This document shows, piece after piece, positions 1-64,000 of a stretch of 64,000 bases of DNA (positions are counted from its first letter, which is position 1; each line of letters opens with the position of its first letter). Where the stretch lies: contig NZ_MBES01000021.1 in assembly GCF_001954195.1 (NCBI RefSeq), positions 98,255 to 162,254 of the forward strand, given 5' to 3'. Origin of the DNA: Mycobacterium sp. IS-1264 (GTDB lineage Bacteria; Actinomycetota; Actinomycetes; Mycobacteriales; Mycobacteriaceae). The notes beneath the pieces were generated by a model. It did no database searches. It was not told where the DNA came from and was given only the letters and a program-made list of their open reading frames with translations. The translations under genes and the position numbers were made by a program.

Positions 1-234
1 CAGTTCGTGGGCAACGAATTCCGGGTCCGACCCGGGGTACTGCCGATCCGGCCCCCCGGTGTTCGGTGCGTACTCGCCGCCCGGTGACCCGTACCAGTCC
101 ATCTCGTAGTCGGGAAAACCACGGCTCTTGAACGGCTCACGCAGGAACGAGCGCAGGTCCTTGTTCGACGCAAAGAAGATGTGCACGCTGGCGTCGATCA
201 CCGGCATGCGGGTTCCGTCAGCGTGCTCGATCAC
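1..234 (-). CDS. Amidohydrolase family protein, N-terminal part (cut by window edge)
   Basis: This is the first 78 codons of a gene that runs out of the window at base 1. The GTG start at 234 has a GGAGGG ribosome site about 8 bases upstream. The N-terminus MPVIDASVHIFF begins around residue 10 and looks like the first metal-binding strand of the amidohydrolase-2 family (ACMSD-like metal hydrolases or decarboxylases), with the family D-x-x-x-H pattern; the following DYEMDWYGSPGGEY stretch is also seen in mycobacterial members as far as I recall. The catalytic residues further on lie outside the window, so the substrate is unknown. A 15-bp inverted repeat shared with other catabolic promoters in this window lies upstream at 405-419. 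Confidence 0.75.
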   Translation of the reverse strand, partial: MIEHADGTRMPVIDASVHIFFASNKDLRSFLREPFKSRGFPDYEMDWYGSPGGEYAPNTGGPDRQYPGSDPEFVAHEL

Positions 235-404
235 GGAAGCCGCCCTCCGGTAGCCAAAGCGAGTGAAGATCAGTCATATGATAGATAACCTAACATTCTG
301 ATCGGCCGTCGATCAATGCCTTTCCGGTAAGCGTTTCGGTTAAACATCGCCGCTGGTAGTGGGCTGTTTTTCCACCAGGTGGGCAAGTATCGTTCTTCAG
401 CCAG

Positions 405-419
405 GATAATACCATTCTC
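405..419. promoter_or_regulatory. Candidate operator, GAGAAT-type inverted repeat
   Basis: The plus strand reads GATAATACCATTCTC, a 15-base inverted repeat with one mismatched pair. It matches the perfect copies at 10389-10403 and 37926-37940. It lies in the 233-base gap upstream of the amidohydrolase gene, about 170 bases before that start, further than in the other copies. Regulator unknown. Confidence 0.45.
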
Positions 420-467
420 CCAGCCGTCGTCGAGCGCCGCGCGCGCCGCCGAAGTTGCCGGGACGGC

Positions 468-1373
468 TTAGTCCGGCGCCGCGTCGGCCCGGCCGACGGT
501 GACGCCCGCGGCCTTCTCCAGCGGTTTGATCACCGTCGTGAAATCGGAATCGGGACCCTGATCTCGCGCGGTCGTTTCCCAGAGCCGGCCGATCGTTTCG
601 GCAACGTCGGCGGGCACCCCAAGCGCCTTGGCTTCGTCGAGATACAGGCGCACATCCTTGAGCATCAGCCCGGTGGCGAAGCCGTAATCGAATGTTCGCG
701 GCAGGATGGCGCGGGGGAACTTGTCGCGACTTGCGCTGGTCGCACCCGAACCCGCGTTGAGCACCTCGATCATCACGCTGGGGTCGAGACCGGCCTTGAC
801 GCCCATCACCACGACTTCGGACGTCGCGGCCAAGACGTTGGCGGCCAGGATGTTGTTGACGAGCTTCATCGTCTGCGCCGAGCCCGGTTTGTCGCCGATG
901 TAGAACGGCCGGCCGATGGCCTCGAGTGCCGTTCGTATGACGTCGAATTCGTTGCGTGGGCCGGACACCATGACGGCGAGCGCTCCCTTTGCGGCTCCGC
1001 CGACCCCGCCGCTGACGGGGCTGTCGATCGCAACGATGTTCCGTGCGGCCAGACGATCATGGATTCGCACGGCCGTCTGGCTCCCGACGGTTGACACGTC
1101 GACATAGCGCCTGACCCGCGCGCCCTCAATCACTCCTTGCGCGCCCGTCGCGACTTCGAGTGACGCGGCGGGCGTGGGAAGGCTGGCCATCACGGTCTCG
1201 GTCCGGTCGGCGACCTCTTTGACCGACGACGCGGCGTGGGCCCCGAGCGCGACAACGCGCTCGAGCGCGTCGCCGCGAGTGTCGAAGGCGACGACGTCGT
1301 GATGCTCCTGGAGCAGCCGACGAGCCATGGGAAAACCCATGTTGCCCAGCCCGATGAACCCGAGCTGCGTCAT
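468..1373 (-). CDS. NAD(P)-dependent oxidoreductase, 3-hydroxyisobutyrate dehydrogenase family
   Basis: The 301-residue product is a full-length beta-hydroxyacid dehydrogenase. The N-terminal Rossmann motif GLGNMG lies at residues 8-13, the substrate loop DSPVSGGVGGA near 117-127, and the catalytic lysine with its asparagine in KLVNN at 170-174. These enzymes oxidise 3-hydroxy acids such as 3-hydroxyisobutyrate or tartronate semialdehyde with NAD(P); the exact substrate cannot be read here. The start overlaps the stop of the upstream carboxymuconolactone decarboxylase-like gene by ATGA, so it is the third gene of an ALDH-CMD-dehydrogenase operon that is probably controlled by the divergent TetR gene at 3273. 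Confidence 0.85.
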   Translation of the reverse strand: MTQLGFIGLGNMGFPMARRLLQEHHDVVAFDTRGDALERVVALGAHAASSVKEVADRTETVMASLPTPAASLEVATGAQGVIEGARVRRYVDVSTVGSQTAVRIHDRLAARNIVAIDSPVSGGVGGAAKGALAVMVSGPRNEFDVIRTALEAIGRPFYIGDKPGSAQTMKLVNNILAANVLAATSEVVVMGVKAGLDPSVMIEVLNAGSGATSASRDKFPRAILPRTFDYGFATGLMLKDVRLYLDEAKALGVPADVAETIGRLWETTARDQGPDSDFTTVIKPLEKAAGVTVGRADAAPD

Positions 1374-1759
1374 CGGTCCGAGGTCTTGTCGATTTCGGCG
1401 AATGCTTCGCGGGCGATACGAAAGCTGTCGACGGCGGCCGGCATGCCGGCATAGATCGCGACCTGCAGAAAGATCTCGCGGATCTCTTCCCGACTGACGC
1501 CGTTGGTGAGCGCCGCCTTGACGTGGGTTCGCAATTCGTTAGGCCGGTTGAGCACCGAGATCATCGCCAAGTTGAGCATGCTGCGGGTCTTGCGGGGCAG
1601 CTGTTCACGGCCCCACACCGCACCCCAGCAGTATTCGGTGAGGAGATCCTGCAGGGGTTTGGTGAAGTCATCGGCGTTGGCCAATGCCTGATTGACATAC
1701 TCCTCGCCCAGTACTGCGGAGCGAATCTGCAGCCCGCGCCGGTAGGTGTCGGGATCCAA
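1370..1759 (-). CDS. Carboxymuconolactone decarboxylase family protein
   Basis: The 129-residue product has the length and pattern of gamma-carboxymuconolactone decarboxylase (CMD) proteins: the EYCWGAVWGR segment, the RSMLNLAMI helix and a C-terminal GVSREEIREIFLQVAIYAG motif. It lacks the CxxC pair of the AhpD peroxidase branch, so it belongs with the decarboxylase-like branch. Family members are small all-helical cytoplasmic proteins, often in aromatic or lactone catabolic operons. It lies between an aldehyde dehydrogenase and a hydroxyacid dehydrogenase on one transcript; a specific reaction cannot be assigned. Confidence 0.82.
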   Translation of the reverse strand: MDPDTYRRGLQIRSAVLGEEYVNQALANADDFTKPLQDLLTEYCWGAVWGREQLPRKTRSMLNLAMISVLNRPNELRTHVKAALTNGVSREEIREIFLQVAIYAGMPAAVDSFRIAREAFAEIDKTSDR

Positions 1760-1776
1760 TGGTGTTCTCCTTTACC

Positions 1777-3204
1777 TCATTCCAGCCGCACGACGACCGT
1801 CTTGGTGGTCGTAAAGGTGTCGAGCGCTTGGTAACCCTTCTCGCGGCCGTACCCTGACTTCTTGAAGCCCCCGAACGGCAGCTCCACGCCGCCGCCGGCG
1901 CCGTAGGTGTTGACGTAGACCTGTCCCGCCTGGATCTCGGCGGCGAGCCGGTGGGCGCGGGACAGGTCGGTGGTCCACACCGCGGCGATCAACCCATATT
2001 GCGTGCCGTTGGCCAGGCTGATTGCCTCGTCCTCGTCGAAGAATCTGTTGACGGTGAGCACCGGACCAAAGATCTCCTCCTGCGCGATCGGCGAGGCGGG
2101 ATCGACGTCGGCGATCACGGTCGGAGCGAAATATGCACCATCGGCAAGCCGTGCGTCCTCCGGCGGGCCTCCGCCGCAACGGATTTCGCCCTTGATGTCG
2201 CCGCCGACCATCGATTGCACCCGTTGCTGCTGCTTGTGCGAGATCAGCGGTCCGAGATCGCGGTCGTCGATGCCGGGGCCAATCGTCGCCGACTCCATGA
2301 GCCGGCAGACCGTGTCCACCAAGTTGTCGTGAATCGAATCATGGGCCAGTAGCCGCGAGCCGGCCGAGCAGGTTTGACCGGCGTTCTGCAGGATCGCCTT
2401 GACGATCGACTCGGCGGCGCGGTCCAGATGCGCGTCGGGGAAAACTATTTGCGGCGATTTCCCGCCCAGTTCCAGGGTCGTCGGCACCACCCGGTCGGCG
2501 GCCGCATGGGCGACCACCGAGCCGATCTGGGTCGATCCGACAAAGCCCAGATGGTCGACCTCGGGGTGTGCGGTCAGGGCGGCGCCGGCTTCGGCGCCGA
2601 TTCCCGTCACCACGTTGAAGACGCCATGCGGTAGGCCGGCCTGAACCGCGAGCCGGGCCAATTCCACTGCGGTGCGCGGTGTTTCATCCGCCGGTTTGAC
2701 CACCGCGCAATTGCCCACCGCAATCGCCGGAGCCACGGCGCGGGCCAGCAGTTGCATCGGGTAGTTCCAGGCGACGATGTGACCGGTGACTCCGAAAGGT
2801 TCGCGTCGGGTATACGCGTGCAGATCCATTGACAGCGGGATGGTTTGGCCGTAGTAGCTGTCGATCGCGTGCCCGTAGAAACGGAAGTACCGAGCGGCGA
2901 CCGTCGCGTCCGCGCGCGCCTGGCTCAACGGCTTTCCGGTGTCCTCGCTTTCGATCCGGGCCAACCGCTCGTGATCATGGTCGATGAGATCGGCGACCCG
3001 CGTCAGCAGGGTCGCGCGTTCCGCCGGTGAAACGCCCCGCCAAGACTGCAGGGCCGGACGCGCCGCTGTCACCGCGCGATCGACTTCGTCTGTGCCGCCG
3101 CGCGCCACCGGTCCCAGCGATCGGCCGGTAGCCGGGTCGATGTTGTCGTACAGGTCCGCCGAGGCCACCGATTCGCCATCGATGAACGACTGTGTGATGG
3201 TCAC
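1777..3204 (-). CDS. Aldehyde dehydrogenase
   Basis: From the GTG at 3204 the product is 475 residues, the usual size for NAD(P)-dependent aldehyde dehydrogenases. It shows the catalytic glutamate in ELGGKSP near residue 245, the nucleophilic cysteine in GQTCSAG near 279 and the EEIFGPVL motif. I chose 3204 (preceded by CAGGGG) over the longer reading from 3282, because the longer form would run through the divergent TetR promoter and adds a non-homologous tail. It is the first gene of an operon with the CMD-like and hydroxyacid dehydrogenase genes and oxidises an unknown aldehyde to its acid. Confidence 0.88.
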   Translation of the reverse strand: MTITQSFIDGESVASADLYDNIDPATGRSLGPVARGGTDEVDRAVTAARPALQSWRGVSPAERATLLTRVADLIDHDHERLARIESEDTGKPLSQARADATVAARYFRFYGHAIDSYYGQTIPLSMDLHAYTRREPFGVTGHIVAWNYPMQLLARAVAPAIAVGNCAVVKPADETPRTAVELARLAVQAGLPHGVFNVVTGIGAEAGAALTAHPEVDHLGFVGSTQIGSVVAHAAADRVVPTTLELGGKSPQIVFPDAHLDRAAESIVKAILQNAGQTCSAGSRLLAHDSIHDNLVDTVCRLMESATIGPGIDDRDLGPLISHKQQQRVQSMVGGDIKGEIRCGGGPPEDARLADGAYFAPTVIADVDPASPIAQEEIFGPVLTVNRFFDEDEAISLANGTQYGLIAAVWTTDLSRAHRLAAEIQAGQVYVNTYGAGGGVELPFGGFKKSGYGREKGYQALDTFTTTKTVVVRLE

Positions 3205-3243
3205 GGTGACCCCTGACTGTCGTGCGTCGCGCCAACGATTATT

Positions 3244-3265
3244 TATACGACACTGTATATATACT
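3244..3265. promoter_or_regulatory. Divergent ALDH/TetR promoter with candidate TetR operator
   Basis: TATAC-GACACT-GTATA at 3244-3259 is a perfect 5+5 inverted repeat. It runs directly into a good -10 box, TATACT at 3260-3265, on the plus strand. The expected transcription start falls at about 3272, at the GTG of the TetR gene. Outer half-sites TGTCGT (3218-3223), ACGACA (3247-3252) and GTCGT (3270-3274) add further symmetry. The location suggests TetR autoregulation and repression of the ALDH operon. A related 16-mer lies at 6832-6847. Confidence 0.6.
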
Positions 3266-3272
3266 TTGCGTC

Positions 3273-3905
3273 GTGGTGACAACGACTCGGCGCGGACGGC
3301 CGACTCAGGCCGAGGCCAAGAAGCTACACCAGAAGTTGCGCAAGGCCGCCGTGGCGACGTTCGTCAAGTATGGCTACGACGGGGCCACCATGGAAGCGAT
3401 CGCCAGAGCGGCCGGCATCACGCGGCGCACTCTCTATGCTCGCTATCCCGACAAACGCGCAGTCTTCGTCGACGTCATTCCCTGGGCGCTGACGCGCAGG
3501 ACCGAGCGCGAAGCGGACAACGACATCGACGAACGCGACCTGCGCGCCTCCCTGATCGCACTCGGCCGGGCCGGACTCGCCCGCGCCATCGACCCGGACA
3601 TCGTGCGTCTGACACGCATTGCCATGAGCGAGTCGGCGCGGTTTCCCGAGTTCGCGGTCAGTGCGCACTCGATGACCTGGTCGCCACGCCACCGGCAGGT
3701 CATGGATCTGCTGCGACGCCACCAGGAGAACGGAAGCATCACGGTTGACGACCTGGAGCTAACCGCGGGCCACTTCATTGCGATGATCGAGCATCTACCC
3801 GCGCGACTGGCGGACTGCGGTATCTACCGCAGCGCCGACGAGGAGGAGCGGCACTTGCAGCACGCGGTCGATTTGTTCCTGCGCGGCGTCCAGCCCCGCG
3901 ACTGA
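3273..3905 (+). CDS. TetR/AcrR family transcriptional regulator
   Basis: The product of about 210 residues has a typical TetR DNA-binding domain: the helix-turn-helix AIARAAGITRRTLYARYPDK follows the first helix near residues 35-55, and a variable ligand-binding half follows. GTG at 3273 or 3276 is the likely start, because a TATACT box at 3260-3265 would start the mRNA at or within a base of it, giving a leaderless transcript; no ribosome site is present. It is divergent from the aldehyde dehydrogenase operon, which it probably represses, and is followed after 11 bases by a hydrolase gene in the same direction. Confidence 0.85.
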   Translation: MVTTTRRGRPTQAEAKKLHQKLRKAAVATFVKYGYDGATMEAIARAAGITRRTLYARYPDKRAVFVDVIPWALTRRTEREADNDIDERDLRASLIALGRAGLARAIDPDIVRLTRIAMSESARFPEFAVSAHSMTWSPRHRQVMDLLRRHQENGSITVDDLELTAGHFIAMIEHLPARLADCGIYRSADEEERHLQHAVDLFLRGVQPRD

Positions 3906-3916
3906 GGTCTCCCGCA

Positions 3917-4663
3917 ATGGCGTGGCCCGGTCTTGTGCTGGTGCACGGTGGCGCGCACGCCGCCGACTGCTGGGATCTGACCGTTGCCGAATTGGCCAGG
4001 CAGGCACCCGAATTGCGGGTCCTCGCGGTTGATCTGCCCGGCCGCGCCGGCAAGCCGGCGAATTTGGCGATCGTCACCGTCAGCGACTGGGTGAACTCCG
4101 CCGTAGCCGACATCGAGGACGCCGGGTTGGGCGAGGTTGTGGTCGTTGGGCATTCGATGGCGGGGCTCACCGTCCCGGGCATCGTCGCCAAGCTCGGGGC
4201 AGCGCGGGTGCGCGAGATGGTCCTGTTGGCGGCGTTCGTCCCACCGCAGGGCAAGTCGATCGTGGACACTCTGCGCGGGCCGCTTGCTCCGGTGGCGCGC
4301 TCGGCCCGCTGGATCGAAAGAAGGTCGTTCCCAATGCCTCCCGCTCTGGCGCGTTACGCATTCTGCAATGGCATGACGCGTGAGCAGCGGAGGCTAACGC
4401 TGTCGCGACTGTGCATGGAATCGCCGAACGTGATTTTCGAGCCAGCCGATCGCAGCGACCTGCCCGCCGACGTTCCGCGGACGTGGATCATGACGCTGGA
4501 TGATCGAGCGCTGTCGGTACGTCAGCAGCTGTACGCGATCAAATCGCTCGGCGGCGTCGACACCATGATTTGCCTCGACAGCTGCCACGACGTGATGTTC
4601 TCCGACCCCGCGCGCTTGGCCACCATCTTGGCGCGACGCTGCCGAGCGCACGCCGACAACTAG
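3917..4663 (+). CDS. Alpha/beta hydrolase
   Basis: The 248-residue product is a compact alpha/beta hydrolase. It has the oxyanion segment LVHGGAH at residues 8-14, the nucleophile elbow GHSMAG with Ser80, and a likely catalytic histidine in the C-terminal SCHDVMFSDP. This layout resembles the plant-esterase/hydroxynitrile-lyase-like branch (SABP2 type), which hydrolyses small esters. It lies 11 bases after the TetR gene and is probably cotranscribed with it. The substrate is unknown, but the neighbouring aldehyde dehydrogenase operon suggests a carbonyl or ester compound. Confidence 0.8.
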   Translation: MAWPGLVLVHGGAHAADCWDLTVAELARQAPELRVLAVDLPGRAGKPANLAIVTVSDWVNSAVADIEDAGLGEVVVVGHSMAGLTVPGIVAKLGAARVREMVLLAAFVPPQGKSIVDTLRGPLAPVARSARWIERRSFPMPPALARYAFCNGMTREQRRLTLSRLCMESPNVIFEPADRSDLPADVPRTWIMTLDDRALSVRQQLYAIKSLGGVDTMICLDSCHDVMFSDPARLATILARRCRAHADN

Positions 4664-4684
4664 GACAGGGCTTTCGCTGAAATT

Positions 4685-4708
4685 TGTCATTGACATTTGT
4701 CAGTGATG
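4685..4708. promoter_or_regulatory. Cluster of TGTCA/TGACA half-sites, candidate TetR operator
   Basis: TGTCA (4685-4689), TGACA (4691-4695), TGTCA (4698-4702) and TGATG (4704-4708) follow one another, forming two overlapping inverted repeats with 1- and 2-base centres. The middle element also contains TTGACA (4690-4695), a consensus -35 box. The site overlaps the start of the TetR gene that follows, so autoregulation is likely. Confidence 0.55.
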
Positions 4709-5335
4709 AGTTCACGATTGCAAGCAATGACTACCGATGCGAAGCCACGCGGACGGCAAGCGCAGCGACTCGAGACGCGCCAGCGCGTCTACGACGCCGC
4801 GCTGGCCGAGTTCAAACGGGCGGGCGTAGCGGACGCCGATATCGGCGCGATCATCTCCGCGGCGGGCATCGCCCGCGGGACGTTCTACTTCCATTTCCCG
4901 ACCAAAGAGCACGTGCTCGAGGAGGTCGAGCGCAACCTCGTCACGCGGCTCGCCGGCGACCTGGGCCGCTTCGTCGCGGCCGAGCCCGACCTGTGGTCGA
5001 CCCTGTCGGAGGTGGTACGCCTGGTGGTGGCGGCGGAATCCCGACTGGGCACACGCCTATTCAGAGATGTTCTGGCTCTGCATTTTTCCCAGACTCGCCC
5101 GCCCGGATTCGGCAAACCGACGGACCATCCACTGGTCGCACTCGTCGCTCAAGAGATCAGGCGGGCGCAGCAGCACGGTGCGGCCCATCCGGACGCCGAC
5201 CCCGAAAACAGCGCGCTCTTCTTCTTGCTGGGGTGCTACGCGCTACTCGTTACCAACCACGACTCCAAGCCCGCCCGTGGTCGTGTTCTCGACGAGTTCG
5301 TCGCCAGCACGCGACGCGGTCTCGAGGCCAGGTAA
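4706..5335 (+). CDS. TetR/AcrR family transcriptional regulator
   Basis: The product is 209 residues from ATG 4706, or 202 from ATG 4727; neither has a clear ribosome site, and TTG 4697 and GTG 4703 are also in frame. The helix-turn-helix GAIISAAGIARGTFYFHFPTK lies around residues 45-65, the standard TetR recognition region. The C-terminal half carries a YALLVTNHD segment of the ligand-binding domain. The gene is followed after 38 bases by the four membrane-protein genes at 5374-6812, which it may regulate through the TGTCA sites over its own start. Confidence 0.82.
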   Translation: MSSRLQAMTTDAKPRGRQAQRLETRQRVYDAALAEFKRAGVADADIGAIISAAGIARGTFYFHFPTKEHVLEEVERNLVTRLAGDLGRFVAAEPDLWSTLSEVVRLVVAAESRLGTRLFRDVLALHFSQTRPPGFGKPTDHPLVALVAQEIRRAQQHGAAHPDADPENSALFFLLGCYALLVTNHDSKPARGRVLDEFVASTRRGLEAR

Positions 5336-5373
5336 CCCGACCGGGCGTCAATCCAACGATTGGAGGTTCGACC

Positions 5374-5472
5374 GTGTGGCAGGAATTGGTATGCCTCGCC
5401 TTCGGATGGGGCGCAGCCGCTGCGCTGGTTGGTTTTTGGTACTACGTGATGCGCGGCATCGGCACTTTCTAG
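5374..5472 (+). CDS. Very small single-span membrane protein (32 aa)
   Basis: A GTG at 5374 follows a GGAGG ribosome site (5362-5366) at normal spacing and opens a 32-residue reading frame. The product is almost entirely hydrophobic between residues 4 and 24, with an aromatic-rich GFWYYVMRGIGTF end, and has the look of a one-span membrane subunit. It was found by following the ribosome site and is too short for a usual gene caller. It is the first of four closely spaced genes. No family was recognised; expression is an inference from the ribosome site and tight spacing. Confidence 0.55.
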   Translation: MWQELVCLAFGWGAAAALVGFWYYVMRGIGTF

Positions 5473-5489
5473 GGAAAGGGTGACCACCT

Positions 5490-5609
5490 GTGAACGAGAG
5501 GGAACGGCAGCGAAAGCGGGCACTGATCGTCTTTCAGATCTTCATCTACGGCTATCTGTTGCTCATGTTCGGCATCCAACTGTCGATGTGGGCGACCCGG
5601 AACTGGTAG
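5490..5609 (+). CDS. Very small single-span membrane protein (39 aa)
   Basis: GTG 5490 opens a 39-residue frame, 17 bases after the previous small gene; GGGAAAGGG upstream is a possible ribosome site. Residues 1-10 are strongly charged (NERERQRKR), followed by one hydrophobic span of about 20 residues (IVFQIFIYGYLLLMFGIQL) and the end WATRNW. The positive-inside rule predicts a cytoplasmic N-terminus. The stop codon overlaps the AGGAGGAA ribosome site of the next gene, which points to translation coupling. No family was recognised. Confidence 0.55.
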   Translation: MNERERQRKRALIVFQIFIYGYLLLMFGIQLSMWATRNW

Positions 5610-5617
5610 GAGGAAAC

Positions 5618-6352
5618 GTGAATTCACCACTGGCCAACCGCCTTTCCGGCAGAAGCCAAGACACGGTCACTGCAGCCGTCCCATCGATGTCACTGGATGA
5701 CCACCTGGAGCAGAGTCGCTCGGCGCAACGCCGCGCCGACAAGTGGCTGATAGCCGGGACGTTGCTGATGGGAGCCAACGTGCCGGGCATCTTCGGCCTG
5801 CCCTTGTTCCTGTACGGGTTGGCGTTGCTTCGGCGGGCGCTGAAATCGGGCCTGTCGGTGCGCCCGATCATGGTCACGTTGATCGGCTACCTGGTCATCC
5901 TGGATGCGGGCCTCAACCTGCAGGGCTGGATCCTCGATATGGTCGCCAACCACACGCTCGTCTACCGGGTCCTATATACGGGATGGGGCAACGCTTTTGA
6001 CGCCGGGTACTTCTGGCACTACAACCAGCTTTGGATCGGTGGGGCCAGCGCGCCGGGGGAGAAGGGTTGGGAAGTCGCCCTCATCCTGACCGTGTTTCCA
6101 ATGCGCATCGCGGCGGCCATCGCTTTCCTGCAGATGAAGCGATGGGGCCACCAGTGGCTGCTGGTGACGTGTTGGTTCGGGGTGGTGATCTGGATCGGCT
6201 ACGTGATGAACATGACCGTGTATGCCGATGTTCGTTATGCCGGAGTGGTTTTCCCGGTCTTGGGCTGGTGGATCTACGACATCATGTACATCACCCCGTT
6301 CCTCGCGATTCCGTATCTGCACACCGTCAATCGCGAAATCTTTTCGGACTAA
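5618..6352 (+). CDS. Multi-span membrane protein of unknown function (244 aa)
   Basis: The start is GTG 5618, directly behind a strong AGGAGGAA ribosome site; a longer frame exists upstream but would swallow the 39-codon gene. A soluble, charged stretch of about 45 residues is followed by five or six hydrophobic segments (around residues 45-75, 85-110, 150-170, 180-200 and 210-235). The loops carry conserved-looking aromatic and histidine residues ([21 protein letters not shown]). No catalytic motif or named family was recognised. Its position among two micro-proteins and a one-span protein suggests the core subunit of a small membrane complex. Confidence 0.72.
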
Positions 6353-6362
6353 GGAGAATCCA

Positions 6363-6812
6363 ATGATCACACCGGAGAGCGAGTCGCCGGATGTCGCCGC
6401 GACCGAGGACTTGCCCATGGGCACCACCAAAGAGTATGCGCGCCTGCACAAGTGGCTGAGGCGCGGCATCATGGTTTGTCTGGTCGGGCTCGTCATCGAG
6501 GGCGCCTTCACCCTGCCATTTTTGGCCGTCTGGTACGGCTATCCGACCCTGAGCTTCCGCGACATCTGCAGTGAGCTGATGAAGGTGCGGTACAACAACG
6601 AGTCGCTGGAATGCCAGTACCCCTACCCGTTCCCCGGCCCACCGCTCCATGGCGCGCCGGAGGGCGCAGGCATCACCACGGCGAAGGACACATGGGGAAT
6701 CCAACCCGTACCGCAATACCCACGGCTCGGGTTCCGTGAGCTGGTCAGAATCCACGACCAGCGCATTGCCCGGCAGCAAGCAGAGCGCAGCGCTGCGGCC
6801 CCACATCCCTGA
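6363..6812 (+). CDS. Single-span membrane-anchored protein of unknown function (149 aa)
   Basis: ATG 6363 follows AAGGAGAA, 10 bases after the multi-span gene. The first 45 residues are polar, one hydrophobic span lies around residues 38-60 ([21 protein letters not shown]), and the remaining 90 residues are hydrophilic and proline-rich with two cysteines (ICSELM and [13 protein letters not shown]). The tail probably faces the periplasm, where the cysteines could pair. No family was recognised. It closes the four-gene unit that begins at 5374. Confidence 0.72.
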
Positions 6813-6831
6813 CCCGAACGTCGGACAATAA

Positions 6832-6847
6832 TATACAATCGTGTGTA
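6832..6847. promoter_or_regulatory. Promoter of the LuxE/LuxC operon with TATAC-N6-GTGTA repeat
   Basis: TATAC-AATCGT-GTGTA has the same length, spacing and half-sites (one base different) as the perfect repeat in the TetR promoter at 3244-3259. It overlaps a good -10 box, TACAAT at 6834-6839. The operon start codon at 6877 has GAGGAG just upstream. The regulator is inferred, not shown. Confidence 0.5.
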
Positions 6848-6876
6848 CTTAATCCCGGTTCGACGAGGAGTCACGG

Positions 6877-8223
6877 ATGGCGTCTGCAACTGAACGGCTG
6901 GTGGAGTTGGTCGGGTCCAACGATTGCTTCGACATCCCTCCCGCCGATTTGTTGCCTCTGCAGCTGGCAGCGGCCGACGAGCGGCTGCAGAGTCAGGCCG
7001 CGAGCATTCCGCTCTTGGCCAACCGCGCGGAATCGGGCGGGGTGAAAGAAATCAAAGAGCCCGCCGACCTGGTGCCCCTGCTCTTCGCCCACACCACCTA
7101 CAAGACCTACGCGGAAGGATGGCTCAACGAGCGGCGCTGGGACCGGATGGGCAAGTGGCTGGCCACGGTGTCGGCGCGTGGCGTGGAGGGCCTCGACACC
7201 GACGGGGCGCAGACGCTCGACGACTGGATCAAGCGGCTGGAGACCGTCGGCCACTATCTATCGTGTTCCAGCGGCACCACCGGGAAGCCGGCCATGCTGT
7301 CCTGCACCGAGGGCGACATCGAACTCTCGGCGCGGATCAACACCGAGGCGCTGTTGTGGGCAACCGGCCTCACCCGCGGCGAGGATCGCAAATTCCTCGG
7401 CTTGGGGCCGCAATTCGCCGCCCCCCGCGAGGACGCGATCCGGCAGGCCATGGTCGACTGCTTCTCGTCGCGATACCCGCCCTACCAGTTCGGGGACGGC
7501 GAGCCGATCACCGTCGGGTCGATGGTGGACATGATCACGTTGCGGCGCAAGCTGGCCGATGGCACCGCCCGCCCCAACGAGATCGCCGAGTTCGAACGCA
7601 TCGCCGCGCAGCGGGCGAGCGATATGGATACCTCAGCGAAAAAGGCCATCGATGCGGTGATCGAGGCCCGCGACCTGCCCCTGTTGGCGACGGGTATGTT
7701 CGCCACCCTGTATCAGATCGCGGAGGGCATCCGCGCCAACGGCCACGGCGGCGACGATTTCCATCCCAACAACGCGATGATGGTCGCCGGGGGTCTCAAA
7801 GGCGCTGCGCTACCCGAGAATTACCGCGAATACGTGCTGGGGACATTCAACGTCGCCGAGGAGCGGCTGTACCACGCGTACAGCATGCGAGAGATCAACG
7901 CGACGTTCCCACTCTGCCATGCCGAGCGATACCACATCTCGCCCTGGGTGATGCTGCTGCCGTTGGACACCACCGGAGAGAAATTGCTGGATCCAGGTAA
8001 CGGTGAGATCGAGGCCCGGGCAGCCTTTTTCGATGCGTCGATCGACGGCCGCTGGGGTGGAGTGATCAGCGGGGACCGGGTCAGCGTCAGCCTCGCGAGA
8101 TGCCCGTGCGGTCACCAGGGCCCGACCGTGGGCCGCGACATCACCCGCTACGCCGACCTGCCGGGCGGCGACAAAATCACCTGCGCAGGCAGTATCGACG
8201 CGTACGTGCGAGGAATCGCATGA
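6877..8223 (+). CDS. LuxE-like acyl-protein synthetase / adenylate-forming ligase
   Basis: The 448-residue product resembles the LuxE acyl-protein synthetase branch of adenylate-forming enzymes. The LFAHTTYKTY segment near residue 70 and the WDRMGKWLATVS helix match the LuxE N-terminal pattern, and the phosphate-binding loop CSSGTTGKPAML lies near residue 130. A CPCGHQG motif near the C-terminus could bind metal. LuxE activates a fatty acid as acyl-AMP and moves the acyl group to a cysteine for reduction by LuxC. The next gene is LuxC-like and overlaps by ATGA, strongly supporting an acid-reductase pair. PaaK-type ligases are the main alternative. Confidence 0.75.
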   Translation: MASATERLVELVGSNDCFDIPPADLLPLQLAAADERLQSQAASIPLLANRAESGGVKEIKEPADLVPLLFAHTTYKTYAEGWLNERRWDRMGKWLATVSARGVEGLDTDGAQTLDDWIKRLETVGHYLSCSSGTTGKPAMLSCTEGDIELSARINTEALLWATGLTRGEDRKFLGLGPQFAAPREDAIRQAMVDCFSSRYPPYQFGDGEPITVGSMVDMITLRRKLADGTARPNEIAEFERIAAQRASDMDTSAKKAIDAVIEARDLPLLATGMFATLYQIAEGIRANGHGGDDFHPNNAMMVAGGLKGAALPENYREYVLGTFNVAEERLYHAYSMREINATFPLCHAERYHISPWVMLLPLDTTGEKLLDPGNGEIEARAAFFDASIDGRWGGVISGDRVSVSLARCPCGHQGPTVGRDITRYADLPGGDKITCAGSIDAYVRGIA

Positions 8224-9602
8224 CCACGTTGTCGGCGCCCCATTTCGTGCAGGGCGTCTTGGTCGAGGGTGACGCCGTCCGCCACCGATCGCGCGACCTC
8301 CGCGCCGACTTCGTCACCCCCGCAATCGATCTCGATGCCCTCGTATTGCCACGATCGAAGCTTCCGCCACTGCTGGACGTGAAGCTGGCCGAAATCATCG
8401 ACTTCCTGGTAGAGACCGGGGAACGCCTGCACCTGGATCGCAACCCGCATCTTCAGGAGTGCCTCGAAATGATCGCGGCCACCAATCCCCTGCCGCGGCG
8501 CGTCGTGGAGAACCTCTACCGCCAGGCCCCCTATTTCCTGAACAGGCAACTGCTGGAAAGCATCGTCGATTCGAACTTTGCCAACCGGGAGGCGCTCGAC
8601 GGCTGGGTCGAGCGCGTCGACATATACGGCAATAAGGGCGCGGTCCGGGCCTTCCCACCGCGGATGGTGCACATGCTGGCGGGTAACGCCCCATCGGGGT
8701 GTGTGTCGTCGATCGCCCAGGGTGCGTTGGTCAAGGCGGTCAACCTCTTCAAGATGCCCTCGAGTGACCCGTTCACCACGGTCGCGGTGCTCCGCACGAT
8801 GGCCGAAATAGATCCGAAACATCCCGTGGTGCGGTCGATGTCGGCGGTTTACTGGCAGGGCGGGGACACCGCGATCGAGCGCACCCTGTACCGGCCGCAG
8901 TACTTCGACAACATCGTCGCCTGGGGCGGCGGCGAGGCGATCAACAACGTGATCGGGTACCTGGGACCCGGCATCCGGTTGATCTCGTTTGATCCGAAAT
9001 CCTCGATCTCGATGATCGGTCGCGAGGCGTTCGACTCCGCGGACCGGATCGCCGAGGTGGCCGAGCGACTGGCCGCCGACACCACGGTGTTCAACCAGGA
9101 GGCCTGCCTGGCCAGCCGCTACGCCTTTGTGGAAGCCCGAGGGCCCCAGGTGGAATCGTTCTGCGCCAGGCTTGCGGAGCGCCTCGGCGTCGACCGTGAG
9201 TTCGCGTCCGCCGGCGGCCTGCCGCTATCGACCGAACGCCGCGAAGAACTCCAGGTGATGGAGGCGATGGGTGATCTGAAGGTCTGGGGCGGCTTCGATG
9301 GCCGCGGCCTGGTGATCCTGTCGGACAGCCCGGTCGAGTTCCAGCCCACCAACAAGACGTCGAATGTCGTGACGGTCGATTCGCTCGACGAAGCGGTGCG
9401 CTATGTCAACGTCGCCACTCAAACCATCGGCGTTTACCCGTACGAGCGGAAGGCACAGCTACGAGATCGGTTGGCCAGCGCCGGGGCTCAACGCCTGTGC
9501 CGCTTGGGAACTGCGAACGCTCACGTTCTGGGTAGTCCGCACGATGCCATGTATCCGCTGCAGCGATTCGTCCATTGGATGGGCGACGACGACATCGCAT
9601 AG
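8220..9602 (+). CDS. LuxC-like acyl-CoA (acyl-protein) reductase
   Basis: From ATG 8220, which overlaps the previous stop, the product is 460 residues, the length of LuxC. LuxC-family signatures include the RAFPPRMVHMLAGNAPSG segment around residues 143-160, the NIVAWGGGEAINN segment near 231-243, and the probable catalytic Cys296 in FNQEACLASR. Enzymes of this family reduce acyl-enzyme or acyl-CoA to the aldehyde with NADPH. With the LuxE-like partner it should turn a free carboxylic acid into an aldehyde. No luciferase luxAB or thioesterase luxD lies nearby, so light production is not suggested. Confidence 0.82.
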   Translation: MTTLSAPHFVQGVLVEGDAVRHRSRDLRADFVTPAIDLDALVLPRSKLPPLLDVKLAEIIDFLVETGERLHLDRNPHLQECLEMIAATNPLPRRVVENLYRQAPYFLNRQLLESIVDSNFANREALDGWVERVDIYGNKGAVRAFPPRMVHMLAGNAPSGCVSSIAQGALVKAVNLFKMPSSDPFTTVAVLRTMAEIDPKHPVVRSMSAVYWQGGDTAIERTLYRPQYFDNIVAWGGGEAINNVIGYLGPGIRLISFDPKSSISMIGREAFDSADRIAEVAERLAADTTVFNQEACLASRYAFVEARGPQVESFCARLAERLGVDREFASAGGLPLSTERREELQVMEAMGDLKVWGGFDGRGLVILSDSPVEFQPTNKTSNVVTVDSLDEAVRYVNVATQTIGVYPYERKAQLRDRLASAGAQRLCRLGTANAHVLGSPHDAMYPLQRFVHWMGDDDIA

Positions 9603-9612
9603 GTTGTCAGCC

Positions 9613-10266
9613 ATGACGGCAGCAAGCAGCGACATCTGGGAAGTGATGTCGACCGCCAGGACGATTCGACGCTTCACCGACGAGCCGGTCGACGACGCCA
9701 CGCTGGCCCGGTGCCTCGAAGCGGCACGGTGGGCTCCCTCGGGGGCCAACGCTCAAGGCTGGCGCTTCGTCGTGCTGAGATCACCCGAGCAGCGGGCCGT
9801 CGTGGCCAAGGCCGCGGCTCACGCGTTGGAAGTCATCGAGCCGGTATACGGGATGACCCGGCCAGCCGCCGACGACAACAGTCGCCGGGCTCGCACCTAC
9901 CGCGCGACCTACGAATTGCACGACCGAGCGGGCGAATTCGCCTCTGTCTTGTTCGCCCAACAGCACTATCCGACGGCGTCCGAACTCCTGCTCGGCGGTT
10001 CGATCTTTCCCGCCATGCAGAACTTTCTGCTCGCGGCCCGCGCGCAAGGATTGGGGGCATGCCTCACCAGCTGGGCCTCGTACGGCGGCGAGCAACTGCT
10101 GCGGGAAGCCGTCGGCATACCCGATGACTGGATGGTTGCCGGCCACATCGTGGTGGGCTGGCCGAAGGGCAAGCACGGGCCGCTTCGCCGCCGCCCGCTC
10201 GCCGAGTTCGTGAACCTGGATCGCTGGGGTGAGTCGGCAGGAGGCTTGGTCGCCGCGGTGACCTAG
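9613..10266 (+). CDS. Nitroreductase family flavoprotein
   Basis: The 217-residue product has the classic nitroreductase opening, IWEVMSTARTIRRFTDEPV with the RxxRxF FMN-binding motif at residues 15-21. ARWAPSGANAQGWRF follows at about 37-51, and LGACLTSWASYG and a C-terminal VVGWPKG motif are also present. Such enzymes are FMN-dependent NAD(P)H oxidoreductases acting on nitro compounds, quinones or enones. The start at 9613 gives the normal family length. The gene follows the LuxC-like gene after 10 bases and is the third gene of that operon, so it may handle the same substrate or supply reduced flavin. Confidence 0.85.
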   Translation: MTAASSDIWEVMSTARTIRRFTDEPVDDATLARCLEAARWAPSGANAQGWRFVVLRSPEQRAVVAKAAAHALEVIEPVYGMTRPAADDNSRRARTYRATYELHDRAGEFASVLFAQQHYPTASELLLGGSIFPAMQNFLLAARAQGLGACLTSWASYGGEQLLREAVGIPDDWMVAGHIVVGWPKGKHGPLRRRPLAEFVNLDRWGESAGGLVAAVT

Positions 10267-10388
10267 GGTCGCCATGGCACCGGTACCCAACGTGCGCTCA
10301 CGGCGAAATTTTGGGGCGGATTTCGCACTACGTGCACGTTCGGCGCAGCACGTCATACGCCATTTTCGAGATTACTACTTTCGCAAGA

Positions 10389-10403
10389 GAGAATGGTATT
10401 CTC
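10389..10403. promoter_or_regulatory. Candidate operator, perfect GAGAAT-GGT-ATTCTC
   Basis: GAGAATGGTATTCTC is a perfect 6+6 inverted repeat, 33 bases before the acyl-CoA dehydrogenase start at 10436. TATTCT at 10397-10402 could be the -10 box, so a bound repressor would block the promoter. Related copies lie at 405, 15480, 15647 and 37926. Confidence 0.6.
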
Positions 10404-10435
10404 GCGATTGCGGTTGACGACAGGAGGCGGCCCGG

Positions 10436-11434
10436 ATGCTCTTGGAACTCGATGCCGATCAGCGGCTGTGGCAAAGCACGGTGCGCGATGTCGTCGCCAA
10501 GCAGTGCCCGCCGTCGCTGGTGCGCAGCGTCGCCGAGGACGGCGTGGATCCGAGCCCGCTGTGGAAGTCGTATGTCGACCAGGGCTGGACGGAGCTGAAT
10601 GATCCGGCCGGCACGGTGGAGCTGGCGATCGTGCTCGAAGAGTTGGGCCGTGCGACCGATCCCACCCCGTTCCTGGCGACGATGAGCCAGTTCGCGCCGC
10701 TGGCCGCGGACCGGTTCGACCCGCACGAGTCGGGGACCGCCGTGCACAACGGGGTGTCGGCGCATCGGAACTCCGACGGCTGGGTGTTGGACGGCACGGC
10801 ACGACACGTCCTCGATGGCGATCGCGTCGATCGGCTGGCGGTGGTCACCGACGCCGGGGTGTTCCTGGTGGCGGGTAATCAGGTATCCGTCCGGCGCTCT
10901 TCGGTTTTCGACCCGGTGCTGCACGTGGCCGACTTGTCCTTCGCCGGGATCCGGGTGTCCGAAGACGACCGGTTGACCGTTGACTCCGAGCGTGCCCACC
11001 ATGTTGCGTTGGCGGGCATGGCAATTCACATCGTCGGCGCCTGTCAGCGCATCCTGGATCTGGTCCTCGAGCACGTCCGCAGCCGGCAGCAATTCGGCGT
11101 GCCGATCGGTTCGTTCCAGGCCGTCCAGCACAAGTGCGCCGACATGCATGTCGCCGTGGAACGCGCCCGCGCGCTCGCTTACTTTGCCGCACTGACGATC
11201 TCGGCCGACGATCCCCGGCGCCGGCTGGCCGCCGCCATGGCCAAAGCGTCGGCGGGGGAGTGCCAGTCGCTGGTATTTCGGCACGGCCTACAACTGCACG
11301 GCGCAATGGGATTCACCTGGGAGAACGACTTGCAGTTTGCGCTCAAGCGGGCCAAAGCGGGCGAGCTCATGCTCGGCGGCGCGGCGGAACATCGGGCGCG
11401 GATCGCAGAGGAATATCGTGCAGCTGACTTTTGA
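10436..11434 (+). CDS. Acyl-CoA dehydrogenase, small subunit type (FadE)
   Basis: The 332-residue product is a short acyl-CoA dehydrogenase. The C-terminal helical domain is clear: VLEHVRSRQQFGVPIGSFQAVQHKCADMHV near residues 210-240 and the LQLHGAMGFTWENDL motif near 285. The middle barrel is short and degenerate, a pattern common in mycobacterial FadE pairs that form alpha2-beta2 heterotetramers with a second FadE. The next gene is that second FadE, overlapping by 17 bases. An AGGAGG site precedes ATG 10436. The pair should introduce a double bond into an acyl-CoA, possibly one with a ring or branched side chain. Confidence 0.85.
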   Translation: MLLELDADQRLWQSTVRDVVAKQCPPSLVRSVAEDGVDPSPLWKSYVDQGWTELNDPAGTVELAIVLEELGRATDPTPFLATMSQFAPLAADRFDPHESGTAVHNGVSAHRNSDGWVLDGTARHVLDGDRVDRLAVVTDAGVFLVAGNQVSVRRSSVFDPVLHVADLSFAGIRVSEDDRLTVDSERAHHVALAGMAIHIVGACQRILDLVLEHVRSRQQFGVPIGSFQAVQHKCADMHVAVERARALAYFAALTISADDPRRRLAAAMAKASAGECQSLVFRHGLQLHGAMGFTWENDLQFALKRAKAGELMLGGAAEHRARIAEEYRAADF

Positions 11435-12593
11435 TCCCGACGTCGAAGCGTTTCGGGCGGAGTTCGCGGCTTTCCTCGACGAGAACCTCCCTCCCACAAG
11501 CGAAACCATGGAGCGTCCCCGTTCGGTTTCGCATATGCCGCAGTGGGCGCGTCGCTGGCAGCGGCTGCTGTTCGACAACGGCTGGCTGCTGCCCGGTCAG
11601 CCCCCCGAATTCGGCGGGCGCAACGCGACGGTCATTCAGCAATTCGTCCACCTCGAGGAACTGTGCAGGCGGCGGATCTACCACAGCTTCAACCCGCAGG
11701 GCGTGAATATCATTGCGGCATCGCTGTTGACGTTCGGCAGCGACGAACAAAAGCGGCGATGGGCGGTGCCGATCCTGCGCGCCGAGATCACCGCCTCGCT
11801 CGGCATGAGCGAGCCCAGCGCCGGCTCCGATCTGGCGTCGCTACGAACCCGCGCGGTACTTGACGGCGATCACTTCGTAGTCAACGGCCAGAAGGTGTGG
11901 ACCTCCGGTGCCCACGACGCCGACGTGCTGTTGACTTTTGTGCGAACCAATCCGGACGCGCCAAAACACAAGGGCATCAGCGCACTACTGATCCCGACCG
12001 ACACCCCGGGCCTGGTGCGGCGGCCATTCCCGTCGATCTGCGCGGCCGACGACCTGGATTTCAACGAGGTGTTCTTCACCGACGTGCGGGTGCCGGCCGA
12101 AAACCTGGTCGGCGAGCTGGATCAGGGTTGGCGGGTTGCCAACGGATCGCTGGGGCACGAACGCACCATGATGTGGTTGGGTTTCGCAGACCGTATGGAC
12201 AATGCGATCGCCGATTTCCATCCCAGCACCGAGGTCGAACGCGACCAGTACGCGACCACGATCATGGACAAGCAGGCGCTACGCCTGTTGGGTTCCGTGG
12301 CCTTGGCCCGCGCTTCGCGGGGCGAAGACGACGTTGCCGCGATCTCGGTGCTCAAGCTGCTTGGGTCCGAGGCCGAGTTGCGCGGGATGGAGCTTGCCCT
12401 GCACAGCGCCGGATCCGACGGGCTCATCCACCCCGGCCAGACCGGCCCGTACGCGCCGATGAATCTCGACCACTATTTCGCCAGCTGGTTCGAGCGTTAT
12501 GCCCGAAGCTTTTCCGGCACGATCGCGGGTGGCACTTCCGAGATCCAGCGGAACATCATTGCCCAACGCGTGCTCGGTCTGCCGCGCGGCTAA
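11418..12593 (+). CDS. Acyl-CoA dehydrogenase (FadE), partner of the preceding gene
   Basis: The 391-residue product is a full acyl-CoA dehydrogenase. It shows the flavin-binding ITASLGMSEPSAGSDL segment near residue 130, VNGQKVWTSGA near 157, and the C-terminal GTIAGGTSEIQRNIIAQRVLGLPRG. GTG 11418 is chosen because AGAGGA lies six bases upstream and the N-terminus then starts at the first helix; this overlaps the upstream FadE gene by 17 bases. Together the two genes probably encode a heteromeric dehydrogenase of the kind used in steroid side-chain catabolism. The true substrate is unknown. Confidence 0.88.
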   Translation: MQLTFDPDVEAFRAEFAAFLDENLPPTSETMERPRSVSHMPQWARRWQRLLFDNGWLLPGQPPEFGGRNATVIQQFVHLEELCRRRIYHSFNPQGVNIIAASLLTFGSDEQKRRWAVPILRAEITASLGMSEPSAGSDLASLRTRAVLDGDHFVVNGQKVWTSGAHDADVLLTFVRTNPDAPKHKGISALLIPTDTPGLVRRPFPSICAADDLDFNEVFFTDVRVPAENLVGELDQGWRVANGSLGHERTMMWLGFADRMDNAIADFHPSTEVERDQYATTIMDKQALRLLGSVALARASRGEDDVAAISVLKLLGSEAELRGMELALHSAGSDGLIHPGQTGPYAPMNLDHYFASWFERYARSFSGTIAGGTSEIQRNIIAQRVLGLPRG

Positions 12594-12612
12594 CCACGGC
12601 GGTCAGATGCGG

Positions 12613-13041
12613 CTACCACCGCACGAGCGAGAAGGGATACGTGTCTGTGCCCCCGGGTCCGCCGCCGCATCCCGTGTCATAGGTGGAGACCACCTGACCG
12701 GCCAGCGAGGCCGCATCCCACGTATAGACATCGTGGGACGGGAAGAACTGGACCACGCAGCGCACGCCATCGGGCACGTCGACGGTCATGGTGTATTGGC
12801 CGTTGGACAGGTGAGCGTCTGCCTTCCACGGCGCCGCTTGCCCGTTGGGCTGGGGTACGGCTTGCATCGACACGCATCCCGGTGAGCGATCTCTGCACGG
12901 TCGAATCGCCCAAATCCAGACGTGGCCAGGATCGCGGTTGGTGAGCACCCGGTAGTTGCCGACCAGCATGTCTGCGTGGGCGGTGGGCGCAAGAGTGAGC
13001 CCGGCCGTGGCAAGCGCAATGGCTACTGCAAACCTCTTCAC
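12613..13041 (-). CDS. Small secreted protein with four cysteines
   Basis: From GTG 13041 (GGGAG eight bases upstream) the product has 142 residues. It starts with a Sec signal peptide, VKRFAVAIALATAGLTLAPTAHA, and an AHA-type cleavage site near residue 23. The mature part of about 120 residues has cysteines in RPCRDRSPGCVS, RCVVQF and DTGCGGG, which probably form disulfides outside the membrane. No enzyme motif was recognised. It is convergent with the acyl-CoA dehydrogenase gene and looks like the other small secreted mycobacterial proteins in this window. Confidence 0.7.
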   Translation of the reverse strand: MKRFAVAIALATAGLTLAPTAHADMLVGNYRVLTNRDPGHVWIWAIRPCRDRSPGCVSMQAVPQPNGQAAPWKADAHLSNGQYTMTVDVPDGVRCVVQFFPSHDVYTWDAASLAGQVVSTYDTGCGGGPGGTDTYPFSLVRW

Positions 13042-13112
13042 GGATGCGTCTCCCATCTCTGCGCACACGCTGGGCACTGAATATAACGCCAGGACACGCT
13101 GCCCTGGAAGGC

Positions 13113-14477
13113 TCAGTCGATTACCGCGGCTTCCTTCCGTTCGGTTACCGGCCTAGCGAGCTCTTGCTCGTCACAGATGCGTTGCAGCTTGTCGAGGGTC
13201 TCGTCGAGCCCGGCGCCGACCCTGGGGCCGGGTGTGAAGCTGGCCGGCAGCTTGCGCATGCCCTGGATTACCCCGATGGTCTCGTAGTGGACGGCGCCGT
13301 CGGGGTCGCAGCGGTAGTCGGGCATGCGGTCCAGGACGGCGGTCAACATGGATTTGAAGACGGTCCGCGCCACGTTGGATCCGATGCAGCGGTGCACGCC
13401 GATGCCGAAGCTGAAGTGCCGGTTGCCTTTGCGGTCGAGGATGATCTTGTCCGGTTCGGCGAATACCGACGGGTCGCGGTTGGCCATCGCCCACGAAATC
13501 CACAGCCGCTCACCTTCTTTGAAGCGATTGCCGTCGAGCTCGACGTCGTCGGAGAAGGTCCGGCCGTCACCGGGTGCCGGGGTGAAGTAGCGCAAGAACT
13601 CCTCGGTCGCGGGGTCGAGCAGGGTATCGCGGTTGTGCCGCAGCCGTTCCCGCTCGTCCGGGTTTTCGGACAGCCATTCAAGCGAGTGCGCGGTGAGGGC
13701 CGTCGTGGTGTCGAAGCCGCCGCCGATGACCAGTCCGAGGTTGCCCAGGATTTCCAGATCGGGAGCGGGCTCGCCGTCGATCCGCATCTCGACGAGGGCA
13801 TTGACGAGGCCGGGCCGCGGGTTGTCGCGGATCTCGATCATGCTGTTGACCAGGTCAAGCCCCATCTGCCGGTGCATCTCGGTGACACGCTGGATATCCG
13901 GGGAGTGTTCGGGTGTGTACACCGCGGCGTGAACGGGCTCGCTGTACATCTTCCATCGCTTCAGCGGAATGCCCAGCATCGCCAGCGTCAGCACGGCGGG
14001 CACGATGTTGGCCAGGTCGTCGACGAAGTCGATGCGGCCTTGTTCGATCTTCTCGTCGAGGCAGGCCCGCGTCACGTCGTCGACGAAGGGCGCCCAGCGC
14101 TTGACCGCGGCCGGCGACAGGTAGGGGTTGAGGACGGTGCGGTAGGTGCGATGCTCTGGGTCGTCCATCTCCAGGATGCCGCCGCGCACCCCGTTGATGC
14201 GGCTGGCCGTCGGGATCGAAATGCCTTTGTAGCCACGGCGTTCGCCGTTGACGTCGTGGTCGTTCGACACCGCGGGGCAGCGGGCGAGCTCGAAAACCTC
14301 GTGGCTGCCCGCGGCGACCCAATGCCCGCCGTAGGTGTCGCTCCACGCCATCGGGCACTTGGCGTGCATCTCCTCGGTGATCGTCTTGAACCGTGAGCGG
14401 TACTCCGCGGAATGCCGATCGAAGTGATAGCTCTTTTTCTTGCGATCGCTGTCGCTGACGACGTCGTCGACACTCAA
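13113..14477 (-). CDS. Cytochrome P450
   Basis: The 454-residue product is a complete soluble bacterial P450. It has the I-helix oxygen-activating motif GGGFDTTTAL, the EEFLRYFTPAP (ExxR region) segment, and the heme loop FSFGIGVHRCIG with the iron ligand Cys364. The start is TTG 14477 with AGGGAG at good spacing; no ATG or GTG of comparable quality is nearby. It lies 12 bases after the ferredoxin gene and below an SDR gene, so its electron donor is encoded on the same transcript. It should hydroxylate a hydrophobic substrate; the CYP family cannot be named reliably from memory. Confidence 0.9.
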   Translation of the reverse strand: MSVDDVVSDSDRKKKSYHFDRHSAEYRSRFKTITEEMHAKCPMAWSDTYGGHWVAAGSHEVFELARCPAVSNDHDVNGERRGYKGISIPTASRINGVRGGILEMDDPEHRTYRTVLNPYLSPAAVKRWAPFVDDVTRACLDEKIEQGRIDFVDDLANIVPAVLTLAMLGIPLKRWKMYSEPVHAAVYTPEHSPDIQRVTEMHRQMGLDLVNSMIEIRDNPRPGLVNALVEMRIDGEPAPDLEILGNLGLVIGGGFDTTTALTAHSLEWLSENPDERERLRHNRDTLLDPATEEFLRYFTPAPGDGRTFSDDVELDGNRFKEGERLWISWAMANRDPSVFAEPDKIILDRKGNRHFSFGIGVHRCIGSNVARTVFKSMLTAVLDRMPDYRCDPDGAVHYETIGVIQGMRKLPASFTPGPRVGAGLDETLDKLQRICDEQELARPVTERKEAAVID

Positions 14478-14489
14478 GCGCTGTCTCCC

Positions 14490-14687
14490 TTATTCATCCG
14501 TGACGATGATGGCCTGCTCGGGACAGGATTGCGCGGCTTCGCGGACCCGGCCCTGATGTTCGGCCGGCACGATTTCGTCGATCGCCGACGAACTTCCGTC
14601 GATGTCGCTGAGCTCGAACGAATCCGGGGCAATCATCGAGCACAGGGTGTGGCCCTGGCATCGTTCGGAATCAACCCAGACCTTCAC
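14490..14687 (-). CDS. Ferredoxin, 3Fe-4S type, P450 electron donor
   Basis: The 65-residue product has the single-cluster ferredoxin pattern CQGHTLC near residues 10-16 and SCPEQA near 54-59. The second cysteine of the usual CxxCxxC is replaced by histidine (C-x2-H-x2-C), as in the mycobacterial ferredoxins that partner P450s and usually carry a 3Fe-4S cluster. It lies directly upstream of the P450 gene and downstream of an SDR gene on the same strand, with GGAGACACC before the start. It most probably delivers electrons to that P450. Confidence 0.9.
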   Translation of the reverse strand: MKVWVDSERCQGHTLCSMIAPDSFELSDIDGSSSAIDEIVPAEHQGRVREAAQSCPEQAIIVTDE

Positions 14688-14717
14688 GGTGTCTCCTCCA
14701 CGGATCGGGTGGTGCGG

Positions 14718-15419
14718 TCAGGTGTTTCGGCCGCCGTTGACGCCCAATATCTGGCCGGTGATGTAGCCGGCTTCCTCGGATACCAGGAAGGCGCACGCCG
14801 CCGCGATGTCTTCCGGCTTGCCCATCCGGCGCACGGGGGTGCGGGCGATGGTCTCCTCGATGTTGCCCAGGTACCCGTGCTTTTCGGCGCTGCGCAGCAT
14901 CGGGGTGTCGATGAAACCGGGCGGCACGGCGTTGACCGTGATGCCGCTGGGCCCGTACTCGAGTGCTAGCGACTTGGTGAGCCCGTTGACCGCGGATTTG
15001 GCCGCCACGTAGTGACTCATGTAGGGCGCGCCCGAATGCGTACTCGACGACGAGATGTTGACGATCCGCCCCCACCCGGCCTCCACCATGTCCGGCAGCA
15101 CCGCCTGAATGGTGTGGAAAACCCCGTTGAGGTTGACGTCGATCACGCGGCGCCAGTCTTCGAACGTGATGTTGTTGAACCGCTTGAACCCATCTAGGCC
15201 CGCGGCGTTGACCAGAACCGTCACCGGCCCAAGCCGGGCGCGGATCGCCGACAGCGCGGCGTCCACCTGGCCGCGGTCCGTCACGTCGGCGGTGAAGGAG
15301 AGATCGGTGTCGGACGGCCTGAGGTCGATGGTCGCGACGTCGAGACCGTCGGCGCGGAGCCGATGCGCGACGGCCAGGCCAATGCCGGATCCACCACCGG
15401 TGACCACCGCGGTCTTCAT
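14718..15419 (-). CDS. Short-chain dehydrogenase/reductase
   Basis: The 233-residue product is a classical SDR: the cofactor motif TGGGSGIG lies at residues 7-14, NAAG near 91, the catalytic serine in NISSSS near 136, and the YVAAK pair near 151-155. It ends with the usual TGQILGVNGG. It would oxidise an alcohol or reduce a ketone with NAD(P). It is the first gene of the SDR-ferredoxin-P450 operon and could oxidise the alcohol made by the P450. Two candidate GAGAAT-type operators lie upstream, between it and the divergent ALDH gene. Confidence 0.88.
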   Translation of the reverse strand: MKTAVVTGGGSGIGLAVAHRLRADGLDVATIDLRPSDTDLSFTADVTDRGQVDAALSAIRARLGPVTVLVNAAGLDGFKRFNNITFEDWRRVIDVNLNGVFHTIQAVLPDMVEAGWGRIVNISSSSTHSGAPYMSHYVAAKSAVNGLTKSLALEYGPSGITVNAVPPGFIDTPMLRSAEKHGYLGNIEETIARTPVRRMGKPEDIAAACAFLVSEEAGYITGQILGVNGGRNT

Positions 15420-15479
15420 GCCGACGCCGTCACTGCGGCCTGCGCCGTCTCATCCACAAAGAATCTCCCTTACGATTAT

Positions 15480-15494
15480 GAGAACCTTACTCTC
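15480..15494. promoter_or_regulatory. Candidate operator, GAGAAC-CTT-ACTCTC
   Basis: The 15-base stretch GAGAACCTTACTCTC agrees with the perfect copies at most positions (outer GAGA/TCTC conserved), 61 bases before the SDR start. A second perfect palindrome, CTCTCGCGCGAGAG (15490-15503), overlaps its right end. On the minus strand CATAAT or TAATCG just downstream could be the -10 box. Confidence 0.45.
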
Positions 15495-15646
15495 GCGCGA
15501 GAGCGGGGTGCAAGACGTCGCGGAAACCCCCGTCGGCCTGCGCCGAAGCTCGACGCCTGTCGAATTGCGCCGCTGGTCAGCAGGTGCACCTGAATCCTGA
15601 GACTTTCTTGAATTCTCGAGACTCGAATGTAAGATTCGCCCGGGAA

Positions 15647-15661
15647 GAGAATGAAATTTTC
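15647..15661. promoter_or_regulatory. Candidate operator, GAGAAT-GAA-ATTTTC
   Basis: GAGAATGAAATTTTC is a 15-base inverted repeat with one mismatch, 25 bases before the aldehyde dehydrogenase start at 15686. With the site at 15480-15494 it places one copy near each of the two divergent operons. Confidence 0.5.
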
Positions 15662-15685
15662 GCGACCGTAACCACAGGGAGCCGA

Positions 15686-17188
15686 ATGCCAGCGCAGGAC
15701 ACGGTGTCGACCAGTGCGGACGTCGCGCCCGAGTCACAGGCCGACCGGCGGCTGTTGATCGACGGCCGGCTCGTCGCTGCGGACAAGACATTCCCGTCGA
15801 TCAATCCCGCGACCGGTGAGGTCCTCGGGAATGCGCCGGACGCCGGCATAGGGGAGGCCGAAGCGGCGATCGCGGCGGCCCGCAGGGCGTTCGACACCAC
15901 GAGCTGGTCGACCGACGTCGAGCTGCGCATCCGCTGCCTCGACCAGCTGCATCAGGCACTGACCGACCACGCCGACGAGTTGCGCGAGCTGACCATTGCC
16001 GAGGTCGGCGCCACCCGCGCACTGACTCACGGCGCTCAGCTCGACGAGCCGATCGGCATCGTGCGCTTCTATGCGGACTTGCTGCGCAACTATCAGTTCT
16101 CCGAAGACCTCGGCGAGAAGGAATCGCGGGGCATGCTGCATCACCGCTGGGTGGAGAAGGAAGCCGCGGGAGTCGTCGCCGCCATCATCGCCTACAACTA
16201 TCCGAACCAGCTCGCGCTGGCCAAGCTGGCGCCGGCGCTTGCCGCCGGATGCACGGTGGTACTCAAGGGCGCGCCGGACACCCCGCTGGTGACCCTGGCG
16301 CTGGGTGAATTGATCGTCAATCACACCGACATCCCGGCCGGTGTGGTGAACGTGCTCAGCTCGTCGGATCCCGCTGTCGGACCCGCGCTGACCACCAGCC
16401 CGGACGTCGACGTAGTGACCTTCACCGGGTCGACCGCAGTTGGCCGCAAGATCATGGCCGCCGCGAGCGAGACCGTCAAACGCGTCTTTTTGGAGTTGGG
16501 TGGCAAGTCGGCGGTGATCATGCTCGACGACGCCGACTTCGCCAGCGCCAGCATGTTCGCGGCGTTCAGCATGGTCACTCACGCCGGGCAGGGCTGCGCG
16601 CTCACGTCCCGGCTGCTAGTCCCCAAGTCGCACCATGACGAGATCGTCGACCTGATCGCGGCCAACTTCGCCAAGGTGCGCCACGGTGACCCGGCCCATC
16701 CGAAGACGTTGATGGGACCGCTGATCAACGAGCGCCAGCGCGACAAGGTCGACGGCATGGTCCAGCGCGCCGTCGCCGCAGGGGCGACCCTGGTCACCGG
16801 CGGCAAGCGGCTGGATCCCGGCTATTTCTACGCGCCCACGTTGCTCACCAACGTCGACCCCGACAGCGAGATCGCTCAGGACGAGGTCTTCGGGCCGGTG
16901 CTCGTCGTCATCGCATTCGATGACGACGACGACGCGGTGCGCATCGCGAACAACTCGATCTACGGTCTGGCCGGCGCCGTCTTCAGTCGCGACCAAGACC
17001 GGGCACTCGCGGTGGCACGCCGCATCCGCGCCGGATCGTTTTCCGTCAACGGGGGCAACTACTTCGGTGCGGACAGCCCGTTCGGGGGGTTCAAGCAGTC
17101 CGGCGTCGGGCGCGAGATGGGTGTCGCCGGGCTCGAAGAGTTCTTGGAGCGCAAGACTTTTGCCGTTCCCTCGGGGGCTTCCGCATGA
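15686..17188 (+). CDS. Aldehyde dehydrogenase
   Basis: From ATG 15686 (AGGGAG upstream) the product is 500 residues. It shows VVAAIIAYNYPNQLAL in the cofactor domain, the catalytic glutamate in FLELGGKSAV, the nucleophilic cysteine in AGQGCALTSRL and EVFGPVL. A frame open further upstream would run through the operator, so it was not used. The next gene, a CoA-transferase, overlaps by ATGA. The pair suggests oxidation of an aldehyde to an acid followed by CoA activation, on the same pathway as the divergent P450-ferredoxin-SDR operon. Confidence 0.9.
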   Translation: MPAQDTVSTSADVAPESQADRRLLIDGRLVAADKTFPSINPATGEVLGNAPDAGIGEAEAAIAAARRAFDTTSWSTDVELRIRCLDQLHQALTDHADELRELTIAEVGATRALTHGAQLDEPIGIVRFYADLLRNYQFSEDLGEKESRGMLHHRWVEKEAAGVVAAIIAYNYPNQLALAKLAPALAAGCTVVLKGAPDTPLVTLALGELIVNHTDIPAGVVNVLSSSDPAVGPALTTSPDVDVVTFTGSTAVGRKIMAAASETVKRVFLELGGKSAVIMLDDADFASASMFAAFSMVTHAGQGCALTSRLLVPKSHHDEIVDLIAANFAKVRHGDPAHPKTLMGPLINERQRDKVDGMVQRAVAAGATLVTGGKRLDPGYFYAPTLLTNVDPDSEIAQDEVFGPVLVVIAFDDDDDAVRIANNSIYGLAGAVFSRDQDRALAVARRIRAGSFSVNGGNYFGADSPFGGFKQSGVGREMGVAGLEEFLERKTFAVPSGASA

Positions 17189-18390
17189 GGCCGCTGGAGG
17201 GCATCCGTGTCCTGGAAGTCGCCATGTACGGGTTCGTTCCATCGGCGGGCGCCGTGCTGGCGGAGTGGGGCGCCGAGGTGATCAAGGTCGAGCACGCCGT
17301 CACCGGCGATCCGCAGCGTGGGCTTCGGCAGACCGGCATGTTGCGCGTGGAGGGCGACCCGAATCCCAACATCGAGCACGCCAATCGTGGGAAGCGCAGC
17401 ATCGGGTTGGATATGTCGGTGCCCGAGGGCAAGGAAGTGCTGTACGAACTGGCGCGCCGATCCGATGTCTTCCTGACCAGTTTCCTGCCCGGCGCACGGC
17501 AGAAGTTCGGCATCGACGTCGACGACATCCGGGCGGTGAACCCGGCGATCATCTACGCGCGGGGCAGCGCGCTCGGCCCGCGCGGCGGGGAGGCGACCAA
17601 GGGCGGCTACGACATGACCGCCTTTTGGTGTCGCGCCGGAACCGCCGCCACGATCACGCCCGCGGGGATGCCCGGCATGATCGCGCCGCCCGGCCCGGCC
17701 TACGGCGACACCATCTCCGGCACCAACCTCGCCGGTGGCATTGCCGCGGCGCTGCTCAAGCGCGAGCGCACCGGGGAGCCATCCGTCGTCGACGTCTCCC
17801 TGCTGGGCAGCGGCCTGTGGTCGATGGGCCACACGGTGGCGTTGACAAAGCACCTCGGCCAGCGACTGGAGGCGCCACCGCCGGGCGTGCACGGTGCGCC
17901 CAATAATCCATTAGTCGGGCTGTACGCGACGTCCGACGGCCGCTACATATCCTTCGTGATGATGCAACCGACCAAGTTCTGGGGCGACGTCTGCCGGCAT
18001 ATCGAGAGGCCCGAACTGGCCGACGATCCGCGCTTCGCCACCGTCGAGAAAATCGCCGCTAATACGCCAGATGCGGTCGAGATCTTGACCAAGGTCATCG
18101 CCACCCGCACGCTTGCCGAGTGGAGCGAACGCTTTGCCACACTCGCGGGACCGTGGGCGCCGGTGCAGGACACCCTGCAGGCCGCCGAGGACGCGCAGAT
18201 CCGCGCGAACGAGTATCTAGTGCGCGCAGGCGAACTCGAACTCGTCGCCAATCCGGTTCAGTTCGATGTCGCTCCGCCGCAGACGGGGCCGGCGCCCGGA
18301 TTCGCCGAGCAGACCGACGAGATCTTGATGGAAACCGGGCTCGACTGGGACCGCATCATCGAACTCAAGACGGCCGGCGCCGTCACCTAA
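17185..18390 (+). CDS. CoA transferase, family III (CaiB/BaiF type)
   Basis: The 401-residue product has the family III CoA-transferase fold signatures: MRPLEGIRVLEVA at the N-terminus, VLAEWGAEVIKVEH near residues 25-38, NRGKRSIGLDM near 69-79, and YARGSALGPRG near 125-135. Members move CoA between carboxylic acids or racemise 2-methylacyl-CoAs. Directly after the aldehyde dehydrogenase (4-base overlap), it would activate the acid product as a CoA thioester for the acyl-CoA dehydrogenases encoded nearby. The substrate cannot be read from the sequence. Confidence 0.9.
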   Translation: MRPLEGIRVLEVAMYGFVPSAGAVLAEWGAEVIKVEHAVTGDPQRGLRQTGMLRVEGDPNPNIEHANRGKRSIGLDMSVPEGKEVLYELARRSDVFLTSFLPGARQKFGIDVDDIRAVNPAIIYARGSALGPRGGEATKGGYDMTAFWCRAGTAATITPAGMPGMIAPPGPAYGDTISGTNLAGGIAAALLKRERTGEPSVVDVSLLGSGLWSMGHTVALTKHLGQRLEAPPPGVHGAPNNPLVGLYATSDGRYISFVMMQPTKFWGDVCRHIERPELADDPRFATVEKIAANTPDAVEILTKVIATRTLAEWSERFATLAGPWAPVQDTLQAAEDAQIRANEYLVRAGELELVANPVQFDVAPPQTGPAPGFAEQTDEILMETGLDWDRIIELKTAGAVT

Positions 18391-18784
18391 CACCGGAGCT
18401 GACTGGAATGCATGAGCCGAACGTCGTTTTTGTTGAGGCGCAGCCACGTTACGCGCGGGCCGTGCCTAAAGCCTGCCCGATAACGGTTATGCATTTTCCA
18501 TTCCGCCTGGACGCGGCATGAGGCATAATCGCCGGACGCTACAAGACGAGTGGCCGTGGCCGGGCGGTTCCGTTTTGGAGCGCCAACTCACGCGACAGAA
18601 CGGAGGAGTGGCGTGAGGATGGTAGCGGCCGTCGCGCAGGAGCAAAATGCCGGAATGTGGCTGCCCGCTGAGCATTTCGTCTCCGCTGGGCCCCCTCCGA
18701 AATCCTTGGTTCAGCCGAACTTACCGGAGGCGGCGCGCAAGAACAAGACTATCGGTCTCGTAATTCTGAAAGGAACTGAGCCCG
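18391..18784 (+). other. Leader region of the mce operon
   Basis: This 394-base stretch separates the CoA-transferase and yrbEA genes. It holds the 11-base palindrome ATAACGGTTAT (18480-18490), a possible -10 box CATAAT (18524-18529), and a GGAGGA site (18602-18607) before a 60-codon frame that is listed separately. A 37-codon frame starting near 18408 has no convincing support. Confidence 0.5.
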
Positions 18785-18795
18785 ATGGCAGATAG
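18613..18795 (+). CDS. Possible small leader protein upstream of yrbEA (60 aa)
   Basis: GTG 18613 has GGAGGA five bases upstream, and the 60-residue frame ends 11 bases inside the yrbEA gene, an arrangement seen in translationally coupled pairs. The product (AAVAQEQNAGMWLPAEHF and so on) is neither membrane-like nor similar to anything I recognise. Codon use is less biased than in the neighbours. It may be a leader peptide or a chance frame; the ribosome site and overlap are the only support. Confidence 0.35.
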   Translation: MRMVAAVAQEQNAGMWLPAEHFVSAGPPPKSLVQPNLPEAARKNKTIGLVILKGTEPDGR

Positions 18796-19603
18796 GAGCG
18801 ACGACCGCTGGTCACCGGGGCTTCCCCAGCTGAGGCTGACAAGGAACCTTTCTGGGCCGATGCAGTCGGTCGGTGGTCTTTTCGCGATGTCTGCGGAAGC
18901 GATCAAGTTTGCCTTCCGGCGACCGTTCCAGGCACGCGAGTTCTTGGAACAGTCTTGGTTCGTCGCGCGGGTCGCGCTGATGCCGACGTTGTTGGTCGCC
19001 ATTCCGTTTACCGTCCTGGTCAGCTTCACCCTCAACATCCTGTTGCGTGAACTTGGCGCCGCGGACCTGTCCGGTGCGGGCGCCGCTTTCGGCGCTGTCA
19101 CCCAGGTCGGCCCGTTGGTGACCGTGTTGATCGTCGCCGGCGCCGGCTCCACGGCCATGTGCGCGGACCTCGGTTCGCGAACCATCCGCGAGGAGATCGA
19201 CGCGATGGAGGTCTTGGGCATCAATCCCGTTCAGCGCCTGGTGACTCCGCGCATGCTGGCCTCGGGGTTGGTCGCCCTGTTGCTGAACAGCCTGGTCGTC
19301 ATCATCGGTATTGTCGGCGGCTACGTCTTCTCGGTATTTGTCCAAGACGTCAATCCCGGCGCTTTCGCCGCGGGCATCACCTTGCTCACCGGGGTGCCCG
19401 AGGTGATCATTTCCTGTGTCAAGGCAGCGCTTTTCGGCCTCATCGCCGGGTTGGTCGCCTGCTACCGCGGCCTGATCATCTCCGGCGGGGGCGCCAAGGC
19501 GGTCGGCAACGCGGTGAACGAAACCGTGGTGTATGCCTTCATGTCCCTGTTCGTCGTCAACGTGGTCGTCACCGCGATCGGCATCAAGATGACGGCGAAG
19601 TAG
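18785..19603 (+). CDS. yrbEA: YrbEA-type permease of the Mce transporter
   Basis: The 272-residue product is an MlaE/YrbE-type ABC permease. About 35 soluble residues are followed by the amphipathic FAFRRPFQAREFLEQSWFVARV interface helix and five hydrophobic segments. The conserved EEIDAMEVLGINPVQRLVTPR loop near residues 138-158 contacts the ATPase, as in all MlaE permeases. It is the first permease of a yrbEA-yrbEB-mceABCDEF operon and forms the inner-membrane core of a lipid importer. No MceG (Mkl) ATPase lies in the window; in mycobacteria it is encoded elsewhere. Confidence 0.95.
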   Translation: MADRSDDRWSPGLPQLRLTRNLSGPMQSVGGLFAMSAEAIKFAFRRPFQAREFLEQSWFVARVALMPTLLVAIPFTVLVSFTLNILLRELGAADLSGAGAAFGAVTQVGPLVTVLIVAGAGSTAMCADLGSRTIREEIDAMEVLGINPVQRLVTPRMLASGLVALLLNSLVVIIGIVGGYVFSVFVQDVNPGAFAAGITLLTGVPEVIISCVKAALFGLIAGLVACYRGLIISGGGAKAVGNAVNETVVYAFMSLFVVNVVVTAIGIKMTAK

Positions 19604-19613
19604 GGGGCTGCCG

Positions 19614-20459
19614 GTGGCGCTGAGGGCTGCATATCCGCGATTAACCCGCCAACTCGAGAGGCCGGTCGCCTCGTTGGGGCGGGTCGGCGACCACACCCAG
19701 TTCTACGGCAAGGCGCTGGGCGGGATGCCGTTTGCCGCTGTGCACTACCGGCGCGAAGTGATCCGCCTGATCGCCGAGATCAGCATGGGCGCAGGCACTT
19801 TGGCGATGATCGGCGGAACCGTCGTGATTGTCGGCTTTTTGACGCTGGCCGCCGGTGGCACGCTGGCCGTTCAGGGTTTCAGCTCGCTGGGCAACATCGG
19901 CATCGAGGCGCTGACCGGTTTTTTGGCCGCCTTCATCAATGTGCGCATCGCGGCTCCTGTCGTCGCGGGGATCGGCCTGGCCGCAACGTTTGGTGCCGGG
20001 GTCACCGCTCAGCTGGGTGCGATGCGGATCAACGAAGAGATCGATGCACTGGAAGCCATGGCCATTCGCCCGATTTCGTATTTGGTGAGCACTCGGATCC
20101 TGGCCGGCATGATCGCGATCACGCCGCTGTACTGCATCGCCGTTATCCTGTCGTTCCTAGCCAGCCAGTTCACCACCACGTACTTGTTCGGCCAGTCGGA
20201 GGGCTTGTACCAGCACTACTTCTCGACCTTCTTGAACCCGATCGACCTGTTGTGGTCGTTCCTACAGGCCGCGCTGATGGCGATCACGATCTTGCTGATA
20301 CATACGTACTACGGCTATTTCGCCGCCGGTGGACCTGCCGGCGTCGGCCAAGCGACCGGTAACGCGGTGCGCACCTCGCTCATCGTCGTGGTGTCGGTAA
20401 CGCTGCTGGTCTCGCTGTCTATTTACGGTAGCAACGGCAACTTCAACCTGTCCGGGTAG
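19614..20459 (+). CDS. yrbEB: YrbEB-type permease of the Mce transporter
   Basis: The 281-residue product is the second MlaE-like permease. The start is GTG 19614 with GGGGG upstream, 10 bases after yrbEA. An N-terminal soluble part (FYGKALGGMPFAAVHYRREVIRL) leads into five or six membrane segments, with the EEIDALEAMAIRPISYLVSTR coupling loop near residues 140-160. In mycobacteria YrbEA and YrbEB form a heterodimer bound to MceG, with the six Mce proteins forming the periplasmic channel above. Confidence 0.95.
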   Translation: MALRAAYPRLTRQLERPVASLGRVGDHTQFYGKALGGMPFAAVHYRREVIRLIAEISMGAGTLAMIGGTVVIVGFLTLAAGGTLAVQGFSSLGNIGIEALTGFLAAFINVRIAAPVVAGIGLAATFGAGVTAQLGAMRINEEIDALEAMAIRPISYLVSTRILAGMIAITPLYCIAVILSFLASQFTTTYLFGQSEGLYQHYFSTFLNPIDLLWSFLQAALMAITILLIHTYYGYFAAGGPAGVGQATGNAVRTSLIVVVSVTLLVSLSIYGSNGNFNLSG

Positions 20460-20478
20460 CGAAGGAGGTGGGACGGCA

Positions 20479-21750
20479 GTGACGCAGAACGTGCCAGCGG
20501 GTCGCGGTTCAATCGGCGGCCGGCCCCCACGCACCGCCCATCTCGGGCCAACCCGTCGGGTCGGGCCGCGCAGCTACATGCCACCCCTGCTCGGGCTGCT
20601 GACCGTCGCGATCATCTGCGCGATTTTCGCCGTGGCGATAACGCTGTTTCAGGGCGGCTTCACCGAAACCGTTCCGGTGACCGTGATTTCGCAACGCGCC
20701 GGCCTCGTCATGAACCCGGACGCCAAGGTCAAGATGCGCGGCGTGCAGGTGGGCAAGGTCGCGTCGATCGACTCGCTGCCGGACGGCAAAGCGGCTATTC
20801 ACTTGGCGATGAATCCGTCGGACTTGAAATACATTCCCGGCAACGTGCTCGTCAACATCACGTCATCGACGGTCTTCGGCGCGAAGTCCGTCGAGCTGGT
20901 GCCCCCCGACCAGCCCTCGGCGCTGCGGCTACACGCCGGCCAGACGCTGCAAGGCCAGCACGTCATGGTCGAAATCAACACCGTGTTCCAGCAACTGGTC
21001 TCGGTGCTGGCCCAGATCGATCCGCCGAAGCTCAACGAGAGTCTGGGCGCGCTGGCAAAAGCGTTCAGCGGGCGGGGCGCACAGCTTGGCCAATCGCTCT
21101 CCGACTTGGATTCGTTTCTGGCCAAATATGAGCCGAGCCTTCCAGCGTTGAGCCATGACCTCGCAGTGTTACCGGCGGTGTCCAACGCATATGCCGACGC
21201 GGCGCCGGACCTGGTGAAGACCGCAGCCAACGCGACGCGGATCAGCCAGACGATTGTCGATGAGCAGCGCAACCTGGATGCATTGCTGATCAGTGCGATT
21301 GGCTTGGCCGACATCGGAAATGACGTCTTGTCGACGAACCGCAAACCGCTCACCAGTGCGCTGCATCTTCTGGTGCCGACCACCGATCTGACCAACGAGT
21401 ACCACGAGGCGCTCACCTGCGCTTTCGGCGGGCTCGCACGGGACTCGCACTTCCCGCCGTTGTCGGAACCGAGCATCAACATCTCGGCGAGTCTCACCTG
21501 GGGCGGCGAACGTTATCGGTATCCGACGAACCTGCCGAAGGTTGCGGCGACGGGCGGGCCGCAATGCATGGGCCTGCCGCAGCTCCCGTTCAACACCAAT
21601 CCGAAGCAACTGATTGCCGATATCGGTGCCAACCCGGTGGGGTACGGAAACCCACAGGTGCTGATCAACTCCGACCTTCTCAAACAGCTGCTGTACGGGC
21701 CGATCGCCGGCCCCCCGCGCAACTCCGCAATGGTTGGAATGCCCGGATGA
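20479..21750 (+). CDS. mceA: Mce family protein, MceA position
   Basis: The 423-residue product has a basic N-terminus, one membrane helix around residues 35-60, and an MCE (MlaD-like) domain (SQRAGLVMNPDAKVKMRGVQVGKVASI, about 70-100). A long helical needle region follows, then a C-terminal domain with two cysteines (LTCAFGG, PQCMG). GTG 20479 follows GAAGGAGG. The product should contribute one of six chains to the heterohexameric Mce ring that carries lipids across the periplasm. Its number among mce operons cannot be assigned by memory; it did not obviously match mce1, mce2 or mce4. Confidence 0.93.
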   Translation: MTQNVPAGRGSIGGRPPRTAHLGPTRRVGPRSYMPPLLGLLTVAIICAIFAVAITLFQGGFTETVPVTVISQRAGLVMNPDAKVKMRGVQVGKVASIDSLPDGKAAIHLAMNPSDLKYIPGNVLVNITSSTVFGAKSVELVPPDQPSALRLHAGQTLQGQHVMVEINTVFQQLVSVLAQIDPPKLNESLGALAKAFSGRGAQLGQSLSDLDSFLAKYEPSLPALSHDLAVLPAVSNAYADAAPDLVKTAANATRISQTIVDEQRNLDALLISAIGLADIGNDVLSTNRKPLTSALHLLVPTTDLTNEYHEALTCAFGGLARDSHFPPLSEPSINISASLTWGGERYRYPTNLPKVAATGGPQCMGLPQLPFNTNPKQLIADIGANPVGYGNPQVLINSDLLKQLLYGPIAGPPRNSAMVGMPG

Positions 21751-22769
21751 GAACGCGCGCCACGCTGATCAAGTTCGCGATCTTCGCCGTCGTGATGGCG
21801 ATGCTGACCGCCTTCCTGTTCTTCATCTTCGGCCAGTACCGGACGGGTTCGACGACCGGGTATTCGGCGGTGTTCACCGACGTGTCGCGCCTCAAAACGG
21901 GACAGTCGGTGCGGGTCGCCGGGATCCGGGTGGGCACCGTCAACGGCGTTTCGCTGCGGCCGGACAAAAAAGTTGTGGTGAAGTTCGACGCCGACCGCAA
22001 CATCGTCCTCACCGAGGGCACCAGGGCGGCGGTGCGTTACCTCAACCTGGTCGGCGATCGCTACCTCGAACTCGTCGATGGCCCGGGCTCGACCAGGCGG
22101 CTGCCGGCCGGCGGTCAGATTCCCCTCGACCGCACCGCGCCGGCGCTTGACCTTGATCTGCTGCTCGGGGGGCTGAAACCGGTGATCCAGGGCCTGAATG
22201 CGCAAGATGTCAACGCGCTCACCTCCGCGTTGTTGCAGGTCTTTCAGGGTGAGGGGGGGACTCTTGAGTCGCTGTTCGCCAAGACGACGTCGTTTTCGAA
22301 CGCCTTGGCCGACAACGATCAAACCGTGCAGCAACTGATCGACAACCTCAACACCGTGGTGTCGTACATCGACAAGGAGGGCGGCAACTTTTCGGCCGCA
22401 ATCGATCGCCTGCAGCGGCTTGTCAGTGGGCTCTCGGACGACCGCAACACCATTGGGTCCGCGATCGACGCGTTGGACAACGGAACGGCCTCGCTGGCGG
22501 ATCTGCTGACGAACGCGCGGCCTCCGCTGTCCGGCACCATCGACCAACTGAGTCGGCTGGCGCCGATACTCGATAACGACAGGGACCGCCTCGACACCGC
22601 GATCGCTAAGGCCCCAAAGAACTACCGCAAACTGGTCCGACTAGGCGTAGCCGGCGCCACCATCCCGTACTACATCTGCATGTTAGAGCTGCGCGGCACC
22701 GATCTTAACGGCAAGACGGTGGTAGCTCCCTTGTTCAGGTCAGACGCTGGAAGGTGCACGGAACCCTGA
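21747..22769 (+). CDS. mceB: Mce family protein, MceB position
   Basis: The 340-residue product starts at ATG 21747, which overlaps the mceA stop. It has one N-terminal membrane helix (residues 7-28), an MCE domain (YSAVFTDVSRLKTGQSVRVAGIRVGTVNGV near 38-68), a helical region, and a short C-terminal part with two cysteines (YYICMLEL, DAGRCTEP). Length and layout fit MceB subunits. It is part of the hexameric periplasmic tube of the transporter. Confidence 0.93.
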   Translation: MRTRATLIKFAIFAVVMAMLTAFLFFIFGQYRTGSTTGYSAVFTDVSRLKTGQSVRVAGIRVGTVNGVSLRPDKKVVVKFDADRNIVLTEGTRAAVRYLNLVGDRYLELVDGPGSTRRLPAGGQIPLDRTAPALDLDLLLGGLKPVIQGLNAQDVNALTSALLQVFQGEGGTLESLFAKTTSFSNALADNDQTVQQLIDNLNTVVSYIDKEGGNFSAAIDRLQRLVSGLSDDRNTIGSAIDALDNGTASLADLLTNARPPLSGTIDQLSRLAPILDNDRDRLDTAIAKAPKNYRKLVRLGVAGATIPYYICMLELRGTDLNGKTVVAPLFRSDAGRCTEP

Positions 22770-23887
22770 TGCTTAAGTATCGCGGAGCTGGGCTCATCAA
22801 GGCCGGATTCATCGGCGCGATCTTGATCGTGCTGGTGATCCTGGTGGGCCTGTCGCCCGACCGGTTCATCTCATGGGCGACGATGGTTCGCTACCAGGCG
22901 CTGTTTTCTGAAGCCGGCGGCCTCGCGGTGGGCAACGCCGTGACGGTGTCGGGGGTGAAAGTCGGCTCGGTGTCGAATATTTCGCTGCGCAACGGCGATG
23001 CGCTGGTGACGTTCGCGATGAAGGGCAACATCCTGCTCGGATCGGAAACCACCGCGCACATCCGCACCGACACGCTGCTGGGCGCCCGGATGCTGACACT
23101 GGAGTCTGCCGGCAGCAGCACGATGCATCCGATGGCGGTCATTCCGGTCTCGCGCACGTCCTCGCCGTACTCGCTGACGGAAGCGGTTAGCGACTTCACA
23201 TCGAACACCGCCGAAACCAACACCGCGACGCTGAATCAGTCGTTGGACACGCTGTCGGCGACGCTCGACCAGATCGCACCCCAATTGGGGCCGGCCTTCG
23301 ACGGACTCACCCGGTTATCCCGCACCCTCAACGGCCGCAACAAGTCCCTGGGCGAGCTATTCAAGAGTGCCGCCGACGTCAGCCGAATATTGTCCGACCG
23401 TAGCCAGCAGGTCAACAAGCTCATCCTGAACTCCGACGATCTGCTCCAAGTCCTGGTGGCGCGCCGACAGGAGATCGTGGACTTGCTGGCCAACACGTCG
23501 GCCGTCGCCAAGCAGCTGACGGGATTGGTGCACGACAACGAAAGCAAGCTGGCGCCGACGCTGGAGAGGCTGAATTCGGTGCTGGCGATGCTGGAAAAGA
23601 ACCGCGACAACATCAGCAAAGCGCTGCCGGGTCTTGCTAAATTCGAGATCACGGTCGGTGAGGCAATCTCGAGCATGTACGCCTACTCAGCGTTCGTCCC
23701 GAACGTTACGACCCCGCAAATCTTCGGGGTATTCATGGAATACCTCTGGGGATTCCGCACCTTCGACACGGCTCGCGGTCCCGGCTACCCCTCGCCGGTA
23801 CCTCGGACGCTGATTCCCTGGCCGTACAACGGTATTCCCGTGTGCCCTGGCTGCACGTTGGGCGGGCGGATCGGGGGATCGCAATGA
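22769..23887 (+). CDS. mceC: Mce family protein, MceC position
   Basis: The 372-residue product starts at ATG 22769 in a TGATG junction with mceB; GTG 22754 would add five residues. An N-terminal membrane helix (residues 10-30) precedes the MCE domain (FSEAGGLAVGNAVTVSGVKVGSVSNI, about 47-72) and a long coiled, helical segment to about residue 300. A PCPG-like CPGC motif lies near the C-terminus. It is one subunit of the Mce ring. Confidence 0.92.
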   Translation: MLKYRGAGLIKAGFIGAILIVLVILVGLSPDRFISWATMVRYQALFSEAGGLAVGNAVTVSGVKVGSVSNISLRNGDALVTFAMKGNILLGSETTAHIRTDTLLGARMLTLESAGSSTMHPMAVIPVSRTSSPYSLTEAVSDFTSNTAETNTATLNQSLDTLSATLDQIAPQLGPAFDGLTRLSRTLNGRNKSLGELFKSAADVSRILSDRSQQVNKLILNSDDLLQVLVARRQEIVDLLANTSAVAKQLTGLVHDNESKLAPTLERLNSVLAMLEKNRDNISKALPGLAKFEITVGEAISSMYAYSAFVPNVTTPQIFGVFMEYLWGFRTFDTARGPGYPSPVPRTLIPWPYNGIPVCPGCTLGGRIGGSQ

Positions 23888-25311
23888 TCCGGCGCAACAG
23901 GCTGGCGGCCATCACGGCGGTCGTCCTGGTCGGGCTCATCGTCGCCGGCGCGGCCGTGCTCATTCGTAATACGTTCTTTGGCCCAAAGACGATCACCGCA
24001 TATTTCACCACCGCCACCGCGATCTACCCCAATGACGAGGTGCGGGTCTCGGGTGTCAAAGTCGGCAACATCAAATCCATTCAGCCGCAGGGGACACAGG
24101 CCAAGATGGTCCTCAAGGTGGACCGCGACGTGCCCATCCCGGCGGACGCGAAAGCGATCGTCGTCGCCTCGAACCTGGTGGCCGCCCGCTACGTCCAGCT
24201 CTCACCGGCCTACCGGAACAGCGGCCCGGTCATGCGGGACGGCGCGGTGATACCGGTCGAACGCACCGCGGTGCCTGTCGAGTGGGACGAGGTCAAAACC
24301 CAATTGATGCGGCTGGCAACGGATTTGGGACCCAAGAGTGGGGTATCGGGCACGTCGGTGGGCCGGTTCATCGACAGCGCCGCCAATGCACTCGAGGGCA
24401 ACGGCGACAAGCTGCGGCAAACACTCGGTCAATTGTCCGGGGTCGGCCGGATCCTCGCCAACGGCAGCGGCAACATCGTTGACATCATCAAAGGTCTGCA
24501 GACCTTCGTAACGGCGCTGCGCGACAGCAACATCCAGCTCGTGCAGTTCAACGACCGCCTGGCCACCCTCACCAGCGTGGTCGACGACAGCAAATCCGAG
24601 TTGGACGCGGCGCTGACCGATCTGTCGACGGCGGTCGGCGAGGTGCAGCGATTCATCGCCGGGACTCGCAATCAGACCAGCGAGCAGATCGCCCGGTTGG
24701 CCGATGTCACCCAGATTCTGGTCGATAAGCGAATGGCCCTGGAAAACATTCTGCACACCTCGCCGAACGCGCTCGGCAACTTCTTCAACGACTACAACGC
24801 CGACACCGGAACCATCGTGGGCGGGTTCGGGATCATGGATTTCGCGAACCCCACGTGGGCGGGTATTTTGCCTGTAGTGCCGGGGATTCCGGGTTGCACG
24901 CAAATCGGCGCCATCGAGAGCGTCACCTCCGTCGAAACCGGCAAGCTGTGCTCACTGTTCCTCGGTCCCGGGCTGCGGCTGCTCAACTTCAACAATCTGC
25001 CGATTCCCGTCAACATATTCCTGCAGAAGTCGATCGACCCTTCCAAGATCATCTACACCGAACAGCGCCTGGCCCCCGGCGGCGAGGGCCCGAAACCCGG
25101 ACCACCCGAGATCCCGCCCGCGGTGTCGGCCTACACCGGCCTGCCGGGTGATCCCGTCGGACCGCCTGGGGCGGTGCCGCCGGCGCCGATACCGGGCGCC
25201 GCGATGCCGCTGCCGCCCCCGCCGTCGACACCGATGGAACCGCCGCCACCGCCGCCGGCGCCGGCGAGCGTGTCGGGCATGCTGCTGCCGGGTGAAGGGC
25301 CGCAGCAATGA
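23884..25311 (+). CDS. mceD: Mce family protein, MceD position, proline-rich tail
   Basis: The 475-residue product starts at ATG 23884, overlapping the mceC stop. After one membrane helix (residues 9-28) comes the MCE domain (TATAIYPNDEVRVSGVKVGNIKSI near 43-66), a helical needle, and a C-terminal region from about residue 395 that is mostly proline, glycine and alanine, with runs of six prolines. The tail should be disordered and may span the cell-wall layer or bind partners, as suggested for other MceD and MceF tails. Confidence 0.92.
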   Translation: MIRRNRLAAITAVVLVGLIVAGAAVLIRNTFFGPKTITAYFTTATAIYPNDEVRVSGVKVGNIKSIQPQGTQAKMVLKVDRDVPIPADAKAIVVASNLVAARYVQLSPAYRNSGPVMRDGAVIPVERTAVPVEWDEVKTQLMRLATDLGPKSGVSGTSVGRFIDSAANALEGNGDKLRQTLGQLSGVGRILANGSGNIVDIIKGLQTFVTALRDSNIQLVQFNDRLATLTSVVDDSKSELDAALTDLSTAVGEVQRFIAGTRNQTSEQIARLADVTQILVDKRMALENILHTSPNALGNFFNDYNADTGTIVGGFGIMDFANPTWAGILPVVPGIPGCTQIGAIESVTSVETGKLCSLFLGPGLRLLNFNNLPIPVNIFLQKSIDPSKIIYTEQRLAPGGEGPKPGPPEIPPAVSAYTGLPGDPVGPPGAVPPAPIPGAAMPLPPPPSTPMEPPPPPPAPASVSGMLLPGEGPQQ

Positions 25312-26531
25312 TCGCCCGGGTCGCGGCTCGGCGGGTGTTCGCTATCGGCTGTTGCGTGGTGTTGTCCGCGACGGGATGCGCATTCCACGGCCTGAATTCA
25401 CTGCCACTGCCCGGCGCGGTCGGACGCGGGCCGGGTGCCAACATCTACCACGTCGAGATCCCGAATGTCGGTACGATGGAATCGAATTCGCCGGTGATGA
25501 TCGACGATGTCGTGGTCGGCAGTGTCGGCACGATGAGGGTGCAAGGCTGGCACGCCGACGTCGAGATCTCGGTGAAGCGCGATGTCGTCGTTCCGGCCAA
25601 CGTGGTGGCCAGCGTCGGTCAAACCAGCCTGCTGGGCTCGATGCATCTGGAGCTCAATACGCCGCTCGGCCAAACGGGTAGCGGAAGGCTGCAGCCGGGC
25701 GCAACCATCCCGCTGAGCCGGTCATCGGTCTATCCGTCGACAGAGCAGACGCTGTCGTCGCTGGGGGCGGTGGTCAACGGCGGGGGACTGGGGCAGATCG
25801 GGGAAATCGTCCACAATTTCTCCGCCGCCCTGTCCGGGCGTGAGGGCGCCGTGCGTGATCTGCTTACTCGCCTCGACACGTTCGTGGGGACCCTCGACCA
25901 ACAGCGGGACAACATCGTGGACTCCATCCAGGCGCTGAACCGGCTTGCCGGCACCTTCGCCGGACAACGCGACGTCATAACCCAGGCGCTGCGCAAGGTA
26001 CCGCCCGCGCTCGATGTGCTGATCAAGGAGCGGCCGCGCCTGACGACCGCCCTGGACAAGCTTCGCGTCTTCAGCAACACCGCCACCGGACTGATCAACG
26101 ACACCCAGGCCGACCTGGTCACGAATCTCAAAAACTTGGAGCCGACCATCCGCGCGCTCGCCGACGTCGGGCCGGAGCTGGGCGCCGCGATCGCGGGGAG
26201 TTTCGTGTTCCCGTTCACCCAGAACTTCGTCGACCGAGCGGTTCGGGGCGACTACTTCAATCTGCATGTGCAGCTGGACCTGTCGATTCCGCGGCTCAAG
26301 CGCGGCCTGATGTTGGGGACCCACTGGGGCCAGCTGGACCAGCCGTTGGTACCGGCGCCCGGGGAGCCGTGGTACTTGAATTACACCCACGATCCGCTGA
26401 ATGACCCCGTGCGGCCACCGTGGGTCGATCCCAATGCGCACCCGCTGCCCCCGCTACCGGGGCCTCCGCCGAGTGCGCCCCCGCTGCCCGGCCCTCAGCC
26501 TGGTTCGGCGTCGACGGGAGCGGGTGGATAG
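25308..26531 (+). CDS. mceE: Mce family lipoprotein, MceE position
   Basis: The 407-residue product begins with a lipoprotein signal whose lipobox LSATGC ends at Cys24, so it is anchored by a lipid rather than a helix, as for LprK, LprM and LprN. The MCE domain (VGTMESNSPVMIDDVVVGSVGTM) follows near residues 55-77, then the helical part and a C-terminal proline-rich tail (LPPLPGPPPSAPPLPGPQPG). It overlaps mceD by four bases. It completes the Mce ring as the lipidated subunit. Confidence 0.94.
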   Translation: MIARVAARRVFAIGCCVVLSATGCAFHGLNSLPLPGAVGRGPGANIYHVEIPNVGTMESNSPVMIDDVVVGSVGTMRVQGWHADVEISVKRDVVVPANVVASVGQTSLLGSMHLELNTPLGQTGSGRLQPGATIPLSRSSVYPSTEQTLSSLGAVVNGGGLGQIGEIVHNFSAALSGREGAVRDLLTRLDTFVGTLDQQRDNIVDSIQALNRLAGTFAGQRDVITQALRKVPPALDVLIKERPRLTTALDKLRVFSNTATGLINDTQADLVTNLKNLEPTIRALADVGPELGAAIAGSFVFPFTQNFVDRAVRGDYFNLHVQLDLSIPRLKRGLMLGTHWGQLDQPLVPAPGEPWYLNYTHDPLNDPVRPPWVDPNAHPLPPLPGPPPSAPPLPGPQPGSASTGAGG

Positions 26532-28277
26532 ATGCTGTCGCGCTTCGTTCGGATCCAGCTGGCGATTTTTGCGATCGTCGGGGCCATTGGTGTGATCGCG
26601 ATGGTCCTCTTCTACATCCAAGTGCCGACGCTCCTGGGCCTCGGCCGGATGACGGTGACGCTGGAGCTGCCGGCTACCGGCGGCCTGTACCGGTTTTCCA
26701 ACGTGACCTACCGTGGAGTGCAAATCGGTAAGGTCACCTCGGTGGGTTTGACACCGACCGGCGCGAAAGCGACGCTGTCGCTCAACACTTCACCCAAGAT
26801 CCCCGCGGACCTGACAGCGAAGGTGCTCAGTGTGTCCGCGGTGGGTGAACAGTACGTGGACCTGCAGCCCAAAACCGATTCGCCGCCCTACTTGCACGAC
26901 GGCTCGGTAATCGCCGCGCGCGATACGACGATTCCGCAGCCGGTCGGGCCGATGCTCGATCAGGTCAACGCCTTGGTCGGCAGCATTCCGAAGACCAAAC
27001 TCGGCCAATTGCTCGACGAGTCCTTCCAGGGATTCAACGGAACCGGATACGACCTGGGATCATTGTTCGACTCGGGGGCCACGATATCCCGCGACGCCAA
27101 CGGCGTCGTCGATCGTACCCAGACCCTCACCGAAGACACTGGGCCGCTGCTGGATTCGCAAGCACGCACCACCGATTCGATCCGGACGTGGGCACGTAGC
27201 CTCGCCGGGATTACGGACGTCTTCGCAAACGATGATTCAAACGTTCGCACCATACTGCGAAACGGCCCCGAAGCCGCGAACGAAGCATCCCGGCTTCTCG
27301 AACAAATCAAGCCGACGCTGCCGGTGTTGCTTGCCAACCTGACCACCATCGGCCAGATCGGCGTGACCTACCATCCCTCGCTGGAGCAGCTGCTGGTGTT
27401 GCTGCCGAACGCGGTTGCCGTTGAGCAAGCCGCCGCCCCCGGAAACCATCCCGAGGGGACGGCCCAAGGCGACTTCGCACTCACGATCGACGATCCGCCG
27501 ATTTGCACGGTTGGCTTCATCCCGCAAAGCCAATGGCGATCCCCGGACGACCTCTCCGACATCGACACACCGGATGGGTTGTATTGCAAACTCCCGCAGG
27601 ATTCGCCGCTCTCGGTTCGCGGCGCCCGCAACTATCCGTGCATGGGTCACCCCGGCAAGCGCGCGCCTACCGTCGAAATCTGCAACAGCGACAAGCCGTT
27701 CATGCCGCTGGCGATGCGTCAGCACGTCCTCGGTCCCTCGCCGATCGATCCGAATCTGATCGCCCAGGGCATTCCGATCGATGATCGGGTTAACCCCAAC
27801 GAAAGAACCTTCGGCCCGGTCGAGGGAACGCCACTGCCGCCGGGGGCGGTGCCGCGCGGCACGCCCGCGGGCCCGCGCGGAGAAAATCCGCCACCGGGCA
27901 CGATTGGCGCAGCTGTTCCGCCGGTGCCGTCGTCGGGGCCGCCCCCGCTGGCACCCATGTCGAGAATGTCGGCTGACCTCGCGGCCATAGCGCCACTCGA
28001 CGTCCCCGCGGCAGGTGAACTTCCAGCACCACCCGCCGCGCCGGCACCACCTGCGGCTCCCGATCCCGCGCCGGCGGACTCGACCGGCGACGGAGGCGCC
28101 CAGGCCGCGCCAAGCTCGTTCGGAGGCAACGTATCTAAGCCGGCGCCCTCGGTCGTGGTGGCAAAATACGATCCGCGTACGGGTCGTTATGTTGGTCCGG
28201 ATGGGAAGCTGTACCAGCAGTCGGATCTCGCGACGTCGAAAGCGCCCAAGACGTGGCAGGACTTGCTTCCCACCTGA
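26532..28277 (+). CDS. mceF: Mce family protein, MceF position, long C-terminal extension
   Basis: The 581-residue product follows mceE without a spacer. It has one membrane helix (residues 8-32), an MCE domain (GGLYRFSNVTYRGVQIGKVTSV, about 50-70) and the needle region. A cysteine-containing C-terminal domain (PPICTVGF, LYCKLPQD, NYPCMGHPGKRAPTVEICNSD) and a tail of about 180 residues rich in proline and alanine follow. It ends with a VAKYDPRTGRYVGPDGKLYQQSDL motif, typical of MceF C-termini. The gene closes the operon. Confidence 0.93.
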   Translation: MLSRFVRIQLAIFAIVGAIGVIAMVLFYIQVPTLLGLGRMTVTLELPATGGLYRFSNVTYRGVQIGKVTSVGLTPTGAKATLSLNTSPKIPADLTAKVLSVSAVGEQYVDLQPKTDSPPYLHDGSVIAARDTTIPQPVGPMLDQVNALVGSIPKTKLGQLLDESFQGFNGTGYDLGSLFDSGATISRDANGVVDRTQTLTEDTGPLLDSQARTTDSIRTWARSLAGITDVFANDDSNVRTILRNGPEAANEASRLLEQIKPTLPVLLANLTTIGQIGVTYHPSLEQLLVLLPNAVAVEQAAAPGNHPEGTAQGDFALTIDDPPICTVGFIPQSQWRSPDDLSDIDTPDGLYCKLPQDSPLSVRGARNYPCMGHPGKRAPTVEICNSDKPFMPLAMRQHVLGPSPIDPNLIAQGIPIDDRVNPNERTFGPVEGTPLPPGAVPRGTPAGPRGENPPPGTIGAAVPPVPSSGPPPLAPMSRMSADLAAIAPLDVPAAGELPAPPAAPAPPAAPDPAPADSTGDGGAQAAPSSFGGNVSKPAPSVVVAKYDPRTGRYVGPDGKLYQQSDLATSKAPKTWQDLLPT

Positions 28278-28293
28278 AGCTAAAAACCTTCGA

Positions 28294-28815
28294 TCAGGCT
28301 AACTTGTCCAGGCGTAACGGCATCATGATGTCGAGCCACTTGTTTTGCCCGCAGGCACCACTCGGGCCGACCGTCTTGTCCTTGCCGGCCATGGTCGGCG
28401 ACCCGAGTTGGTATTCACCGTTGACGTCCACCGGATAGAAATAGAAGGTCTGCTGCCCGGTGTACGCCCTACCGTCCTCGCACCGTTCCCAGTCCGGCAC
28501 ATCGCGTTTGATCTTCCACATCTGTCCATCATTCATATAAAGGGGCGCGCTCCATCCCTGGTCGCTTGTCACCGTGCCGTGGCATTCCTGAAACGTCACG
28601 CACGACGAGCTGATGGTCCATGTCTGGATGACCGTCGCCTCGCCGAAGTACTGATCATTGAGCTGGGCATAGTCGCCGATGGACGTGGCGCGGTACGTCC
28701 CGTTGATGGCCACTTCTTCCTTCGTCGTTGCCTGCGCAGTGGATGCCGTCGCCAAACCGCCGAATACGGTGGCAGCCACCAGCGTTGCGGCGGTGAGTGT
28801 TTCAACTGAACGCAT
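28294..28815 (-). CDS. Secreted protein of unknown function, next to mce operon
   Basis: ATG 28815 has GAGGAG seven bases upstream. The 173-residue product starts with a Sec signal peptide (hydrophobic VETLTAATLVAATVFGGLAT, then AQA). The mature part has six cysteines, in SSCVTFQECHG, ERCEDGR and SGACGQ, with aromatic-rich strands such as TFYFYPVD, suggesting a small disulfide-bonded beta domain. It is convergent with mceF, with a 16-base gap. Similar secreted proteins occur beside other mycobacterial mce loci as I recall, but the function is unknown. Confidence 0.72.
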   Translation of the reverse strand: MRSVETLTAATLVAATVFGGLATASTAQATTKEEVAINGTYRATSIGDYAQLNDQYFGEATVIQTWTISSSCVTFQECHGTVTSDQGWSAPLYMNDGQMWKIKRDVPDWERCEDGRAYTGQQTFYFYPVDVNGEYQLGSPTMAGKDKTVGPSGACGQNKWLDIMMPLRLDKLA

Positions 28816-28939
28816 CAGGTGCTCCTCGACGCGCAATATTTGGCCGACATTGTTTAGGCCGATTTCGGCTTTTCGTGAAATGAGATTAACACCGCTTCGG
28901 CCCCGACAAAATGCTGATTCGAAGCGAACATCGCAGCGC

Positions 28940-29560
28940 TCATCCGATGGGGTCGAAGTTCGCGATCAGCCAGGAACCGTTGACCTTCGTCAGCGTGACC
29001 AGGATGCTGCTGGTGGTCTTTACGGGTTCTGACTTCTTCTTGCTTGCGGTGGTCTGGTCGACGAACACCAGAACCACAGCCGAATCCGGATGCAAGTCCG
29101 AAATGGCGGCCCGAATCACCTTGGCGGTCGCCGTCAGTTGCCCCTGCTGCGCCCCCGCCGCGATCTCTTCGCTGAATTTTTTGTAGTAGCCCAAAAAGCC
29201 GCCGGTCAAATGCGATCTCGCCTTGGCGAAATCACGATCGAGACTCTCGTAGGAGTACGAAAGCAGCGCCACGGCGCCGTCCGAAGCCGCCTGGATGGCT
29301 CGGTGCGCCGCGGCATCGTCGATCTGCCGATCCGGACGGTACAGAATGAAGAACAAACTAGCGGCGGCTCCCACCGCGGCAACGACCAACGCTGTCGCGA
29401 CTATTGAACGCCAACGCGCCAGGCACCGGCGGGTCCAGCGCCGGATCGCGGTCAGCCTGCTGACGCTGGCCGATCCTCCGTCTTCGGCGCGGGGCGGAGC
29501 CTCCGTGCTGTCAACCGCTGTTTCGCTGCTTTCCAGCGACGAGCCGTGCTCGACAGTCAT
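28940..29560 (-). CDS. Mce-associated membrane protein (Mas family)
   Basis: The 206-residue product starts at ATG 29560, overlapping the stop of the upstream Mas gene. An N-terminal polar part and a basic RRWTRRCLARWR stretch lead into one membrane helix (IVATALVVAAVGAAASLFFIL, about 60-80). A periplasmic NTF2-like domain ends in VNGSWLIANFDPIG, a Mas signature. These proteins are thought to stabilise or assist Mce complexes. Unlike the usual order, the pair is on the opposite strand from the mce genes. Confidence 0.85.
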   Translation of the reverse strand: MTVEHGSSLESSETAVDSTEAPPRAEDGGSASVSRLTAIRRWTRRCLARWRSIVATALVVAAVGAAASLFFILYRPDRQIDDAAAHRAIQAASDGAVALLSYSYESLDRDFAKARSHLTGGFLGYYKKFSEEIAAGAQQGQLTATAKVIRAAISDLHPDSAVVLVFVDQTTASKKKSEPVKTTSSILVTLTKVNGSWLIANFDPIG

Positions 29561-30306
29561 TGCAGGTAGTCGACTTTCGACATCTTGAACTGACCGCCAT
29601 CGCGGTTGAGGTTGACGCTCATCCGCCACAAGGCCGGTGGCGGTTTGACGTTATCCGGGCCAGTGGCATCGGATTTCGCCACCACAAGCACGACTCCCGA
29701 ATTGTCGCTCATCGACTCCACCGCAACGGCTTCCACGGTCACCTTGCTGCCGACTTTCGAATCTTCCGCCTTCTTGACCATGAGGGCTGACATCGCGGAC
29801 AGTTGGGTCTTGAGGTCGCCCGTAGAGGCGTCGATCATGCGCTGGACGTCGTCCCTGGCGTGGTTGGGGTCAATCGACATCAGGGCCGTGACCGCTTGCC
29901 GGGCTGCCGCAGTGAAGTCCGCGGCGACCTGCCGTTTGTGCGTGATGGCGTGGTGCTGCCACACCATGTAGCCGCTCGCGCCAAGGGAAGCGGAGGCGAG
30001 GACGACGCCGACGCCAACGGCTACTGTTTTCCGCCCTGGGCGGCGAAGCCACCGTGGCCTAGCGGGACGGCGCAGCAACCGTCGTCTCCACCGCGACAAC
30101 TTCCCGGGGCGCCGCTCGACATCGTCGGGGTAGGCGTCATCGTCCGTAGTCTCGGCCGCCCGGCGCAGCCGTTCGAGGCGTGCCCGCGCCGCCTCCGCGC
30201 GCGCTTCCGCTTGGGCGACTTCGTCCTCTATGTCCGCTTGCGAGGGGGGCGCTTCGGCGCCCGAGTCGACCCCTGGGCGAGATTGTGGTTCGTCGGGATC
30301 GCTCAT
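29557..30306 (-). CDS. Mce-associated membrane protein (Mas family)
   Basis: From ATG 30306 (GGGGG upstream) the product has 249 residues. Residues 15-55 form a charged coiled-coil-like stretch (AQAEARAEAARARLERLRRA), then comes a basic region, one membrane helix (VAVGVGVVLASASLGASGYMVW, near 95-116) and a periplasmic NTF2-like domain ending in WRMSVNLNRDGGQFKMSKVDYLQ. Layout and ending fit Mas proteins. It overlaps the second Mas gene by ATGA and is the first gene of this two-gene unit. Confidence 0.85.
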   Translation of the reverse strand: MSDPDEPQSRPGVDSGAEAPPSQADIEDEVAQAEARAEAARARLERLRRAAETTDDDAYPDDVERRPGKLSRWRRRLLRRPARPRWLRRPGRKTVAVGVGVVLASASLGASGYMVWQHHAITHKRQVAADFTAAARQAVTALMSIDPNHARDDVQRMIDASTGDLKTQLSAMSALMVKKAEDSKVGSKVTVEAVAVESMSDNSGVVLVVAKSDATGPDNVKPPPALWRMSVNLNRDGGQFKMSKVDYLQ

Positions 30307-30482
30307 ATCCCCCGGGTCATGCACGGAGAATGAGCTTATCACCCTGGACCGGGCGGACACCGCCGTCGTTGGAAGGGTGCCTCAGTGTCTCTTAACATGC
30401 GCAGATGCGGGTCCGTCAGGGAACTGCGGGTGTGCGGTCCCGAGGCGATCCGGGCGCCGATGGCTCGTTGTCTCAGAGGATC

Positions 30483-30499
30483 TTCTCCAACTAGGAGAA
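30483..30499. promoter_or_regulatory. Inverted repeat TTCTCC-N5-GGAGAA upstream of a secreted protein
   Basis: A perfect 6+6 inverted repeat with a 5-base centre lies 41 bases before the GTG at 30540. It could be an operator or a short hairpin. Half-sites resemble the GAGAAT element but are arranged in the opposite order. Confidence 0.3.
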
Positions 30500-30539
30500 T
30501 TTTCTTTCCAGTCCTTTTCGGGTGTGGCAAAGTAATGGG

Positions 30540-30941
30540 GTGCGATCGATCGTGGCGTTGTTTGCTGCGTTGCTCGGCGCCGGTCTGCTGGCGGCGCCGC
30601 CCGCCTCCGCGGGGCCGACGGTGTGCGATTATCCCGACTGCACTCCCGGCATCATGCCGCATCAGGTCCTCGGCGCGCCGTGTGACAACACCACCTACTA
30701 CGCCTTCGGGACCGCGGACTATTACGTATCTTTCGCGTCCGAGCCTGGACGGCTGATGTTCTGCGGCTCGCCGAGAAGGTACCAGCCGCGATGGTTCCGG
30801 TCACCTCCGATGGCGGGAATCAAGGAGGAAGGCGCCGAGTGCCACCAGTACCTGAACTACGTCGCGCAGGCGCCGGATGGTCTGTTCCTGATCTGCATAG
30901 CGCATGACGGTGTGACGACGTGGGTTCGCGCCGACACTTAG
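30540..30941 (+). CDS. Small secreted protein with cysteine pairs
   Basis: From GTG 30540 the product has 133 residues: a Sec signal peptide (VRSIVALFAALLGAGLLAAPPASA) with an ASA cleavage site, then about 110 mature residues. Six cysteines lie in VCDYPDC, APCDN, LMFCGSP, GAECHQ and LICIAHD. This looks like the small disulfide-rich exported proteins common in mycobacteria. The start is not certain, because the ribosome site is weak and GTG 30522 is also in frame. No function was recognised. Confidence 0.68.
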   Translation: MRSIVALFAALLGAGLLAAPPASAGPTVCDYPDCTPGIMPHQVLGAPCDNTTYYAFGTADYYVSFASEPGRLMFCGSPRRYQPRWFRSPPMAGIKEEGAECHQYLNYVAQAPDGLFLICIAHDGVTTWVRADT

Positions 30942-30967
30942 CCGCAACGGATTCCGCGAACCACGCC

Positions 30968-31546
30968 CTACACCGCGTCGAAGAGACGATGAATTATGCG
31001 GAGCAATTGGGCCCGCAGCGTGTCGTCGTCGATGTCGGCCACCAGGGGTGACACCACCCCGACCGCGATGGCACCCGACAGCGCCGCCGCCGACACCCGC
31101 GCGTCCTCGGCGGAGTCGTTGACCAGCACACCGTAGAGCCGCTGAATGAATTGCTGGAAGGGTTCGTGCTCGGCCAGCAATCTCACGATGACGGGGTCGA
31201 ACTGCAGGGTGCTCGCCGCGCCGCGACGTTCGATGGCGACGTCGATGACCCGGTCGAGCAGCAGCTCTCGTGCCTTGATCGGGTGGTCGTGCGCCTCCGC
31301 TGCTTCCAGGGCCTCCTCGAGACCCCCGAGTTCGCGCTCGGTGAGCGCGATGACGATCTGTTCCTTCGTTTTGAATTGGTGATACACCGCCGCCTTGGTG
31401 ACTCCGATCTTGTCGGCGATCATCTGCAGCGAGGTTCCGCCGGCACCGTGCTCCGCGATCAACTGCAGCGCGGCATCCAGGATGCGCGTTTGCGCGGCGC
31501 TGCGCGTGATGAAACGAAACCCGCTCCTGGTCTGAGCCGTAACCAC
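30968..31546 (-). CDS. TetR family regulator of the oxidase-like operon
   Basis: The 192-residue product has a clear TetR helix-turn-helix, MIADKIGVTKAAVYHQFKTKEQIV around residues 42-65. The GTG start at 31546 lies six bases after a TAGGCT -10 box (31558 to 31553 on the minus strand), so the message is probably leaderless. The box overlaps one of two perfect TAGCCGATCGGCTA palindromes between this gene and the divergent operon at 31645. Autoregulation and repression of that operon are the simplest reading. The ligand is unknown. Confidence 0.87.
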   Translation of the reverse strand: MVTAQTRSGFRFITRSAAQTRILDAALQLIAEHGAGGTSLQMIADKIGVTKAAVYHQFKTKEQIVIALTERELGGLEEALEAAEAHDHPIKARELLLDRVIDVAIERRGAASTLQFDPVIVRLLAEHEPFQQFIQRLYGVLVNDSAEDARVSAAALSGAIAVGVVSPLVADIDDDTLRAQLLRIIHRLFDAV

Positions 31547-31556
31547 AACGAGAGCC

Positions 31557-31614
31557 TAGCCGATCGGCTATTGACCGGGAATAGCCGATCGGCTAGTTTC
31601 GCGACTAGCCGATC
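31557..31614. promoter_or_regulatory. Tandem perfect TetR operators TAGCCGATCGGCTA
   Basis: Two copies of the 14-base palindrome TAGCCGATCGGCTA lie at 31557-31570 and 31582-31595, 25 bases apart, with a third half-copy TAGCCGATC at 31606-31614. They fill the gap between the TetR gene and the membrane-protein operon and overlap the TetR gene's -10 box. Confidence 0.75.
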
Positions 31615-31644
31615 CCGCGAAACGGCCGGTGGAAGGAGTCGTTG

Positions 31645-32424
31645 ATGTCCAACGTCGACGAGAACGAAGTTTGGAGAACGCCCCGAGTTGCGTTGCGGCG
31701 CATCGACGGCGAGCTGATCCTGCTCTGGACGTTGCCCGCGACCGTGATCATCTTCGTCGGCTGCTTTTTCCTGTTTCCGGGCTTCAATCCGCCGATGTCA
31801 CCCAGCATGTCGGCCGATCAGGTGGCCGCGTTCTATCGCGATCCGGCCCGCCTGCCGCAGATCCGCTACAGCATGATCGTGTTCAACTGGTTCGGGGTGT
31901 GTCTCGTCCCGATTCTGACCCTCATCGTGATGCAGATCCGCAGGATGGCGCATCGCACGTCGATCTTCTCCTACGCGATGCTGGGCTGTGTTGCCGGCGG
32001 GCCCACCCTGTTCCTCGTCGCCAACGTCTGCTGGCTGCTGGCCGCCTTTCGCCCGGAGCGCAGTCCCGAGTTGACTCAGCTGCTCAACGATTTCGGCTGG
32101 ATCACGTTCACCATCGTGGTCCCCTTTCTGATAGGGCAAAGCTTGATCCTCGCGGTGGCAATCTATTTCGACGATCAGCCGCGCCCGATATTCCCGCGGT
32201 GGGTGGCCCACTTCAACCTTTTGGTAGCCGCCGCGCTGATCCCCGCGGCCTTCGTGGGCGTGTCATTGACCGGCCCGCTCGCATGGGACGGGCTCCTGTC
32301 GTTCTGGGTGAAAAACGTTGCCATTGCGGTCTGGATCGTCGTGATGGGCGTCGTGTTGGGGCGGGCCGTCTATCGCGAGCGCGCTGAGTACCGGCAGCGC
32401 GACGAAGAACTGGTCACCGCATGA
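31645..32424 (+). CDS. Multi-span membrane protein, first of a paralogous pair
   Basis: ATG 31645 has GGAAGGAG upstream. The 259-residue product has about six hydrophobic segments and charged ends, with no signal peptide. The segment PRWVAHFNLL near residue 185 and LAWDGLLSFWVKN near 210 have close counterparts in the next gene, so the two arose by duplication. No redox-ligand or enzyme motif was recognised. It is the first gene of a four-gene operon with NorE- and NorF-like subunits, which suggests a respiratory or oxidase-related membrane complex. Confidence 0.75.
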   Translation: MSNVDENEVWRTPRVALRRIDGELILLWTLPATVIIFVGCFFLFPGFNPPMSPSMSADQVAAFYRDPARLPQIRYSMIVFNWFGVCLVPILTLIVMQIRRMAHRTSIFSYAMLGCVAGGPTLFLVANVCWLLAAFRPERSPELTQLLNDFGWITFTIVVPFLIGQSLILAVAIYFDDQPRPIFPRWVAHFNLLVAAALIPAAFVGVSLTGPLAWDGLLSFWVKNVAIAVWIVVMGVVLGRAVYRERAEYRQRDEELVTA

Positions 32425-33236
32425 GCGTGGTGCTGACACCGCAGGCATCCGAGGCCATCCCGCCCGCGGGCCCCCTGCATCGCCGGATCGCCTGGCACCT
32501 GTTCCGCGGCCCCAAGCGCGAGCTGTGGCTGGCCTGGACGACGGTCGTCGTCTTTTACAACTTGTTTTTCCCGATGTTCTTCATCGTGGCGCAAGTCCAG
32601 CCCCCGCCGCAGCCGACCTGGGATCTCGCGACGCAGGTCCACTGGTTTCACGAACGGCACCTCGGGATACCGATCGGCTTTGGCATCATCTTCGCCGTCA
32701 CGGGCATGACCGCGGTGAGCAATGCGCTCATCGCGTATTCGATGCGACGCATGTCGGTCAGCCGCGCGTTCGGGTACTCGTATCTGGTTATCTACTCGCT
32801 CAGCGCGATTCCCGGCATGCTGCTGCTTTGCATCGCGCTGATCGTCGCGACGATGCGGCCCGAGCGAGACCCCGAAGCGCTCGGCTGGCTCTACGATTTC
32901 GCCTTCCTCTCTTTCGACGGGACCATGGGAGTTTTCCTGATCGGCTCGCTGATCTGGATGCTCGCGATCCTGCTCGACCGAAATCGGGTGTTCCCCAAGT
33001 GGTTCGGCTATCTGAACCTGTGCAATGCGCTAACTGAGGTCGTCGTGGCACCGTGCTGGATCTTCCGGCGTGGCGTGCTGGCATGGAATGGGCAGATCGC
33101 TTGGTGGCTGGACATGGTCGTGTTCGGCGTCTACCAGGTCACCTTCATTGTCATGCTGTTTCGGATGATCCAGCGCGAGGACTTCGGCGACGGGCCGCTG
33201 CCCGACCCTGCGCGCAAAGGGGTGGCCGCGTCATGA
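32421..33236 (+). CDS. Multi-span membrane protein, second of a paralogous pair
   Basis: The 271-residue product overlaps the previous gene by four bases and is predicted to cross the membrane about six times. PKWFGYLNLC near residue 192 and LAWNGQIAWWLDM near 217 match the neighbour's segments. Histidines are few (LHRRIAWH, VHWFHERH), so heme ligation of oxidase type is not evident. No family name was recognised. It is translated with the NorE-like gene through an ATGA overlap. Confidence 0.75.
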   Translation: MSVVLTPQASEAIPPAGPLHRRIAWHLFRGPKRELWLAWTTVVVFYNLFFPMFFIVAQVQPPPQPTWDLATQVHWFHERHLGIPIGFGIIFAVTGMTAVSNALIAYSMRRMSVSRAFGYSYLVIYSLSAIPGMLLLCIALIVATMRPERDPEALGWLYDFAFLSFDGTMGVFLIGSLIWMLAILLDRNRVFPKWFGYLNLCNALTEVVVAPCWIFRRGVLAWNGQIAWWLDMVVFGVYQVTFIVMLFRMIQREDFGDGPLPDPARKGVAAS

Positions 33237-33811
33237 CCGAGCTTGCCGATAAGACCAAGAGCGCCAGGTTCGTGCCGGGACAGCCCGACATGTGGGCCTT
33301 CGTATTGTTCGAGACCCTAGTCTTCACAGGGTATTTCGGCTTTTACCTGTTCTATCGTGCCCGCAGCCCGGAGCTCTTCTTGCATTCCCAGGCGCACCTG
33401 GATCTGCGTATCGGGGTCTTCAACACCCTGGTGTTGCTGCTGAGCTCCTGGTCGGTGGCGCGCTGCGTGCAGTCGGCTCGTGCCGGCGCCTACCGAGCGG
33501 CGCTGCGCGACGTGTACATCACGGCCGCATTCGCCGGAATCTTCCTGTTTTTCAAGGTGTTCGAGTGGGCCCGGTTGGTCCACATGGGAAATGGCTTTGC
33601 GAGCAACGACTTCTTCACCTACTACTTCTTCCTCACCGGGATCCACTTCGTGCACCTGCTGATCGGCTTTGTCGTTCTGGGCGTCATCGTCTACCAACTT
33701 CGAGGTCCCGCGCGGCGGTTCCAGGAGCTGGTCGAAACGTGCGCGACCTATTGGCACACTGTCGACTTCCTCTGGGTGCTCATATTCGCGATGCTGTACG
33801 TGGTGAGGTGA
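33233..33811 (+). CDS. Cytochrome c oxidase subunit III-like protein (NorE type)
   Basis: The 192-residue product has five membrane segments and matches the subunit III/NorE pattern: PGQPDMWAFVLFETLVFTGYF at residues 15-35, then FFKVFEWARL near 103, and FTYYFFLTGIHFVHLLIGFVVLG and ETCATYWHTVDFLWVLIF near the end. These are the conserved helices of heme-copper oxidase subunit III without the extra N-terminal helices. No subunit I or II lies in the window. In denitrifiers NorE supports nitric oxide reductase, but here its partner is unknown. Confidence 0.88.
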   Translation: MTELADKTKSARFVPGQPDMWAFVLFETLVFTGYFGFYLFYRARSPELFLHSQAHLDLRIGVFNTLVLLLSSWSVARCVQSARAGAYRAALRDVYITAAFAGIFLFFKVFEWARLVHMGNGFASNDFFTYYFFLTGIHFVHLLIGFVVLGVIVYQLRGPARRFQELVETCATYWHTVDFLWVLIFAMLYVVR

Positions 33812-33814
33812 TCG

Positions 33815-34096
33815 GTGATCAAATTCAACAAGCGGCTTCTGATCGTTTGGCTGGTGCTGGCGTCGCTCACCTTGGGCTATCTCTGGATAGACCACGCCGA
33901 TCGATCGAACGCCGCCAGCGCCGTCGTCACGTCAAGCGTGATCGTGATCGCAGTCGTCAAGGTGCGCATCATCTTTCGAGAATTCATGGAGGTTCGTCAG
34001 GCTCCGGTTTTGCTATGCCGCCTGACCGACGCCTGGGTCGTGCTCATCGCGGCAAGCATGCTCGCCTGCTACTTCATCGGCATGCAGGTCGGGTAA
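33815..34096 (+). CDS. Cytochrome c oxidase subunit IV-like protein (NorF type)
   Basis: The 93-residue product starts at GTG 33815, three bases after the NorE-like gene, and has three hydrophobic segments. The central VKVRIIFREFMEVRQAP segment is the hallmark of prokaryotic subunit IV/NorF proteins. Such proteins pair with subunit III-like proteins in assembling or tuning heme-copper oxidases. It is the last gene of the operon and is convergent with the P450 gene, four bases away. Confidence 0.85.
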   Translation: MIKFNKRLLIVWLVLASLTLGYLWIDHADRSNAASAVVTSSVIVIAVVKVRIIFREFMEVRQAPVLLCRLTDAWVVLIAASMLACYFIGMQVG

Positions 34097-34099
34097 TTC

Positions 34100-35392
34100 T
34101 CAGCCGACGGGCGCCACCGAATCGGCCGTCGTGAACGTCAGGTGCAATGCGCTCAGGCCGCGCAGGATATACGTCGGCTCGTAGGTGTAGCGGCGATCGG
34201 CGCTCGGCCCGTGGTGGTTTTCGTCAATCTCGATGTGGGACATGCGATCCAGGAGGCGCTCGATCGAGACACGGCCTTCCACTCGGGCCAGCGGTCCGCC
34301 GGGGCAGGAGTGCACGCCGCGCGCAAAGGCCATGTGCTCGCGGACGTTCTTGCGGCGGAGGTCGAACTCGTGCGGGTTTTCGAACCGGCGTGGGTCGCGA
34401 TTGGCGGCGCCCGGCAGCACCATCACGACGGTGCCGGCGGGTATATCGACACCACCAATGCGGGTGGCCCTGCGGGCCAGCCGCGAGTCGCTCTTCACCG
34501 GGCTCTCCATGCGCAGCGATTCTTCGATGAACCCGGGAATCAGGCTGCGGTCGTCGCGCAGCTCTTGCTGTATGTCCGGCCGCTCGCCGAGCACGTGCAG
34601 CGCCGCACTGAGTAGCTTGGCGGTGGTTTCCTGGCCCGCGGCAAAGAGGAAGGTTGCCGAACGAACCACCTCGATGACCTCCGGCGTGGATCCGTCCGGA
34701 TACTTCGCCGTCGCGAGCGAGGTCAGCACGTCCTTGCGTGGATTGCTACGGCGGTCCTCGATGTAGGAACAGAACTTGTCGTCGAGCCACTCCAGCGGGT
34801 TGATGCCGACCGACTCGTGATCCAGGGCCCCGACCCGGCCGGGTTTATCGGCACCCAGCACAGAGCGGAACTCCTTGTGATCCTCCTCGGGAACGCCGAG
34901 CAGATCCGCGATCACCAGCGTGGCGAACGGCTTGGAATATTCGCCGATGAATTCGCACTCACCGTTGTCCAGGAACTCGTCGAGCTGACGGTCGGCGAGG
35001 CGCCACATGAACTCCTCGTTGTGCTTCAACCGGCTCGGGGTCAGCAGCTTGCTCAGCACCGATCGGGCCCGGGTGTGATCCGGCGGATCCATGGTGACCA
35101 TGTGCTCGAACATCGGAAAATAACTGCGGTGCTGGTCGATCTGCGGGCTGATGTCCTCACCCTCGGGCTCGAAGGGCAGCGGGGGAAACGGGCCGCCGAG
35201 CGCGACGATGTTCGAGAACGTCTCGGGGTCCTTGTAGACCTCGCAGGCTTCTTCGTATCCCGTGACGGCGACGACCCCGTGGTGGGGCAACCGCAGCACC
35301 GGATTTTGGCTGCGCAAGTAGTCGAAGTACGGGTGCGGATCGGGGACCAGTGACTGATCGGTGAAAAAGTCAATCGACTCGTAGTCGGTCAT
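34100..35392 (-). CDS. Cytochrome P450
   Basis: From ATG 35392 the product has 430 residues. It shows the I-helix motif FAAGQETTAKLL, the ExxR helix in EESLRMESPVK, and the heme loop FARGVHSCPGG with the iron ligand Cys363. A longer frame from 35473 would run through the divergent promoter. No ferredoxin gene is adjacent. The divergent TetR gene at 35575 and the two TGCTnAGCA elements between them suggest specific induction by a substrate. It probably hydroxylates a hydrophobic compound. Confidence 0.9.
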   Translation of the reverse strand: MTDYESIDFFTDQSLVPDPHPYFDYLRSQNPVLRLPHHGVVAVTGYEEACEVYKDPETFSNIVALGGPFPPLPFEPEGEDISPQIDQHRSYFPMFEHMVTMDPPDHTRARSVLSKLLTPSRLKHNEEFMWRLADRQLDEFLDNGECEFIGEYSKPFATLVIADLLGVPEEDHKEFRSVLGADKPGRVGALDHESVGINPLEWLDDKFCSYIEDRRSNPRKDVLTSLATAKYPDGSTPEVIEVVRSATFLFAAGQETTAKLLSAALHVLGERPDIQQELRDDRSLIPGFIEESLRMESPVKSDSRLARRATRIGGVDIPAGTVVMVLPGAANRDPRRFENPHEFDLRRKNVREHMAFARGVHSCPGGPLARVEGRVSIERLLDRMSHIEIDENHHGPSADRRYTYEPTYILRGLSALHLTFTTADSVAPVG

Positions 35393-35463
35393 CGGATTGC
35401 GTCCCCCTGGGCTGGGTGTTCGGCGGCAAGCGGTGGCGCCGCCCGATTTCGGAATCGAAAATG

Positions 35464-35483
35464 TGCTGAGCACCTGCTTAGCA
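35464..35483. promoter_or_regulatory. Tandem TGCTnAGCA elements, candidate TetR operator
   Basis: TGCTGAGCA (35464-35472) and TGCTTAGCA (35475-35483) are each inverted repeats with a one-base centre, and they lie 11 bases apart, about one helical turn. They are in the 182-base gap between the divergent P450 and TetR genes. Confidence 0.6.
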
Positions 35484-35574
35484 TGGCGGTAATGTCAGGG
35501 TCAAGGTGACGACGCCGCGCCACGCTACGATCCGTGGGGTCGGCGCGGCAGCGCGAAGAGTGGGGAGCAGGGGC

Positions 35575-36276
35575 ATGACATCGGCCCGCAGGATCGGGGC
35601 GCCGGACGCGAAGAACCGCGGCCTGCTGCTCGACGCGGCCGAGCAGCTGATGGTGGAGGAGGGGTACGCGGGGGTCACGTCGCGCCGGCTGGCGAGCAAG
35701 GCCGGGCTCAAACCGCAGCTGGTCCACTATTACTTCCGCACCATGGAGGAGTTGTTCCTCGAGGTCTTCCGGCGCCGCGCCGAGGAAGGCCTTCAAGTGC
35801 AGGCGAAAGCGCTGCAATCGCCCCAGCCGCTGTGGGCGCTGTGGAGGTTCGGCACCGATCCAGCGTTCACCCGGATTTCCATGGAATTCATGGCGCTGGC
35901 GAATCACCGTAAGGAGATGCGGGCCGAAATCGCTTACTACGCGGAGCGTTTCCGGGAGGAACAATGCCAGGCGGTGACGTCGGCGTTGCAGCGCTACGGG
36001 GTGTCCCGGGAGGATATGCCGCCGGTGGTGTGGACGGTGCTGATGACGAGCCTGTCGCGGTTTCTGGTGCTCGAGCAGGCGGTGGGAATTACCGGCGGTC
36101 ACGCCGAAACCTTGGAGCTCGTCGAAAGTTACCTGCGCCGCCTGGAGGGCGAGCCGCAGCCGATCGAGGGTGTGCCGGCGAACTGGGTGGTTCACCAGTT
36201 CCGGATCGAACAGAGCACGCCCCGGGGCCCGTCCTTGGACACGACGACGGCCCCGTCCACCGACAGCTCGCAATGA
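35575..36276 (+). CDS. TetR/AcrR family transcriptional regulator
   Basis: From ATG 35575 (GGGGAGCAGGGG upstream) the product has 233 residues. The helix-turn-helix TSRRLASKAGLKPQLVHYYFRT lies around residues 35-56. The last 35 residues (VPANWVVHQFRIEQ onward) are low in structure and are encoded antisense to the end of the next gene, so they may be a neutral extension. It is divergent from the P450 gene, which it probably regulates through the TGCTnAGCA sites. Confidence 0.85.
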   Translation: MTSARRIGAPDAKNRGLLLDAAEQLMVEEGYAGVTSRRLASKAGLKPQLVHYYFRTMEELFLEVFRRRAEEGLQVQAKALQSPQPLWALWRFGTDPAFTRISMEFMALANHRKEMRAEIAYYAERFREEQCQAVTSALQRYGVSREDMPPVVWTVLMTSLSRFLVLEQAVGITGGHAETLELVESYLRRLEGEPQPIEGVPANWVVHQFRIEQSTPRGPSLDTTTAPSTDSSQ

Positions 36277-36608
36277 AACTGCGGCGTGCCCGGCTCGGGG
36301 CCGGTGTTGACCACCACCATGGCCCAGTATTCGGGTTTCGCCTCGTTCAGTTCGAAGCTCCACGGATGGTCCGGTGCGATGTCGGTTTTGACGTTGGGCG
36401 TGAACCGGTAGGGGTCGTGGCTGTAGTCGGAGAAGATCGCCGGCTCTTGATCGATGTAATAGATGTTGGCGTAGATCGGGTTCTGGACGCTGATGGTGTA
36501 CTTCACGTGATGCATGACCGGGTCGTCCGCGTGTGCGGGTCCGGCGCCCGTGAGTAAACCGGCCCCTGCCAATAGCACTGCGACCAACATTCTGCATGCG
36601 GTGGTCAT
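36192..36608 (-). CDS. Secreted protein, MmpS-like periplasmic domain
   Basis: ATG 36608 has GGAGGA upstream and overlaps the stop of the enoyl-CoA hydratase gene by ATGA. The 138-residue product has a Sec signal (MLVAVLLAGAGLLTGAGPAHA, cleavage after AHA) and a mature domain of beta-strand character. The C-terminal part, CELSVDGAVVVSKDGPRGVLCSI, resembles the CxIxVDGxxV…C pattern of MmpS proteins, but the membrane anchor is replaced by a signal peptide. Its last 85 bases overlap the 3' end of the TetR gene on the other strand. Confidence 0.7.
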   Translation of the reverse strand: MTTACRMLVAVLLAGAGLLTGAGPAHADDPVMHHVKYTISVQNPIYANIYYIDQEPAIFSDYSHDPYRFTPNVKTDIAPDHPWSFELNEAKPEYWAMVVVNTGPEPGTPQFHCELSVDGAVVVSKDGPRGVLCSIRNW

Positions 36609-37351
36609 GTCGTTCCTCCGGTGCCCGAGGGTGGGTTGCCGCTGCGCTTCATTACCCGCTCCGCGGCCCGCCAGTGTGCGTCGGCAACCCACAGCCGTGC
36701 AAAGGATGCTATCGCCTCGTCCGGCGAAACTCCGCTGATTACCCGCTTTATCTCGGTCGCGGGGTGACGAGCGAGCGACCTCGCGACCGATCGCCAACCC
36801 TCGTCGAACGACGGGCGGGGCAACACCAGATCCACCAGCCCGATCCGTTCGGCCTCGATCGCGGTGAGGGGGGTGCCGGTGCCGGCCAGAAGTAGCGCCC
36901 TGCCCTTCCCGACGAGCGCGGCCAGTCGCTCGGCGCCGCCCCAGGCCGGCATGATTTCCAGCTCCACCTGATTGAAGCCGATCTTGATGTCGTCGGCGGC
37001 CACCCGAATGTCGGCGGCGACAGCGACTTCGGCGCCACCGCCAAAGGCGTGCCCGTTGAGGGCGGCGATCACCGGAGCCGGGAAGCCGGCCAGTTGATCG
37101 CAGATCGACCGCATCCGCTTCGCCATCGCCGAGGCGTCTTCCTCGGTGCGCAATGCGCTGAGTTCCTTGAGGTCGCCGCCGGAGACGAAGGCCCGATCGC
37201 CGGCGCCCGTGATGACCAGGGCTCTGGCGCCGGCGGCCGCGTCGAGCGCCTTTTCCAGTTGGTCCATGGTGTCCAACGCGATCGCATTGCGCGCGTGCGG
37301 GCGATCGATGGTGAGCACGGCCAGCCCATCGTCGACCTCCAGGTCCACCAT
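36605..37351 (-). CDS. Enoyl-CoA hydratase/isomerase family protein
   Basis: The 248-residue product (ATG 37351, AGGGAG upstream; TTG 37372 is an alternative) is a crotonase-fold protein. It has the oxyanion-hole segments AFVSGGDLKEL near residue 60 and NGHAFGGGAEVAVAADIRVA near 97-116, with IGFNQVELEIMPAWGG following. One of the two typical hydratase glutamates is replaced around this loop, so the exact reaction (hydratase, isomerase or hydrolase) is open. It precedes the MmpS-like gene. Inverted GAGAA half-sites lie upstream at 37390-37407. Confidence 0.82.
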   Translation of the reverse strand: MVDLEVDDGLAVLTIDRPHARNAIALDTMDQLEKALDAAAGARALVITGAGDRAFVSGGDLKELSALRTEEDASAMAKRMRSICDQLAGFPAPVIAALNGHAFGGGAEVAVAADIRVAADDIKIGFNQVELEIMPAWGGAERLAALVGKGRALLLAGTGTPLTAIEAERIGLVDLVLPRPSFDEGWRSVARSLARHPATEIKRVISGVSPDEAIASFARLWVADAHWRAAERVMKRSGNPPSGTGGTT

Positions 37352-37460
37352 GCGTCGTCGCTCCCTGGCCAATACGGCCGATATTGGCGTTCTCTTATCG
37401 GGAGAATAACATCATCGCAAGGGCCGAGAACTTTCCGCGACGAGGCTGTGAGGTGGCGCA

Positions 37461-37880
37461 ATGGTCAACCGAATCGCGGCGGCCGGTATGGCGCTCGCTG
37501 TCGCCGTCCTGGGTGGCTGCACCCCACGGCCGCAAACCCCGCTCGGCGGCACCGCATCGGTGACCGTCAACGGAAACGATGCAAAATTCCAGATCGTGAA
37601 GTGCACCCAGATGCAGTGGTATCGGACGATCGACATCGGCGGCAATTTCGCCGGGGCCACCGTCGCCGTTGACGAGCGTGCGGCATCAGCGACTACCGAG
37701 TCCGTCCAGATCCGCAATTTGGGCGGCTTCACCGGAAGGTACTCCCACGGCGACGGGGAGGACGCCCAGACCAGCCTGAGCAACGGCAAGCTCACGGTCT
37801 CCGGTACGGCCCACGGCTCCAAGGCCGACAACCCGAACGAACCGGCAACCGCCACGTTCAAAATCACTGTCACCTGCTGA
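37461..37880 (+). CDS. LpqH/19-kDa antigen family lipoprotein
   Basis: The 139-residue product has a lipoprotein signal with lipobox VLGGC ending at Cys20. The mature domain has the LpqH family pattern: ASVTVNGNDAKFQIVKCTQM near residues 32-52, QIRNLGGFTGRY, SLSNGKLTVSGTA and a final FKITVTC with the second cysteine. LpqH-type proteins are exported lipoproteins of mycobacteria and Toll-like receptor 2 ligands in pathogens. The gene stands alone between the divergent hydratase unit and the amidohydrolase operon. Confidence 0.9.
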   Translation: MVNRIAAAGMALAVAVLGGCTPRPQTPLGGTASVTVNGNDAKFQIVKCTQMQWYRTIDIGGNFAGATVAVDERAASATTESVQIRNLGGFTGRYSHGDGEDAQTSLSNGKLTVSGTAHGSKADNPNEPATATFKITVTC

Positions 37881-37925
37881 TCGCATGCGCTTGGACGGGG
37901 TGCACGTTGCGGTCGGGGCTGGGTA

Positions 37926-37940
37926 GAGAATACTATTCTC
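37926..37940. promoter_or_regulatory. Candidate operator, perfect GAGAAT-ACT-ATTCTC
   Basis: GAGAATACTATTCTC is a perfect inverted repeat, and the flanking A and T extend it to 17 bases (37925-37941). TACTAT at 37931-37936 could be the -10 box. It lies 23 bases before the amidohydrolase start at 37963, which has AAGGAGGA. Confidence 0.6.
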
Positions 37941-37962
37941 TCAAATTAAGAAGGAGGATTCC

Positions 37963-39153
37963 ATGGGCCAGTTGTCGCACCGGGAGGACGTCCCGTTTCC
38001 GATCTTCGACGCGGACAACCATCTCTACGAGCCGCCCGAGGCGCTGACTAAGTTCCTGCCGAAGCAGTACAAGGACTTCGTGCAGTACGTGCAGGTCAAT
38101 GGGCGGACCAAGATCGCGATCCGCGGCCACATCAGCAACTACATTCCCAACCCGACGTTCGAGGTCGTCGCCCGGCCGGGTGCCTGGGAGGAGTATTTCA
38201 AGTTCGGCAACCCGGACGGCAAAACCAAGCGCGAGCTGTTCGGCGAGCCGATGCGCGCGATCCCGGCCTTCTTCGAACCCGGCCCGCGGCTGGAGAAAAT
38301 GAACGAGCTCGGGCTGGACCGCACGTTGATGTTTCCGACGCTGGCCAGCCTGCTCGAGGAACGCCTGCGCGACGACCCGGTCGCCATCCACGTCCTGATC
38401 CATGCCCTGAATGAATGGCTCGACGAGGTCTGGGGCTTCAACTACCAGAACCGGATCTTCACCACCCCGGTCATCACGCTGCCGATCGTCGAGAAGGCGA
38501 TTGAGGAGCTGGAATGGGCGGTCAAGCGCGGGGCGCGCTGCATCCTGATCCGCCCGGCTCCCGTCCCCGGCTTCCGTGGCCCGCGGTCATTCGCGGTGCC
38601 CGAGTTCGACCCGTTCTGGGAGCGGGTCGTCGAGCACGACGTGCTGGTCGGCATGCACTCCAGCGACAGCGGTTACTCCCGCTACACGTCCGAGTGGGAC
38701 GGCGCCGAACAGGAGATGCTGCCGTTCCAAACCAATGCGATGGGCATCCTCAACGAGTGGCGGCCGATCCAGGACGCGGTCGGCTCCTGGGTCATTCACG
38801 GCGCGCTCTACCGCCACCCGAAGCTGAAAGTCGCGATCGTCGAGGCCGGTTCGAAGTGGATGACCCCGCTATTGGACGGCCTGGCCGAGGTCTTCCGGAA
38901 GGCCCCGGAAGTCTTCCCGAGCGACCCAGTCGAGATGGTCAAGAACCGCATCCATGTCAGCCCGTTCTTCGAGGACGGCATCGATGATCTGGTCAACCTC
39001 GTCGGCGTGGACCGGGTGCTGTACGGCTCGGACTGGCCGCACCCCGAAGGGCTGGCTGAGCCGACCTTCTACGTCAACGCGTTGTCACACCTTCCCGTCG
39101 AGGATCAGGCAAAGATCATGGGCGGCAACCTCGGTCGGCTCGTCACGGTGTGA
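37963..39153 (+). CDS. Amidohydrolase family protein
   Basis: The 396-residue product is an amidohydrolase-2 family metal enzyme. The first metal-binding strand is PIFDADNHLYE near residues 9-19, later MHSSDSGYS carries a metal histidine near 226, and the C-terminal VDRVLYGSDWPHPEGL near 355 holds the catalytic aspartate. Members decarboxylate or hydrolyse ring compounds. It is the first gene of an operon with an acyl-CoA synthetase, a duplicated-barrel protein and a Bfd-like ferredoxin, behind a perfect GAGAAT operator. The start has AAGGAGGA. Confidence 0.88.
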   Translation: MGQLSHREDVPFPIFDADNHLYEPPEALTKFLPKQYKDFVQYVQVNGRTKIAIRGHISNYIPNPTFEVVARPGAWEEYFKFGNPDGKTKRELFGEPMRAIPAFFEPGPRLEKMNELGLDRTLMFPTLASLLEERLRDDPVAIHVLIHALNEWLDEVWGFNYQNRIFTTPVITLPIVEKAIEELEWAVKRGARCILIRPAPVPGFRGPRSFAVPEFDPFWERVVEHDVLVGMHSSDSGYSRYTSEWDGAEQEMLPFQTNAMGILNEWRPIQDAVGSWVIHGALYRHPKLKVAIVEAGSKWMTPLLDGLAEVFRKAPEVFPSDPVEMVKNRIHVSPFFEDGIDDLVNLVGVDRVLYGSDWPHPEGLAEPTFYVNALSHLPVEDQAKIMGGNLGRLVTV

Positions 39154-40592
39154 CGCCGGCCGACCCCGCTTGGCGGACCATCCCCGAGATGGTCTTGAGC
39201 GCGGCGGACCGTTTCGGCGACGCGGAAGCGATTGTCGACGGTCCGCTGCGCTTGACCTTCACCGAGGTAGTCGAGCGAATCCGTTGTGCCGCAGGCGTGT
39301 TCGCCGAGCTTGGGGTAGGGAAGGGTGACCGGGTCGCCATCTGGGCACCCAACTCGGCCGAGTGGATAATCGCCGCCTTTGGGCTGCTCACCGCGGGCGG
39401 CGTGCTGGTGCCGGTCAACACCCGGTTCAAGGCCGAAGAAGCGGGCGACATCATCGGCCGCAGCGGGGCGAACGCCGTCCTCGTGCAGAAGGGATTTCTG
39501 GACCAGGACTACACCGCACCGGCCGGTATACCGGTCATCGACTTAAAGTCCGACTTCCTCTCCGGCGGTAGGCCGTTCGAGCGCGCGGTGAGCGGGACCG
39601 ACATCGCCGACGTCATCTTCACGTCCGGCACCACCGGCCGCCCCAAGGGCGCAATGATGAACCATCAGCAGACACTGCGCATGTACGAGGAATGGGCGAC
39701 GCTCGCGGATCTGCGCGAAGGCGATCGGTATCTGCAGATCAACCCGTACTTCCACACATTCGGCTTGAAAGCGGGACTCATCGCGTCATTCCTGCGTGGC
39801 GCAACGATGGTGCCGGTCGCAGTGTTCGACGTCGAGGCCGTAGTGAACCTCATTGAACGCGAACGCATCACGATGCTGCCCGGCCCGCCGACGCTCTACC
39901 ACTCGTTGCTGACGGTCGACGACAAGGGCAAGCTGGCGTCGTTGCGGGCGGGCGTCACGGGCGCCGCCGACATCCCCGTCGAGCTGGTTCGTCGCATCCA
40001 TGGCGAATTGCCCTTCCAGACGTTGATGACCGGCTATGGGCTGACCGAGGCCGGCAACGTCACCCTGTCGCGGCCCGGCGACTCGTTCGAGGATGTCGCG
40101 ACCACCGCGGGCCTGCCCTGCGAGGGAGTCGAGGTGCGCATCGCCGACGACGGCGAGGTGTTGGTTCGCGGCTACGGCGTCATGCAGGGCTACCTCGGGG
40201 AGCCCGAGGCCACCGCGCAGGCGATCGACGACGAGGGCTGGCTGCACACCGGGGACCTGGGCAACTTCGGCGACACGGGCCGCCTTCGCGTGGTGGGCCG
40301 CAAGAAGGACATGTTCATCGTGGGTGGGTTCAACGCCTATCCGGCGGAGATCGAGGGATTCCTGCTCGAGCACCCGGCGGTGGCGCAGGCCGCCGTGATC
40401 GGCGTCCCCGACGATCGCCTCGGACAGGTGGGTAGGGCTTTCGTCGTGGCAAAAACTACAGTGTCCGAAGACGACCTGATCGCGTGGTGCCGAGAGCGGA
40501 TGGCGGGATTCAAAGCGCCGAGATCCATCAAGTTCCTCGACGCGCTGCCGCTCAACGCCACGGGGAAAGTGATGAAGGACCAACTCCATTGA
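39150..40592 (+). CDS. Acyl-CoA synthetase (FadD family, AMP-binding)
   Basis: The 480-residue product is an adenylate-forming enzyme. It has the P-loop-like FTSGTTGRPKGAMMNH near residues 155-171, the A5 motif GYGLTEAGNV near 295, the A7/A8 motif LHTGDLGNFGDTGRLRVVGRKKDMF near 365-390, and the catalytic lysine in NATGKVMKDQLH near the end. GTG 39150 overlaps the amidohydrolase stop. It makes an acyl-CoA from a free acid; sequence features resemble FadD3-type ligases that act on ring-derived acids, but this is not certain. Confidence 0.9.
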   Translation: MTPADPAWRTIPEMVLSAADRFGDAEAIVDGPLRLTFTEVVERIRCAAGVFAELGVGKGDRVAIWAPNSAEWIIAAFGLLTAGGVLVPVNTRFKAEEAGDIIGRSGANAVLVQKGFLDQDYTAPAGIPVIDLKSDFLSGGRPFERAVSGTDIADVIFTSGTTGRPKGAMMNHQQTLRMYEEWATLADLREGDRYLQINPYFHTFGLKAGLIASFLRGATMVPVAVFDVEAVVNLIERERITMLPGPPTLYHSLLTVDDKGKLASLRAGVTGAADIPVELVRRIHGELPFQTLMTGYGLTEAGNVTLSRPGDSFEDVATTAGLPCEGVEVRIADDGEVLVRGYGVMQGYLGEPEATAQAIDDEGWLHTGDLGNFGDTGRLRVVGRKKDMFIVGGFNAYPAEIEGFLLEHPAVAQAAVIGVPDDRLGQVGRAFVVAKTTVSEDDLIAWCRERMAGFKAPRSIKFLDALPLNATGKVMKDQLH

Positions 40593-41215
40593 CTACCGGC
40601 GATATTCACTCGATGGTGATCGCATCGGACTACCGGATCCCGGACCCGACCAAGGTTTGGCCGCTGCTCGAGCGGAACAAGGCGGCACTCTCCGATATCG
40701 GAGCACACCACGTCCTGGTGTACACGTCCACGCACGACCACGGCCGCGTGCTGGTCATGATCGGGGTGCACAGCCGTGAGCCCATCGTGGAATTGCTGCG
40801 CTCGCGCGTCTTCTTCGATTGGTTCGATGCCGCCGGCGTCGAAGATATCCCCGCCGTCTTCGCCGGCGAGATCGTCGACAGGTTTGTGCCGGCGGACCCG
40901 CCGGCAACCGGGGCGCCCGGCGTCGTGGTGGCCGCCATCGCGTCCGTCGACGACGTGTCGACCCTGACCGCGGGGTTCCGTTCGGCGATGGACGGGCTCA
41001 CCGTGGCCGGCGTCCGAAAGGCCTGGGTCTTCCAGGCTTTCGACGACAAACACGAGGTCCTGATCCTGTCGGAGTTTCCCGACGAGGACAGCGCGCGGCG
41101 TTGGATCGACCATCCCGACGCCCCGGCGCAATGGATGTCGGGCGTGGGCGTCGGCGCCCATCCGCCGCTGTTCGTCGGCCGGCTTTTTGACACGATGCGC
41201 ATCGAGGCGGACTGA
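40589..41215 (+). CDS. Duplicated dimeric alpha-beta barrel protein of unknown function
   Basis: The product is 208 residues from TTG 40589, which has AAGGA eight bases upstream and overlaps the ligase stop; ATG 40613 is an alternative. Two halves of about 95 residues each have a strand-helix-strand-strand-helix pattern (VLVYTSTHDHGRVLVMIGVHSR and KAWVFQAFDDKHEVLILSEF as central strands), which suggests two fused ABM-like ferredoxin barrels. It lies in the operon between the ligase and the Bfd-like gene. A role in substrate handling or oxygenation is possible; no known enzyme was recognised. Confidence 0.68.
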   Translation: MTTGDIHSMVIASDYRIPDPTKVWPLLERNKAALSDIGAHHVLVYTSTHDHGRVLVMIGVHSREPIVELLRSRVFFDWFDAAGVEDIPAVFAGEIVDRFVPADPPATGAPGVVVAAIASVDDVSTLTAGFRSAMDGLTVAGVRKAWVFQAFDDKHEVLILSEFPDEDSARRWIDHPDAPAQWMSGVGVGAHPPLFVGRLFDTMRIEAD

Positions 41216-41225
41216 GCTCGCCGGT

Positions 41226-41411
41226 ATGTTCGTGTGCCTGTGTAACGGAGTCACCAGCCAGACGGTGGGCGACGCCGTCGCGGCCGGGGCGTCGACGACC
41301 AAGGACGTCGCCCAGGCGTGCGGAGCGGGTGCCGACTGCGGGCGCTGCCGGCGGACGGTCCAGGCGATGCTGCGATCGTCGGCGCCGGACCGAAAGGCGC
41401 CGTCGGTTTAG
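41226..41411 (+). CDS. Bacterioferritin-associated ferredoxin-like [2Fe-2S] protein
   Basis: The 61-residue product has the Bfd cysteine pattern CLC at residues 4 and 6 and CGRC at 38 and 41, the same positions as in E. coli Bfd, and the VCLCNGVTSQTV opening. Bfd binds a [2Fe-2S] cluster and gives electrons to bacterioferritin to release iron. No bacterioferritin gene lies nearby. It ends the amidohydrolase operon, 11 bases after the duplicated-barrel gene, so it could instead be a redox partner for an enzyme of this pathway. Confidence 0.87.
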   Translation: MFVCLCNGVTSQTVGDAVAAGASTTKDVAQACGAGADCGRCRRTVQAMLRSSAPDRKAPSV

Positions 41412-41416
41412 TCATT

Positions 41417-43081
41417 TCAGCGGCGCCGGGTGCCGTCCGGTGACATGGGCCCGACGAGTTGAGCGAGCAGCGGCGGGATTTCGAGCCGCGGCAACACCAC
41501 CTCGACGAACACCATGCGGTCGCGCTGCTGAGCGGCGACGTTGAACGCGTCGTCGAGCTCACCGTAGGTCTGCGCCCGGAACGCCAGGTGGTCGACCGCG
41601 CCCAGCGCGTTGGGGACATCGGTCCACTTCCAGCTGACGATGTCGTTGTAGGGTGCGGTCTCGCCGTGAATCGCCCGTTCGACGGTGTAACCGTCGTTGT
41701 TGACCACCACGATGACCGGCGACAACCCCTCGCGGGAGAAGGTGCCGAGTTCCTGGATGGTCAGTTGCGCGGCCCCGTCGCCGATCAGCAATACGGTCCG
41801 ACGGTCCGGATGCGCCACCGCCGCCCCGACCGCGGCGGGCAGCGTGTAACCGATTGAGCCCCAAAGCGGTTGACCGATGAAGGTGACACCCTGCGGGAGC
41901 CGGTGATCCGCCATGCCGTAGAACGACGTGCCCTGATCGGCGAGGACCACGTTTCCCGGTGTGAGCGCCACGCACAGGCGATCCCACACCATCTTCTGGG
42001 TCAACGGTTGATCGCGCGGTGGCGGTGGCGGTAGCGGTTCGGCCGGCGGCGATGCCACCGGCGGTGAGGTGATTCCGCGTCGGGCGAGGATCGTAGCCAG
42101 GGCCTCCAGCGCGGCGCCCATCTCCAGCGGTGCGAAAACCTCGCCTGCCACACTGCTTTGGTACTGCCCGACGTCGATGGTGCGGGCCGGGTCGATGCGC
42201 TGGCTGAAGAAGCCGCTGACCATGTCGGTGAACACCACGCCGGCCGTCACCAGCACCGGCGCCTCTTCGATCGCCGCGCGCACCCATTCGGCGCTGGCCG
42301 CACCCGCGTAGATGCCCAGGAAGTTGGGCGAGCTCTCGTCGAGCAGACTCTTTCCCCACATCAACGTCGCGTGCGGCACCACGTCCGCGGCCAGCAGTGC
42401 CTCGAGCTCCTTGACCGCCTGCAGCCGGTGCACCAGCAGGTCGGCGAGCACGGTGAGCCGATGGTCGCCGATGAGGCCGGTCGCGGCCTCGACGAACATG
42501 GCCAGCGCGCGCGGGCTGGTGCCTCCGGAGTAGCGGGGCAACGGCGCCTCGGGCGGCTCGGTGGGGAAGCGGGCCACGTCGGTGGACAGCAGGATGTACC
42601 CGGGCCGCTTCTGTTCACGCACCTCGGACAGCACCCGGTCGATCTCCCTGCACGCGGTGGCCGGCATGAGATTGGCTTGGGCGCAAGTGATTTCCCGGCT
42701 GATCCGGAAGAAGTGCTCGAAATCCCCATCGCCGAGCGAATGATGCAGCGCCCGCCGGGCGCCCTGGGCGTCTTTTGAGGGACCGCCGACGATGTGAACG
42801 ACCGGCACGTGCTCGGCGTAGCTGCCCGCGATCGCGTTGGCCGCCGAGAGTTCACCCACGCCGAATGTCGTTACCAGGGCTGACATTCCACGCAACCGGT
42901 CGTATCCGTCGGCGGCGTAGCCGGCGTTCAGCTCGTTGGCGCTGCCGACCCATCGAATGGCCGGATGGGCGACGATGTGGTCGAGGAATTCCAGGTTGTA
43001 GTCGCCGGGAACGCCGAAGATCTCGGAGACGCCGAGCTCGGCGAGGCGGTCCAGGAGATAGTCGCCGACGGTGTAGGTCAC
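41417..43081 (-). CDS. kdc: Alpha-keto-acid decarboxylase (Rv0853c ortholog)
   Basis: The 554-residue product is a ThDP-dependent decarboxylase of the pyruvate/indolepyruvate decarboxylase type. The N-terminal PYR domain is seen in [14 protein letters not shown] near residues 22-35 with the catalytic glutamate region following. The PP-domain cofactor motif [29 protein letters not shown] lies near 450-480. M. tuberculosis Kdc (Rv0853c) decarboxylates branched-chain and aromatic 2-keto acids. The order kdc-SRPBCC-far that follows is the same as in M. tuberculosis, which supports orthology. It is convergent with the Bfd-like gene. Confidence 0.9.
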
Positions 43082-43146
43082 GACGACGACGGTACGCCCG
43101 GTCGAAACCCTCCCGGCCGGACGCCTATTGGCCTATCGTGCGGGCC

Positions 43147-43590
43147 ATGGCGATCAATGAAACCCGCGACATTGTCATCGAAGCCAGCCCCGAGGAGATT
43201 CTCGACGTCATCGCCGATTTCGAATCGCTGCCCGAGTGGTCGGAGCCCCACCAGAGTTCCGAAGTGCTCGAGAGGGGCGAGGACGGCCGGCCCAGCAAGG
43301 TCAAGATGAAAGTCAAAGCCGCCGGCATCACCGACGAGCAAGTGGTGGCCTACACGTGGAGCGAGAACAAGGTGAGCTGGACGCTGGTCAGCTCCGGCCA
43401 ACAGCGTTCGCAGGACGCGTCCTACACGTTGATACCCGAGGGCGACAAGACGAAAGTCAAATTCGAGATCAGCGTCGACCCGGTGGTACCGCTGCCCGGC
43501 TTCGTGTTGAAGCGTGCCGTCAAAGGGACGATCGACACCGGCACCAAGGGCCTGCGCGACCGCGTGCTCAAGGTCAAGAAGGGTAAGTAG
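43147..43590 (+). CDS. SRPBCC (START-like) protein, Rv0854 ortholog
   Basis: The 147-residue product has the length I recall for Rv0854 and the polyketide-cyclase/START pattern: DIVIEASPEEILDVIADFESLPEWSE at residues 8-33 and the C-terminal helix PGFVLKRAVKGTIDTGTKGL. Such helix-grip proteins bind hydrophobic ligands. TATCGT at 43134-43139 lies 7 bases before ATG 43147, so the message may be leaderless. It is divergent from kdc and followed by far. Confidence 0.85.
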   Translation: MAINETRDIVIEASPEEILDVIADFESLPEWSEPHQSSEVLERGEDGRPSKVKMKVKAAGITDEQVVAYTWSENKVSWTLVSSGQQRSQDASYTLIPEGDKTKVKFEISVDPVVPLPGFVLKRAVKGTIDTGTKGLRDRVLKVKKGK

Positions 43591-43595
43591 CCACC

Positions 43596-44675
43596 GTGAC
43601 CGGCGGGGGACCGTTGGCCGGGGTGAGAGTCATCGAACTCGGCGGCATCGGACCGGGGCCGCACGCGGGGATGGTGCTCGCGGATCTGGGCGCCGACGTG
43701 GTGCGGGTCCGCCGACCCGGCGGACTCACGATGCCGCCCGAGGACCGCGACCTGCTGCACCGCGGGAAGCGGATCGTCGACCTGGACGTCAAGACGCACC
43801 CCGGCACGCTGCTGGAGCTGGCCGCGAAGGCCGACGTGCTGCTGGACTGTTTCCGGCCCGGCACTTGCGAACGATTGGGCATCGGCCCCGACGACTGCGC
43901 GGCGGTCAATCCGCGACTGATCTACGCGCGGATCACCGGCTGGGGACAGGACGGGCCGCTGGCCGCGACGGCCGGCCACGATATCAACTATCTGTCGCAG
44001 ACCGGTGCGCTGTCGGCGCTCGGTTATGCCGACCGGCCGCCGATGCCGCCGCTGAATCTGGTCGCCGACTTCGGCGGCGGCTCGATGCTGGTGCTGCTGG
44101 GCATCGCGGTGGCGCTGTATGAGCGGGAACGGTCGGGCAAGGGACAGGTCGTCGACGCCGCGATGGTCGACGGGGTTAGCCTGCTCGCGCAGATGATGTG
44201 GACGATGAAGTCCACCGGTGCGCTGCGCGACCGGCGCGAGTCGTTCCTGCTCGACGGCGGCGCCCCGTTCTACCGCTGCTACGAGACAGCCGACGGCAAG
44301 TACATGGCCGTCGGTGCCATCGAGCCGCAATTCTTCGCGGCGCTGCTGGCCGGGCTGGGCCTGACCGAAGACGAGGTGCCCGGCCAGCTCGACATCGGGT
44401 CATACCCACGGATGTACGACGTCCTCGCGCAACGGTTCGCCAGCCGGACCCGCGACGAGTGGACCGAGGTTTTCGCCGGCACCGATGCGTGCGTCACCCC
44501 GGTACTGACGTGGAGCGAAGCCGCGACCAACGAGCATTTGAACGCACGCTCGACGGTGATCACGGCCCATGGAGTCGAACAGGCCGCACCCGCGCCGCGG
44601 TTTTCCCGAACGCCGGCCGGGCCGGTGGGGCCGCCGCCGGCGACCACGACACCGATTGCCGAAATCGGCTGGTAG
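43596..44675 (+). CDS. far: Fatty-acid-CoA racemase / family III CoA-transferase (Rv0855 ortholog)
   Basis: The 359-residue product has the alpha-methylacyl-CoA racemase subtype of the CoA-transferase III fold: LAGVRVIELGGIGPGPHAGMVLADLGADVVRVRR at residues 7-40, HRGKRIVDLDVK near 51-62, and the active-site region YARITGWGQDGPLAATAGHDINYL near 109-132, which holds the expected histidine and aspartate. These enzymes interconvert the stereoisomers of 2-methyl-branched acyl-CoAs before beta-oxidation. Length and gene order match M. tuberculosis far. Confidence 0.9.
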   Translation: MTGGGPLAGVRVIELGGIGPGPHAGMVLADLGADVVRVRRPGGLTMPPEDRDLLHRGKRIVDLDVKTHPGTLLELAAKADVLLDCFRPGTCERLGIGPDDCAAVNPRLIYARITGWGQDGPLAATAGHDINYLSQTGALSALGYADRPPMPPLNLVADFGGGSMLVLLGIAVALYERERSGKGQVVDAAMVDGVSLLAQMMWTMKSTGALRDRRESFLLDGGAPFYRCYETADGKYMAVGAIEPQFFAALLAGLGLTEDEVPGQLDIGSYPRMYDVLAQRFASRTRDEWTEVFAGTDACVTPVLTWSEAATNEHLNARSTVITAHGVEQAAPAPRFSRTPAGPVGPPPATTTPIAEIGW

Positions 44676-44733
44676 CTAAATAATCACGCCGAACATCAGC
44701 CGCGGATAGGTCGCCGGGGTTAGGTTGTTATCA

Positions 44734-45183
44734 GTGGCAGTAAAAGCATCACGGGAATTCGTCGTTGATGCGCCGCCAGAAGTGGTCATGGAGGCGCTGA
44801 CAGATGTCGGCGTCCTTTCATCGTGGTCGCCACTCCACAAACAAATCGAAGTGATCGACCGTTATCCCGACGGTCGGCCGCATCATGTCAAGGCCACGAT
44901 CAAGATCTTGGGGCTCGTCGATAGAGAGATCCTGGAATACCACTGGGGCCCCGATTGGGTCGTCTACGACGCCAAGGGGACCGCCCAGCAGCATGGCCAG
45001 CACGTCGAGTACAACCTGAAACCCGAGGGTGTCGACAAGACGCGGGTGCGTTTCGACCTCACGGTCGAACCGGCGGGGCCGATCCCCGGTTTCGTCGTCA
45101 AGCGGGCGGCCGAAAACGTCCTCAACGCCTCGGTGAAGGGGCTGACCGATCTGGTCAGGGGCGGCCGCGATTCGGGTGATTAG
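44734..45183 (+). CDS. SRPBCC (START-like) protein, Rv0856 ortholog
   Basis: The 149-residue product starts at GTG 44734, seven bases after TAGGTT (44721-44726), again suggesting a leaderless message. It has the helix-grip pattern EFVVDAPPEVVMEALTDVGVLSSWSPLHK, then YPDGRPHHVKATIKILGLVDREILEYHWG and the end helix PGFVVKRAAENVLNASVKGL. The next gene encodes a close paralog with the same central segment. The two likely bind lipids or acyl chains; no enzyme activity can be assigned. Confidence 0.85.
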   Translation: MAVKASREFVVDAPPEVVMEALTDVGVLSSWSPLHKQIEVIDRYPDGRPHHVKATIKILGLVDREILEYHWGPDWVVYDAKGTAQQHGQHVEYNLKPEGVDKTRVRFDLTVEPAGPIPGFVVKRAAENVLNASVKGLTDLVRGGRDSGD

Positions 45184-45185
45184 CG

Positions 45186-45620
45186 ATGGCCGTACAAGCG
45201 TCGGCGGAAATCGTCATCAACGCGCCCCCGGAGGTCATCATCGACGCGCTCGCCGACATGGACACGGTGCCGTCGTGGTCCGCGGTGCACAAGAAGGCCG
45301 AAGTGGTCGACACCTATCCCGACGGCCGTCCGCACCACGTGAAGGTCACGATCCGGGTGATGGGCATCGTCGACACGCAGTTTCTCGAGTACCACTGGGG
45401 GCGGGACTGGATGGTGTGGGACGCCAAAAAGACCATCCACCAGCATGGTCAGCACGGCGAGTACAACCTGACCCGTGAGGGCGACGACAGGACCCGCGTG
45501 CGATTCGGCATCACCGTCGAACCGTCGGCACCGTTGCCCGAGTTCCTGATCAACCGGGCCCGCAAGAAGATCCTGCACGCCGCGCTGGAAGGACTGCGCT
45601 GGCGAGTTATGGGTGGTTGA
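45186..45620 (+). CDS. SRPBCC (START-like) protein, Rv0857 ortholog
   Basis: The 144-residue product shares SAEIVINAPPEVIIDALADMDTVPSWSAVHKKAEVVDTYPDGRPHHVK with its neighbour and starts two bases after that gene's stop. With the proteins at 43147 and 44734 it makes three related START-like genes in 2.5 kb. The 3' end overlaps the convergent dapC gene by 14 bases. Its hydrophobic-ligand role is inferred from the family. Confidence 0.85.
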   Translation: MAVQASAEIVINAPPEVIIDALADMDTVPSWSAVHKKAEVVDTYPDGRPHHVKVTIRVMGIVDTQFLEYHWGRDWMVWDAKKTIHQHGQHGEYNLTREGDDRTRVRFGITVEPSAPLPEFLINRARKKILHAALEGLRWRVMGG

Positions 45621-46779
45621 GCGCGGCCAGGCGCCGGATCGCTTCGTCGAGGGTGTCGGCGCGTTTGCAGAAGGTGAAGCGCACCAGGTGATTCCACACG
45701 TCAAGGTGCGGGGCGGCGGGATCGCAGAATGCCGACATCGGGATGGCGGCCACGCCTACCTTCTCCGGTAGTGCCGCGCAGAAGGCCGTGCTGTCGTCGT
45801 AACCGAGCGGGCGCGGATCGGCGCACAGGAAATAGGTGCCGCCGCTGTCGTGCACTTCGAAGCCGATCTCGCTCAGACCGGACGCCAGCCGGTCTCGTCG
45901 GGCCTGCAGCGAGCTTCGAAGCTCGGCCACCCACGCGTCTTCGGTATCCAGCGCGAGGGCCACGGCGGGCTGTAACGGCGCCCCGCCGACGTAGCTCAGA
46001 TATTGTTTGGCCGCGCGAACCCCGGCGATGAGTTCGGCTGGGCCGCATGCCCATCCGATCTTCCAGCCGGTGCAGTTGAACATCTTGGCGGCGCTGGAGA
46101 TGGTGATGGTGCGCTCGGCCATGCCGCCGAACCCGGCCAGTGGCAGGTGGCGGCGGTTGTCGAAGACCAGGTGCTCGTAGACCTCGTCGGTGATCACCAA
46201 AAGATCTGCCGCCACCGCGATCTCGGCGACTGCCGCCAGCTCGGCCTCGCTCAGCACCGCACCGGTCGGGTTGTGCGGCGAGTTGATGATCAGCGCGCGG
46301 GTCCTGGGCGTCAGGGCCCGCCGCAGCGCGTCGGTGTCAAGCGCGAAGCCGCGGCCGTCGGGGACCAGCGGCACGGCCAGCCGGTGCGCGCCGGCCATCG
46401 CGACCACCGGGGAGTAGGAGTCATAGAACGGTTCGATGAGCAGTACTTCGGAGCCCGGCTCGACCAGCCCGAGCACCGCCGCCGCGATGGCCTCGGTGGC
46501 GCCGACGGTCACCAGCACCTCGGTGTCGGGGTCGTATTCAACGCCGAAGTGCCGCTTGCGGTGGGCGGCGATCGCGTGGCGCAGCGGCGCGATGCCTATT
46601 CCGGGCGGGTATTGGTTGGCGCCCTCGGCGATGGCGTCTTGCGCGGCCTTCAGCAACGCGGGGGGTCCGTCCTCGTCGGGAAAGCCCTGACCGAGGTTCA
46701 CCGCGCCGATCCGCGCGGCCAGCGCCGACATTTCGGCGAACACCGTGGTGGCGTAGGGCCGCAGGCGCGACACCGTCAT
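45607..46779 (-). CDS. dapC: Probable N-succinyldiaminopimelate aminotransferase (DapC, Rv0858c ortholog)
   Basis: The 390-residue product is a class I PLP aminotransferase. It has VNLGQGFPDEDGPP near residues 27-40, NSPHNPTGAVL near 170 for cofactor binding, the PLP lysine in TISSAAKMFNCTGWKIGW near 232, and the C-terminal carboxylate-binding arginine in VRFTFCKR. Rv0858c is described as the lysine/diaminopimelate-pathway aminotransferase DapC. ATG 46779 gives the expected family size; the frame remains open to 46962 but crosses the repeat. Gene order supports orthology. Confidence 0.9.
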   Translation of the reverse strand: MTVSRLRPYATTVFAEMSALAARIGAVNLGQGFPDEDGPPALLKAAQDAIAEGANQYPPGIGIAPLRHAIAAHRKRHFGVEYDPDTEVLVTVGATEAIAAAVLGLVEPGSEVLLIEPFYDSYSPVVAMAGAHRLAVPLVPDGRGFALDTDALRRALTPRTRALIINSPHNPTGAVLSEAELAAVAEIAVAADLLVITDEVYEHLVFDNRRHLPLAGFGGMAERTITISSAAKMFNCTGWKIGWACGPAELIAGVRAAKQYLSYVGGAPLQPAVALALDTEDAWVAELRSSLQARRDRLASGLSEIGFEVHDSGGTYFLCADPRPLGYDDSTAFCAALPEKVGVAAIPMSAFCDPAAPHLDVWNHLVRFTFCKRADTLDEAIRRLAALNHP

Positions 46780-46805
46780 GGTGGTCGAGCCTAGCTTCAG
46801 CCTCG

Positions 46806-46862
46806 ATCGTGACTGCAGCGTCACGTTCGGCGGCCATCGTGACTGCAGCGTCACGTTCGGCG
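46806..46862. repeat. Two tandem copies of a 27-base intergenic repeat
   Basis: The bases at 46806-46832 are repeated exactly at 46836-46862, separated by three bases; the core TGACTGCAGCGTCACG is partly palindromic. The copies lie between dapC and fadA. Similar short sequences are, as far as I recall, scattered in mycobacterial intergenic regions. Confidence 0.85.
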
Positions 46863-46960
46863 TCTGACCAGCGAATCTTGCCCAACCAACAGGTTGGCCG
46901 GGCACCCTGTTAGGGTGCTGGGTACGGATCCGAACCCCCATTTGTGAAGAGGAAGCCGAC

Positions 46961-48172
<1,212 letters not shown>

Positions 48173-48176
48173 GTAC

Positions 48177-50321
48177 ATGGCCGACAACACAATCCAGTGG
48201 GATAAGGACGCCGACGGCATCGTCACGCTGACCATGGACGACCCGTCCGGGTCCGCCAACGTGATGAACGAGGCCTACATCGAGTCGATGGGCAAGGCCG
48301 TGGATCGCCTTGTCGCCGAGAAGGATTCGATCACCGGCGTCGTGATCACCAGCGGCAAGAAGACCTTCTTCGCCGGCGGGGACGTCAAGACCATGATCCA
48401 GGCGACGCCCGAGGACGCCGGTGACGTCTTCGACACCGTCGAGACGGTCAAGAAGCAGCTGCGCACCCTGGAGACGCTGGGCAAGCCGGTCGTGGCGGCC
48501 ATCAACGGGGCCGCCCTCGGCGGTGGGCTGGAGATCGCGCTGGCGTGTCATCACCGCATCGCCGCCGACGTCAAGGGCAGCCAGATCGGCCTGCCCGAAG
48601 CGACATTGGGCCTGTTGCCCGGCGGCGGCGGGGTGACCCGCACCGTGCGGATGTTCGGCATTCAGACCGCGTTCGTGAGCATTCTGGCGCAGGGCACGCG
48701 GTTCAAGCCGGCCAAGGCCAAGGAGATCGGTCTGGTCGACGAGTTGTTGCCGACGGTCGAGGAGCTGGTGCCTGCCGCCAAGGCGTGGATCAAGGCCAAC
48801 CCCGACGCGCACGAGCAGCCGTGGGACAAGAAGGGCTACAAGATGCCCGGCGGCTCTCCGTCGTCGCCGTCGCTCGCAGCCATTCTGCCGTCGTTCCCGT
48901 CGAACTTGCGCAAGCAGCTCAAGGGCGCCCCGATGCCCGCGCCGCGGGCCATCCTGGCCGCCGCGGTCGAGGGCGCGCAGGTCGACTTCGACACCGCAAG
49001 CCGCATCGAGAGCCGCTACTTCGCGTCGCTCGTCACCGGCCAGGTCGCCAAGAACATGATTCAGGCGTTCTTCTTCGACCTGCAGCACATCAACTCCGGC
49101 GGGTCGCGGCCCGACGGCATCGGCAAGACACCGATCAAGAAGATCGGTGTGCTGGGCGCCGGGATGATGGGCGCCGGCATCGCCTACGTCTCGGCCAAGG
49201 CCGGTTTCGACGTGGTGCTCAAGGATGTCAGCTTCGAGGCCGCCCAGAAGGGCAAGGGCTACTCCGAGAAGCTGGAAGCCAAGGCGCTGGAGCGGGGCCG
49301 CACCACCGAGGAGAAGTCCAAGGCACTCCTGGACCGCATCACCCCGACGGGCGACGCGGCCGACCTCGCGGGCGTCGACTTCGTGGTCGAGGCGGTGTTC
49401 GAGAACCAGGAACTCAAGCACAAGGTGTTCCAGGAGATCGAGGACATCGTCGAGCCCAACGCGCTGCTGGGATCCAACACCTCCACCTTGCCGATCACCG
49501 GCCTCGCGACCGGCGTCAAGCGGCAGGAGGACTTCATCGGGATCCACTTCTTCTCGCCGGTGGACAAGATGCCGCTGGTCGAAATCATCAAGGGCGAGAA
49601 GACATCCGACGAAGCGCTGGCCCGGGTGTTCGACTACACGCTGGCCATCGGCAAGACGCCGATCGTCGTCAACGACAGCCGCGGCTTCTTCACCTCACGC
49701 GTCATCGGCACCTTCGTCAACGAGGCGCTGGCGATGCTGGGCGAGGGCGTCGAGCCGGCCAGCGTCGAGCAGGCCGGCTCGCAAGCCGGTTACCCGGCGC
49801 CGCCGCTGCAGTTGTCCGACGAGCTCAACCTGGAGCTGATGCACAAGATCGCCGTCGCCACCCGCAAGGGTGTCGAGGACGCCGGCGGCACCTACCAGCC
49901 GCACCCGGCCGAGGCCGTCGTCGAGAAGATGATCGAGATCGGCCGCCCGTCGCGGTTGAAGGGTGCCGGCTTCTACGAATACGTCGACGGCAAGCGCACC
50001 GGCCTGTGGCCGGGCCTGCGGGAGACGTTCAAGTCCGGCTCGTCGCAGCCTCCACTGCAGGACATGATCGATCGGATGCTGTTCGCCGAGGCGCTGGAAA
50101 CGCAGAAGTGCCTCGACGAGGGCGTGCTGACGTCGACGGCCGACGCCAACATCGGTTCGATCATGGGCATCGGCTTCCCGCCGTGGACGGGCGGTAGCGC
50201 GCAGTTCATCAACGGCTACTCCGGTCCGGCCGGCACGGGCAAGGATGCCTTCGTAGCCCGCGCCCGTGAGTTGGCGGCGAAGTACGGCGACCGCTTCCTG
50301 CCGCCGGACTCGTTGACGTAG
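48177..50321 (+). CDS. fadB: Trifunctional enzyme alpha subunit FadB: enoyl-CoA hydratase/3-hydroxyacyl-CoA dehydrogenase (Rv0860 ortholog)
   Basis: The 714-residue product has an N-terminal crotonase domain (GAALGGGLEIALACHHRIAAD near residues 113-132, GLPEATLGLLPGGGG near 140), and from about residue 320 a 3-hydroxyacyl-CoA dehydrogenase domain with the NAD motif GVLGAGMMGAGIA and the HFFSPVDKMPLVEI catalytic segment. It hydrates enoyl-CoA and oxidises the 3-hydroxyacyl-CoA. ATG 48177 (GGCCGACAAC next) directly follows fadA. The length matches the 720-residue M. tuberculosis protein. Confidence 0.96.
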   Translation: MADNTIQWDKDADGIVTLTMDDPSGSANVMNEAYIESMGKAVDRLVAEKDSITGVVITSGKKTFFAGGDVKTMIQATPEDAGDVFDTVETVKKQLRTLETLGKPVVAAINGAALGGGLEIALACHHRIAADVKGSQIGLPEATLGLLPGGGGVTRTVRMFGIQTAFVSILAQGTRFKPAKAKEIGLVDELLPTVEELVPAAKAWIKANPDAHEQPWDKKGYKMPGGSPSSPSLAAILPSFPSNLRKQLKGAPMPAPRAILAAAVEGAQVDFDTASRIESRYFASLVTGQVAKNMIQAFFFDLQHINSGGSRPDGIGKTPIKKIGVLGAGMMGAGIAYVSAKAGFDVVLKDVSFEAAQKGKGYSEKLEAKALERGRTTEEKSKALLDRITPTGDAADLAGVDFVVEAVFENQELKHKVFQEIEDIVEPNALLGSNTSTLPITGLATGVKRQEDFIGIHFFSPVDKMPLVEIIKGEKTSDEALARVFDYTLAIGKTPIVVNDSRGFFTSRVIGTFVNEALAMLGEGVEPASVEQAGSQAGYPAPPLQLSDELNLELMHKIAVATRKGVEDAGGTYQPHPAEAVVEKMIEIGRPSRLKGAGFYEYVDGKRTGLWPGLRETFKSGSSQPPLQDMIDRMLFAEALETQKCLDEGVLTSTADANIGSIMGIGFPPWTGGSAQFINGYSGPAGTGKDAFVARARELAAKYGDRFLPPDSLT

Positions 50322-50330
50322 TTTCTGCCG

Positions 50331-50390
50331 CGAGCAGACGCAGAATCGCATTGCGCGGGACCTCCGCGTGCGATTTTGCGTCTGCTCGCA
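50331..50390. repeat. Long inverted repeat (hairpin) after fadB
   Basis: Arms at 50331-50351 and 50370-50390, 21 bases each, are complementary with a single mismatch, separated by 18 bases. The core GAGCAGACGCA is a known sort of mycobacterial intergenic motif. It lies between convergent fadB and a methyltransferase gene and could act as a two-way terminator or mRNA stabiliser; it has no T-run. Confidence 0.8.
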
Positions 50391-50399
50391 CTCGGAGGT

Positions 50400-50999
50400 T
50401 CAGGCGCGGCGCTGAAACAGGTAGTACCGCGTCGGGGTTTCGCGGTCGAGCTCCCGCTCGTCGCCGGTGGACAACAGCGTCCAGGCCGGGGTGAATCGCC
50501 GTTCCATCTCGGCGGGCTCGATGCCGCGGACGCCGAACCTGCCGCCGGGACGGAATGCCACGATCAGTAGCCGCGCGTCGGGCGCCGCCACGGCGCTGAC
50601 CTCCCGGACGTACGCGTCGCGATCCGCGTCGCTCATGTTGTGCAGGCAGCCGTTGTCGACGATCAGCTCGAAGTTCGCGCCGACGCCTTCCTGACTCAGG
50701 TGCGTGACGTCGGCGCGGACAAAGTCGACCGAAGCGTCGGCGGCGCCGGCCTTGGCGCGAGCCTTGTCGAGCGCCTTCGTGACAAAGTCCACCGCGGTGA
50801 TTTTCCAGCCGCGTTGAGCGAGGTAGATCGACGTGTCTCCGGTGCCGCATCCCAGTTCCAGCGCCCGTCCCGCGGGCAGCGCGGGCGTGTCGGGAGTTCC
50901 CTCAATCAGCCCCCGCAGGCTCTGCGCGAGCGGATGCCCGTCCCAGGGGGTGAAGCCGATCCGGTAGAAGATGCGAAACAGGGTTTGTTTGGAGGCCAT
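50400..50999 (-). CDS. Class I SAM-dependent methyltransferase
   Basis: The 199-residue product has SAM motif I LELGCGTGDTSIYLAQ near residues 47-62, motif II in ITAVDFVTKALDKA and FELIVDNGCLHNMSD near 109-123, the fold of small-molecule methyltransferases. The first 22 residues and upstream ribosome region are identical to those of the paralog at 51077-51721 (see the repeat entries). The substrate is unknown. The gene is the last of a minus-strand run starting with the flavin monooxygenase at 53825. Confidence 0.85.
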   Translation of the reverse strand: MASKQTLFRIFYRIGFTPWDGHPLAQSLRGLIEGTPDTPALPAGRALELGCGTGDTSIYLAQRGWKITAVDFVTKALDKARAKAGAADASVDFVRADVTHLSQEGVGANFELIVDNGCLHNMSDADRDAYVREVSAVAAPDARLLIVAFRPGGRFGVRGIEPAEMERRFTPAWTLLSTGDERELDRETPTRYYLFQRRA

Positions 51000-51011
51000 A
51001 CCGCCACGGTA
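50935..51011. repeat. 77-base exact repeat, copy 1 (methyltransferase 5' end)
   Basis: These 77 bases cover the first 22 codons and about 12 upstream bases of the methyltransferase gene and are identical to 51657-51733. The downstream parts of the two genes have diverged clearly, so the identity is local. Confidence 0.9.
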
Positions 51012-51076
51012 CGCATTGGCGCCGGCTAGAGCCCCGTCGTCCTTGCAGTCCGCGGCGGTTGACCATCCAGCAACGA

Positions 51077-51721
51077 TTAGCCGGTGAGCTGCAGCAGGTA
51101 GCAGCGAACCGCGAATCGGTTGCGAATAAACGCAACTGGAGTGTGGCGATAGCCGGCGTCGTTGGCAAACACCATCTTTTCACCCGCTGACGACAGCAGT
51201 GTCCATCCAGGTGTAAATCTGCGTTCGACCTCGGACCCATCGAGTCCCAGAAGTCTGATGGGGCCACCGGGTGGCGCGGCGACGATCACTAGTCGTGCGC
51301 CGGGGGCGGCGGCCGCCGTGATCTCTTTGACGTAGAGATTACGGTCTTCGTCGCTCATGCCGTGGAGACAGCCGTTGTCGACGATTAAGTCAAACTTCGC
51401 ATCGATGCCGGCTTGGCTCAAATGCGTGACATCGGCCTCGACGAATTTGACCGGTACGCCGGCAGTGCGAGACTTGGCGCGGGCCTTCTCGAGGGCCTTT
51501 GCCACGAAGTCAACGCCCGTGACGTTCCAGCCGTGCTGAGCAAGGTAGATCGAGGAATCTCCGGTGCCGCACCCGACATCAAGGGCCGATCCCGCTGCCA
51601 GCGCGGGGTTGTCGTGGCTTCCTTCGATCAGATCCCGCAGGCTCTGCGCGATCGCGTGCCCGTCCCAGGGGGTGAAGCCGATCCGGTAGAAGATGCGAAA
51701 CAGGGTTTGTTTGGAGGCCAT
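51077..51721 (-). CDS. Class I SAM-dependent methyltransferase, tandem paralog
   Basis: The 214-residue product has SAM motif I LDVGCGTGDSSIYLAQ near residues 47-62, VTGVDFVAKALEKARAKSR and FDLIVDNGCLHGMSD. It is a clear duplicate of the upstream-strand neighbour at 50400-50999, with a different C-terminus (VFANDAGYRHTPVAFIRNRF). The two genes may use related substrates. It follows the F420-type oxidoreductase gene by 15 bases on the same strand. Confidence 0.85.
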   Translation of the reverse strand: MASKQTLFRIFYRIGFTPWDGHAIAQSLRDLIEGSHDNPALAAGSALDVGCGTGDSSIYLAQHGWNVTGVDFVAKALEKARAKSRTAGVPVKFVEADVTHLSQAGIDAKFDLIVDNGCLHGMSDEDRNLYVKEITAAAAPGARLVIVAAPPGGPIRLLGLDGSEVERRFTPGWTLLSSAGEKMVFANDAGYRHTPVAFIRNRFAVRCYLLQLTG

Positions 51722-51733
51722 ACCGCCACGGTA
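51657..51733. repeat. 77-base exact repeat, copy 2 (methyltransferase 5' end)
   Basis: Identical to 50935-51011. It carries the ribosome-binding region and first 22 codons of the second methyltransferase gene. Confidence 0.9.
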
Positions 51734-51736
51734 TGC

Positions 51737-52603
51737 CTAATCCTCCTTGCAGGCCGCGGCAATTCGACGCCATTGCTCGCGCGGGAACGCCGTCGGGTCA
51801 GCGGTTAGGACCTGGACGCAGACGTGGTCGGCGCCGGCCGAACGATGCTCGGCGACCCGGCGCATGATCGCGTCCTCGTCGCCCCAGGCGATGATCGAAT
51901 CGAAGAGCCGATCGCTGACCTGTGCCAAGTCGTCGTCCGAGAACCCACTGCGCAGCAGGTTATTGGCGTAGTTCGGCAACGCCAAATATGCACGCAGCCA
52001 ATCGGTTCCGATGGCGCGCGCCTCCTCGGCCGTATCGCACAAGATCGCGGTCTGCTCCGGCAACAGCAACGGTCCTTCGCCCAATGCCGCACGGGCGGCG
52101 GCGGTGTGCTCCGGGGTGACGAGGTAGGGGTGGGCGCCGCGGGCGCGGCTCGCGGACAACGCCAGCATTTTGGGGCCCAGCGCGGCCAGGACCCGCGATT
52201 CGGCGGGCACCGGTGACGGCGCGGCATCCAGCCCGTCCAGGAACGACGCCGTCGCCGCCAGCGGTTTGCGGTAGCGCCCGGGCTGGCCGGCGTCGACGAG
52301 CGGCGCGTGGCTGACCCCGATCCCCAGCAGGAACCGCTCCCCATGCTCGCCTGTCAACGCCGCATAGGAATCGGCGACATCACCGGCCGAGTGCATCCAG
52401 AGATTGAGGATCCCGGTGGCGATCACCGTGCGTTTGGTCGAGGCGAGCAGGTGACCCACCGCGTCGAACACCGGGCCGCCCACGTCCGGTATCCACAGCG
52501 CCGTAAAGCCCAGCTCATCCAATTCGGCTGCTGCATCGGCGGATTCGGCTTGGTCGCCGTAGCGAAGCTGACTACTCCATACCCCGACACCGGTGAGTTC
52601 CAT
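51737..52603 (-). CDS. LLM class F420-dependent oxidoreductase
   Basis: The 288-residue product is a luciferase-like (LLM) TIM-barrel enzyme. It shows GVWSSQLRYGD at residues 7-17, LDELGFTALWIPDVGG near 28-43, ERFLLGIGVSHAPLVD near 97-112, and a C-terminal VQVLTADP. In mycobacteria this branch uses reduced F420 rather than FMN. The start overlaps the flavin monooxygenase gene by 32 bases, so both are cotranscribed. The substrate is unknown. Confidence 0.85.
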   Translation of the reverse strand: MELTGVGVWSSQLRYGDQAESADAAAELDELGFTALWIPDVGGPVFDAVGHLLASTKRTVIATGILNLWMHSAGDVADSYAALTGEHGERFLLGIGVSHAPLVDAGQPGRYRKPLAATASFLDGLDAAPSPVPAESRVLAALGPKMLALSASRARGAHPYLVTPEHTAAARAALGEGPLLLPEQTAILCDTAEEARAIGTDWLRAYLALPNYANNLLRSGFSDDDLAQVSDRLFDSIIAWGDEDAIMRRVAEHRSAGADHVCVQVLTADPTAFPREQWRRIAAACKED

Positions 52604-53825
52604 CGGTCGTCATCCCTCTCGCAGCACTTCCCGCGTAGTCTTCGTACTGCATCGAGTCGTAGAGCCGCACGCCCTTGGCATTCAACCTTGCGAGCGCCTT
52701 GGTGAGCCCCGCGGGCATTATCGAGATCAGCTGGGCTCCCCGGGTGAGCGCCCACACCCCGGCGGCGGAGCCGGGGACCAGGCTCTTGGCCACGGTGCGC
52801 GCAAACGCACGGCTGCGGCGCACCGGGTCGATCATCTGCCGTTCGTAGGCCGCGAACGCCTGCGCGTAGTCCCCGTTGGCTTGCGCGAGTTCACCGGCGA
52901 GCACGTAGGCGCCCAGCACCGCGATGCTGGTGCTGCCGCCGACCGCGGGCCCCGGGCAGTACCCGGCGTCGCCCACCAGCGTGACCCGTCCGCGCGACCA
53001 GCTGTCCAGCGTCAACTGGGTGATCGAGTCGAAGTAGAACGTCGGTGCGCGGTCGAGCTCCTCGAGCCACCCGTCCACCGTCGCATGCATCCCGGCAAAT
53101 CCAGCGCGGAGTAACTCCTTCTGCCGCAAGGCATCTCGGTAGTCATATTCGAGTTCTTCCTTGCTGCGAAACATGAACAACACTCGCGCGTCGTCCAATG
53201 GTTGCGCGGTGTAGATTCCGGCGAGACGGCCGACGCCGACGTGGACGACCATCTCTTTCTCGCGCGCAAGGGTTTTCGGCGCCGAGAGCACTGCCAGGTA
53301 CCCGCCGAGAAATTGCGTCCGTCCCGCGTCCTCCCCGAAGACCAGGCGCCGCACGTTCGAGTGCAGCCCGTCGGCGCCGATCACGACGTCATACCTGCGG
53401 GGTGGCGCGTGCTCGAAAATTACCTCACCGTCGGGGGAGATGGCCGTGATCGAGTCGCCGAACAGGTACTCGACCCGGTCGCGGCCGGCGTCGTAGTACG
53501 CCTCGCTCAGGTCATCTCGCATGATCTCGACGTGACGATCGGATGCGGCGCCGACAGCCTTGGTGATGTCCACGCGGACGGGCCGCCTCGCGCCCTCCCG
53601 ATAAATCGTCCCGGTGTCGGTGCCGGTGGCCAGCGCCTCGATTCTCGGCAGCACACCCATCTTCTCCGAGATCTCCATGGCCGGGCGGAACAGATCGACG
53701 GCGTGGCCGCCGGTCTTGCGCAATGCGGGCGCGCGCTCGACGACGGTGACGTCGAACCCGTATCGGGTGAGCCAGTAGGCGAGCACGGGGCCCGAGATGC
53801 TGGCGCCGGAGATCAGAATTTGCAT
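52572..53825 (-). CDS. FAD-dependent monooxygenase (aromatic hydroxylase type)
   Basis: From ATG 53825 (AGGGAGG upstream) the product has 417 residues. It shows the FAD dinucleotide motif GASISGPVLAYWL near residues 6-18, the DG segment VVIGADGLHSNVRR near 155, and the GD motif VTLVGDAGYCPGPAVGGSTSIA near 280-300, as in para-hydroxybenzoate hydroxylase-like enzymes. It hydroxylates an aromatic or polyketide-type substrate with NAD(P)H. It is the first gene of a minus-strand run with an F420-type oxidoreductase and two methyltransferases, so a joint modification pathway is possible. Confidence 0.87.
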   Translation of the reverse strand: MQILISGASISGPVLAYWLTRYGFDVTVVERAPALRKTGGHAVDLFRPAMEISEKMGVLPRIEALATGTDTGTIYREGARRPVRVDITKAVGAASDRHVEIMRDDLSEAYYDAGRDRVEYLFGDSITAISPDGEVIFEHAPPRRYDVVIGADGLHSNVRRLVFGEDAGRTQFLGGYLAVLSAPKTLAREKEMVVHVGVGRLAGIYTAQPLDDARVLFMFRSKEELEYDYRDALRQKELLRAGFAGMHATVDGWLEELDRAPTFYFDSITQLTLDSWSRGRVTLVGDAGYCPGPAVGGSTSIAVLGAYVLAGELAQANGDYAQAFAAYERQMIDPVRRSRAFARTVAKSLVPGSAAGVWALTRGAQLISIMPAGLTKALARLNAKGVRLYDSMQYEDYAGSAARGMTTDGTHRCRGME

Positions 53826-53902
53826 GGCGACCTCCCTGGAGCCTCTCCAGGTTAAGTAATCGCTCATCGTTGCACAGCGCGGCGGGGCTAGAGTGCCTTG
53901 CT

Positions 53903-54892
53903 ATGCGTTTCGGTCTCTTCATCCCACAGGGCTGGCGAATGGATTTGGTCGGCATCGAACCCGAAAAACACTGGGCGGTGATGCGGGACCTGGCCACCTA
54001 CGCCGACGACAGCGCATGGGATTCGCTGTGGGTCTACGACCACTTCCACACCGTGCCGATGCCGACGGGTGAAGCCACCCACGAGGCGTGGTCGCTGATG
54101 GCGGCATACGCGGCGAGCACGTCGCGGATCAAGCTCGGCCAGATGTGCACGGCGATGAGCTACCGCAACCCCGTCTATTTGGCCAAGGTGGCCGCGACGG
54201 TCGACATCGTCTCCGGAGGCCGGATCCAGATGGGAATCGGCGGCGGCTGGTACGAACACGAATGGCGCGCTTACGGTTACGGCTTTCCGTCGGCCGGGGT
54301 GCGGTTGGGTCGGCTGGACGAAGGCGTGCAGATCATGCGCGACGCCTGGCGCGACGGCAAGGTCAGCTTCGACGGGCAGCATTATCAAGTCGACGGTGCC
54401 ATCGTGGCCCCGAAACCATTGCAGCCCAACGGCATTCCGCTCTGGATCGCCGGCGCTGGCGAGAAGGTGACTCTACGCATAGCCGCGAAATACGCGCAGT
54501 ACACCAACTTCTCGCCGGAACCCGCGGCCTTCGCCCACAAGTCGGAGGTGCTGGCGCAGCATTGCCGCACGCAGGGCACGGAGTTCGACGCCATCGTGCG
54601 CTCGGCGAACTTCACCGCGCTGCTCGGAACGTCCGACGCCGACGTCAAAGACCGGCTGCGGCGAGTGCGCGACCGCATGGTCGACTATGTGCCCGAATCG
54701 GCGGCCGACGCGATGCTTGCCGGTGGCAGCGGACCGGATTCGGCGACCGGCACACCGGAGCAGGTGATCGAGCGGATCGCGAAGGTCCGCGACCTGGGCT
54801 GTGAGTATGCGATCTGCTATTTCCCGGAGGCGGCGTATGACCGCTCCGGCATCGAGCTTTTCGAGCGCGAAGTCATTCCCGCGCTGAGCTAG
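53903..54892 (+). CDS. LLM class F420-dependent oxidoreductase
   Basis: The 329-residue product is a TIM-barrel LLM enzyme: RFGLFIPQGWRMDL at the start, WDSLWVYDHFHTVPMP near residues 43-58, DIVSGGRIQMGIGGGWYEHEW near 103-123 and a C-terminal QVIERIAKVRDLGCEYAICYFPEAAYD. TAGAGT at 53889-53894 lies eight bases before ATG 53903, consistent with a leaderless message. It is divergent from the monooxygenase gene and convergent with the small ABM gene, the stops overlapping by four bases. F420 use is inferred from the family. Confidence 0.87.
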   Translation: MRFGLFIPQGWRMDLVGIEPEKHWAVMRDLATYADDSAWDSLWVYDHFHTVPMPTGEATHEAWSLMAAYAASTSRIKLGQMCTAMSYRNPVYLAKVAATVDIVSGGRIQMGIGGGWYEHEWRAYGYGFPSAGVRLGRLDEGVQIMRDAWRDGKVSFDGQHYQVDGAIVAPKPLQPNGIPLWIAGAGEKVTLRIAAKYAQYTNFSPEPAAFAHKSEVLAQHCRTQGTEFDAIVRSANFTALLGTSDADVKDRLRRVRDRMVDYVPESAADAMLAGGSGPDSATGTPEQVIERIAKVRDLGCEYAICYFPEAAYDRSGIELFEREVIPALS

Positions 54893-55182
54893 ACGTCGGA
54901 TGTGACGTACCGCGTTTTGACCGGAGGCGAGGCCAGCAGGGGAGGCAGCTCGGTCAGTTTTCCCTCGCCGGCACGAAAGCTGCGATAGGCCTCGTCGTGC
55001 TCGACGGTGTCCCAGAGTTCGTAGACGATCCAGTGGGCTTCGTCGTTCTCGTCGACGAGCACATCGGTGCGGAGATTCCCCTCGAACGCCCGGGTGTCGC
55101 GCAGCGCCCGGCCCATCACGTCGCGCGCCGCGGGCACCGCTTCCGGATTGAACCTGAGTTCGAGCAGCACCGTGACCGGCAT
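54889..55182 (-). CDS. Antibiotic biosynthesis monooxygenase (ABM) domain protein
   Basis: The 97-residue product is a single ferredoxin-like ABM domain: VLLELRFNPEAVPAARDVMGRALRDT, GNLRTDVLVDENDEAHWIVYELWD and a final TRYVTSDV. AAGGAG precedes ATG 55182. Such dimeric proteins are cofactor-free oxygenases or simple binding proteins. It is convergent with the LLM gene. No specific substrate is visible. Confidence 0.82.
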   Translation of the reverse strand: MPVTVLLELRFNPEAVPAARDVMGRALRDTRAFEGNLRTDVLVDENDEAHWIVYELWDTVEHDEAYRSFRAGEGKLTELPPLLASPPVKTRYVTSDV

Positions 55183-55497
55183 GTCGTCTCCTTTGTATTG
55201 CGACCGGGGATCCCAAGATAACCGGCGCCGTACCGCGGCGAGCCACGCGGCGCGGCGATTGTCCTATCGGCCTCACCGGCCACATGGGTATCAGGAGGAG
55301 ACCACGACCCGATCTATGAAAGCGATAGCGCGGGCGATATCGCTTTGGGGAGGTGCTTGTTGGTCGACCCGCGTCGCCGGCCCGCGACGGGCGCACCAGA
55401 TGAGAACGAGATTTCCACTTTTATCGAATGCTGTTGTACCTTTCAGGGAGCGCATTATTGTGTGGCGGACTGCGGATGATCACTGGAGGATTCCTCG
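55183..55497. other. Gene-free leader with hairpin before the Zn-ribbon/thiolase operon
   Basis: This 315-base gap holds a perfect 9+9 inverted repeat, AAAGCGATA (55319-55327) and TATCGCTTT (55338-55346), with a 10-base loop. A run of sense codons through the middle has no ribosome site and no homology, so I do not call a gene. GGAGG precedes the start codon at 55498. Confidence 0.6.
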
Positions 55498-55911
55498 ATG
55501 CAGAAGGCACTCGCCCCTGACATCTCCACCTGGCCCGACGAGAGCCCGCAGCTGATCGGCAGCCGCTGCGGCAGCTGCGGTGCCACCACGTTTCCCGTGC
55601 AGCAGTGGTGTCCGCGCTGTAGCGGCGGTGAGATGAGCGAGCTGTTGTTGCCGCGCCGCGGAACGCTGGTGGCGTGGACGACCCAGGGCTTCCCGCCAGG
55701 GGCTCCTTACGCCGGCCCGACCGGTGACGATTTCGTGCCGTTCGGTGTGGGCCTGGTCCAGCTCGGCGACGTGATCCGCGTGGAGGGCCGGCTGACCGAG
55801 AACGACCCGGCCAAGTTGCAGTTCGGCCAGGAGGTCGAGCTCACCATGGTGCCGTTCACCACCGATGCCGACGGCGACGAGATCGTCACGTTCGCGTTCC
55901 GGCCGGTCTAG
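55498..55911 (+). CDS. Zn-ribbon/OB-fold protein (DUF35 family), partner of the thiolase-like gene
   Basis: The 137-residue product has an N-terminal rubredoxin-like zinc ribbon, with cysteine pairs in SRCGSCGAT and WCPRCSGG (residues 22-42), followed by an OB-fold domain (GTLVAWTTQGFPP, FGVGLVQLGDVIRVEGRL). This is the DUF35/ChsH2-like layout. Such proteins bind thiolase-like or Ltp-type enzymes and can bring acyl-CoA to them, as in steroid side-chain retroaldolase Ltp2-ChsH2. The next gene, 61 bases downstream, is thiolase-like and supports that role. Confidence 0.87.
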   Translation: MQKALAPDISTWPDESPQLIGSRCGSCGATTFPVQQWCPRCSGGEMSELLLPRRGTLVAWTTQGFPPGAPYAGPTGDDFVPFGVGLVQLGDVIRVEGRLTENDPAKLQFGQEVELTMVPFTTDADGDEIVTFAFRPV

Positions 55912-55972
55912 TGGCGATCGCGAGCGCGGTGAAGCGGGGTCGCCACAATCTGTCTGAGGGAAGGAGCCTGAG

Positions 55973-57118
55973 ATGACTAACGACGTGGCCATCATCGGCG
56001 TGGGCCTGCATCCATTCGGCAGGCATGACAAGACCGCGATGCAGATGGGCGCCGAGGCCATCCAGTCGGCGCTGAGCGATGCCGGCGTGGACTGGAAGGA
56101 CATCCAGTTCGGCTTCGGCGGCAGCCACGAGGTGTCCAACCCCGACGCGGTGACGCGGCTGGTCGGGCTCACCGGCATCACGTTCACCAACGTCTTCAAC
56201 GCCTGCGCCACCGCGGCCAGCGCCATTCAGCAGACCGCCGACACCATCCGCCTGGGCAAGTACGACCTGGGCATCGCCATCGGTTTGGACAAGCATCCGC
56301 GCGGCGCCTTCACCGACGACCCCGCCAAGCTGGCGCTGCCGCAGTGGTACGCGCAGAACGGGCAGTTCGTCACCACCAAGTTCTTCGGCATGAAGGCCAA
56401 CAAGTACATCCACGACCACAACATCTCCCAGGCCACGCTGGCCAAGGTGGCCGCCAAGAATTTCCGCAACGGCGCGTTGAACCCGAATGCCTTCCGCCGC
56501 AAGGCGATTCCCGAGGACGAGATTCTCAATTCGACGGTGCTGAACTACCCGTTGACGCAGTACATGTTCTGCGCGCCCGACGAGGGCGCCGCCGCGGTGA
56601 TCATGTGCCGCGCCGACATGGCCCACAAGTTCACCGACAAGCCGGTGTACGTGCGAGCCTGCGAGATCCGCACCCGCCGGTACGGCGCGTATGAGGTGCA
56701 CGCCACGTCGGCGCCGTTGGACGAGGATGCGTCGCCGACGGTGTATGCGGCCAAGGCCGCCTACGACGCCGCCGGCATCGGGCCTGAGGATGTCGACATC
56801 GCCCAGCTGCAGGACACCGACGCCGGTGCCGAGGTGATCCACATGGCCGAGACGGGGCTATGCGCCGACGGTGAGCAGGAGAAGCTGGTGGCCGACGGCG
56901 CCACCGAGATCCACGGCTCGATCCCGGTCAACACCGACGGTGGGCTGATCGCCAACGGTGAGCCGATCGGCGCGTCGGGGCTGCGGCAGATGCACGAGCT
57001 GGTGCGTCAGCTGCGCGGCGAGGCGGGCGAGCGCCAGGTGCCCGGCAATCCGCGCGTCGGCCTGGCCCAGGTGTACGGCGCGCCGGGCACCGCGTCGGCG
57101 ACCATCCTGTCGCTCTAA
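55973..57118 (+). CDS. Thiolase-like lipid-transfer protein family enzyme
   Basis: The 381-residue product (ATG 55973, AAGGAG upstream) has the thiolase fold. The nucleophile-position cysteine is in NVFNACATAASAIQQ near residue 82, but the usual NEAFA and CxGGG catalytic motifs are replaced by DTDAGAEVIHMAE and GGLIANGEPIGASGLRQ. This variation is typical of SCP-x/Ltp-type proteins that carry out aldol-type cleavage or other carbon-carbon reactions rather than plain thiolysis. The DUF35 gene directly upstream probably encodes its partner subunit. Confidence 0.87.
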   Translation: MTNDVAIIGVGLHPFGRHDKTAMQMGAEAIQSALSDAGVDWKDIQFGFGGSHEVSNPDAVTRLVGLTGITFTNVFNACATAASAIQQTADTIRLGKYDLGIAIGLDKHPRGAFTDDPAKLALPQWYAQNGQFVTTKFFGMKANKYIHDHNISQATLAKVAAKNFRNGALNPNAFRRKAIPEDEILNSTVLNYPLTQYMFCAPDEGAAAVIMCRADMAHKFTDKPVYVRACEIRTRRYGAYEVHATSAPLDEDASPTVYAAKAAYDAAGIGPEDVDIAQLQDTDAGAEVIHMAETGLCADGEQEKLVADGATEIHGSIPVNTDGGLIANGEPIGASGLRQMHELVRQLRGEAGERQVPGNPRVGLAQVYGAPGTASATILSL

Positions 57119-57151
57119 ATCGCCGGGCCTGAAACTGGTGAATGTCGAGCG

Positions 57152-57895
57152 TCAGAGGAAACTTCCGCCGCCGTTCACCGCTAGTGTCTGCCCGGTGAGG
57201 AAACCGTTGCCGATCATCATGAGGACCGCCTGACCGATCTCGTCGGGTGTGCCGATGCGGCCGACCGGCAGACGGTCCGCGACACCCGATTCCTTCAGCG
57301 GCACAGCCATTTCTGTGTCGATTAGTCCGGGCGCTATCGCATTGACGGTGATCCCATCGGCGGCAAGGCGCGCCGCATAGCCGCGGGTAAGGCCCTCCAG
57401 ACCCGCCTTGGACGCGTTGTAATGCACACCGATGTTTCCCGCGCCGCGAGCGGCGACGGACGAGACGTTCACGATCCGTCCCCAGCCTCGCTGCCGCATC
57501 CCCTGGACTACCGCCTGGATGCACAGGAACGCCGACTTCAAATTGACCGTCAGCGTCTGGTCGAAGTCCTCTTCGGTGATGTCGTCCACACCGCGGATGG
57601 TGGCGATACCGGCGTTGTTCACCAGCACGTCGATCGGACCGAGCTCCGATCCGACCTGCCCGGCCATCGCCTCCACTTCGGATTGCATGGCCACGTCCGC
57701 CCGCACCGAGATCGCCCTGCCTCCGGCCCGTTCGATCTCGGCAACCGTTGCGGCTGCCTCGTCCTGCCGATTGCGGTAGTTGACGGCAACCGCCGCCCCA
57801 GCCCGGGCCAGTGCCTGCGCGATGCCCCGACCGATTCCCCGGGATCCGCCGGTGACCAAAGCGACACGGTTGCTGAGCGCGATACGTTCGTCCAT
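57152..57895 (-). CDS. Short-chain dehydrogenase/reductase, FabG-like
   Basis: The 247-residue product has the SDR motifs TGGSRGIGRGIAQ near residues 15-27, NNAGIA near 94, the catalytic serine in NVSSVA near 144, and YNASK near 157-161. Length and the GFLTGQTLAVNGGGSFL ending resemble 3-oxoacyl-ACP reductases (FabG). It would reduce or oxidise a hydroxyl/keto group with NADP(H). It is convergent with the thiolase-like gene and could act in the same degradation route. Confidence 0.88.
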   Translation of the reverse strand: MDERIALSNRVALVTGGSRGIGRGIAQALARAGAAVAVNYRNRQDEAAATVAEIERAGGRAISVRADVAMQSEVEAMAGQVGSELGPIDVLVNNAGIATIRGVDDITEEDFDQTLTVNLKSAFLCIQAVVQGMRQRGWGRIVNVSSVAARGAGNIGVHYNASKAGLEGLTRGYAARLAADGITVNAIAPGLIDTEMAVPLKESGVADRLPVGRIGTPDEIGQAVLMMIGNGFLTGQTLAVNGGGSFL

Positions 57896-58010
57896 GACAC
57901 CGAAGGTAAGCCTTGCAGTGCGCGGTCGGCCAGGCGTCCCCCGCGTATCCGCCGTCGGCGTTTCGCAGTGCGTACACGTTCAGCGCAGCGAATGCTACCG
58001 GTTCACAACC

Positions 58011-59660
58011 CTAAATCGCCGGGCCCAGTAGGTCGTCCGCGTCGCGGATGATGTAGCCGTAGCCCTGCTCTGCCAAGAAGCGCTGCCGGTGTGCGGCGTA
58101 CTCGGCGTCCAGGCTGTCGCGCGCGACCACGGAATAGAACATGGCGCCACCGCCATCGTGCTTGGGTCGCAGCAATCGGCCCAGCCGCTGGGCTTCCTCT
58201 TGGCGGGAGCCGAAGGTTCCCGAAACCTGTACCGCCACAGAGGCTTCGGGCAAGTCGATGGAAAAGTTGGCGACCTTGGACACCACCAGCGTGGGCACCT
58301 CGCCACGGCGGAACGCATCGAACAGCTCCTCGCGCTCGCGGGTCCTCGTCGACCCCTGGATGACCGGAGCGTTCAGCTCGGCCCCAAGCTCGTCGAGCTG
58401 ATCGAGGTAGGCGCCGATCACCAGGGTCTGCTCGTCGGGGTGCTTTTCCAGAATCGATTTGACCACAGCGATTTTGGTGTGCACCGTCGAGCACAACCGG
58501 TAGCGTTCCTCGGGTTCGGCGGTGGCGTACATCATTCGTTCGTTGTCGGTCATGGTGACGCGCACTTCGACACACTCCGCCGGCGCGATCCAGCCCTGCG
58601 CCTCGATGTCCTTCCACGGCGCGTCATAGCGTTTCGGGCCGATCAGGGAGAAGACGTCGCCCTCGCGGCCGTCCTCGCGGATCAACGTGGCGGTCAGGCC
58701 CAGCCGCCGCTTGGACTGCAGATCGGCGGTCATCCGGAACACCGGTGCCGGCAACAGATGCACCTCGTCGTAGATGATCAGTCCCCAGTCACGGCTGTCG
58801 AAGAGCTCGAGATGGCGGTATTCGCCCTTGGTGCGGCGGGTGATCATCTGATACGTCGAGATGGTGACGGGCCGGATTTCCTTGCGTTCCCCGGAGTATT
58901 CGCCGATCTCGTCCTCGGTGAGCGAGGTGCGCGCCACCAGTTCCCGTTTCCATTGCCGGGCGGCGACGATGTTGGTGACCAGGATGAGCGTCGTCGCACT
59001 GGCTTTCGCCATCGCGGCCGCGCCGACCAGCGTCTTGCCGGCACCGCAGGGTAGTACGACTACGCCCGAACCGCCCGACCAGAACGAGTCCGCGGCCATC
59101 TGCTGGTAGTCGCGCAGGTGCCAGTCGTCCTGGTGCAGGCTGATCGGATGCGCCTCGCCATCGACGTAGCCGGCGAGATCTTCCGCGGGCCAACCGATCT
59201 TGAGCAGCATCTGCTTGACCCGGCCGCGCTCGCTGCCGTGGACGACGACGGTGTCGTCATCGATGCGCGCGCCGAGCATAGGTGCGATCTTCTTGTTGCG
59301 GAGCACTTCCTCGAGCACCGCGCGGTCAAGGCTGACCAGGGTCAGGCCGTGGGCGGGGTTCTTGACCAATTGCAGCCGGCCGTAGCGGGCCATGGTGTCG
59401 ACGATGTCGACCAGCAGCGGCTGGGGCACCGCGTAGCGCGAGTAGCTGACCAGCGCGTCGACGACCTGCTCGGCGTCGTGGCCGGCCGCGCGGGCGTTCC
59501 ACAGCGCCAGTGGCGTGATGCGGTAAGTGTGCACGTGCTCGGGCGCCCGCTCCAGCTCGGCGAACGGCGCGATAGCGGCACGCGCGGCCCCGGCCAGCTC
59601 GTGGTCCACCTCGAGCAGCACCGTCTTGTCGGACTGCACGATCAACGGCCCGTCAGTCAT
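58011..59660 (-). CDS. ercc3: XPB-type DNA helicase (Rv0861c ortholog)
   Basis: From ATG 59660 (in-frame ATG 59669 also possible) the product has 549 residues. The N-terminal damage-recognition part is followed by helicase motifs: Walker A PCGAGKTLV near residue 205, DEVH in IIYDEVHLLPAP near 302, the XPB RED-type motif IREDGREGD near 335, and motif VI QRLGRLLRPK near 500. Mycobacterial XPB is a 3'-to-5' helicase of the XPB/ERCC3 family. Rv0862c lies next to it in both genomes and probably works with it. Confidence 0.95.
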   Translation of the reverse strand: MTDGPLIVQSDKTVLLEVDHELAGAARAAIAPFAELERAPEHVHTYRITPLALWNARAAGHDAEQVVDALVSYSRYAVPQPLLVDIVDTMARYGRLQLVKNPAHGLTLVSLDRAVLEEVLRNKKIAPMLGARIDDDTVVVHGSERGRVKQMLLKIGWPAEDLAGYVDGEAHPISLHQDDWHLRDYQQMAADSFWSGGSGVVVLPCGAGKTLVGAAAMAKASATTLILVTNIVAARQWKRELVARTSLTEDEIGEYSGERKEIRPVTISTYQMITRRTKGEYRHLELFDSRDWGLIIYDEVHLLPAPVFRMTADLQSKRRLGLTATLIREDGREGDVFSLIGPKRYDAPWKDIEAQGWIAPAECVEVRVTMTDNERMMYATAEPEERYRLCSTVHTKIAVVKSILEKHPDEQTLVIGAYLDQLDELGAELNAPVIQGSTRTREREELFDAFRRGEVPTLVVSKVANFSIDLPEASVAVQVSGTFGSRQEEAQRLGRLLRPKHDGGGAMFYSVVARDSLDAEYAAHRQRFLAEQGYGYIIRDADDLLGPAI

Positions 59661-59672
59661 AGAACCCATTAT

Positions 59673-61922
59673 TCAGTCGCCTGCCGACACCACCGACGTG
59701 ATGCGGTGAACGGCGAAGTCCCGCAGCCGCCCGGAGGCCGAGTCGAAGGCCACCAGCTGCCCGCCGCGGACGGTGATCGGCGACACCACCCGCTGGGTGG
59801 CGACGCCCGCGGCGTCGAGGTAGCCGATCACCAGCGTGTCCTGATCCCTCGCCGCGCGCTGCAACAGCGACATCGTGACCGCGGGATCGACGCGGATGTT
59901 GCCGAACGGCGCGGCGGTCACCTTGCGCAGCACCGAGACGACCGCGTTCAGCGTCTCGCCGCTGGGGCGCGGCGGTGGGCGATAGGGGCGACGGTGCTGC
60001 GGCGTGGGCACCCGGGCCCCGCGGGGTCGCACGTCGACGATGGCGCCGGAGGAATCTTCGGCCGCCGGGGCGAAACCCGCGGACCGGAGGGCACCGAGCA
60101 CGTCGGCGATCGGTGCGGGCGACACGGCCACCGTCGGGGCCAGGGCACGCAGCTGTAGATCGTCGGCGGCCGCTACGGCCTGGGCCAGCAGGGCTGGGTC
60201 TTCACAGCGCACGAACGACGCGGCCATGCCGATTCGAAGCTGCCCGTGTCTGCGCGCAACATCGTCGATGAGGTATGTGAGTCCTTGTGGCACTGCCGTT
60301 TTGGAGTGCCTGGCGAAGAACGCGTGCATCTGGTCGCGGGTTTTGCCGATGTCGAGCGCGTGCCGGATCGATTGCTCGCTGATCCGGTACACCATCGCCG
60401 CGCCGGCCGATTCGACGGTGGCAACGGCCGCCAGTTCCTCGGCGAGATCGCGTTGCAGCGGTCCGGGCACCACGACGGTCAGGTCGGCCTGTACGAAAAA
60501 GTGGTCGATCGGCTTGGGCAGCGCCAGCGTCATCGCATCGATCGCGACGGCCGGATCGACGGCTTCGTCGAGTAGCGCGCGGGCGGGGGTGCTGATCGCC
60601 CCACGACCGATCAGGCCCAGCGCATGGCCTTCGTTCAGCAGGTCGGCGACCGGTCCGGGCTGCAGGCGTCTCGCCCAGCGCGGGCGCCGCCAGATCAGCG
60701 CCCCCGACGCCGCCGCGGCGTCGACGCCGGCACCGTGGGGCAGCTCGGAGAGCATTCCCAGCAACAGCCGGCGATCCAATTGGGCAGCCGTCGAGTACAG
60801 CGAATCCGTCAGGGCGCCATACGGTTTCGCGTCCGGGCCGCGGGTGCCGATCAACGCCGGCCGCCCCGGCAGGTCGAGCCATGTGCTGGCCAGCAGGTGC
60901 CAGCGCTCAGCGGTGGACATCGCGCTGAACCGGTTGGTGGCCACCGTCGGCGCCCAATAGGGGCCGTCGCCCTGGGCGGGCTCCGGATCGGGCATTCCGC
61001 TCGCGATCAATCCGGCCGCGGCCGCGACTTCCAAGATCAGGCCCAATCGCGTCTCGTCGATGCCGGTCGTCTTGGCCAGGCGTTTGACGTCGCGGACTCC
61101 CATTCCGCCGCTGCGCAGCTCGGGAACCGGTGTGCTACCGAGGTTTTCGAGCAGCACGTCGAGTTCGCGCAGCAGGTCGATGAGGGCCCCGGCCGCCGCC
61201 GCATCGGCGTCCTCGGGCGTGGTCGTCGACACCACCGGGTCCGGGGCGGTCAGATGCATCGGGCCGGGCTGCTCGCCGCGGAGCACCTGTCCGACGTGGC
61301 GGGGCAGGATCACCGTCTCGGCATCGATTCGGCGCAGCAGTCCCTTCGCCAACAGCTGCGGCACCGGGCGATCCGCTGGAGCGCCGGGCGCGGCGTCGCG
61401 GGTGCGCCCCATCGGAGACCCCTGCAGCAGTTTCTCCAGCACCTCCAGCTGTGCTTTGTCGAGCCCGGTGATGAGGCCGGCAATCTCGTCGCCGGTGCGC
61501 GCGGTGTCCTCGAGCGTCACCTGGCCCGCGTGCCACGGCAATGCCGTGCCCGCGTCGGCGGCCACCCGGACGGCGGCGTCGCCCCACACCAGGGCGCGCT
61601 GCCGGAGATCGTCGAGTGCGCCCATCACGTCGGCTTCCGGAGCGCGGTCGCCGATCAGCGCCAGCAGCTTTGCGATCGGCACGGGTGCCGTCTCGGCCTG
61701 CAGCACCAGCAGGGCGTCGAGCACGGCCAGCCGCAGGAAGTCGAGCTCGTCGGTGGCAGCCTTGACCGACTGCCGGGCCACGGCGCGCGCCGCCAGCGCG
61801 GCGATGCTGCCGGGTGGCGGCTGGGCGAGGTCCGGCCGTAGTTCCAGCAGTCGGATGAGCCGCTCGTCGGGCAAGTCGGCCAGCCAGGACCCCAGCGGGA
61901 TGTCCGGGGTGTTGTCGGTCAT
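59673..61922 (-). CDS. Helicase-associated protein, XPB N-terminal-domain-like (Rv0862c ortholog)
   Basis: The 749-residue product is a large cytoplasmic protein with an XPB/Ssl2 N-terminal-like (Helicase_C_3) region in its second half, around residues 440-600 (PKPIDHFFVQADLTVVVPGP is a typical segment). No helicase motifs are present. It ends ATGRLRDFAVHRITSV, with a WYL-like beta domain character. The gene is directly upstream of ercc3, separated by three bases (TGAATAATG), so it is cotranscribed and may regulate or assist the helicase. Function is unproven. Confidence 0.85.
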   Translation of the reverse strand: MTDNTPDIPLGSWLADLPDERLIRLLELRPDLAQPPPGSIAALAARAVARQSVKAATDELDFLRLAVLDALLVLQAETAPVPIAKLLALIGDRAPEADVMGALDDLRQRALVWGDAAVRVAADAGTALPWHAGQVTLEDTARTGDEIAGLITGLDKAQLEVLEKLLQGSPMGRTRDAAPGAPADRPVPQLLAKGLLRRIDAETVILPRHVGQVLRGEQPGPMHLTAPDPVVSTTTPEDADAAAAGALIDLLRELDVLLENLGSTPVPELRSGGMGVRDVKRLAKTTGIDETRLGLILEVAAAAGLIASGMPDPEPAQGDGPYWAPTVATNRFSAMSTAERWHLLASTWLDLPGRPALIGTRGPDAKPYGALTDSLYSTAAQLDRRLLLGMLSELPHGAGVDAAAASGALIWRRPRWARRLQPGPVADLLNEGHALGLIGRGAISTPARALLDEAVDPAVAIDAMTLALPKPIDHFFVQADLTVVVPGPLQRDLAEELAAVATVESAGAAMVYRISEQSIRHALDIGKTRDQMHAFFARHSKTAVPQGLTYLIDDVARRHGQLRIGMAASFVRCEDPALLAQAVAAADDLQLRALAPTVAVSPAPIADVLGALRSAGFAPAAEDSSGAIVDVRPRGARVPTPQHRRPYRPPPRPSGETLNAVVSVLRKVTAAPFGNIRVDPAVTMSLLQRAARDQDTLVIGYLDAAGVATQRVVSPITVRGGQLVAFDSASGRLRDFAVHRITSVVSAGD

Positions 61923-62036
61923 TGCTGACCAGCGTAAAGCAGCGGCCGGACCCCCGCGGCGACGGCGAGGACGCCGGAATCGGGTGCCCGCGGGCTTGCG
62001 TCACGCCCGCCGGTGCGACCTGTCAGAATGGACCGC

Positions 62037-62237
62037 GTGGCTGACATTGCTGAGGACAACGCGGGCAAGACCCGGTACGTCGACAACGGCTGGCCGACGA
62101 CGGACCCGGATGACCACGCGGTGAGCGAACTGGCAACCGATCGGACGGGCGCGTTGTCCCCTTTCGGTGACCTGACGTTCCCGCTGCCCTCCGACGACCT
62201 GCCGTACGTTCACCCGGTCACCGTCGTCAACCGGTAG
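62037..62237 (+). CDS. Small conserved protein, Rv0863 ortholog
   Basis: The product starts at GTG 62037, has 66 residues and is acidic ([28 protein letters not shown]). CAGAAT at 62024-62029 lies seven bases before the GTG, so the message may be leaderless. It is hydrophilic with no known domain. It lies divergent from Rv0862c and just before the molybdopterin genes, in the same place as Rv0863 in M. tuberculosis. Confidence 0.75.
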
Positions 62238-62246
62238 CCCGCCAGC

Positions 62247-62741
62247 ATGGCTGCGGCATCCGGGGCATCCCGACCGGGCTCGCTCTCGCACCTGGATGAG
62301 CGGGGGGCGGCGCACATGGTCGATGTCACCGAGAAGGGCGCGACCAAGCGCACCGCCGTGGCCGCGGGTGTGTTGCGGACCTCGGCGCATGTCGTGTCGC
62401 TGATCTCGACCGGCGGCCTTCCCAAGGGTGATGCGCTGGCCACCGCGCGGGTGGCGAGCATTCTGGCAGCAAAGCGAACCAGCGACCTGATTCCGCTGTG
62501 CCACCAGCTCGCGCTAACGGGCGTCGACGTGGATTTCACCGTCGGTGAGTCCGACATCGAGATCACGGCGACGGTGCGCAGCACCGACCGTACCGGTGTC
62601 GAGATGGAGGCGCTGACCGCGGTGAGTGTGGCCGGGCTTACGCTCTACGACATGATCAAAGCGGTTGACCCGTCCGCTCGCATCGACGACATTCGGGTCC
62701 TCCGCAAAGAGGGCGGCAAAAGCGGAAATTGGACACGATGA
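62247..62741 (+). CDS. moaC: Cyclic pyranopterin monophosphate synthase (Rv0864 ortholog)
   Basis: The 164-residue product has the MoaC core: [25 protein letters not shown] near residues 13-37, [17 protein letters not shown] near 80-96 and the catalytic lysine region KEGGKSG near the end. MoaC completes the first step of molybdenum-cofactor synthesis, making cyclic pyranopterin monophosphate. It lies nine bases after the Rv0863 gene and overlaps mog by four bases. Confidence 0.95.
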
Positions 62742-63223
62742 TGGGCGCGCGATCCGCACGAGTGATCATTGCTTCGACCCGAGCCTCGGCCGGTGCGTAC
62801 GACGATCGGTGCGGGCCGATCATTGCCGAATGGCTTGGGGAACACGGGTTTTCGTCTGCGGAACCGGAGGTCGTCGCCGACGGCAACCCGGTCGGTGATG
62901 CGCTGCGCGCCGCGGTGGATGATGGCGTCGACGTCATCATCACCTCGGGTGGCACCGGCATCTCACCCAGCGATTCCACCCCGGACCAGACCGTGGCCGT
63001 GCTGGACTACATGATCCCCGGATTGGCTGACGCCATCCGCCGCTCCGGGCTGCCGAAAGTGCCGACGTCGATGCTGTCGCGCGGAGTGTGCGGCGTGGCG
63101 GGCCGCACGCTGATCGTCAACCTGCCCGGCTCACCCGGCGGGGTGAAAGACGGCCTCGGCGTGCTCGCCGATGTCCTCGACCACGCCCTCGACCAGCTCG
63201 CAGGCAAAGATCACGAGCGATGA
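62738..63223 (+). CDS. mog: Molybdopterin adenylyltransferase Mog (Rv0865 ortholog)
   Basis: The 161-residue product (ATG 62738; ATG 62741 gives the 160-residue form) has the MogA fold: [27 protein letters not shown], the substrate loop [17 protein letters not shown] near residues 70-86, and [13 protein letters not shown] near 130-142. It activates molybdopterin by adenylation. Overlaps moaC and moaE by four bases each. Confidence 0.94.
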
Positions 63224-63645
63224 CGCTCGTCGTGCGCGCCGCCATGACCGAGCAACCCATCTGTCTGGCCGAGCATGAAGAGCTGGTGGGCCACCAGTCG
63301 GCGGGGGCCATCGTCGGGTTCGTCGGGATGATTCGCGACCACGACGGTGGACGCAGGGTGGTGCGGCTGGAGTATTCCGCGCACCCGTCGGCCGCGGAGG
63401 TCATCGCCGAGGTGGTGGCGGAGGTCGCCGAGCAGTCCAGCGGTGTGCGCGCCGTCGCGGCCAGCCACCGGATCGGCGCGCTGCACATCGGCGAGGCGGC
63501 GTTGGTGGCCGCGGTCGCCGCCGACCACCGGCAGGCGGCGTTTGCGACCTGCGCCCAACTGGTGGACACCATCAAGGCGCGGCTACCGGTGTGGAAGCAC
63601 CAGTTCTTCGACGACGGAACCGACGAATGGGTCGGCTCCGCCTAG
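63220..63645 (+). CDS. moaE: Molybdopterin synthase catalytic subunit MoaE (Rv0866 ortholog)
   Basis: The 141-residue product (the length I recall for MoaE2) has [28 protein letters not shown] near residues 28-55, [22 protein letters not shown] near 88-109, and the catalytic lysine motif [13 protein letters not shown] near 122-134. MoaE, with the sulfur carrier MoaD, converts the precursor to molybdopterin. It is convergent with rpfA and ends the moaC-mog-moaE run. Confidence 0.95.
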
Positions 63646-63663
63646 ATCGAGGGGCCTAGACCC

Positions 63664-64000
63664 TCAGCGAGTCCCGGGCGGCTGCGCGATCGCGTCCAGC
63701 GCGTCGTTGCCGTGGATGTCGTGGCCCTGGATCGCTTGCCACAGCTGCCTGGTGTAGCCGACTTGCGAGACATGTTGCGGGTCAACGGAAGCGGTGTTGA
63801 GGTCACCTGGCGCCGGCGGCGCGGGTGGCACCGCGTCGGCCGGAGGCGCGGGCGGTAGCGCGTCGGCCGGGGGTGCCGGCGGTAGCGCGTCGGCCGGGGG
63901 TGCCGGCGGTAGCGCGTCGGCGGGAGGCGCGGGCGGCGCCAGGTCCGCGGGAGGCGCCGGCGGCACATCCGGGGGCGGGGCCGGCTGGTCGAAAGAGGCC
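63664..64000 (-). CDS. rpfA: Resuscitation-promoting factor RpfA, C-terminal part (Rv0867c ortholog, cut by window edge)
   Basis: The frame is open to base 64000 and contributes the last 111 codons; the lytic catalytic domain is outside the window. It is rich in alanine and proline, with five to six tandem copies of a PAPPADAL-like unit (roughly bases 63810-63960). It then ends with GYTRQLWQAIQGHDIHGNDALDAIAQPPGTR, very close to the RpfA C-terminus as I remember it. RpfA is a secreted peptidoglycan-cleaving factor that helps dormant mycobacteria resume growth. Position next to moaE matches Rv0867c. Confidence 0.9.
   Translation of the reverse strand, partial: ASFDQPAPPPDVPPAPPADLAPPAPPADALPPAPPADALPPAPPADALPPAPPADAVPPAPPAPGDLNTASVDPQHVSQVGYTRQLWQAIQGHDIHGNDALDAIAQPPGTR

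Follow-up and report, generated by a model that had tools for sequence, protein, structure and literature searches.

The 15-bp palindrome GAGAAT-N3-ATTCTC stands before several separate groups of degradative genes in Mycobacterium sp. IS-1264, which raises the question of what protein reads it and what these genes do together. A sequence-only reading of the window (64,000 nucleotides, part of the 162-kb contig C21) had proposed a single regulon whose regulator may lie elsewhere. The window features that bear on this proposal are as follows.

1..234, minus strand: start of an amidohydrolase (PF04909) gene, presumed regulon member (C21:97397-98488), which exits the window leftward
405..419: variant putative operator GATAATACCATTCTC (gene-strand reading GAGAATGGTATTATC), about 170 bp before the leftward amidohydrolase gene
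3351-3905, 4727-5335, 30968-31546 and 35575-36276: TetR genes, adjoining no copy named earlier
10389..10403: perfect putative operator GAGAATGGTATTCTC, before paired acyl-CoA dehydrogenases
10436..12593, plus strand: small (332 aa) and large (391 aa) acyl-CoA dehydrogenases, likely a heteromeric FadE pair
13113..15419, minus strand: SDR, ferredoxin and cytochrome P450 genes, likely an operon
15480..15494: variant putative operator GAGAACCTTACTCTC, about 60 bp upstream of the SDR gene
15647..15661: variant putative operator GAGAATGAAATTTTC, 24 bp from site end to the aldehyde dehydrogenase start
15686..18390, plus strand: aldehyde dehydrogenase (ALDH) and CoA-transferase family III genes
36605..37351, minus strand: enoyl-CoA hydratase/isomerase gene
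37380..37416: an everted pair of decayed palindromes at a 22-bp distance, upstream of the enoyl-CoA hydratase gene
37926..37940: perfect putative operator GAGAATACTATTCTC, site end 22 bp before the amidohydrolase start codon
37963..39153, plus strand: amidohydrolase (PF04909) gene
39150..40592, plus strand: FadD3-family acyl-CoA ligase gene (NF005801, 743.9 bits, cut-off 657)

A pattern search agreed with the two perfect copies reported earlier (10389-10403 and 37926-37940) and recovered the three reported variants with one mismatch (405-419 and 15647-15661) or two (15480-15494); the variants are conserved in relatives. Every copy named in the reading was intergenic, and the degradative gene families that it had assigned were correct. 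The "half-sites" that it placed at 37389-37407 are parts of two decayed palindromes, 37380-37394 (three mismatches) and 37402-37416 (two mismatches), which form the everted pair. At orthologous promoters of the seven other genomes with fetched sites, the 10389 copy was perfect in six and the 37926 copy in all seven, the latter 22-23 bp from the start. For the variant sites, the conservation counts cover only the best 30 matching loci, taken from longer lists and including the window's own. The 405-419 upstream copy was kept with at most two mismatches at 29/30 loci and with at most one at 25/30. The 15480 site had the form GAGAA[CT]NNTACTCTC at 30/30 loci, and in the same set the 15647 proximal copy was present with at most two mismatches at 24/30. 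At least one member of the close pair, at two mismatches or fewer, preceded the enoyl-CoA hydratase gene at 26/30 loci; 1.3% of shuffled upstream regions reached two mismatches or fewer. The variant sites are weaker than the consensus, and one lies about 170 bp from its gene.

Motif frequency, named beforehand as a refuting test, was far above random. Nine matches with at most two mismatches were found in the window (0.98 expected), and 0 of 100 dinucleotide shuffles reached nine. The 4.92-Mb genome contains seven perfect copies, six on C21 and one on contig C72; with at most one mismatch there are 11 places genome-wide, nine of them on C21, compared with one for the reversed-pattern control, and a one-mismatch site also lies on contig C53. 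Of the 89 arms found among the 101 perfect 6-N3-6 palindromes on C21, none is as common as GAGAAT, and 6/6 palindromes with this arm are intergenic versus 11/95 with other arms. The copies stand upstream of genes: none of 57 perfect sites in eight genomes (the six on C21 together with every one of the 51 in seven other genomes) lies inside a called gene. Scanning C21 with a matrix trained on other genomes only gave a top 13 (scores of at least 16.4) that were all intergenic, on a contig that is 93.7% coding, whereas three shuffles and the reversed sequence yielded a maximum of 14.8. The motif is also kept in related species, where 7/51 fetched sites do not adjoin the start of any gene orthologous to the set. 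In perfect or conserved variant form, the putative operator occupies twelve intergenic regions of the genome. The span is larger than the at least 38 kb given earlier, namely about 119 kb of C21 (C21:17094-136194) plus the perfect site on C72 and the one-mismatch site on C53.

The four TetR genes of the window were rejected as regulators since, as already pointed out, none adjoins a named copy. A better candidate, consistent with one regulon controlled from beyond the window, lies 39 kb to its left: the TetR-type gene C21:58493-59143. A perfect motif lies between this gene and a divergent acyl-CoA dehydrogenase gene, and another copy lies just behind it. The protein scores 31.4 bits against PF00440 (TetR_N; cut-off 24) and matched no NCBIfam model above its cut-off; its predicted model (mean pLDDT 85.7) has the all-helical TetR fold with a C-terminal ligand-binding domain. 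At 79/80 named loci the TetR start is preceded by a perfect site at a distance of 129-145 bp, and at 70/80 a further copy, with no mismatch or one, immediately follows the gene. We then compared the distributions of gene and motif, calling TetR orthologues at E<1e-80 within the genus and at E<=1e-40 in the family search. Of 148 Mycobacterium genomes, the perfect motif was present in 119/121 with the orthologue versus 3/27 without it; of 186 genomes of other genera, in 31/32 (from eight genera) versus 12/154. The counts for both, TetR alone, motif alone and neither were 119/2/3/24 in the genus and 31/1/12/142 outside it (Fisher, 3e-22 and 2e-24, values that ignore shared descent). At least two copies were found outside the genus in 25/32 genomes with TetR versus 0/154 without. 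One genome without a perfect motif (G056, TetR 77% identical) has a one-mismatch copy 138 bp upstream; in another with TetR (G089) no upstream site was found at up to two mismatches. We consider that the palindrome is very probably the operator of this one TetR-type repressor.

The putative target genes follow the regulator. Strong matches to the amidohydrolase C21:97397-98488 (E<=1e-140), the ALDH (E<=1e-200) and the enoyl-CoA hydratase (E<=1e-90) were present in 76/80, 67/80 and 73/80 genomes with TetR, respectively, and in 0/18 without it in each case; searches for four target genes in TetR-lacking genomes gave no strong match (0/18, 0/18, 0/18 and 0/10). Regulon genes encode CoA ligases, paired acyl-CoA dehydrogenases, hydratases, thiolases, an Ltp-type protein, P450s, a Rieske oxygenase and amidohydrolases. 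The Ltp-type gene has an upstream site at 16/30 loci, and it was seen in none of the ten most distant. Beyond the amidohydrolase gene C21:97397-98488, the next 2 kb (C21:96217-94937 side) contain another PF04909 gene and a gene with a Rieske domain. Two FadD3-family genes in the genome exceed the NF005801 cut-off, the second being on contig C78, as is KstR. The gene set resembles a degradation route for a carboxylic acid of polycyclic, steroid- or terpenoid-like type, a substrate class assigned by family resemblance only. Co-inheritance and gene content make it plausible that one regulon means one pathway, as had been suggested earlier. The regulon could instead serve several unrelated substrates or a general lipid or stress response. 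Its broad gene content (P450s, Rieske, amidohydrolases, ALDH) would fit such a role, as would a perfect copy between IclR regulator and MhpC-like hydrolase (aromatic pathway) genes in two other genomes and the C72 copy, which precedes an APH-family gene followed by SDR and FadE genes. The absence of four target genes where TetR is missing and a fairly complete beta-oxidation-like route (paired FadEs, FadD3-family ligase, Ltp-type protein) speak against it, and we regard it as unlikely.

Several other assignments were rejected. The nearest solved relative of the window P450 is P450cin (159 bits), which, like CYP130 (223 bits), is too distant for naming P450 substrates. Membership of the Mce operon (window 18860-28277) is not claimed because its best upstream match has four mismatches (C21:116993). 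The B12-dependent mutase pair C21:12364-14367 was considered as 2-hydroxyisobutyryl-CoA mutase, which we take to have Ile where methylmalonyl-CoA mutase has Tyr89; at the aligned active-site positions it has Tyr and Arg, the residues of methylmalonyl-CoA mutase, and the assignment was rejected on this ground. No good operator was found upstream of this pair (C21:12323, three mismatches, score 6.7).

A different DNA-binding protein might own the motif, the candidate TetR gene being merely one of its targets. Many further TetR-like genes are present in the genome, and G147 carries eight perfect copies with no TetR orthologue found (assembly 93% complete, 7% contaminated). Against this stand the joint occurrence of motif and TetR in the genus and in eight other genera, and the persistence of a site about 95-161 bp before TetR down to 58% protein identity. 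At 33 loci outside the genus, the TetR upstream site was perfect in 25, had one mismatch in three and two mismatches in one, and was absent from four. Moreover, a second TetR paralogue, present in seven genomes, is preceded at about -140 by GAGAA[GT]-N3-CTTCTC (G in five, T in two) and has Asn in place of Asp70, just after the recognition helix, so that operator and protein appear to have changed together. Ownership by another protein is therefore improbable. A core promoter element (a dyad -10 region of an alternative sigma factor) is hardly credible: a -10-like TANNNT hexamer spans the spacer in 45/57 perfect sites and the site end lies 18-51 bp before the nearest start codon in 41/57, but the hexamer is missing from 12/57, conservation extends to the symmetry and is not confined to one strand, the distance to the gene is 120-250 bp for several conserved copies, and sites disappear along with the TetR gene.

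The sequences show that the sites are conserved and intergenic and that they co-occur with the TetR and with target genes; binding, repression, ligand and substrate are inferred. In the proposed mechanism, a dimer of the candidate TetR would sit on the palindrome; with TANNNT usually inside it and its end mostly 18-51 bp from the start, a bound dimer would block RNA polymerase. TetR would limit its own synthesis through the site common to the divergent acyl-CoA dehydrogenase gene. The inducer would be a pathway intermediate, probably an acyl-CoA ester, bound at the C-terminal domain; this ligand would free the dimer, and the promoters would open together. The steps of degradation would be oxygenation by P450/ferredoxin and Rieske enzymes; CoA ligation, in part by the FadD3-family ligase; dehydrogenation through paired FadE subunits; hydration; cleavage of the thiolase or Ltp type; and reactions of PF04909 amidohydrolases.

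The KstR2 gene set contains a FadD3-type ligase and paired FadEs. As described by Kendall et al. (2010, PMC3068626), KstR2 is a TetR-type repressor of mycobacteria encoded inside a catabolic cluster, with experimentally demonstrated binding and derepression; its operator, AnCAAGnnCTTGnT, is a 14 bp palindrome of three promoter regions with divergent promoters, lies 22-82 bp from most start codons, also occurs in the promoter of KstR2 itself, and is conserved in actinomycetes. The system described here resembles that account in having a TetR gene in a catabolic cluster, a short palindrome in divergent promoters, close to most start codons, a site in the regulator's own promoter, and conservation among actinomycetes. 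Unlike KstR2, its conserved palindrome is GAGAAT-N3-ATTCTC in twelve intergenic regions, rather than AnCAAGnnCTTGnT in three, and its regulation is deduced from sequence. The KstR2 structure (4w97) matches the candidate in fold at 20% identity. The candidate also differs from KstR, scoring 20.4 bits on NF033703 (cut-off 280); the KstR of this genome (C78:46541-47092, 335 bits) is on another contig. FadR fatty-acid regulators and the EthR2 / Rv0078 entries share only about 12-22% identity with it, and the common fold does not reveal the ligand. Among the matches listed for open-licence PMC texts, no title or opening of an abstract describes the motif or regulon. In PMC4757040, GAGAATT words are predicted Rv0081 sites; PMC4482099 covers 30 TetR regulators by Rv number, and a match there is possible because its motifs are given as logo images.

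Our best reading is thus an autoregulated TetR regulon comparable to KstR2, with a polycyclic steroid- or terpenoid-like substrate. Through a likely regulator and operator, it gathers scattered FadE, FadD, P450 and amidohydrolase genes of unassigned role into one testable pathway, and the inducer of a single reporter promoter could reveal the substrate. TetR and the perfect motif occur together in 119/148 Mycobacterium genomes sampled, about four of five. A broader proposal, which we hold to be evenly balanced, is that KstR/KstR2 may have a parallel in most mycobacteria: a second steroid-like catabolic regulon, so far undescribed, equipped with a FadD3-family ligase and an Ltp-type aldolase of its own, PF04909 amidohydrolases and three FadE pairs. 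Its substrate would be an abundant environmental polycyclic isoprenoid (a terpenoid, hopanoid or modified sterol), gain and loss would affect the block as a whole, TetR switch included, and one TetR duplicate would have evolved the matching new operator GAGAAG-N3-CTTCTC. This paralogue with its altered operator offers a natural test of a change in TetR DNA specificity.

Some weaker places deserve mention. Window place 30326 (two mismatches) scores 17.4, above the controls; the start of its gene is not certain, and in one further genome a one-mismatch copy stands ahead of a gene that shares 44% identity with the gene following this place. Two two-mismatch places, window 6354 (score 14.3) and window 56513 (13.9, inside a gene), fell below the reversed control of 14.8 and were rejected. 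C21 place 72780 (14.0) was likewise rejected as below the control maximum; it precedes a P450 gene whose G101 orthologue has a perfect copy.

Both perfect palindromes and all the variants listed in the sequence-only reading, which had taken the 15-bp motif GAGAAT-N3-ATTCTC to mark the promoters of one catabolic regulon, were found in the window where that reading had placed them. With up to two mismatches, the window contains nine matches (0.98 expected), more than any of 100 shuffles. The 4.92-Mb draft genome has seven perfect copies, six on C21, the 162-kb contig to which the window belongs (C21:98255-162254), and one on a second contig, C72; when one mismatch is allowed, there are 11 places, nine on C21, and one for the reversed pattern. 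GAGAAT is the commonest arm (6) among the 101 perfect 6-N3-6 palindromes of C21 (joined, genes called by a simple codon-based script), and its palindromes are intergenic in 6/6 cases, compared with 11/95 for all other arms. Twelve intergenic regions of the genome carry a site, and each also has a copy in other genomes. Strand and spacing served to predict which of the genes downstream of a site share a transcript.

Sites and adjacent genes (FadD, acyl-CoA ligase; FadE, acyl-CoA dehydrogenase)
C21:17094: ferredoxin on one side; FadD, FadE pair and enoyl-CoA hydratase on the other
C21:22812: thiolase and MeaB-like GTPase
C21:58411: P450 and two SDRs
C21:59266: TetR on one side, FadE on the other
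C21:66605: CMD-family protein, Rieske oxygenase, amidohydrolase, SnoaL-like protein and FadE pair on one side; amidohydrolase, FadE, hydratase and thiolase on the other
C21:79801 (two mismatches): fused ChsH2-type zinc-ribbon/OB and Ltp-type thiolase-like protein
C21:98659 (window 405): two amidohydrolases with a Rieske-domain gene between
C21:108643 (window 10389): FadE pair
C21:113734 and 113901 (window 15480, 15647): SDR-ferredoxin-P450; ALDH-CoA transferase
C21:135634/135656 (window 37380-37416): enoyl-CoA hydratase
C21:136180 (window 37926): amidohydrolase and FadD3-family ligase
C72:25519: APH-family, SDR and FadE genes
C53:72514 (candidate thirteenth region, own-genome match alone): before SDR and APH-family genes

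The called start of the thiolase gene at C21:22812 overlaps the site and is probably placed too far upstream.

Genome comparison bears out the proposed regulon and sharpens it by picking its likely regulator, the 216-aa TetR-type protein encoded by C21:58493-59143. From 406 relatives, 80 named loci were retained (nearly all Mycobacterium, one Mycolicibacterium). A perfect palindrome lies 129-145 bp before the TetR start in 79 of these, the exception being M. tilburgii, and 70 have a further copy, perfect or with one mismatch, immediately behind the gene. With orthologues defined by E<1e-80, 119 of 148 Mycobacterium genomes have both TetR and a perfect motif, 24 have neither, two have TetR only and three the motif only (G147 with eight copies, the other two with one each). 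Outside the genus (186 genomes, E<=1e-40), the corresponding numbers are 31, 142, 1 and 12, the last with single copies each; at least two copies were present in 25/32 of these genomes with TetR versus 0/154 without. Fisher p values for this co-occurrence (3e-22 in the genus, 2e-24 outside) ignore shared descent. At strict cut-offs, the amidohydrolase was found in 76/80 genomes with TetR, enoyl-CoA hydratase in 73/80 and ALDH in 67/80 (tallied by eye), each in 0/18 without; for the Ltp-type gene the fractions were 48/50 and 0/10. In 40 fetched TetR loci, 33 of them outside the genus, the upstream copy was perfect in 25, had one mismatch in five and two in another five, and was absent from five; the recognition region is nearly invariant. 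No description of this motif or regulon was found among the titles and abstract starts listed for open-licence PMC texts.

A second TetR paralogue occurs in seven Mycobacterium genomes (L137, L239-L244). Its upstream site reads GAGAA[GT]-N3-CTTCTC, with both arms changed in five (GAGAAG-N3-CTTCTC) and one arm in two. In the protein, Asn replaces Asp70 just after the recognition helix, and the paralogues also differ from TetR at other residues. This hints that TetR protein and operator may change together.

The sites themselves are conserved. A perfect copy is present in 122/148 Mycobacterium genomes (reversed control, 1/148), of which 115, counted by eye, have 4-9 copies. Seven other genomes hold 51 perfect sites, every one of which was fetched: none lay inside a called gene, and 44, judged by eye, adjoin the start of a gene orthologous to one in our set; the site before the orthologue of the window 37926 amidohydrolase is 22-23 bp from its start in 7/7. 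Imperfect window copies were followed in the 30 best of 68, 77 and 73 orthologous loci per gene (own included; 98 genomes), where they stay imperfect: GAGAA[CT]NNTACTCTC precedes the SDR operon in 30/30 best-matching loci, the ALDH-proximal form recurs in 24/30, the window 405 variant (up to two mismatches) in 29/30, and one or both palindromes of the hydratase gene's everted pair in 26/30. For the Ltp-type gene (50 matches), the 30 best loci include 16 with the site, and the ten most distant include none. Simply shuffled upstream regions gave a match with up to two mismatches in 0.5-1.5% of cases. In two genomes (G020, G082), IclR and MhpC-like hydrolase genes flank a perfect motif; the own counterpart, C21:33431-36821 (IclR regulator, MhpC-like hydrolase, 3-(3-hydroxyphenyl)propionate hydroxylase), has only a three-mismatch place at 34195.

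The amidohydrolase (C21:97397) and FadE (108690) genes are divergent neighbours across one site in 5/7 other genomes, and three further loci have two operators upstream of the amidohydrolase. Here, about 10 kb of other genes (window 468-10266: HIBADH-like, CMD, ALDH, two TetR genes, hydrolase, LuxC-type acyl-CoA reductase, nitroreductase) separate them. Window copies 405 and 10389 therefore look like two operators of one ancestral region, since separated by what appears to be an insertion.

At 45/57 perfect sites the spacer begins with A or ends with T, giving a TANNNT hexamer; by our arithmetic, base composition would produce one at roughly one site in three. Distances to the nearest start codon are 18-51 bp at 41/57 sites and 70-252 bp at the others, comparable with the 22-82 bp reported in PMC3068626 for most KstR2 sites. 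With this hexamer so close to start codons, a bound TetR dimer would often cover the -10 region. The predicted TetR fold (pLDDT 85.7) is TetR-like, nearest to EthR2, Rv0078 and FadR entries; by analogy from fold and gene content, FadR-like control by acyl-CoA may apply.

Small FadE genes (266-332 aa) occur three times, each next to a large one. One regulon FadD scores above the cut-off for the FadD3 family; a single further gene in the genome does so, on C78, a contig also carrying KstR. Because of the fused ChsH2-type/Ltp-type protein and thiolase matches to steroid-thiolase models, albeit below the models' cut-offs, our class-level guess is a polycyclic substrate.

Other genes nearby include a phenolic acid decarboxylase (PF05870, 255 bits; C21:22249-22767) directly before the motif-bearing thiolase gene, the MeaB-like GTPase (C21:24004-24891) behind it, and a split B12-dependent acyl-CoA mutase (C21:12364-14367) with Tyr/Arg as in methylmalonyl-CoA mutase. 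A Mce operon (window 18860-28277), whose scanned proteins include two MlaE permeases and a Mce4_CUP1 protein, follows the ALDH/CoA-transferase genes across a 470-bp gap; the motif scan gave no clear operator upstream of it. Left of the window, C21:79835-92200 (minus strand; L016) is a single ORF of ~4122 aa. The 4066 aa scanned contain BTAD, AAA_16 and guanylate-cyclase-like domains, then four SnoaL_2 stretches, which suggests a very large regulator-like protein with SnoaL repeats attached.
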